DNA from: Moniliella sp. 'wahieum'
Lineage: Eukaryota; Basidiomycota; Moniliellomycetes; Moniliellales; Moniliellaceae
Assembly: GCA_003971905.1 (NCBI GenBank)
Contig: RSEE01000223.1
Span: 1 to 32,394, forward strand
Length of the DNA stretch: 32,394 nucleotides
Reading direction: 5' to 3'
The position numbers were made by a program, and so were the translations under genes. The notes under the pieces are model-generated. The model searched no databases and was not told the origin of the DNA. It saw only the letters and a list, made by a program, of their open reading frames with translations. Positions 1-32,394 of this stretch are shown piece by piece; within the stretch, counting starts at the first letter, position 1, and each line of letters opens with the position of its first letter.

Positions 1-617
1 AAGCTCATCCCAATGCAGGCCACCACGCCTTGGCAGATTTGGCCTCTGGGTGGGGAGCTGGGTCCAGGTTGCTGACCATCTCTCAGAACGTGGACGATCT
101 GTGTGAACGCGCCAACCACCCTCGGGCCTCCCTGCTGAAGCTGCATGGCGATATTATGACCGTTCGCTGCACCTCTCTTCATTGTGATTACGAAAAGCAA
201 GACTTGACCCACCCCTTGACCCCTGCGTTGGGACGAGTACCACCACTCAGCGAGCAGTCGGCGGGCGAGCCCGATCAGCCCACGATTCCAGTCTGCGACC
301 TGCCTCGTTGCCCCAAATGTGCTTCTCTTCTGCGTCCAGGGGTTGTGTGGTTCGGAGAGCAGCTGCCCCACGACGCACTTGAGCAGACCGAACGCTTCTT
401 TGAAAAGGGTGTGGACCTGCTACTAGCCATTGGTATGTCAGCTTCAGTATATCCGGCCGCTGGTTTTATCGATCAAGTTGAGGAGGCCGGGGGGCGGGTG
501 GCTGTTTTCAACCCCGACCCATCGGCGGGGCGTGACTCCCATTTTGATGGATGGCACTTCCAAGGGGATGCTACTGATTGGCTTCCCCGCGTTCTAGCTC
601 CTTTCTTAAAGCAATAA
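1..617 (+). CDS. SIRT5-type sirtuin, C-terminal part (residues 76-280), stop at 615-617
   Basis: Continuation of the sirtuin that begins at 32169. The frame is open from base 3, with bases 1-2 completing codon 76. Numbering the joined protein: the NAD/substrate motif SQNVDDL is at about 103-109, the catalytic His is H124 in LHGD, and zinc ligands are C132, C137, C179 and C182. The class III signature LRPGVVWFGE spans 186-195. The joined length of 280 aa is typical for SIRT5-like proteins. The last residues (PRVLAPFLKQ) match a normal family end. The frame has no stops or shifts, so the gene looks functional. Known family role: removal of acyl groups from metabolic enzymes, giving nicotinamide and O-acyl-ADP-ribose. 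The exact acyl specificity is inference. Confidence 0.93.
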   Translation, partial: AHPNAGHHALADLASGWGAGSRLLTISQNVDDLCERANHPRASLLKLHGDIMTVRCTSLHCDYEKQDLTHPLTPALGRVPPLSEQSAGEPDQPTIPVCDLPRCPKCASLLRPGVVWFGEQLPHDALEQTERFFEKGVDLLLAIGMSASVYPAAGFIDQVEEAGGRVAVFNPDPSAGRDSHFDGWHFQGDATDWLPRVLAPFLKQ

Positions 618-1081
618 GAAAGATACAAGAATCTTGTGGAGGCGCAACAGATAAAATAGTAAAGCATGCCAATGGTACAGAAGGAGAGGCATATGTTTCT
701 TCTCGATGCGGTTCCTTTTACTTATGTTCCCCTTTCCTCCTCCCGCGCGGCATGTGTACCATCCTTTTCAGGTTGCCCTGGCCCTCCGGTTTTAACGTGT
801 TTTCGATAAAATCGACGTTCCCAATCCTAACACTGATGTGTGGCATCTAATACTTCTGCAACAGGGATCGGGCATTATGATGCTTCCTTTGCTGTCAAAT
901 TTCGGCTCTCTGGGGTGCACGAGCAATCAGCAGCAAGCGAACAATGTAGTAGCCAGCCAAGACCACGCCGGGTTGCATGCCGGAAGCTGCAAGGGTATCG
1001 GGTATGAGGCTCACGGGAAAAAACAATCAAAGGTCGCAGTCGCTGATGGCAGTTTGGAGGGAGATCCTGATAGGGAAGTCG
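618..1081. other. intergenic, no supported gene
   Basis: Region between the sirtuin stop and the predicted 3' end of the PH-domain gene on the opposite strand. Only short open frames without recognisable motifs are present. The two genes converge here, so it should hold both 3' ends. I see no repeat or RNA gene. Confidence 0.5.
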
Positions 1082-2867
1082 TCAGTCTCGGTCAAACACG
1101 CGAAGTGTAAAAGGCGTAGGATACGCACAACCAGCCATGAAGGTCAGTCTCTGTTCTGGAAAGGAGCAAATACGAATTGGCTGACGTGAAAAGCGACAAT
1201 ACCGCAGGAACCTAACCAAGACAGGGGGTCAGTCTCCGTGTGCAAGGGGTGGTCCAAAGGAAAGGAAACGTACTTGACACACAACCGGCCAAGCTCGCTA
1301 CTGATCTCGACCGTCGAGTTGGCGTCAATGCGCACAGCGCCTTCCAACACTCGGCGGCGCGGGTTCGCCTCATTAAAGAAGAGTAAGTGCGGCCCGAACA
1401 GAACGGTCCATAGACGGGGCCAGGGATCGATCTCAGGACGAGATGCATTGGTGGGACGACGGGGAGGGTGCCCGTTCGCTGCTCGGACTGGATCCGTGCA
1501 AATGCGCAGCCAGCCGCTTCGTCTGTTTGCCCCAGCCGAGGTGGACATCCGCGCCCCCGCCACAGCGGAGGCAAGGAAGGTGTTGACTGGGCCGACCAAG
1601 ATCGTCGTCTGTAGTGTCGGCTCCTTCTGTCCAATCTTCGAGGCAGGCGCGCCGTTCTCACCAAGGGGCACGGAGTGGGGAGTCCGTTGAGGTTGATAAT
1701 TGAACTGCACCAATGTTAGCTAGGTTTCGGCATAGCGAGCACAACTTACTTTGCCCATCCGGTCATACTCGGTGGCGCGACAAGCACTTTGCCACAAGGC
1801 CACAACCCGCTCTATCGACATGGGTTGAGATCGAGGTGGGTTTACGGGAGAGAGTCGTGGGTCGTCCGACGTTAAGGTATGGTCCGTTGAGCTCGGCGGC
1901 GTATCTTGCCCCACGAAGCTCGGCACCAGAGTCGGCCGATATCGGTGCAGTAGATGTCGGGCGAGAGCTTTCGGATTGCCATGGATCAGGAGCGGCCCAA
2001 GGGTCATTCGTATCCAGGTCATCAATTTGACCGGGGCCAGTTGACATGGTGGTCGAGTTGGCCCACACCTCCAACGGAGAGGGTTCGGCTGGGGTGAAGG
2101 CCGAAGGTTGTCTTGCCATTTTGCAACTCGGGAGATGTAGCAGTCCCAGGAGAAGAAGGGGGGGCGGCTGCAGGGAAGGTACGAGCATCTAAGAGAACAC
2201 GGGTGGCCTCCACGTCCGCACGGAGGATTTGCTTGCGCGTACTGTCCGAGTACGCACCAAGGAGAGAAAGGCTTCGTGGCCGCCACACGCGGACCGGCCC
2301 TGGCGACGATCCAGCCACCTCCGAGATGATCGGTAAGGAAACAGTATTTTTTGCAGAAGTGGAGGCCGGGCTGTCGACGAACTGATCCGATGCCTGCACC
2401 AGTTGGACGTCAAACAGTTCCGTCACAGTTGTGACGGGTTCAGGGGCTTGTCCGACCCGACGGGGCACCGGCGCGTGGCGGGCCCTGCGGAGGCGCCGAG
2501 GGCGGAGCACTGGCGCGCGGCGGGCCCTGTGGAGGAGCCGAGGGCGGAGCACCGGTCCGCACGGGCGGGGGCGCTGCGTTCGAGAGCGGCGGGTACTGGC
2601 GATGGCGCGGAGGGTGCGACATGGTATCTTCAGCCCAACCTCGGGGCAGAAGGCAGAGGTGGAGGTGGAGGTGGAGGGGAGGTGGAGGTTCAGATGGATG
2701 CTGCGGGCCGTGGGGGCGGGGGGTGACATGGAGCGATGCATGATGCTCGCAATGGCCCCAGAGCAGCCCCAGTGCCGACACTGGCCCCGCGCCTTCACGC
2801 TGGTGAGCGACGAAGCAACGGGACGGGTGACCCCCACACTGCCCTTGTCCGTGTCTACGTCATGCAC
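1082..2867 (-). pseudogene. proline-rich PH-domain protein gene, reading frame broken
   Basis: Reads leftward. A pleckstrin-homology domain is recognisable at about 1270-1560: GWLRI, then WPRLWTVLFGPHLLFFNE, then an acidic-basic strand pattern. PH domains bind phosphoinositides or proteins at membranes. Upstream lie Ser/Thr/Pro-rich disordered segments, including a tandem APPSAPPQGPPRA-type repeat at about 2480-2560. Two good introns are visible: 1705-1749 (GTAAGT...GCAG, 45 bp) and 1212-1273 (GTACGT...TTAG, 62 bp), the latter leading to a stop at 1082-1084. The plausible protein changes frame near 2440, near 2030 and near 1900 with no splice sites to explain it, so the gene is either decayed or the sequence has length errors there. 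The start codon and full exon set are uncertain, and I cannot name the protein. Confidence 0.45.
2656..2692. repeat. GGAGGT/GAGGTG hexanucleotide microsatellite
   Basis: An imperfect GAGGTG run lies inside the Pro/Ser-rich part of the broken PH-domain gene. Read on the minus strand it gives a low-complexity His/Leu/Pro stretch. Confidence 0.7.
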
Positions 2868-2889
2868 GGGCTACGTGGAGGGAGAATAG

Positions 2890-3518
2890 GGTTGCACTGA
2901 TTGGTGTGTCGGATGCTCAGCGGGTCTGACGCGTGACGCGACACCCAACACGCAACACGATTGCCACTCACTGAGCGGGCGTCCCGCACCAACGTAACCC
3001 GTTTGGGACGAAGGGCACGCCTCCAGCGTTCATTTCAGTTGGACACGTGGCCTCCGCCTGCCACCGCCTCCCGCTGTACATTTCAATTCCTGCGCCAGTG
3101 TTCCGCCTCCAAGCTCCAAGTCCGCCACGCCTGTAAGGGGTTCTTGTGGCCCGGAAATAAGGGCGGCGGCGGAGGCTCGGGCGACCTCGGCATGGGGGTT
3201 TAGCCAGTCGGCCAGCCTCGGCGGGGCTGCATCGGCACTGGCCCTCTGTGGGGGTTCGGCGGCCAGTGTCCCTTTTGTCCGCAGTGCTGTAGTGCCAGTA
3301 ATGTGGTGAGGAGTGGTGAGATCTGAGAAGTGGTGATTGACTACACTGACATTGGAAAGTTAGAGAAAACTTGAAGCTGCAGTTCATCTCGGCCTTTGCG
3401 ACCCAGTGATCGAAGAGCGCAGATTGCCTTACGTCCGCCCCCCGATAGCATATTAACACACGAGTTGGGCGAAAGGATTCGGGCCAAGCAACCCGCTGCC
3501 TTTTTCCTTTGCGCCATC
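2890..3518. other. intergenic between divergent PH-domain and oxidoreductase genes
   Basis: The two flanking genes point away from each other, so promoters for both are expected here. The stretch just before the ATG at 3519 is pyrimidine-rich, as in fungal 5' leaders. I see no repeat family or RNA gene. Confidence 0.4.
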
Positions 3519-4601
3519 ATGTCCACTACTCTTCCCTCCACCGCTACTGCGTGGCGTGTGCATAAGGCGGGCTTGCCGCCTGTGACGATGCAAAAAGAAG
3601 AGGTGCCGCTCCCCAAGCCGGGCAAGGGCCAGATCCTAGTCGAGGTCCGCGCCAGCTCGATCAACCCAGTCGACTGGAAGCTTACTGCTGTCGCGCCAGC
3701 TTTCTTGCAAACCTGGCCCCGTACGCTGGGTAGCGACTTTGCTGGCATTGTTGCCGATCACGGCCCCCCTGAGTGAAGAGCAGAAGAAGACCTTGCCTAT
3801 TGGCGCTCGCGTGTGCGGGCTCAATGATGCGGGTGACGTGGCATTTACGAAGCTGCCAGGCACGATTGCGACCTATACATGCTCCAATGCAACCTGCGTT
3901 GCGCCCCTACCGGAGCGCCTATCCTTTTCCCAGGGTGCCGCGCTCCCTCTTACCTCGCTTACTGCCCTCAAGCTCTCGTCTTACGTCAAGGCCGGCGACC
4001 GCGTCCTGGTCCTGGGCGGTAGCACCAGTGTCGGCCTCATCCTCATTCAGATCCTCCGCTTCCTTGGGGCCAAGTCATCATCACTGCCAGCGCTTCGGGG
4101 GAAAAAATTAAGGTGGTCAAGTCGCTGGGCGCAGACGAAGTGCTGGATTATCGTGCGGTTTCGCTCCCCACTGAGCTGGCCCAGTCCCATGCCACCAACA
4201 GCACCGAAGCTTTCGACGTTGTGCTTGATTGCGTTGGAGACTTAAGCATTTTATACGCGTCGGACAAGTTCCTCAAAAAGGACGGGGTCTATTGTAACAT
4301 CGGGGCAACGGACCTGCTGCCAGGCCAGAGTCTCGGAGCAGTGTTAAAGTTCTTGTGGAGTCGGGCGCGCCTGGTGCTACTACTGCCTCGATTTTTGTCG
4401 GGTGTGCCAAGGACATACAAGGAAGAGATGATTGACAAACTCCAGATGCCGGTCCTGGGCGCCAAGTACATCACTGCTGACGCCGCTACGTCGATCAAGC
4501 CCGTAATTGATTCGGAGTTTGCGTTTGACGAGGCCAAGGACGCATACCAGCGTCTCCTGACCAACCGTGCCTTGGGAAAAATCGTGATCAACGCGCCCTA
4601 G
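3519..4601 (+). pseudogene. medium-chain dehydrogenase/reductase (zinc-type alcohol dehydrogenase-like / quinone oxidoreductase), two frame breaks
   Basis: NAD(P)H-dependent oxidoreductase of the MDR superfamily, substrate unknown. The ATG at 3519 (MSTTLPSTATAW) follows a pyrimidine-rich leader. The GroES-like part contains SSINPVDWKL and LGSDFAGIV. The Rossmann part contains GDRVLVLGGSTSVGL (about 3992-4036) followed by a frame that reads QVIITASGEKIKVVKSLGAD only after a shift. The C-terminus ends with LGKIVINAP at 4601. Frame break 1 is at the C6 run 3764-3769, where one base too many leads to a stop six bases later. Break 2 is at 4070-4071, where one C is missing. With those two bases corrected the protein would be about 360 aa, normal for the family. 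The catalytic zinc ligands of true alcohol dehydrogenases are not evident, which fits the quinone-oxidoreductase-like branch. The breaks are either recent decay or sequencing length errors. Confidence 0.85.
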
Positions 4602-6061
4602 CGTGTCAAGTATGACCGGGGCGTGTATACGTGAATGGAATATTGTGCTGTGCGGCCGATGATCCCTAATCGATAATCGTTGATCATTACAAGATGTGGT
4701 TTTACAAGAAGAAAATCAACATGGGTGGCCAGGCCCAAGGCTTCGCCTGTTGGGTTCTCAAATTCGGTAGAAGCGCGCACTTGATGCAGTTACTATATAC
4801 GACACAGTTTGCCCCCACTTTGCGTGTTGACAATGATGTGCACACGGGGATAGGGATAAGCGTTACAATTGATAAGGTAGGTCTTCCCAAGAGGCCCCCG
4901 TACTCAATCTGTACTACTCAGTGCCAGTGTAATAATTTACGAGGAAGTGCTATCGGATGATATTCTTAGTGCCTTGGCAGCCTTCGCTTGCTTCTGTTGG
5001 GGGGGTAGTGCTAGGCTTCCCCTGCACCCACCCTCAGTGGATCGGTGACGCTCTCGCTTAGCCGGTCGAAAGAGTTCCGCTCGCAGGCCGCACACGCCCT
5101 GCTCGCTCCATCTCCCTTCTCGCCCAAACCCGAAACTACCGTGAATCGTCCTTCACCTAAGGGATTGTACCCCATCAACCTGGGTGAGAGCCCCCTGGCA
5201 GGGCCCAGGGTCGTCGTATCACGTTACATGGGTCGAGCCCACCACCTCTGGTCCACCGATTATCCTTGCTCCAACCCTTCCCTTGTTCCACCGATCACCT
5301 TTTCCACCCCCTCCCCCCTCTTTTTGTTCCACAGGCCCAATTGCTCTCCACATCTCCGCCTTGTTCCACCACTCCGCCTGTTGTGCTATCGCGGGTACTC
5401 TTTGCATCACTGCTCCCCTTTGAGCCAGTAGTGAAGTCCCCATAGGATGGCAGGCATGAAATAACACACCCATCCACCCTATCGAGCTTAAACGCTGTAG
5501 ATCATTGGAGGATGATCCGAACCGAGAGCTAGGGGCAGGGCAGAGACGCGTCGGGTGGTCATCCGTCTTGCAAAATACGCATTGTGGGCAGTCGGCAGCC
5601 TTTTGTGACCAGGGCGAGGGCATGACGGTATAACTCTCGGTGTGGATTGGAGGGGCACTGTGCGCGAGTGTGGTCGTTGATGCGACAATGTGGGGGCACC
5701 GCCAGTGAGCACGGATAGGGGGCATTTTAAGGTAGTGGAGGGACGCGTCGACGCGACTCTGTCATATGCCCGATCGTTGGCGTAGCCAGCCCCACCCACC
5801 TCACGTGCAGGTCGGCGGGCAAAAGGGTTGGCATTTTCTTTTGCACCCTCCGATATAGAAATACGAATATCATCGAATAGCACTTCCTCGTTATTCATTG
5901 CTCTCATATGTTGTCACGTGGAGATACCACTTTTTCATTTCTCCGCGCTACCTCCACTAGCTCCACTTCTCCCAATTGAGTTAACATGCATGACATGCAT
6001 AACACGGGCAAGCAGGACGCGGCGGGTGTATTAGCTGGTTATACGCGCAGCACAAAGGCGC
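4602..6061. other. gene-poor stretch with pyrimidine-rich TTGTTCCACC repeats
   Basis: No convincing gene apart from the weak zinc-knuckle frame annotated separately. Between 5250 and 5390 a pyrimidine-rich segment repeats TTGTTCCAC-like motifs about four times, at roughly 40-bp spacing. Two canonical CACGTG E-boxes lie nearby (about 5802 and 5915), without a gene I can link to them. Confidence 0.4.
5219..5725 (-). CDS. uncertain open frame with one CCHC zinc-knuckle motif
   Basis: A 168-codon frame on the minus strand. At 5540-5581 it encodes CVFCKTDDHPTRLC, an exact C-x2-C-x4-H-x4-C zinc knuckle as found in retroelement Gag proteins and some RNA-binding proteins. Nothing else in the frame is recognisable. 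Its C-terminal half comes from the pyrimidine-rich low-complexity DNA and reads as Gly/Trp/Lys repeats. It could be a fragment of a Gag-like or zinc-knuckle gene, or a chance match. No reverse transcriptase, integrase or LTR is visible nearby. Confidence 0.25.
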   Translation of the reverse strand: MPPIRAHWRCPHIVASTTTLAHSAPPIHTESYTVMPSPWSQKAADCPQCVFCKTDDHPTRLCPAPSSRFGSSSNDLQRLSSIGWMGVLFHACHPMGTSLLAQRGAVMQRVPAIAQQAEWWNKAEMWRAIGPVEQKEGGGGGKGDRWNKGRVGARIIGGPEVVGSTHVT

Positions 6062-6085
6062 CCAGAGCGTTTCTTTTTGTCCCAG
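6062..6085 (+). repeat. repeat family A, short variant end
   Basis: This 24-bp piece reads GAGCGTTTCTTTTTGTCCCAGCC and matches the variant end of family A seen at 21901-21942. It lies immediately in front of the oppositely oriented copy at 6101. Confidence 0.5.
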
Positions 6086-6100
6086 CCGTACTTCTTGAAT

Positions 6101-6333
6101 TCATATCATTGACAGAGCTTAAGGCTGGGACAGGGGGAACGCTACGTCTAAACCGAACCGTTCATCTTGCGGGGGTTACTTGGAAGCGCCACTAAGGTCA
6201 AGGAACCAGGGGATCGCCAGGATATCAGGACCCTCCGGCTCTCGCCATCCGGTCCCGTACCCTAGGAAGCGCGTGTGGACACGGAGGAACGTGGTTGACA
6301 TCCGAGCGAGGAACCATTTCCACTGAGACTTAG
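6101..6333 (-). repeat. interspersed repeat family A, longest uninterrupted copy
   Basis: Starts ATTCATATCATTGACAGAG, then CTTAAGGCTGGGACAGGGGG, and runs to about 6333. Its reverse complement aligns base for base, with scattered mismatches, to 20652-20935, and its first 70 bp align to 10442-10517, 20071-20130, 21154-21210 and 25856-25945. It has no coding capacity, so it is probably a non-autonomous or decayed transposable element. Element class is unknown because only one end is consistently present. Confidence 0.8.
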
Positions 6334-6586
6334 TAGCCAACTCCTTCCAATGCGCAAACAACTTGCCCGCCGTCTTGGTGCCGTAGTATCCTCGCGTACT
6401 TCTGTAAATATTTAAATGAATGCGAAACGCAACATTAGGGTTTCTTTTGAACCGTGCCGCGCGTCTACACCATCGATCATCGATCGACTCCGTCTCGTCC
6501 ACCTCTTAGATACAGGATGAATATTGCCGTGTGCCACAAGAGCCACAGCAGGCCACAGCCTGTGGAGTGGTACGTTCATTCCAGCT

Positions 6587-6626
6587 TGAAGCTTGAAGCT
6601 TGAAGCTTTTATTGAACGTTGAAGAC
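6587..6626. repeat. heptad tract (TGAAGCT)n then TGAACGT
   Basis: TGA occurs at 6587, 6594 and 6601 and again at 6613 and 6620. Units are TGAAGCT three times, then TGAACGT. On the other strand each unit is TCA plus a palindromic tetramer (AGCT, ACGT). Confidence 0.85.
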
Positions 6627-6916
6627 GTTAAAGAGCTTAAAAAGCTTTTGAAGATCTAATTCGGCGCCACCTTGAGTACTCAACTGCTGAGTCTGAGTGC
6701 ATCAGATCTCACTGAGATTTCAGAGGCAGTGATGCGTGATGGTTGTGGATATTGTGAATCATTCTCTCTCGCTTTCTCATTAAAATTTCGAATCCTCAAA
6801 AATAAGTGCAGCACACAGTATACATACGTGGACTCTTCGACTCAGACAGAGTACTCAGTACTCGGACTGTGGCAAGCACAGTGCCCCTGCGTAAGCGCCA
6901 CTTGTGGCGCCTGGGG

Positions 6917-6958
6917 TCATCGGTCACCGGTCACTTATCGATTATCGATTATCGATGA
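6917..6958. repeat. heptad tract, six units in exact 7-base phase
   Basis: Units start at 6917, 6924, 6931, 6938, 6945 and 6952: TCATCGG, TCACCGG, TCACTTA, TCGATTA twice, TCGATGA. The sequence changes between units but the 7-base spacing does not. Confidence 0.85.
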
Positions 6959-7192
6959 TCTCGATGATCGATGATCTCTGAGCGCGAGCCTCACAGGCCT
7001 CAGGTCCTCAGATTGGGTGTCGGCCACTTTTGTGAAGATTGTGCCTCCAGCCCCCTCCGGCCTTAGGCCTAAGGGCCTCAGGAATAACTCGGTACACAAA
7101 TGCTCTCCGGTACTCACGATATGTACTTTCGTCACTTTCAGGGTTTGGCATGGTTTGGGGGTTTAACGTTTAAGCTTCATTAAGCGCTCAAG

Positions 7193-7203
7193 TGTATATA
7201 AAG
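7193..7203 (+). promoter_or_regulatory. TATA box of the membrane-protein gene
   Basis: TGTATATAAAGG lies about 100 bp before the ATG at 7302 and is followed by a pyrimidine-rich leader, a normal fungal core promoter layout. Confidence 0.5.
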
Positions 7204-7301
7204 GTCGAGGTAACGTTCGCGCGTTCATGCTGGCATTTTCTCATTTTCTCTACCTCTCCCCCCACATCACGACCAACACTATCGCCATCACCTTTGCGCA
7301 T

Positions 7302-8570
7302 ATGGCTGACAACCCACCTACCCATATGATGCAGCATGCTGCGCCCGGAGTGAGGGTGCATTTGCCCCCATCTGTTCCAACTTCGCTATTGGAACAGGAC
7401 TTGGTGCGGGGTATGTACCTAGGTGCTGCTCTTGCTTTTCTGCTGTGGGAGTACGCCATTACCCCTTCTCCATTTCTCATCCTATCCTCCTTCATTTTTA
7501 CGCCTGCACCTCTGCTGACACATAACCTCCTCTGGAAGCATACTTATCACATTTCCAGCTGAGATCCGCATGCACAGGAAGCGGGGTTTCAAATGGCTTG
7601 TCACTCCAGCTTTTCTTATCGCGCGCTACACAAGCCCAATTTGTATCGGACTCTACATTCATGCCCTTCGGAAACCTTCTTGGACAACCCAAGAGTGTTA
7701 CCACGTGGGCGTGCGTCCGTCTTTCTTGGCAGCATTATTACCTCCTCCGCCTCCTTCATTTTTTCCGTACGAACTTGGGCCATGTGGCACTGCAATCGCT
7801 ATATCATGATAGTCGTTGCGCTCCTTTGGTTGGCCCAATTTATGATCAATATTATCCTCAACAACTGGTTTCGCCCGTATGCGCTTAACCTGGTGTGTGT
7901 GTCTACGCGATGCCAGGACACGAAATTCCGTGGGCATACTTTATCTGCAACATTGTCTTCGACACACTCATCACTTCGCTTGCCTTTGCCTCTTTCTTGT
8001 TTGACGCACACGGGCGGCGGGTTAATATTACCAGGCAAACTGTGTTGACCAAGGTCGTGCAGCAACGTCTTATGTCTGACGGTTTGATCTACTTTTTCTG
8101 TGCCCTCTCCATCAACTTGCTCAACGCGCTCTTTTTCAGCAAGCGCTGGACTTTTTCCAACATTAATGGGTCCATCGCCAATGCTTTTACTGCCATTTGT
8201 GCATATCGTCTCGTGCTGCTGAAGCTGGGTGGTGGCCTGGACTTGAAAGGTATTGCGGGATACCCCTCCCTCTCAAGCGGTAGTGGGAAACAAGAAGGCA
8301 CAGCAACGATCCAAATATACTATCACCCAAGCCGTGGTTGATCAAGTCGAGATGGAGAACACATCTGCAATCAAAGAGTGTGAGCGCAGCTCCATAACCC
8401 ATTTTTCGACCCTCCCCTCCCCTCCCAACCGTGTGGGCAACGTCCCCTTCACGGTCGAGACACAGGTGATGCAGATGCACGATCCTTCATCCGTGACCCT
8501 AACCCCGCTCCCCTCTCGTTCACTGCATCAGAGCAAAACAGCAGATGAAGAGGCGAGGGTGGGATTCTGA
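7302..8570 (+). pseudogene. multi-pass membrane protein of a basidiomycete 7-TM-like family, several frame breaks
   Basis: The ATG at 7302 gives MADNPPTHMM and leads into a hydrophobic helix (GMYLGAALAFLLWEY). Further membrane segments follow: WLVTPAFLIARYTSPICIGL, SASFIFSVRTWAMW, YIMIVVALLWLAQFMINIIL, YFICNIVFDTLITSLAFASF and LIYFFCALSINLLNALFF, ending with a hydrophilic tail to 8570. The layout resembles the DUF6533-type proteins abundant in Basidiomycota, whose function is unknown. The frame changes at about 7700-7712, in the GT dinucleotide run at 7893-7902, and between 8253 and 8341. An intron is likely near 7451-7573 (donor GTACGC), but the family pattern argues that some of this stretch should be coding, so that exon border is unsure. 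Splicing cannot explain all the shifts. Confidence 0.65.
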
Positions 8571-9400
8571 GTCCCCTTATTCTCTGTTCAGGATTGCTTC
8601 ATTTTCTTCATGGAGGGAAAGGCACTGGCATAGATTATTATTCTTTATCATCACCACGGACCATCAGATGCTCTTCAAATATTTGGTTGTCTCTCCCTCT
8701 TGTGTATGTGAAGGCAGCCCGTACATGATATATGATATATAGCCAGCTTGGCCAACCCACCAACCATCTGGAAAGTCATTATGTCCTTATAGCTCAAATG
8801 CTCAGCATTTGATCTCTGTCTCCTCACCGGCTTTTGTTCTTTCCAATGGCCAAACATCAATCATAGCTAATCGAAAATGCTGGTTACAAGGTTCGGGATA
8901 GATATGTGAGTACTACGTACAAAATTCAAGGTGGGCAAGGCCCACAAGATTGTGCGCAAGAAATTTCGATTAGCTATTGATTAGGCTCCCTTCATCTCAT
9001 TAATCATTGGATGTGAAAGAAATTGACCAGAGCTTTTGACGTACGGGATGGCACGGACTTCTGGTCAAGGTTCTTTAGGGCCCTCCTCAAGCTCCACAGG
9101 TCAATAGGTGTGTGGTCCGATGTTTCCTCGTTTTTCTGTGTGTTCCTTGTTTCGCAGCCTCTGGCCCGAAATAGGGGTTGGCTTCTTTTAACATCCCTGT
9201 GCAGAGGTGCCGTTGGGTGGCCTATACCAATACCCCGCACGTATAACGGCGCGCTGAAGCGTTTTGATGTCTTCCAAACATGTTAGGTCAGGATACTCTA
9301 ACCGCCGGATTCTCTCGACAATCCGTTAATCGGTAATGGATGGATGTGTTAATGGATAAACTCGATAACCCCAACACCTGTTTTGCGGCGAGAAACAATA
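8571..9400. other. intergenic, no supported gene
   Basis: No motif-bearing frame, repeat family or RNA gene could be recognised here. Confidence 0.4.
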
Positions 9401-9466
9401 TCCGTCAAAAATTCATCGAGCATCGAGCATCGACGCCATCGACCGCAGCGACTATGCATCGACGTA

Positions 9467-9548
9467 TCATGCATCATGCAGAAAAGCGTTCAATGCGTGT
9501 CAGCGCTCAGCCTGAGCGCTGCTCAGCATGAGCTCAGCGCTCCACGCT
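9467..9548. repeat. heptad tract TCATGCA x2 and TCAGCGC cluster
   Basis: TCATGCA units lie at 9467 and 9474, then TCAGCGC at 9500, followed by TCA at 9507 and further GCGCTCA/TGAGCGC pieces in both orientations. Confidence 0.75.
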
Positions 9549-9740
9549 CCACTGCATCAACGTCTAAACGTGTGCGTCTAACGTACCTAACCCTAAACCC
9601 TAAGCACAACAGCCAATTCTTTCACACACCTGTGCCTAGCAGTATGTACCTTCCTATGCACATGTATTTTGGATGTTGGCCCGAGATAGAAGGTAGATAT
9701 TTGCCATCGGGCGGATCTCAAACATTGTGGCGCCCGCTCG

Positions 9741-9797
9741 TCACGCGTCACGCGTCAGCGCGTCACACATCATGCATCATGCATCATTAATCATTCG
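9741..9797. repeat. heptad tract with mixed palindromic cores
   Basis: TCA occurs at 9741, 9748, 9755, 9763, 9770, 9777, 9784 and 9791, so all but one spacing is 7. The cores between them change along the tract: CGCG, CGCG, GCGCG, CACA, TGCA, TGCA, TTAA. Confidence 0.9.
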
Positions 9798-9993
9798 TCC
9801 CTTGGAGCTTCAAATCATATATTTTCCAGGGATATTTTCCGGGTATATAAAGAGCAAAAACGCCCGGACGGCAGGATGTGTGCGCAAGGCGTAATTGTGG
9901 CGTTACGCGGTACTAGAGAAGTTACTAGTTACTGTGCCCCGTCGAAACTCCGCCACCTGCTCCGCACCGCGCAGTTCGAAAGAGAGGTCGTTG

Positions 9994-10021
9994 TCACATG
10001 TCACGCGTCACGCGTCACGAG
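9994..10021. repeat. heptad tract TCACATG, TCACGCG x2, TCACGAG
   Basis: TCA occurs at 9994, 10001, 10008 and 10015, at exact 7-base spacing. It is followed at 10055-10095 by looser TGAGGCC-type units spaced 7-9 bases. Confidence 0.85.
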
Positions 10022-10280
10022 CGAAGACGGGGCCGTACGGCGAGCCTGACTGGCCGGTGAGGCCCTGAGGGGCCTGAGGGCCTGAGGCCTGACTGTCGGA
10101 GTACTGAGTATAATACGCGCTGCGCGCTCACTTTCCCACACGAGGATCAATCTGCGTCTCTTCACTTCCTGTCTTTGTCAATGCATTAGCGTTTCCACCT
10201 TCATCAATCCACACAGTATAGGCAACCCCTCACTTCTATAGTATAGCTGTCTCCTCTGGTCTTTGTCTTCTTTTGTCATC

Positions 10281-10457
10281 ATGTCACCTCAGCTTTACCG
10301 GTCATGCAAGGGCCAATGGCGCCAGGGGCGTTTGATGGACTGTGGGAATGGTTGTGAATTAAACATGGGGAACTCAGGGACGAAGAAGGACAGAAATGTG
10401 CGTTCTTCGGAACTATATACTATGGATACGCCGATATTATACCCCCCCGCAAGATGA
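10281..10457 (+). other. possible 5' end of a gene cut off by a family A repeat
   Basis: A pyrimidine-rich leader (10150-10280) ends in CATCATGTCACC at 10281, which looks like a typical fungal start. The frame gives only 58 residues with no known motif and runs into repeat family A at 10442. It could be a gene remnant truncated by the repeat or simply chance. Confidence 0.2.
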
Positions 10458-10517
10458 ACGGTTAGGTTTAGACGTAGCGTTCCCCCTGTCCCAGCCTTAA
10501 GCTCTGTCAATGAAATG
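10442..10517 (+). repeat. repeat family A, terminal fragment
   Basis: About 75 bp from CCCCCCGCAAGATGAACGG to CTCTGTCAATGAAATGGA. It matches the first 70 bp of the 6101-6333 copy in the opposite orientation. The inner part of the element is missing. Confidence 0.8.
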
Positions 10518-11051
10518 GACGTGATCTAGGGTACAACCTTTGCCTGAGAAAGTTCTTGTATCGCCTCCTTTTTTCTGAGCGGACGGGTTGGGAAATTGTC
10601 GTTTAAGCACCAACAGCGCATCTCGGAGACCACCACAGACCTATTACAGCCCGGATTTCGTACTGGCTCACCATAGCTACCGTAGCCACCATTCCCGTCC
10701 ACTGTCCCTCCGCCAACCGCTGTGTGAGGTCCGGTTTGAATTATCACCCATGTAAAGTCCTTCTGCGCTGCATCTGCAGAACGCGGTTGTGTTACAACTA
10801 CAACCTCGTTGTTTTATATATGTTGGTGGAATTGTGCTTTTCCTCGACATCTGACGAGTGGGGCAGAGTCAATATGATCGTCCCTTTTTTGCTTCGTTTA
10901 AGACGAAGACACCTTATCTTCTTCAACGGTATCACAACCTCATGTTTAGTATTTCTTTATCGGATTGAGACCTTTCATGCGGTATTGTTTTGTCGCGGGG
11001 AGGGGGGAGCGCAACAGATATACACAGCAGAAGATGTGAGATGGGGGGGCT
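10518..11051. other. intergenic, no supported gene
   Basis: Lies beyond the 3' end of the phosphofructokinase pseudogene. It includes a short GCTACCGTAGCCACCATTCCC segment (about 10676-10698) that resembles one unit of the minisatellite at 19858-19966. No gene is recognised. Confidence 0.4.
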
Positions 11052-13887
11052 TCAGCGTGGATCAAGGTTAATAGAGGCTCGCGCCCCCATAATGTCAACA
11101 AGACGCTTTACTCCATACCACCATGCACTGCGACCCGTGCGATGTTTCATGTCGGCCTCCTTGGCCATGTCCCGGGCTAGGGTCATCTCGATTGATGAAC
11201 CACGGAAGGTGATGATAGCTGCTGATGTTGGGTCGTATCCCTCATTACTCTGATGGGATTGACGAGTATGGAAAATCACGTCTCCCATGCCCGTGTCCGA
11301 ATCTTCTTCCTGAATGTCCCGTACATTCCTCATCGAAGGGGTTGACCACTCTTCGTATTGCAGAAGCTCAGGGCGAGCCTTCCCTTCGAGCCACTGGCAA
11401 CTGCGAATAGCCAACCGAGTAGCACGACACCGGTCCAAAGGAGAAGGATTGCCCCCTTGCAAGGTATGGCCCAATGTCGCAGAACGAGCATCAAAGTGTT
11501 GCTGCCCCTCTTGTTTGAGAATAGAAGTCAGCAAGTCGGTTGTGTAAACACTACTTGATTCCTCGTTGCGGATGATCAGACGACCTTCTGACTTGCCCGG
11601 TTGGTCGAGACTGTACCGTTTTTTGAGCCACTCAACGTCTTTGTAGAGCTGGGAGATCGATAAGCCCATTTCAGGGATGTAAGTGAGGGCAGCATCTGTC
11701 GCCAATCCGCCCAAAACGGCCAAGAAGCCACAGTTTCCTCCTTGCGTCTCCACAACAAAACGCGATTTCGACTTGCCCTGGCAGACTGTTTAATGGCATC
11801 GCATGCGTCGACTAGAGCGTTGAGGGCCGTATCGGACCCAATGGAAAAGTCGTTCATGGGCACATTGTTACTCAACGTAGCAGGGATGGCAACAAGAGGG
11901 ATTCGGAATGCAGGATACTGAGTCCGGGCGTCGTCCATGAGCTTGACAGCATGGAACGACTCAAATCCGCCAATCAAAATTAACCCATCAAGGTCATGAT
12001 ACTGAATCTTAGCCGCCACCGCTCCAAAGTCAATGGAAGGCAGCACACGGTTTGTCCCTATTTCGGAGCCACCCCGAATACCCCAATTGTCAACACGCAA
12101 CCAGTCCACTTCCTGAACATTGTCCTCCAGTAATCCAGGAAAGCTGTTGGAAATCAAAAGGGGTGTGTGCCCCCTGCAAAGGAGATACCGCACTATGGCC
12201 CGAGTGGCCGCGTTCATCCCCCCCGCGGGTGCCCCAATATGCATGACGCCGACTCGGATGCGGTTCTCTGGTTCGACTGATCTTCAGGGTTGATTTGGGA
12301 AACGAATTTCCAAGCCTTGAGGTCCTCAGAAAATGCATCCCCCCGTGCACGTAAAGCATCGCCAAACCGTTTGTTGGCATAGCCACTGCCACCGCTTGGT
12401 CTGTTCAATGGCATCCTTGAGCGGTACACGAATTACTTTGCTCTCCGTAACCAATCACATACGAGGGGGTGTCCGGCGTAGATTGAAGCAATGTTTTGAC
12501 CGCTTCCACGGCTTGAAGGTGGAAAGGACAGGTCATTTGCATCCGGTTCCCCCCGCGCTGAGTGTGGCCGAGAGTGGTGACCCGTGTATCCAACCCAAGC
12601 TGCTCTGAAAGAACTTAGGCCACGTCGGCAGACTTGATTGGGTTGAGGTTTTTAGATGCCCCTTCTGCGACAATGACAATGGTCTTGCGTTTCCTGCCTT
12701 GCGGTTTGCGTCTGCTTCTCTAGAACGCGGCAATCTCCTGTCACCCACCCTTTCTCTGCCTCCTCCGACCCTTCTTCGGCTTGAAAATCATTGCACAGCG
12801 GAGGTTGTTCCGGGATGAAGATGTAGTCAGCGCGCAGAAGCGATTGGCACACTGCAATGCGATCCAGCCACAGTGTGCCCCATAACCTCGACAACAAAGG
12901 CGCGTGAGTGGGAGGCAGCAGTGGATGAAATGGAGTCGACGGCCTCGCATTGCACGCGCCAAGGCGGTAGGGGAGAGCAGCCAATGGTCATGTCAGTTGT
13001 GGCTAGATCATTGTCGATTGATCCCACTAGGCCCACAATACAAGATCTTGAACTTGTCATACTGAAGCTGGGTGATTTTTCCTTCGGAAAAGAGGGTACT
13101 GATATGATCCGGCCATTCTTTGCGTAGCATATCTGCCCCGGTCAGCTTCCATCGCCCCCACGACGGCAAGGCAGTCGATGCCATTGATAATCAAGTTGAG
13201 GGCAGCTTTCTGTCTACCTTCAAGTTCTCGGAACTCCTGACATCGTGCCGTACCAATCAACGTTCCTCCCTGAAGCACCACAGAAACGTAACATGTGCGT
13301 TAGGAACACTTGTGTGATGAAGTCAAGACAATGAATACAGAGAGGGGTGAAATGCGTACCTGCTCGGACCAGCCCCGAACGTCGTCCCACCCAACGCGGA
13401 TAATGTAGCGTCCCTTCAGTCCAGTATCCGACGCTCCACCTACACCTTCACGTAGGAGCTCACCGTAGCCATAAGTCGGAACAAAGCGCTGATGGCGACT
13501 GTACGGTTTCTCCCAAGGATAGCGGTACCCCGTACCAATTGAGATGCCGGGGATCTGGTCCACATTCGCCTTGGGTCCGAGTGCCGGGCTCGCCGCGGTC
13601 GAAACGGCGGGGCTGGCGAGAGGGCTGACAGCGCGGCTACAGGGCTCGGCATTGGCATTTCCATAAACTAATCCCGAGAGGCCCTCCCGGATAACATACG
13701 CTTCGCACCCCTTGTAGATTGCAAACTTGACCACAGCCCGCACTGCCGCGTTCATCCCGGCTGCATCCCCGCCCGAAGTCATTACTGCAACACGGGTTTT
13801 GCGGCGCTGCTGTCCTGTCGAGCCGCTTGTTTGCGTCGCCGCTGAGTGCGAGACCGAAGTGGAGTAAGCGCGTGCGTGCAAAGCCAT
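11052..13887 (-). pseudogene. ATP-dependent 6-phosphofructokinase (eukaryotic tandem-domain type), heavily frame-broken
   Basis: Glycolytic enzyme converting fructose-6-phosphate to fructose-1,6-bisphosphate. Exon 1 (13887 to about 13361) is intact, with [18 protein letters not shown] and the DVRGWSEQ border. An intron (GTACGC...CTTCAG) leads to GGTLIGTAR near 13275. Further landmarks are [47 protein letters not shown], then the second domain with GAPAGGMNAATRA, GGSEIGTNR, IPATLSNNVP and RNEESSSVYTT. Between about 13160 and 12200 the frame changes roughly ten times, examples being one G short in the run at 13155-13159 and one base short near 13145, and there is a nonsense codon at 12615-12617. 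The second domain is broken only near 12215-12244 and at the T-run 11757-11760. Motifs are well preserved, so lesions are recent or partly sequence error. Stop at 11052. Confidence 0.9.
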
Positions 13888-13963
13888 GATGCGGTAGCGA
13901 CAAACGATTCTAACGACAGAGATGGTGGTGCGAACGAATTAACTCTGACGGAGGCACATATTC

Positions 13964-13981
13964 CTAGTATATATATAAGGC
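13964..13981 (-). promoter_or_regulatory. TATA element upstream of the phosphofructokinase pseudogene
   Basis: TTATATATATAC, read on the minus strand, lies about 80-95 bp upstream of the start at 13887. Its position suits a core promoter element. Confidence 0.4.
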
Positions 13982-15075
13982 GCACGAGCCACGAGCCACG
14001 CGCCGACGTGTGCCCCTGCCGCGGGTATGCCAGTTGTCAGTACTAGGCGACAAACACAATGCCAGTGCCGGGTGCGCGCCAGAAAAACGCCAAGGCGCAC
14101 GGTGCTGCGCCAAGGAGAAGGAGGAAATTGCGCCCCCTGGGCGGGCAGCTGTGGAGGAGAGCGGTTATACAATTAGTACCGCTGCGTAGTGTGGTCCCAC
14201 AACGATCGAATAGTCTGCGAAAAATACAATTAAAAGGGCAGAGTGCCGTATGTATTACCGCGCGCCAGGAGGTTATTCCAGTTATATATTGTGCCCTAGC
14301 TACGCGTTCCATTACCCATTACCCCCGCGTTCAAGTCGCCAGGGGACCAACGGGGGGTCGAGAGCTTCGAGAACGCCGTCATGCGTCACAGCAAATATTA
14401 AGACAGTGGGGCCTCGAGCGAGAGCCTGTGTCTAACATGTACCACGTCTAACACGAAAATCTGTCTCTTTCATTTCAAGTGGCAAAAACTTTTATAGACG
14501 AGGAACAGTAGAGCATTATATACTGAGGGAAAACTGACTTCTTTGTGTTGGGGGTGCACTGCCCGGGGAAGAGGGTGATGCGGGGAGTTCGGATTCGGTT
14601 GCTCTACACTCTACTGATGTACTGATATATGATAGAGGTACTCTTGGACGCGGCACATACACTCCACGTTATTGTATTTGGCGGATAGCACCCCCCCCCC
14701 CCCTTTACTCTCCCCGCATCATGTGAGTATATATATGGCGGCTAAATTAGTACTATAGTGGATGGTGGATTGCGCCTGTGCTTCTCACTCATCATTTTCC
14801 ATATACACTTTTGAAAGATGGGGACGAATATGCTGAAAAAGAATGATATGTTCTCGACATTGTTCGTGTGAGACCGAGGTCAGAAGAGACAACAGAGACT
14901 TTATAGGCTTCTAAAAGAGCCCAGAACTTTTGCTACATATTTGATGGACACTCCCTCGGCCAACGATGAACGTCAAGGTACTATATACACAGCGGATCAA
15001 CGAAATAGATTTAAAATATCAGCGGATGTCCGGAGGCTGACATCGGCGACGTGTTTGCATGGTTTTGAGGGAAAT
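13982..15075. other. non-coding stretch with a 13-C run
   Basis: No supported gene. It contains a run of 13 cytosines at 14691-14703 and another TATATATA stretch near 14726. Open frames here have no family motifs. Confidence 0.4.
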
Positions 15076-15135
15076 GATGTCAGCGACGTCGCAAAAGAGG
15101 TCGTTGATGTCAGCGACGGCGCAAAAGAGGTCGTT
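15076..15135 (+). repeat. two tandem 30-bp units plus a partial third
   Basis: Units 15076-15105 and 15106-15135 differ by one base (GACGTCGC versus GACGGCGC), and a partial unit follows to about 15153. The period is a multiple of three; the plus-strand reading is an acidic DVSDVAKEVV-type repeat in an 81-codon frame. Confidence 0.85.
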
Positions 15136-15479
15136 GTTGATGTCAACGATGTGCAGCGCGGGGGGCCAACTGCTGGCTACATGTGAAACTTTGCATCGTT
15201 TCAAAATCCCACCCGGCCACACCATTTCGTGTCTTCTGCTAGCAAATGCTACCAGAACCACCTATAGTCAACACGCGTCCTTCCTATACGCGCTCACGGT
15301 AGCTGGCCAAGGGCAGGGAATCGATTTGGCATAGTCGCCGCATGGAAGGGTGTGCTCTACGGGGACATACGTATTCAGATGTGTCAGGGGAACATCGGCA
15401 GTTGGTGTGGCCAAGATTTAACGTCAGGTAAACGGAACCTCTCATTTCATGTGGTCCAAAAGGCAGGCCATGCGGGACA

Positions 15480-16240
15480 GCATTGTGCCCACTGATAAGG
15501 GGTTTGGCTCATCAGCCACCCATCCTGCGCCTAGTTCTGATTGGGCTCCGGGAACGCAGGGACGACTGGTGCAGCCCCGCTGAAGATACGCTTTTGTTGG
15601 TCCTTCACATTACTTTGACCCCGCAAACGAAAGCCATGAAAAGTCTGTTGGGTTCTCCGAGCAAACCGACGAGGTCATCGAGAGTCATTCCTCCTGATAA
15701 ATTCATAGTCGGACAGGCGCGTTTGAGAGGTGGGTCTGAAACCGAAATCGGTCAAGCGAGACTGTCTCCAAGAGGTTAGGCTGTCGTATACGCGGACTTG
15801 ACACTTCTTCACCATCTCTTCTTCTTGTTCCATCAGGTGTGTGTGCTCGTGAGCCAACCGTCTGACCCATTCCGCGTTGGCTCCGACAACAGTAAGGTGT
15901 TGTGGATGAGGCCGGAGCTTGGGCCCCACTGGTCCGTGTAGTGTAGGTGTCCTTCATCGCAGTGTTCCGACTCGGCCAGATACTCATTGGACCAGATCAA
16001 TTGTCGGTGGTCACAGAATGACCCTGACCCCGTCGAACGGACCAGCAAAGCGATGAACGACACCAGTTCGACAATGAATACGGGTAACGACAGGTTTTAC
16101 ATTTGCGGACCGGCATGCCCTTCCACTGTTCCTTGAAGCAAAACTCCACCTTTTGCTTAATGAACGCGGTGTTGCGTGTGCGATCTGTCCCAATGTCCGG
16201 GAAGATTGTCATTGGAAGTCTCCGCTCATCAGCTGGCCGC
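15480..16240 (-). pseudogene. possible decayed coding region with a Cys-pair motif
   Basis: Several overlapping minus-strand frames look protein-like in turn: VEFCFKEQWKG..RKCKTCRYPYS (about 16075-16160), then QLIWSNEYLAES, then VVGANAEWVRRLAHEHTHL (about 15850-15900), then KCQVRVYDSLTSW. The switching resembles a frameshifted gene. The first piece loosely resembles a BED-type zinc finger of a DNA transposase, but the His ligands are not in place, so I do not assign a family. Confidence 0.2.
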
Positions 16241-17905
16241 CTGGCAAATAATAAAGGCGATGTGCAGAGCCACGTCGCGTCGCGCCAGAGGCCCAGGGAA
16301 GTACCGATGCGCAGTAGCTCCCGCGATAAAGGCTAGAGATAAAGGTGACGGTGCCAACATACGCGCTTGTGTAGTTAGAGCACAGTCGTCTCCCTTGGCA
16401 ACACATCGCGAGCCGGATGGGGAGGTGGGATTCGCGTTAATCCATCCACCCCATCTTGCGAGTGGAGGTCATCTGAGTTATCACGCATAGTCAATGTGGG
16501 AACGGTGAAAAGACATTATGTTCCCTCTCCAGCGTGGAATGGTTCCAGCGTGGAACGGTGACTAAGGTGGCGACGCAGCGATAATTAATCTCATCAGTGA
16601 CAGGACCAGTTCGGCGAGCTCTCGCCGCATATACTTTTTGGTAATCACAACTGGATGATGTTGATAACGGCAATGAACGGGTTCGTAAAGGGCGCGAACA
16701 TATTGCTAGCAATCGGGCCGTGGTGACGTATTATTGTTTCCGAGAGATCCTCAATACAGAGCCGGAGACTGCAAAGGAGTGCGTCTTATTGTGAGGCATC
16801 AGACTTGTGTGCGCGCCGAGTTGATCGCCTCTCTGGCTTGGATCCGGACTGAGGATCCGCTGTCGCTTCGGGTTCGGTAGGCGGGCCAGCCGACTGTGGG
16901 CAACGCACGTTTCAGCGTTGTCCTCCACCCAAAAGCATCTTCCACATCGCCATTTTGCGTGGGAGACCCAGAGGGCAATCCAGAGAGGGGCTGAAGGTGC
17001 AATTCAGGGGAGGCCACGTCTGGCATATTAATGTCAGATGTGTGCCACAGTAAAGATGGTGGCCAGCGCTTGCCGGTTGGAACCAGCTGGGATCGTGCTT
17101 GCGCGCCGGAGCGCATGGTGCACGAATGATGCCTGCTGCAGTGTCCAGTGTTGCAGCTGGGTTATTGGACGCGACCCGGTGTGCCCGGTGTGATCTTGGT
17201 GACGTCGGGCGTCCCTGTGTCGAAAAGACGAGTACGGGTATCGACGACATATCCGGTGCATATCCAATGGCTGGCAGTGCTGGGAATTCTGGCAGCCGAA
17301 AAGAGTTGAGGCAAGAGTTGGAGGAGCTAGGGCTCCAGTCTCCAGTACCTCGGTGTCGATACATTGCCGGGGTACCAACGGCGAACGTTTGAATGTGCGA
17401 CTCAACTATCATTGTTGGCCCGGCTGCTTCGATCTGTCCAGGACACTACGTAGCCTTATTCGCTCACCATCGAGCGACAGTTGCCTACTGCCGGTCACGG
17501 GCGAAGACGAGCTGGCAAGCCTGACGAAGCCTATGTGCGCCTGTCGCCTTCCTATTCCCATCCACAGGTTGGTCATGGAGTCAGATTCAATCTGGAGACG
17601 ATAGTCGCCCCGTGCCCTTTTACTTTTTAGGTTGCCCGTACCCAAAACCGTCGCCCTCCCTGGTTTCCCCTGTCCCCCGTTCTTCCTCTATGCTACACAG
17701 CCTTGGCACACTGTGGCAGTCACCTCTTCTGCTATACGCCGAGAAGTCTTTCTTTGTCCCTAGCCCCGCTCGGACCCACCAATCAGCCCAAGTGCGTAAC
17801 CACCGTGAGAGCTAGTCGACCTTAGTATCTCCAATGGATTGTACCCCTTAAGGCCTTAATCCCCCTGGGCGGGCCCTCTGGCAGCGCCCGCGCTTACACT
17901 GCCTG
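16241..17905. other. gene-poor stretch, no supported gene
   Basis: The only frame of note is 17099-17392 (+, 97 residues, mixed composition, no known motif), with longer opposing frames on the minus strand. I cannot tell which, if any, is real. No repeat family A copy or heptad tract is present here. Confidence 0.35.
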
Positions 17906-19424
17906 ATGCAGAGAATGTTGGGCGCAGCCAGTTCCCTGCAGCAGCAGCGCCTCAGTGCTTCTTCAGTTAGGCCCCTGGCTAGCCAAATCCGGCCAGGGGC
18001 AAAAGACTTGCCTAGTGCGTTGTATGGAACCCCCCGCATGTGAGTGGCGCAATCTGCTCTACCCCCACACTGCAGCCCACACTTGACAAGAGCCAGCCAG
18101 ACCCCCTGGTCCTGCCCCTTTCCACACACACCCCACCACCATCCCTCGCCTCCGTTCCACCAGAGTAAGTGCAACAGCCCATCCAGGCAATGCTCGTGCG
18201 AGCCCCTCTCGCGGACCCAGCAATATCGCCGGTCCAGCTCACACCCGCACCGTCAACAACAAGCTAGGTTGCCAGGCAGCCGAAATGGACGAGCTGTACG
18301 TGGACAAGCCCCCACCCCCCCCCCCCAATCTGGCCTCGCCCCCCCGCCCGCATTCGGACGATCCCTGAAATAGCGGCATGTCACGGTGCAGGCGCGCAGG
18401 CAAATGATCCAGAAAAGATGTCGATCAAGATACCACAAGCGACGCACAAGGTCACGCCAGTGCCCCTGGGTAATAATTGTCGAATTCTTTAGCATGTCGG
18501 CCAGACAGCACGTTTTGCTGATGGTGCTCAAGAGTCTACCGCTCTGGGCGCCTCCCCACTAGATCCACCTTCAAGAGGGCCATAGCCAACATCATCCAAG
18601 AGGCGGGCAACGCTCAGCACAAGCTATTTGAATGAGGTGCGTTAACCCAAACCGCTAAACCATCTACTAACAAATAGAACAGCGTCCAGTTGCCAGAGAG
18701 CATGCACTGTATCGATCGAGGCAACGGAAGGCGCATTGTGCGCCTTCCAGGCTGATTTGGTGCGTCATAAGTTTCTAGTCTACTTTCGCAGCCTCTCTCA
18801 CCAAGAGCTCACTGCCGCCAAGCTGGTACGTACTGACCCCGCCTCTTCACGCGTTGCTCTCCTCGCAACATGGCCACAATAACTTACTTCACCCGTTCTC
18901 ACCAAAAGCGCTTCTGTTGCTACCCACCGAACGACATTGACTTCCAGAGGGAAATGAGACGTGTCTTACAACATCACAGCTTCCCTGACCCATCTGCCCT
19001 GTGCACCGTCTTGCTCAACCGGAGTCTGAACAACAGCAACCGCTGCAGCGACATTTTCAGTGCCATCACCGTCTCTTTGTCTGATCATAAGTACGTCGCT
19101 ACCCCGTTCTCGTCCAGCAGGTCATCTGACTTTTTTCACTCATCGCCCCGCAAGCTATCTACTGGGCTGAACGAGTGTATGGGAGAATTTCTAGGGCATT
19201 GCGGACACGCATCTTCGGTAAGGTAAGCCTGAAATTTGTACCGCCTGGCGTGCGACGCGTGTTGAACAACTCACCCACCACCGTCACATCGCAGTAACCC
19301 GGGTGCAAACCGAAGAGGAGTAGGATACATGGGACAACCAAGGCACTGCGGTCAACTTCTTTGACGCAGAGGGCACTGATGGCGAGGACGACGACCGCAC
19401 AGGCGACTCTGAGACTGAGGAGTG
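17906..19424 (+). pseudogene. unidentified multi-exon gene, probably decayed
   Basis: Exon 1 (17906-18039) starts MQRMLGAASSLQQQRLSASS. An intron at 18040-18163 (GTGAGT...CCAG, 124 bp) joins in phase to an exon reading SPSRGPSNIAGPAHTR, then ELYVDKPPPPPPP, ending in a TGA near 18366. Further protein-like pieces in changing frames follow: STFKRAIANIIQEAGNAQ (about 18560), ALCAFQADLVRHKFLVYF (about 18740), YWAERVYGRISRALRTRIFGK (about 19165-19225). A clean intron donor GTAAGC follows, then an acidic tail NFFDAEGTDGEDDD ending SETEE at 19424, with an in-frame TAG at 19321-19323. I do not recognise the family. The acidic tail and proline run suggest a scaffold or nuclear protein, but that is guesswork. 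Confidence 0.35.
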
Positions 19425-19640
19425 ATTTAGCGCCTCTACATTCCCGAGAGCTCTCAACGGCGAGCCCCCAAATCCATATTGACCTATCGCAATGAAAAAA
19501 GTACCCTCGAAGACGATTGCACAGCATTCGATGGTACTAGAATGAGTAGTAGTATAAAATGTAATACCGATAGTAACCCAGGAAGAGCGAGCATACGAGG
19601 ATCAGAATCGTCAGATCCGTCGCCCAGGGGCACGTCAACG

Positions 19641-19713
19641 ACGTATCTGACGTTCAAGGGGATGACGTCGAGTACGTATCTGACGTTCAAGGGGGTGACG
19701 TCGAGGACGTAAC
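19641..19713 (+). repeat. two tandem 33-bp units plus a partial third
   Basis: Units 19641-19673 and 19674-19706 share ACGTATCTGACGTTCAAGGGG followed by TGACGTCGAG, with two differences; ACGTAAC starts a third. Each unit carries two TGACGT (CRE-like) cores. The period is a multiple of three. Confidence 0.85.
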
Positions 19714-19799
19714 AAACCTGCTGACAGTGACAGGTTTGCACGTCCCCACAGCCAAAACACTCTTCTGACGTTTTTGAAGGTATTTTATACGAGGAGACC

Positions 19800-19857
19800 A
19801 CCGGGCCTACGGCCCGGTCAGCTGGGGCTTCGCCCCAGCTTGGTGCTGCGTCGCAGC
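19800..19857. repeat. three consecutive GC-rich perfect hairpins
   Basis: Hairpin 1 is at 19800-19818: ACCGGGCC, loop TAC, GGCCCGGT. Hairpin 2 is at 19820-19840: AGCTGGGGC, loop TTC, GCCCCAGCT. Hairpin 3 is at 19845-19857: GCTGCG, one base, CGCAGC. All stems are perfect and the hairpins are almost adjacent. They could be a mobile GC cluster, an arrest or termination structure, or part of an element end. Confidence 0.9.
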
Positions 19858-19966
19858 CGCCACCGTAGCCACCGTTCCCCCGTCGCCACCATTGCCACCT
19901 TAGCCACCGTTCCCCCGGTCCCCCTCGCCACCTTAGCCACCGTTCCCCCCTTCGCCACCGTAGTTA
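19858..19966. repeat. imperfect minisatellite of GCCACCGTAGCCACCGTTCCCCC-type units
   Basis: About four or five degenerate units built from GCCACC, TTAGCCACC and GTTCCCCC. It directly follows the triple hairpin. One related unit occurs alone at about 10676-10698. Confidence 0.75.
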
Positions 19967-20070
19967 TAATATCACCGATACGCGCTGGCTGCGGGTGGCT
20001 GGGAACGTGGCACCGGTCGGCACGTGCCTATGACGTAAAAGATGCACGGCGGATCAATTTTGCATATGTT

Positions 20071-20130
20071 AACGGTTCGGTTTAGACGTAGCGTTCCCCC
20101 TGTCCCAGCCTTAAGCTCTGTCAATGGAAT
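20071..20130 (+). repeat. repeat family A, terminal fragment
   Basis: Sixty bases from AACGGTTCGGTTTAGACG to GCTCTGTCAATGGAAT, nearly identical to the corresponding end of the 6101-6333 copy in the opposite orientation. Confidence 0.85.
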
Positions 20131-20651
20131 GCACACAACATAGAGATCTTGAAACATCTGTGACGTATTTTGCTGATCCGCTGTGTATACACGGTCGACT
20201 ACCATCGCGGTAGGGAGTGCTAGTCAACTCAGCTGGGGCCAGAGAAGGATGGGAGTCTAGGTCCTGAGAGGTGGGTTAGGTCCGGATATAGAAGAAAGCT
20301 GTGCCGACCTGGCTAGTCACTGGTTAGGCAGCATTACACGCTGGAGGATGTACCTTGAGGTCAAGCCTGAGGTGCATTGCATGACAGTGGGAGGCGTGAA
20401 CGGCAGGGGCGGAACGGGACCGACGCTCTGTGCTCCAAGAACCTCATGGAATCGGCATTGATCTCACTGGAATCGGCATTGATCTCACGGGAATCGTCAT
20501 CAACGTTCAAATAAAGTACCAGGGATGCACGCAAGAGCCGTTTTCCCCTCCTGGTTTTGACGACGCGAGAGGATATACTATTACGGCACCAAACAGCCGG
20601 AAAGATGCTTGCGCACTGGAAGGATTTGACTAGTTGACTACTGTGAATCTC
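20131..20651. other. intergenic, no supported gene
   Basis: Contains a GCTGATCCGCTGTGTATAC segment (about 20170) whose reverse complement recurs near 14985, and a short GGAATCGGCATTGATCTCAC doublet at about 20450-20490. No gene is seen. Confidence 0.35.
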
Positions 20652-21210
20652 GGTGGAAATGGTTCCTCGCTCGGATGTCTACCGCGTTCATCCGTGTCCA
20701 CACGCGCTACCTCGGGTACTGTCACGGGCTGCGGCGGACTCGAGATGGTCCGACCGAAGCTAAGGCCCGCCTGCTCCGCACATGCCCAGTAGAGCGTGTG
20801 CTCTGCAGGCCAACCGAGTGTGTTACCGCAATCCGTGACAGGTACGGGACCAGATGGCGAGCACCAGAGGGTCCTGATATCCTGGCGATCCCCCTGGTTC
20901 CCTAGCCGTAGTGGCGCTACCAAGTAACTCACGCAAGATGAATAACCGGTTACGGGTCCGTTTATGTCATAGTTTGTGGCTGATGTCGCTCCCATTTTCC
21001 AAATTCTTCGTCTCGAGCGTCTCGCTCCTTCCCTGTTTCTTCCACTTCGCACCATGTCCTCTGTTCTTGCTTCTTCCCCACGAACGATTGCTACACCCCT
21101 TGGCCTAGTCCGATTCTGGTCTCCCTCGCTGTAGCTGTAGCCCCGACTGTGACAGTTTAGGCGTATAGCGTTTCCCTGTCCCAGCCTTAAGTTCTGTCAA
21201 TGATAGGGAT
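20652..21210 (+). repeat. repeat family A, long copy carrying two insertions
   Basis: 20652-20719 and 20841-20935 align to the reverse complement of 6333-6165. They are interrupted by a 121-bp insertion (annotated separately). Homology stops at GCAAGATGAAT (about 20940) and resumes at 21154-21210 (TTTAGGCGTATAGCG to TTCTGTCAATGAT), so a second stretch of about 210 bp also interrupts the copy. Confidence 0.7.
20720..20840. mobile_element. 121-bp MITE-like insertion with TIRs and 5-bp target duplication
   Basis: The insert begins TGTCACGGGCTGCGG and ends CCGCAATCCGTGACA. These form 15-bp terminal inverted repeats with two mismatches and a perfect 8-bp outer part. It is flanked on both sides by GGTAC (20715-20719 and 20841-20845), while the uninterrupted copy of the host repeat (around 6250) has the site once. 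That is the footprint of a cut-and-paste DNA transposon derivative. It has no coding capacity. Confidence 0.85.
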
Positions 21211-21243
21211 CAAATAAGGTTTTGGATGTCAGCGAGATCTCGA

Positions 21244-21310
21244 TCAGGCATCATGCATCAGGCCTCAGGCCTCAGGCTGAGGGCTGAGGCCTGAGCTCAG
21301 GGCCTCAGGG
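21244..21310. repeat. heptad tract TCAGGCA, TCATGCA, TCAGGCC x2
   Basis: TCA occurs at 21244, 21251, 21258, 21265 and 21272, exact 7-base spacing, and then inverts into TGAGGCC-type units up to about 21310. Confidence 0.9.
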
Positions 21311-21359
21311 GCGCCATGCCGATCGGTGAAGTCTCAGAGCTTAAAAGGGATTCGTAGGG

Positions 21360-21400
21360 TGACCGGTGAACGTTGAACTTCAACGTTGAAGCTGAAGGGC
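21360..21400. repeat. heptad tract TGACCGG, TGAACGT
   Basis: TGA occurs at 21360, 21367 and 21374 at exact 7-base spacing, followed by TTCAACGT/TGAAGCT units in both orientations. Confidence 0.8.
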
Positions 21401-21439
21401 GACTGTCCTTGTGTGCTACCCAGGCCTTGAATTCGGCCA

Positions 21440-21676
21440 TGATGCATGATGCACGATGCAGGATGCATGACCTGTGACCGGTGACCCTTTGTCACGCGTC
21501 AAGCTTCAAGTTCAAGCTTCACATGCACTTCACATGTCATGCATGTCACAGGGCTTCAGGCCGCCCTCATGCGTCACGCGTCACGCGTCAGGCCTCAGAC
21601 TGGAAAACGTTCAACGTTCAACGTTACTTCTTCCGGCGCGGCATCAAGGCATCCGTAACGCGTAACTGGTAACTCA
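21440..21676. repeat. largest heptad cluster
   Basis: Seven units in phase start at 21440, 21447, 21454, 21461, 21468, 21475 and 21482, each with GA at positions 2-3. Then TCACGCG/TCAAGCT units follow from 21492; TCATGCG, TCACGCG x2, TCAGGCC at 21567, 21574, 21581 and 21588; TCAACGT x2 at 21611 and 21618; and TAACGCG/TAACTGG at 21656 and 21663. Cores include TGCA, CCGG, CGCG, AGCT, CATG, GGCC and ACGT. Confidence 0.9.
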
Positions 21677-21900
21677 GTGCATCAGTGACTCAGTTGAGTA
21701 CTAAGTGAGTCGATAGGTTGCGGCAGAAGCGAGGGCAAAGAGTGCGACAGCGGCGTAGCAACGGCATAAAATTTAAAAACCACACTGTCTTCACAGTGAT
21801 CTGGTCTCAGTTTCTCCGCCCCTTGTGTCTCTCGCTGCAGCTCCTCCACAGTTTCCACCAACCCCCACAGGCCCCGCCGTGCTTCGCCTGTTGGGGGGTA

Positions 21901-21955
21901 CAGAGAGCGTTTCTTTGTCCCAGCCTTAAAGCTCTGTCACATGTCACATGTCAAT
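21901..21955 (+). repeat. repeat family A, variant end
   Basis: Reads CAGAGAGCGTTTCTTTGTCCC, AGCCTTAAAGCTCTGTCACA, then TGTCACATG heptads. It differs from the main type in having GTTTCTTTG instead of GTTCCCCCTG and may be the opposite end of the element. Confidence 0.65.
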
Positions 21956-22338
21956 GGTACAGTTACAGTATATAGAGATTTTGGCTTTTGCACGTGGTTG
22001 CGTGTGAGTACGCAGCGGCACCTTCCTTCAGGATTATTTTTCCACATTGACCTTGCGGCAACACGCAACTTTTCAGAAAGCACACTCTCACTGCACCTCA
22101 TCTGATGATGCACCGAGATGGTACAGTTGAACTTCCCCAAAAGGAATCGATTTCCCATGGTATATCGATGGTAGAAAGGTTGACTAGGCGTGGGGCCCCT
22201 TCTTTTTGTGCCGAAAGGCTGTTCAGGCGCGGTGGGGTTATTTCCCCCCCCCGCTATGCAAGGAACAGATCCATGACGCTGTATCGATGACAAGTTGATC
22301 AACAAGCGTGGGGGGAAGGAATATATATTAGTTGACGA

Positions 22339-22379
22339 TGATCGATGATCAATGATCAATGATTAATGGTCGATAATAT
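22339..22379. repeat. heptad tract TGATCGA, TGATCAA x2, TGATTAA
   Basis: Units start at 22339, 22346, 22353, 22360, 22367 and 22374, exact 7-base spacing, with gradual base changes between neighbours. Confidence 0.85.
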
Positions 22380-22845
22380 ATATAGTTAGCCGATAGCGCG
22401 TCCATAGCGGCGGCGTCTGGTTACCGGTTATATCGGTTATCACTGATGAAAGTACTAAAAGAGGTACTTCTTCCTAGGGCTATTTGTTAGTTTTGCTCTA
22501 GTGGTATAGTGATGATGAACATACTGCCAGGGATGTCAGCATGTCACAGGCTCATGTGCTGAGGCGGTGCTGAGGCGGTGCTGAGGCGTGCGGAGGCACT
22601 GAGACCAGAGGCAGAGGCAGGCAATAGGGAGGCCTAGTCACAAATTTACCTATACTGTTATTACTCTTATATACTGCTTGTTTCTTGGCTGTGGGTCTCC
22701 CAGGTACGTCTCCCTCTATGAATAGGGCCAAGGGGAAAGACCATCTTGTGGAGCTAATACATGTCTGTACTTGTCCTCCATTGGTAGTATTTGTGCTTAG
22801 TCCAATACCAGTACCAAAACGTAGTTCAGCGCACGTTCAACACGT

Positions 22846-23010
22846 TCAACGTTCAACGTTCAACGTTCAACGAACGTTCATCGATCATCGATCATCAGCG
22901 GCGTTCAGTGTCTTCAAGCTTGAAGCTTGAAGCTCACACGCGTTGAGACACGTTGACGGTTGAAGTTCAACGTTCAGATCTCAGATCTCAGAGATCTCAG
23001 ATCCATCAGG
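22846..23010. repeat. heptad cluster TCAACGT, TCATCGA, TGAAGCT, TCAGATC
   Basis: TCAACGT starts at 22846, 22853 and 22860; TCATCGA at 22878 and 22885; TGAAGCT at 22921 and 22928; TCAGATC at 22974 and 22981. Looser TCAGAGATC units follow to about 23010. It lies about 600 bp upstream of the MFS transporter gene. Confidence 0.9.
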
Positions 23011-23640
23011 CGTCAGATTCAAATCTCACAGGCCCCAGGCTCATCCTGAGTATCTAGCCCACTCTCTGAGCCCACTTGCCACTGTCATCGACGTCATCGA
23101 TCATCGTCCACGGTTCATGCGTTCACTGCAACAATGGGGGGAGAGAACGGTTCGATATATCGTTGCAGGTCCGACTGGAGCCCCGCGGGGGTGTAGGAAC
23201 GGTGACGAAGTCCTGTTTCTCCTGCTAGTACTAACTATTCGACAGATGGGAGGCGAAAAGGAGGGGAATCGGAGCACTTACGCCGGTTTTTTGATGCGCA
23301 GTACAGACAGGGCCCAAAATGTGGTCTGAGATCTGAGGTCTAAGAAGATCAAAACCTCTTCACAAGCTCATGAGGCCTATTAAGGTCCAAGAAGGCGTAA
23401 GGCCTAAGCTCTTAGGTCCAACAGATCTAGAGTCTCAAACGTTTCAAGTATTATAGGGGTTGTATCTGGCCAGACCGTTCTTGTATTAAAGCAGTGCCCC
23501 TCGTCGTGTTGGAAAGCATCTCACCAACACAGATTGCGACCTCTACTACTTCTACCTTTCACTCTTATCAGCATCTTTTTCCATCTCCATCACATCTTAT
23601 TAACTCTCTCCGTTATCGCGACGGCTCTTATTTGCCTGCA

Positions 23641-25518
23641 ATGGTCCTCAAGAAGCAATCAAACACCCGCGCGGACATCTTTCCTGGTAAGGAACAATAC
23701 ACTACAGCCGACGCTGACCACGAGGCAGCTGCAACATCCGAGGCGGAGACACATACAGCATCTCCCAGTATCGATCATGGTTCTGTAACCCACCTTAACC
23801 AGGATATCCTCAAAGAGGTATCGGAGGGCAAGATCATCCTCGTCGACTGGGATGGGCCTGACGACCCCATGAACCCCATGAACTGGTCGACGAGGAAAAA
23901 ATGGACCAACACCAGTCTCCTGTGCGCCATGTGCCTCTTCATCGGTTTGGCAACCGCCGCCTATGGTTCCGGTGTCTCAAGAATGTGCAAGGAGCTGAAT
24001 GCTGGTACGTCTATGCGCCACTATTTTTTGGGGAACAATGCTAACCATGAGATGGATTACACACAGGAATTGAACTTGGACGTGTGGGTTTTACCGTGTT
24101 CAACGTAGCCTTTGCCCTGGTACGTATTTCACCACTATACCCGCTTTCGCTTTGATGTGGGGAAATCCGTTGCTGATTTTTTTCTCCTTCGTAGGTTCCT
24201 CCTATTCTGGGGCCCGTGTCCGAGTTTGTTGGGGCGCAACCCGTCTACTTGATCTGCTACGCTGGGTTTGTTATTTGGTTCGTGGCTCTCTTTGAGGCGC
24301 AAAATATTTGGACAATTGTTATTGGCCGCTTCTTTTCGGGTTGTTTTGGAGCAGCCGGTGTGACGATCATTCCGGGAACACTCGCTTCAATCTGGCGTCC
24401 CAACGAGATCGGGCTACCTGTCGCGCTCTTCACCCTTGTCGCCGTGTTGGGCACAGCTGCTTCGCCTCTATATGCTGGATACATTGATGCGCGCCACAAT
24501 CTGGGCTGGCGCGCCATCGAGTGGATTCAAATGGCCATCAATGGCACCGCACTGATTCTAGAGTGCATCTTCCTGCGTGAGCCCCGTGGCAGTGCTCTCC
24601 TTTCGCGCCGAGCCAAGAAGCTGCGCAAGGAGACAGGCGATAACCGTTATCGCTCTCGAGATGAATTGGAAACGCCAAGTTTGAAGGAACTTCTCAAGGT
24701 CTCTACGACTCGTGCGGCGGTAATGATTGTGAAGGAACCAGTTGTCCTCTTCTTCTCCCTCTGGTTGTCATACATGTGGAGTTTGATCTTTGCCCTCTTC
24801 AGTGCCATTCCAATTGCCTTCTCCACAAAGCGTGGCTGGGGTGAAGGAAACACCGGTCTAGCTTACATTGGTCCAATCATTGGCACCTTCATTGGCTGGG
24901 TGTTCCTTTTCCACGACTCTTACCTCTACCAGAAATCTGCCGACGCACACGGTGGGCATGCCATACCCGAGGTGCGCCTGTACTACGGCGCCGCAGGGGG
25001 CATTGTATCCACTATTGGCATGTTCATTTTCCTTTACGGCCCCCTACACGTGGGTGCATTGGATCGCCCCCGAAATCGGCCTCGCTGTACTTCTGATCGG
25101 AATTGTGTGGGTTTTCCAATCGGTGCAGGCATATCTGACTGATGCGTACGGGGAGTCGAGTGCCTCAGCCATTGGTGCTCAAGGCTTCATTCGTAACCTA
25201 ATGGCCGCAAGCTTCCCCTTGTTTACCACCCAGATGTTCAACAACATGGGCTTTCAGTACGCTGGTCTACTGCTCAGTCTTCTGATCGCTATTGCCATCC
25301 CCCTTCCTTTCATCTTGATCTGGAAGGGCGCGTCCATCCGTGCTCGCTCGCCATACGCTGCCGTCCAGACCGAGGCCACGTTGGAAGGCCCAGTTAGTGG
25401 CACTGGACGTGCAGAGATCGATCGCCAGGATGCAAAGGGGGCCGAATCTCCAGCTGCCACTGACATCGAAAGCCATCCCACACAGGAGAAGGTGGCCGAA
25501 TCACCCATTCAGCCTTAG
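23641..25518 (+). pseudogene. MFS drug/polyamine-type (DHA1) transporter, one frame break
   Basis: Proton-coupled exporter family of the plasma membrane, typically 12 membrane segments. The ATG at 23641 opens a hydrophilic N-terminus ending DWDGPDDPMNPMNWSTRKKW, a DHA1 hallmark before the first helix. Introns are 24005-24066 (GTACGT...CACAG) and 24120-24194 (GTACGT...GTAG), both in correct phase and giving IELGRVGFTVFNVAFAL then VPPILGPVSEFVG. Later motifs include GRFFSGCFGAAG, GWRAIEW, and after the break VHWIAPEIG and QAYLTDAYG. The frame shifts at the C5 run 25040-25044; one C fewer would restore about 579 aa, the usual length. Without that the protein stops at 25142 and lacks its last membrane segments. 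It is a very recent pseudogene, an allele with a length change, or a sequence error. Confidence 0.88.
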
Positions 25519-25855
25519 GCTTCTGTATTATCAATCACGTCACTTCATTGGAGGGGTATTAGTTCCCCAGGCAAGCTACAATGGCCCTGTTTTGTCTCGC
25601 ATCTTTCTGTCCCTCCCTTTCCTATTCCTGATCATTCATCACTTCTTGCTGCTCCTGCCCATTTGGTACTGAACGCCTATATATGTCACGTCTACATCAG
25701 AGATACTATAGCCTGGTGATTTTCATTCTATGTGCCGGTCTCCGAGTGCTCTCTTTAATACGCAGAACCAAGAGGAGAGAGTTGTCTGTTCCCATTAAAG
25801 TTTATGGTACCAGCCGGAGGGCGCACTCAAGAGCCTTTAATCGCCTTAATTATGC

Positions 25856-25945
25856 ATTCATATCATTGACAGAGCTTAAGGCGGGGACAGGGAAACTCTA
25901 CGCTCATCTTGCGTGTGTTACTTTTTGGCAGCGCCACTGCCACTG
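25856..25945 (-). repeat. repeat family A, terminal fragment (diverged)
   Basis: ATTCATATCATTGACAGAG then CTTAAGGCGGGGACAGGG matches the 6101 copy for about 85 bp, then diverges. A variant opposite-facing end (CTTTGTCCCAACCTTTGACTC) lies at 26220-26243, so the two may bound one roughly 390-bp element. Confidence 0.7.
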
Positions 25946-26278
25946 CTAGGGAAAAAAGTAAACGCGAGGTTACCGGTTACTGTTCCACCATGCCGCAGCG
26001 GGCAAAAGGAATGGGTACTGAGTTGGGAGCTCACATGTCACAGCCCACATGTATACTACTGAAATGTTTCTTACTACTAATCCACGCCAAGAGCTATGGA
26101 TCCAGAGTTTGGAAGCGAATGGCGCCGAAGAGATCACCAGGCGGTCCTTATATACCTGTCGGCGATTGGGTTACTTTTTTGGCATCAACAAGCAGCACAC
26201 GCCGAATGAGCGAAACGATTCTTTGTCCCAACCTTTGACTCTGTAAATATATGATGAAGATGAGGGTGCATTTTGTTT

Positions 26279-26327
26279 GCCTCTTCTCGCCTCTTCTCGT
26301 CTCTTCTCGTCTCTTCTCGTCCCTTCG
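26279..26327. repeat. 10-bp tandem repeat CTCTTCTCGY, about 4.5 units
   Basis: Pyrimidine-rich 10-bp units in register from 26279 to 26327. It could influence local DNA structure; no linked gene. Confidence 0.85.
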
Positions 26328-26836
26328 AATCTCTGATGACTCTTATGTCTCTCCGGCCAGTTACGAGATGAACATCAGTGTATTATTATAGAGATAGAGC
26401 AATGAATGTCCAAAATACTTGCCAAACAGGGGACAAATGAGTAATGACGATGTAGCCATCCCAAACCTACTGATGGATCTAAGCCTGAGCCAGTGAAGGT
26501 ACGGGTTGCTGTATACTTCGCATTATTTTGGTGTACCACACTGAAATAAATAAAAGCATTGCATGCGTTCGCGTTATGGCACCAACTTGTGACGGACACT
26601 AGGGTTTCGCCCTAGGGTTAGTTTCGTCGATCTGTGATTATCGACGTGGCATTTCTTCGCGGCGGCGCCACGTTGGCGTTGAACGAGACAAGCACCACCA
26701 TCGCTTCATCCGCCACCTTGCCGGCGAGCCCTTGAAGCACATCTTCTCGGTCTCCGCCTCTCTGCGACGCCACGTTCCCACCCATTCACTCTCCTTACCT
26801 CTTCTGACCCCCTTCTCGTTTCGCTCGCCGGCCGCC

Positions 26837-29623
26837 ATGGATTCGCCCGCGAGCAGCGTGCTGCGAGAGCGGCGCCGGCCCCTCAAGGACTCCGTGCCCT
26901 CCACTACCACAGACTCTTCTCCTGTTGGTGACATCTCTACATCCACTTCCAAGATGCGGACAAATCCCGCTCCCTCTTCACGACGGGCAGAGTTTGTCCT
27001 GTTTGCCTCGGTTCTGCTCGTGACCGCCGCCGTTCGCTTCTACCGACTCGGCCAACCAAGCAGCGTTGTGTATGTCTAATGTCTTCAGCCCAGCATGCTA
27101 TCTGGGTTGTGCCTCTGACGCGGATTCTCTCTCCTTAGATTTGACGAACTTCATTTTGGTGGGTTTGCTAGCAAGTACATCAACCGCGTCTTCTTCATGG
27201 ACGTACATCCGCCCTTGGCCAAGCTGTCGATCGCTGCTGCAGGTTGGCTGGCTGGGTTTGACGGCTCTTTCGACTTTTCCGAAATTGGCCGCGAATACCT
27301 CTATGGGCCGGACACGCCCGTACCATATCTCGAGATGCGCCTTCTCTGCGCCGTATTGGGCTACCTGACGCTTCCCGTGGCCTATTTCACTTTGCGTTCT
27401 TTGGGGCTGCGCGCAGCAACCAGCGCAGTGGGCACATTCATGCTTGGGCTTGACAACGCGTTGTCCACCCAGAGCCGATTGATCCTTCTTGACTCTCATC
27501 TTATATTCTTCACCGCTACGGCGGTCTTGGCCTACACCAAGTTTTCGCTTCTCAACGGTACGAGACCATTTACGAGAGCCTGGTGGCTTTGGCTCATTGC
27601 TACCGGCACCAGCCTGGGGTTAGTCGTCAGCGTCAAGTATGTGGGACTGTTCACGATCGCAACCATTGGCATTTTCACTGTGCTTCAGTTGTGGAACATC
27701 CTTGTCGATCCGAAGGTCGGACTAGTTCTGTTCGTTAAGCACTTTGTTGCTCGCGCCCTGTTCTTGATTCTGTGGCCTGCGTCCATTTACACGTTCTGGT
27801 TTGCTGTCCATCTGCGTGTCATCAACCGCTCTGGTTCGCAGGATAATTTTATGCCATCTGAGTTCCAGCACAGTTTACTCGGCCATGAGATGCTTCCTAC
27901 ATTCGCCGATGTGGCCTTTGGGTCGACCGTTACGATCCGCCATCTGAATACCCAAGGGGGGTATCTGCATTCTCACCCACACGCCTACGAGACCGGTTCC
28001 AAGCAACAACAGATCACGTTGTATCCTCACTCGGATGAGAACAACGAATGGCTTGTCATTCGTGCACCTCCGCTCGACGCCGAGGTGCCCACAGATGAAG
28101 ATGGTGTTCCTCTTACACTCGAAGGACCCCATGAGGTGGAACAACATCTCGACCAGCTGGAATGGCTTCGCAACGGCGACATTATCCGCCTAACCCATCG
28201 CACCTCGGATAAGCGCTTGCACTCGCATGACATTCGTCCGCCCATGACCGACGCTGATTACCAAAACGAGGTTTCGGCGTATGGGTTTACCAACTTTGCT
28301 GGTGACGGGAACGACAATTGGATTGTCGAGATCGACACTTCTCTTAGCCACGACAAGGAATCGCGCGAGAGGGTGCGCGCCCTTCGCACTGTATTCCGTT
28401 TGCCCCCCTTTTCGGGGTGCTACCTGTTCTCCCACCCTGTCGAGCTCCCCGAATGGGCCTTTTCTCAACAGGAGGTGACCTGCAACTCATCTCCCACCCG
28501 ACCCAATACGTTATGGTTCATTGAAACCAATGTTCATCCTATGTTGGAAGAGGAACCCACGGCGGTCAAGGTCAACTATCGCACTCCCTCCTTTTGGCAA
28601 AAGTTTATCGAGTTGCAAAAGGTAATGTTCAAGACAAATTCGGGTTTGACCGAGCGTCATGTGTACGACTCGCGCCCGTCCCAGTGGCCGCTGTTGCGCC
28701 GTGGGATAAACTTTTGGAACAAGGAAAGCCGACAAGTGTATTTGTTGGGCAATCCATTTGTCTGGTGGGCTTCTGCGGCAGCGACCTTGATATATTTGGG
28801 TACGCGCGTGTTGCTCATGCTACGAAGCAAGCGTGGCTACCCCGAATTGACCCGCCGCAAGGTTGTCTTTTACGATACCATCCTTGCGTTCCTCGTTTGC
28901 GGTTGGGCTTTGCACTACCTCCCTTTCTTCTTGATGGAGCGGCAGCTCTTTCTCCATCACTACCTCCCAGCGTTGTATTTCAGCGTTCTGATTTTTGCCA
29001 CAGTGCTGGACGCTGTGATGGGGGCACTACCCTCTCGTTATGCCCGTTGGGGCTTGGTCTCCCTCGTCGTACTTCTTACCACGGCGGCATGGTGGCGCAT
29101 CGCACCGTTGAGCTATGGATCACAATGGACCCTGGAGCAATGCGAGGCCGCGCGACTCCGTCAACCCTGGGACTTGGATTGCGTCAATTTCCCGTTTCAC
29201 CTCAGTGAGTATGCATCGCTCCCACCGGGCATCAAGACGGAGCCCAGTGCCCAGGAGATTGAAGCTGAGGGGGCGAAGCGCCGCCAGTCTAAGGCCGATG
29301 AGGCTGCCCGGCTGGTAGAGGAGCAAGACGCATTTATGTGGTACCGCAACCTCATCCACGACACGGGCATGCCCCCGGCCGATGACGATCCAGTGATTGA
29401 GACGTTGGAGGAATACCAAGCCTTCCAACAAGAGCATCCTGACTTCCATCCGTATGTGGTGTACCACATGCAGGCAAGCGGTGGTGGCCCCAGTTCGACG
29501 TCGGAAGAGGCCCATATCACTGGGCCCGACGATGAACCGTACAAAGTCAAGGTCGAGCCTGGTCGACATGCATTCGAGAATCCGCCCGCGGTGGCAGTGC
29601 AGAGTGGACCCCCACGCTACTAA
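26837..29623 (+). CDS. PMT1: dolichyl-phosphate-mannose--protein mannosyltransferase, PMT1 subfamily
   Basis: ER membrane enzyme that transfers mannose from dolichol-phosphate-mannose to Ser/Thr of secretory proteins, usually as a Pmt1-Pmt2 heterodimer. Spliced from 26837-27069 and 27139-29623 (intron 69 bp, GTATGT...TTAG) to give 905 aa; yeast Pmt1 is 817 aa. The start has a strong context (GCCGCCATGG). The catalytic Asp-Glu motif is D80-E81 in FDELHFGGFASKYI, right after the splice junction, followed by FMDVHPPLAKL. Three MIR repeats span about 330-530, with GGYLHSH, GSKQQQITLYPH and RLHSHDIRPP. The C-terminal membrane part contains VYLLGNPFVWW and RQLFLHHYLPA. These stretches fit the Pmt1 branch better than Pmt2 or Pmt4. 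The frame is intact despite a C6 run near 28402. It is tail-to-tail with SEC63, 113 bp away. Confidence 0.95.
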
Positions 29624-29736
29624 CGACTAATCCATCATTGTTCCAGCTATTCAGCAGGCCTAATGGAAACATGTGGGCAACCATTTTGAAGAATACAAGG
29701 GTGGCATCAAACGAGGGACGGGTGGGAAGAAACAAT

Positions 29737-31848
29737 CTAGTCAGAGTCAGAATCGGTGTCTGTGTCCTCGTCTTCGCTTGAGCTCCCGCCCGAGGCATCC
29801 TCGTCCTCCTCGCCTTCATCCTCCGACCCGGCATCGCCATGGACAGGGGATCGCTTCACATTTTCCCCACGCATCAATGCCAATTGGCCCGCCAGCGTAT
29901 CTTCATCCGCCTCTGAAATATCGTCGTCGAAGTCATCCTCCGCATCGAGCACAGCGGGGTCTTCCACAGTCAGTCGCAACGCCTGTTCAGCGTCCGATCC
30001 AAGGAATGAATCAGAGCGCACGACTACATTAAATGTGTAGACACCAGCCGAAGGAGGAGCCGAGAAGGAGAGGGTGAATGTGCGTGTTGTAGTCCCCACA
30101 TCAGTTACTCGCGTAGGCTGGACCATGACGCGGTCTACCTTCGAGTCGCCAACGAAGACAACCCAATGGGGTTTTCGCTCGCCGATGAGGTAAGGGGCGC
30201 GAGCCGAGCCGATGGGGACAGAGCCAGCATCCTCCGGGCCGGCATCCCCATCGTCTACCTCAGGATGGGGGACAGTCTCTTTGGTCTCAGGACCGGTTTC
30301 TTTGGTGACCAAGATGTCCTTCGTCCGTCGGGCATCACCATCAACGCCATATTTAAGTAATTTAGGGAAATCGCCAGGCGGGGAAAGGCGGAGTTGGATG
30401 ACGAGCTGTACCAATGCCCCTGCAGTAACCAGCCGTTCACCTGCGACCTTGAACTGAGCACCTAGCAGCTGGATCCGGGGCCAGGCCTTGGCCACAGACA
30501 TCAAGCTAGCATACTCCTCCTCGTTCAGCCCCTTCTTGCCGTCGGTAAGGAGTGCATGCCGCTCATTCTCGGGCATGGCAACGAGGCCTTGAACACCCCA
30601 GTCAGCCCGGGCATTGGAAGCGCGCACCAGCTTCTCAGCAACTGGCAACGTCATGTTGGGCAGCTGTAGTAGTCCTGCTACAGCACGAGGCGCTTGGATG
30701 GGCACGGCCTGCACAATGCACTGTTGCAGCGCCAGCACATTCTCCGTTTGTTGGAACCAGTTGTGCCCAAGGCTAATTGACAACATCGACTGGATCAAGG
30801 GCAGTGCAGTAGAAGCAGCACGGTACTTGGCCTTTTCAAGCTCCGGACCAGAGGGTTTAATGCGCAACAAGTAAGCGTTAAGCAAAACCAGAGCACGTCG
30901 CACACTTTCCGAACGGAATGAAGAGGGTAAGGCGGCATCGGGGCCAAAATGCTTCAGTCCCTCACGTACCTGGCGCTCGAGAGCATCCAGTGCGGCTTGG
31001 CCAGTGTACGGCTTGCCTGATTTGGCAGAACGCTCAGCAAGCAAATCCAGACCTGGTTGGGAGAATTCCTCCGAGATGGCCAAAAGAGAGAGAAGGCGCG
31101 AGGCAGGCGTGTCGTCACGCAGGTTTTGGAAATAGGCTTGGGCAGTGGCATTGTACACGCCATCCTTGGTGCGTGACCGCGACCCATACCACCACCTGCC
31201 TACAAGCATGGGCAAAAGCAGGCCAAACACCAGGCCATAGGCACCCAAGACCCAAACATTGTTGTGGCTCTCAATGACCCAGGTCGGCAAGGCGATGCCC
31301 ATACTCATTTCCTGCCTCCCGTCGGGATGGCCATAAAGCTCGAAATTCTTGCGGATGGTCTCGTCAGTCAACGCCTTGTAGGCCTTGGTGAGCTCAATAA
31401 AGTGTGCCTCCGCATCAGAAGCAGTCTCGTTTGGGCCGAGCACAAGCTTATCGGGGTGGAACTTGAGACTGAGCTTGCGGTAGTGCTTGCGGACTTGCTT
31501 CTCGGTGGCCGAGGCACCAATACCGAGGATGGAGAAAGGGTCGTAGATTTTGTTGGGCGACGAGGCAGTGGTGGTGGAGAGTTTGTGGGCGAGGAGGCCC
31601 ACAGCCGCCCATCCGAGCAGAATACAGAGGGTGCGGAGACTGATGCGCGGGCCAAGACGCGTGCTGAGTGCGGCGACGGGGGGGATCTTCTGGCCAGGGG
31701 CGTCGAACGCGCCCTGGTGGGTGGAGCGGGTGCGGCGGCGGAGCGAAAGGCCGGACCACGTAAGCGGGACGAGCACGAGACAGAGGACGCTGATGACGAA
31801 GGTGAGGAACTGCGTCCCCTCGTCGTCGTACTTGTAGGACCCAGCCAT
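29737..31848 (-). CDS. SEC63: Sec63, J-domain subunit of the ER translocon
   Basis: Recruits and activates the lumenal Hsp70 BiP/Kar2 at the Sec61 channel for post-translational import. One uninterrupted frame of 703 aa (yeast 663). Membrane segments are at about 12-32, 71-90 and 197-218. The lumenal J domain is at 103-175 with the essential HPD at 131-133 (KFHPDK). The Sec63/Brl domain follows to about 630, and the C-terminus is very acidic (DEDTDTDSDSD), the part that binds Sec62 in yeast. The start at 31848 places the first helix correctly. No frame break. It is divergent from the sirtuin and convergent with PMT1; the PMT1 and SEC63 products act in the same compartment. Confidence 0.95.
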   Translation of the reverse strand: MAGSYKYDDEGTQFLTFVISVLCLVLVPLTWSGLSLRRRTRSTHQGAFDAPGQKIPPVAALSTRLGPRISLRTLCILLGWAAVGLLAHKLSTTTASSPNKIYDPFSILGIGASATEKQVRKHYRKLSLKFHPDKLVLGPNETASDAEAHFIELTKAYKALTDETIRKNFELYGHPDGRQEMSMGIALPTWVIESHNNVWVLGAYGLVFGLLLPMLVGRWWYGSRSRTKDGVYNATAQAYFQNLRDDTPASRLLSLLAISEEFSQPGLDLLAERSAKSGKPYTGQAALDALERQVREGLKHFGPDAALPSSFRSESVRRALVLLNAYLLRIKPSGPELEKAKYRAASTALPLIQSMLSISLGHNWFQQTENVLALQQCIVQAVPIQAPRAVAGLLQLPNMTLPVAEKLVRASNARADWGVQGLVAMPENERHALLTDGKKGLNEEEYASLMSVAKAWPRIQLLGAQFKVAGERLVTAGALVQLVIQLRLSPPGDFPKLLKYGVDGDARRTKDILVTKETGPETKETVPHPEVDDGDAGPEDAGSVPIGSARAPYLIGERKPHWVVFVGDSKVDRVMVQPTRVTDVGTTTRTFTLSFSAPPSAGVYTFNVVVRSDSFLGSDAEQALRLTVEDPAVLDAEDDFDDDISEADEDTLAGQLALMRGENVKRSPVHGDAGSEDEGEEDEDASGGSSSEDEDTDTDSDSD

Positions 31849-32168
31849 GGCGGGCGGGAGGCGGTGGTGGGGCGAGCGGGAGCAGGCGCGGGTGCGACGT
31901 GGAAGAAGCAGCGGCGCGGAGATGCGTGACGTATGCGTGATGACGCTAGGGTTGTCTCTTGCTGTCTTCGGATCGAAGCGAGTTCAATGTTTCAACGTAC
32001 ACCGTTTGAATGTTCAACTTGGGCCTCCAGCGCTTCCGACGTCAGATGAAGCCTCAGATCCTCATAGATTGAAGATACGCAGGCGACACGACGCCCCAGG
32101 CGATCGCAGCCGCTGTCATCCGAGTTCATCTCCATCTCCCTTGCGCCACCCACAAACCCGCCCTGGAT
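31849..32168. promoter_or_regulatory. shared divergent promoter of SEC63 and the sirtuin
   Basis: 320 bp between two start codons pointing away from each other. It contains GCGTGACGTATGCGTGATGACGC (about 31923-31945) with a TGACGT CRE/ATF-like core, and a TTCAA/TTGAA-rich segment at 31982-32020 (TTCAACGT, TTTGAATGTTCAAC). No clear TATA box. Co-regulation of the two genes is an inference from the geometry. Confidence 0.6.
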
Positions 32169-32394
32169 ATGTCGTCCGACGTGGCCAGCTTCCAGGCGTA
32201 TATGGCGCAGTCGCGCCGGGTAGTTGCTTTGCTGGGGGCTGGACTGAGTGCATCCAGTGGCCTCGGCACCTTCCGCGGACCAGGAGGGGTGTGGCGCCAT
32301 CGCAGCGCCATGTCGCTCGCCTCACCTCAAGCCTTTGCCGCGGACCCGGGCCTGGTATGGTCCTTTTACTCTGCCCGGCGCGCGGCCGTGCTTC
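32169..32394 (+). CDS. SIRT5-type (class III) sirtuin, N-terminal 75 codons; continues at base 1
   Basis: NAD-dependent protein lysine deacylase, first part of the gene. The ATG at 32169 is followed directly by the Rossmann-fold motif GAGLSASSGLGTFRG (residues 23-37), so there is little room for a targeting peptide and a cytosolic or nuclear location is as likely as mitochondrial. The segment ends with residues 64-75. Residues Y67 and R70 form the Y-x-x-R pair that in SIRT5 binds the acid group of succinyl, malonyl or glutaryl lysine, so desuccinylase/demalonylase specificity is inferred. The open frame leaves the window after one base of codon 76; the next bases needed are found at position 1, in phase. 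The gene is head-to-head with SEC63, 320 bp away. No intron is seen. Confidence 0.93.
   Translation, partial: MSSDVASFQAYMAQSRRVVALLGAGLSASSGLGTFRGPGGVWRHRSAMSLASPQAFAADPGLVWSFYSARRAAVL

What the first reader, a model, noticed from the sequence alone, without database searches (positions are those of the whole stretch)
617..32169. Window closes on itself: one sirtuin spans the end/start junction, implying a 32,394-bp circle or tandem unit
The sirtuin frame leaves the right end after 75 codons plus one base; bases 1-2 complete codon 76 (Gln) and the frame continues to the stop at 617. Across the junction the protein reads FYSARRAAVLQAHPNAGHHA, which lines up without gap against the usual SIRT5-like helix, and the joined protein has exactly the normal set of domains and length (280 aa). 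A linear window cut at random would not show this. Either the DNA is an extrachromosomal circle, the locus is amplified as a head-to-tail array with this period, or the assembler closed a contig over a repeat. A circular DNA carrying PMT1, SEC63 and a deacylase in a fungus would be remarkable.
Basis: partly seen in the sequence, partly recalled or inferred. Interest (0 to 1): 0.9.

Follow-up and report, generated by a model that had tools for sequence, protein, structure and literature searches.

The report
Closed contig from duplicated fungal segment
This piece of fungal DNA does join end to end, but the sirtuin gene across its ends is in its normal chromosomal order; the unusual join lies elsewhere inside the piece and most likely marks a recent head-to-tail duplication on one of the fungus's two chromosome copies, though a free DNA circle is not excluded.

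Summary
The window is a whole contig (C223, 32,394 bp) of a 69.5-Mb, 223-contig assembly, and its ends abut exactly inside a 280-aa SIRT5-like sirtuin gene.

The 32394/1 join is ordinary, though. Contig C10 (other haplotype), 481,592-509,399, holds one linear copy that runs straight through it and starts and ends at window 2458. The novel joint is therefore 2458/2459, where two places 28 kb apart on C10 are fused head to tail with one shared base. In the assembly it was found only in C223.

C47 is the window's own haplotype: it carries window 9862-2459 with only indel noise, then normal right flank, and ends inside the unit. The left flank has no second-haplotype copy at four probes.

Best reading: a recent tandem duplication of a 32-kb multigene segment on one haplotype, collapsed to a closed contig. 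A free circle predicts the same contigs and cannot be excluded without reads. No repeat at the breakpoints explains a false join.

The parts
2458..2459 (.). Novel head-to-tail joint: the segment's left end (native order ...1..2458) fused to its right end (2459...), one shared base (C)
   Evidence: C10 alignment ends and restarts here; sequences on both sides; joint found only in C223
32169..32394 (+). Sirtuin (SIRT5-like, SIR2 domain), first 75 codons plus one base
   Evidence: runs on at window 1 as in C10
1..617 (+). Sirtuin, remainder to the stop codon
   Evidence: PF02146 on 3-617
2459..9862 (.). Stretch also present, same haplotype, at the end of C47 (C47:1-7412), where 2459 is joined to normal right flank
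   Evidence: 99.7% with no independent substitution
2461..2555 (+). G+C-rich minisatellite, 42-bp period, 2.3 copies, 3 bp from the joint
2420..2437 (.). Perfect inverted repeat, 8-bp arms, 2-bp loop, 21 bp from the joint
   Evidence: 3.2% of the window lies within 40 bp of such a repeat (20 of them), so only suggestive
3519..4601 (+). Zinc-type alcohol dehydrogenase / quinone oxidoreductase-like gene (start read by eye; frame broken by an indel)
   Evidence: PF13602 and PF00107 on 4023-4601; ORFs; indel at 4077 judged an error of this contig
11052..13938 (-). 6-phosphofructokinase gene in pieces (introns or frame errors not resolved)
   Evidence: PF00365 on 11052-11789 and 13300-13938 and on 11576-12283
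14988..20185 (.). 5.2-kb insertion absent from C10; ends CACAGCGGATCA...TGATCCGCTGTG, TA target duplication (read by eye): DNA transposon of a dispersed family
   Evidence: gap in C10 alignment; ends; 112 matching pieces in the genome, itself included
23431..25518 (+). Major facilitator transporter gene in several ORFs
   Evidence: PF07690 on 24195-25142; the flanking ORFs 23431-24108 and 24862-25518 had no Pfam match, so the limits are approximate
26837..29623 (+). PMT1-type protein O-mannosyltransferase (first exon read by eye)
   Evidence: PF02366, PF02815, PF16192 on 27119-29623; homologues
29737..31848 (-). SEC63 (DnaJ and Sec63 Brl domains)
   Evidence: PF00226, PF02889 on 29737-31983; first Met at 31848 by eye
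1..32394 (.). The closed unit as a whole: circularly permuted relative to the other haplotype's C10:481,592-509,399

Best explanation
The contig is the repeat unit of a recent head-to-tail (tandem) duplication of a 32.4-kb chromosomal segment on one haplotype of a fungus that carries two haplotypes about 3% apart. The segment runs, in native order, from window 2459 through 32394/1 to 2458 and carries an oxidoreductase, phosphofructokinase, an MFS transporter, PMT1, SEC63 and the sirtuin. Its two ends were joined with one shared base, most simply by end joining or template switching after breakage beside a G+C-rich minisatellite. Reads shorter than a unit could not place the copies, so the assembler collapsed them into one closed path (C223), cut it arbitrarily inside the sirtuin, and let the right-flank contig C47 run out 7.4 kb into the unit. 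Shown: the permutation, the joint, the shared haplotype with C47, the collinear other haplotype. Inferred: that the copies are chromosomal and in tandem, how the assembler acted, how the joint arose, and any dosage effect.
For: C10 carries one linear copy, collinear through 32394/1, whose ends both fall at window 2458. The joint was found only in C223. C47:1-7412 equals window 9862-2458 with 24 differing columns, 23 of them gaps and the one letter mismatch beside a gap; counted by eye as 14 events, C10 sides with C47 in 9, with the window in 3, undecided in 2, so this looks like consensus noise within one haplotype. C47 then continues collinearly into C10-like flank, so the chromosomal locus still exists on this haplotype. 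Window against C10 is 0.1-5.0% substitutions per kb where aligned. Exact closure without overlap suggests that the assembler followed a closed path. Breakpoint surroundings share no useful repeat.
Against: No contig was found that joins this haplotype's left flank to window 2458 (searches with window 1-700 and 800-2700), although a tandem array needs one; C10 stretches 350,001-352,500, 430,001-438,000, 470,001-478,000 and 480,001-481,590 have no second-haplotype partner. This needs an extra assumption: identical haplotypes collapsed into C10, loss of that stretch, or failure to assemble it. No read depth is available, so a copy number above one is not shown. C47's overlap with the unit could be the single chromosomal copy, with C223 a free circle.
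Confidence: 0.56

Rival explanations
1. The contig is a real extrachromosomal circle (eccDNA) of 32.4 kb, formed from one haplotype's segment by joining its ends, beside an intact single chromosomal copy. It would be kept by replication from origins inside the segment and by uneven segregation, perhaps under selection for gene dosage.
For: The contigs expected are the same: closed unit plus right-flank contig of the same haplotype. Exact closure. The joint has a one-base overlap, no long repeat. In yeast, a gene-bearing circle was present in up to 50% of cells under selection and preceded chromosomal amplification, and a 22.5-kb circle with a centromere and 7 genes was found (PMC7430651, passages seen).
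Against: Nothing in the sequence requires a free molecule. No depth and no circular-DNA enrichment at hand. An origin of replication or centromere in the unit was not looked for. Unselected circles are usually rare in bulk DNA (general knowledge), so one abundant enough to be assembled is less expected than a tandem duplication.
Confidence: 0.22
2. Assembly artefact: the locus is single copy on this haplotype, and one or a few chimeric reads or a graph error joined 2458 to 2459 and closed the contig.
For: The assembly has clear consensus noise; the joint lies at the edge of a minisatellite; C223 is the last-numbered contig of 223 and shorter than the three others whose lengths were shown (C10, C47, C56; the remaining lengths were not seen); the left-flank partner is missing, as if this part of the graph were poorly resolved.
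Against: Surroundings of the two breakpoints (2 kb each) share nothing better than 18 bp at 89% or 34 bp at 76%, so a repeat-induced false overlap is unlikely. A random ligation chimera would hardly pick two ends of one locus in head-to-tail order; foldbacks, the usual artefact, would be inverted (general knowledge).
Confidence: 0.17
3. Part of a larger rearrangement of this haplotype (overlaps with the first two readings, so the odds do not add to one): the chromosome lost or replaced the stretch left of the segment (somewhere between C10 272k and 481.6k) in the same event that made the closed unit, for instance break-induced replication from the other haplotype, or loss of a fragment with capture of the segment as array or ring.
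For: Second-haplotype sequence is present up to C10:271,866 (C56) and from the segment rightwards (C223, C47), but absent at four probes between; heterozygosity is still 2.7% in the 300 bases next to the joint (8 of 297), so it ends at or close to the breakpoint. C56 also shows an orientation change against C10 at about 250-272k.
Against: Four probes only (20.1 kb of about 210 kb); stretches missing from one haplotype are common in draft assemblies (general knowledge); C56:1-4000 has no match to the window.
Confidence: 0.12

Closest known systems
Tandem segmental duplications / copy-number variants in yeasts and other fungi (reviewed in PMC8150848; passages seen)
   Same: Head-to-tail join of a multigene segment, with intact flank on at least one side, on one haplotype
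   Different: Copy number, left boundary on the same haplotype and any phenotype are not shown here; no long flanking repeats at the joint
Gene-bearing eccDNA of yeast such as the HXT6/7 circle (PMC7430651; passages seen)
   Same: A chromosomal segment with genes whose ends are joined; proposed intermediate of chromosomal amplification
   Different: The HXT6/7 circle forms at a direct-repeat gene pair; here the joint has one shared base. No proof of a free circle here
eccDNAs of the rice blast fungus (PMC9694575; start of the abstract in a listing and three passages seen)
   Same: Circular DNA with genes in a filamentous fungus
   Different: That study used rolling-circle amplification (passage); here only an assembled contig is at hand
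SIRT5-like class III sirtuins (for the gene over the end/start join)
   Same: Length, SIR2 domain, catalytic and zinc residues, Tyr and Arg of the acyl pocket (which residues matter is recalled)
   Different: Nothing unusual in the protein; closest relative 80% identical, from an unnamed source

Membership tests
Chromosomal head-to-tail duplication (tandem array) | A joint fusing the segment's end to its own start in direct orientation | tested here: met
   2458/2459
Chromosomal head-to-tail duplication (tandem array) | Normal junction with right flank on the same haplotype | tested here: met
   C47:1-7412 then C10-like flank
Chromosomal head-to-tail duplication (tandem array) | Normal junction with left flank on the same haplotype | tested here: inconclusive
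   No such contig found; only C10 holds the left flank
Chromosomal head-to-tail duplication (tandem array) | Two or more copies of the unit per haplotype | not testable with these tools
   No reads or depth; the C47 overlap of 7.4 kb could be the same copy
Extrachromosomal circular DNA | Closed sequence of chromosomal origin with one non-chromosomal joint | tested here: met
Extrachromosomal circular DNA | Physically free, exonuclease-resistant circle | not testable with these tools
   needs DNA or raw reads
Extrachromosomal circular DNA | Replication origin or other means of maintenance | not tested
   no model for origins of this fungus
Fungal plasmid or virus-like circular replicon | Own replication genes, no chromosomal counterpart | tested here: not met
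   It has a chromosomal counterpart, C10, collinear apart from a transposon and small differences. The 18 ORFs scanned (of 61 listed) gave only ordinary nuclear families
SIRT5-like sirtuin | SIR2 domain, GAGxS, QNxD, catalytic His, four zinc cysteines, Tyr-x-x-Arg of the acyl pocket (motifs recalled) | tested here: met
   (G23-A24-G25, S27, Q104-N105-V106-D107, H124, C132, C137, C179, C182, Y67 and R70 invariant in 5 sequences)

The most novel reading that the evidence does not exclude
One haplotype of this smut-related fungus carries a stable 32-kb circle (or terminal array), abundant enough to be assembled, with phosphofructokinase, PMT1, SEC63 and a sirtuin, born in the same breakage that removed or overwrote some 130-210 kb of the chromosome directly to its left; that is, a natural excision-and-loss or break-induced-replication event caught in a two-haplotype fungus.
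Probability: 0.1. Interest if true: 0.65.

Novelty: new member of a known kind. Interest (0 to 1): 0.33.

Why it matters
If chromosomal, it is a young haplotype-specific dosage change of at least six genes, including a glycolytic enzyme, in a fungus with two diverged haplotypes, and an example of how assemblies turn tandem copies into 'circles'. If free, it would be a large gene-bearing circle in a basidiomycete. Either way the exact joint (2458/2459) makes the question testable with one PCR or existing reads, and shows that the obvious test at the contig ends would have misled.

Tried and rejected
Open frame over the ends as proof of closure: rejected as weak (555 of 3000 random joins as long). 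End overlap as a sign of an untrimmed circle: none. A repeat at both breakpoints causing a false join: searched 2 kb around each, best 18 bp at 89% and 34 bp at 76%; the C10 self-comparison at E 1e-15 shows no repeat pairing the two breakpoints. Plasmid or virus: not met; no Rfam or tRNA match. Consensus accuracy as a stand-in for read depth: considered and dropped, because PMT1 and SEC63 read open in C223 while C10 differs there by several indels per kb, yet over 2459-9862 C223 seems noisier than C47. A left-flank contig of the same haplotype: not found. Inverted repeat and minisatellite at the joint as the cause: suggestive only. Naming the fungus: the best named PMT1 matches are Ustilaginomycotina at 52-56%, so no species. 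Pfam on four ORFs of the transposon gave nothing. Telomere repeats at the ends of C10 and at the right end of C47: none of note. A look-up of the C10 sirtuin start by exact match failed and was replaced by tblastn. Papers: five searches; passages of three papers; no paper was read whole. I make no claim that this locus is absent from print.
Full report
What the window is. The window is the entire contig C223 (1-32,394) of an unnamed 69.49-Mb assembly of 223 contigs. Genes recognised by Pfam are ordinary nuclear ones: a zinc-type oxidoreductase, phosphofructokinase, an MFS transporter, PMT1, SEC63 and a sirtuin (18 ORFs scanned of 61 listed). No Rfam family or tRNA was found. The PMT1 protein is 81-82% identical to two proteins of unnamed source, then mostly 52-57% to the next ones, of which the named are Ustilaginomycotina such as Parajaminaea and Thecaphora. 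So the organism is probably a fungus related to the smuts, species unknown.

The observation. It is right in every detail: 75 codons and one base at the right end, Gln76 completed by bases 1-2, stop at 617, 280 aa. The protein aligns through the join to human SIRT5 (best E 6.9e-55) and, without a gap there, to close relatives of 284 and 280 aa. A contig length of 17,968 is given for both the closest PMT1 (P0001) and the closest sirtuin (P0121), which suggests the same neighbourhood in a relative, although this rests on the length only. Open frame alone would not have been proof: 555 of 3000 random joins from a 110-kb stretch of C10 were as open.

The join at the ends is native. Contig C10 (1,002,656 bp) holds a second copy. 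Reading C10 backwards, the alignment runs from window 2458 at C10:509,399 up to 32394 at C10:484,049, continues without a base lost at window 1 = C10:484,048, and ends at window 2458 = C10:481,592. So C10 has one linear copy, and the window is circularly permuted relative to it. The segment is 27,808 bp on C10; the window is longer mainly by a 5.2-kb insertion (14988-20185) with 12-bp inverted ends and a TA target duplication, one of a dispersed family with 112 matching pieces in the genome, itself included (only 40 of 1051 candidates were scored).

The joint. The abnormal sequence is ...CTTGTCCGACCC|GACGGGGCACC... at 2458/2459. The left part continues differently on C10 below 481,592, and the right part is preceded by different sequence on C10 above 509,399 and on C47. 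One C is shared. A search of the assembly with window 800-2700 found the whole joint only in C223; C10 gave the two halves apart and C47 the right half. Around the joint lie a 42-bp-period minisatellite (2461-2555) and an 8-bp-arm inverted repeat (2420-2437); only 3.2% of the window is within 40 bp of such an inverted repeat, which is suggestive and no more. The two 2-kb surroundings share nothing better than 18 bp at 89% or 34 bp at 76%, so no repeat explains a false overlap.

Haplotypes. Window against C10 differs by 0.1 to 5.0% substitutions per kb where aligned, lowest over PMT1-SEC63; C47 against C10 over the first 40 kb of C47 differs by 3.1% (1144 of 36,439 letters summed over BLAST pieces, repeats possibly counted twice). 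C47:1-7412 equals window 9862-2458: 24 columns differ, 23 of them gaps, and the one letter mismatch abuts a gap. Counted by eye, C10 sides with C47 in 9 of 14 events, with the window in 3, undecided in 2. So these look like consensus errors, and C223 and C47 are one haplotype. C47 then runs into the right flank in the order of C10. It ends inside the unit, as expected when an assembler meets unresolved copies (inference).

The missing left side. On the left of C10:481,592, four probes (480,001-481,590; 470,001-478,000; 430,001-438,000; 350,001-352,500) have no partner at haplotype level. The first matched nothing but itself. The others matched elsewhere at 70-79% over 500 bases or more, and at up to 100% only over short pieces (30 to 190 bases at 82-100%). 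Probes at 100,001 and 250,001 do have partners (C115, 95%; C56, 97%), and C56 begins at C10:267,897 (93%). Heterozygosity is still 8 of 297 in the last 300 bases before the joint. So the second haplotype is absent from the assembly from at or near the breakpoint leftwards for about 131 kb, as sampled by these probes. Either both haplotypes are identical there and collapsed, or one lacks it, or it was not assembled. I cannot decide, and this is the weakest point of the tandem reading.

Interpretation. Shown: a segment of one haplotype is closed on itself by a joint that does not exist on the other haplotype, while the right flank of the same haplotype is still attached to the segment. Inferred: the simplest physical structure is a tandem duplication on the chromosome, made by end joining or template switching, young because no independent substitution separates C223 from C47 in 7.4 kb. 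A free circle beside a single chromosomal copy predicts the same contigs. In yeast, circles of a locus can precede its chromosomal amplification (PMC7430651, passages), so the two are not even exclusive. A false join remains possible because there are no reads to inspect.

Verdict. As a tandem duplication this is a new example of a known kind; interest is modest unless reads show a free circle or a link with the missing left side.

Noticed in passing
C3 and C45 against C10 (probes at 250k, 350k, 430k, 474k, 510k) and window 29654-31866: A second pair of contigs, C3 and C45, matches the C10/C47 pair at these places at about 75-83%, in changed order (short pieces only at 268-272k; no match at C10 100k and 480k or to window 1-700 and 800-2700, bar one short repeat): an old segmental or whole-genome duplication or hybrid origin.
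   Followed up: partly
   Followed up: partly
C10:350,001-481,590: No second-haplotype partner at four probes: identical haplotypes, loss, or unassembled.
   Followed up: partly
window 14988-20185: Haplotype-specific DNA transposon, 12-bp terminal inverted repeats and TA target duplication, dispersed family; four of its ORFs have no Pfam match.
   Followed up: partly
window 32169-617 (sirtuin): Among the 120 listed relatives of the sirtuin I noticed only Ascomycota among the named ones (Dipodascopsis, Lipomyces and others), although PMT1 points to Ustilaginomycotina: patchy loss or transfer, not tested.
   Followed up: no
C10:483,439-484,272 (other haplotype's sirtuin): The C10 copy shows a changed start codon (Met to Ile) and frame shifts; the frame shifts look like consensus noise, the start codon may be real.
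   Followed up: no
C10:1,001,157-1,002,656: The end of C10 reads like large-subunit ribosomal RNA gene sequence (recognised from memory), so this chromosome arm may reach the rDNA.
   Followed up: no
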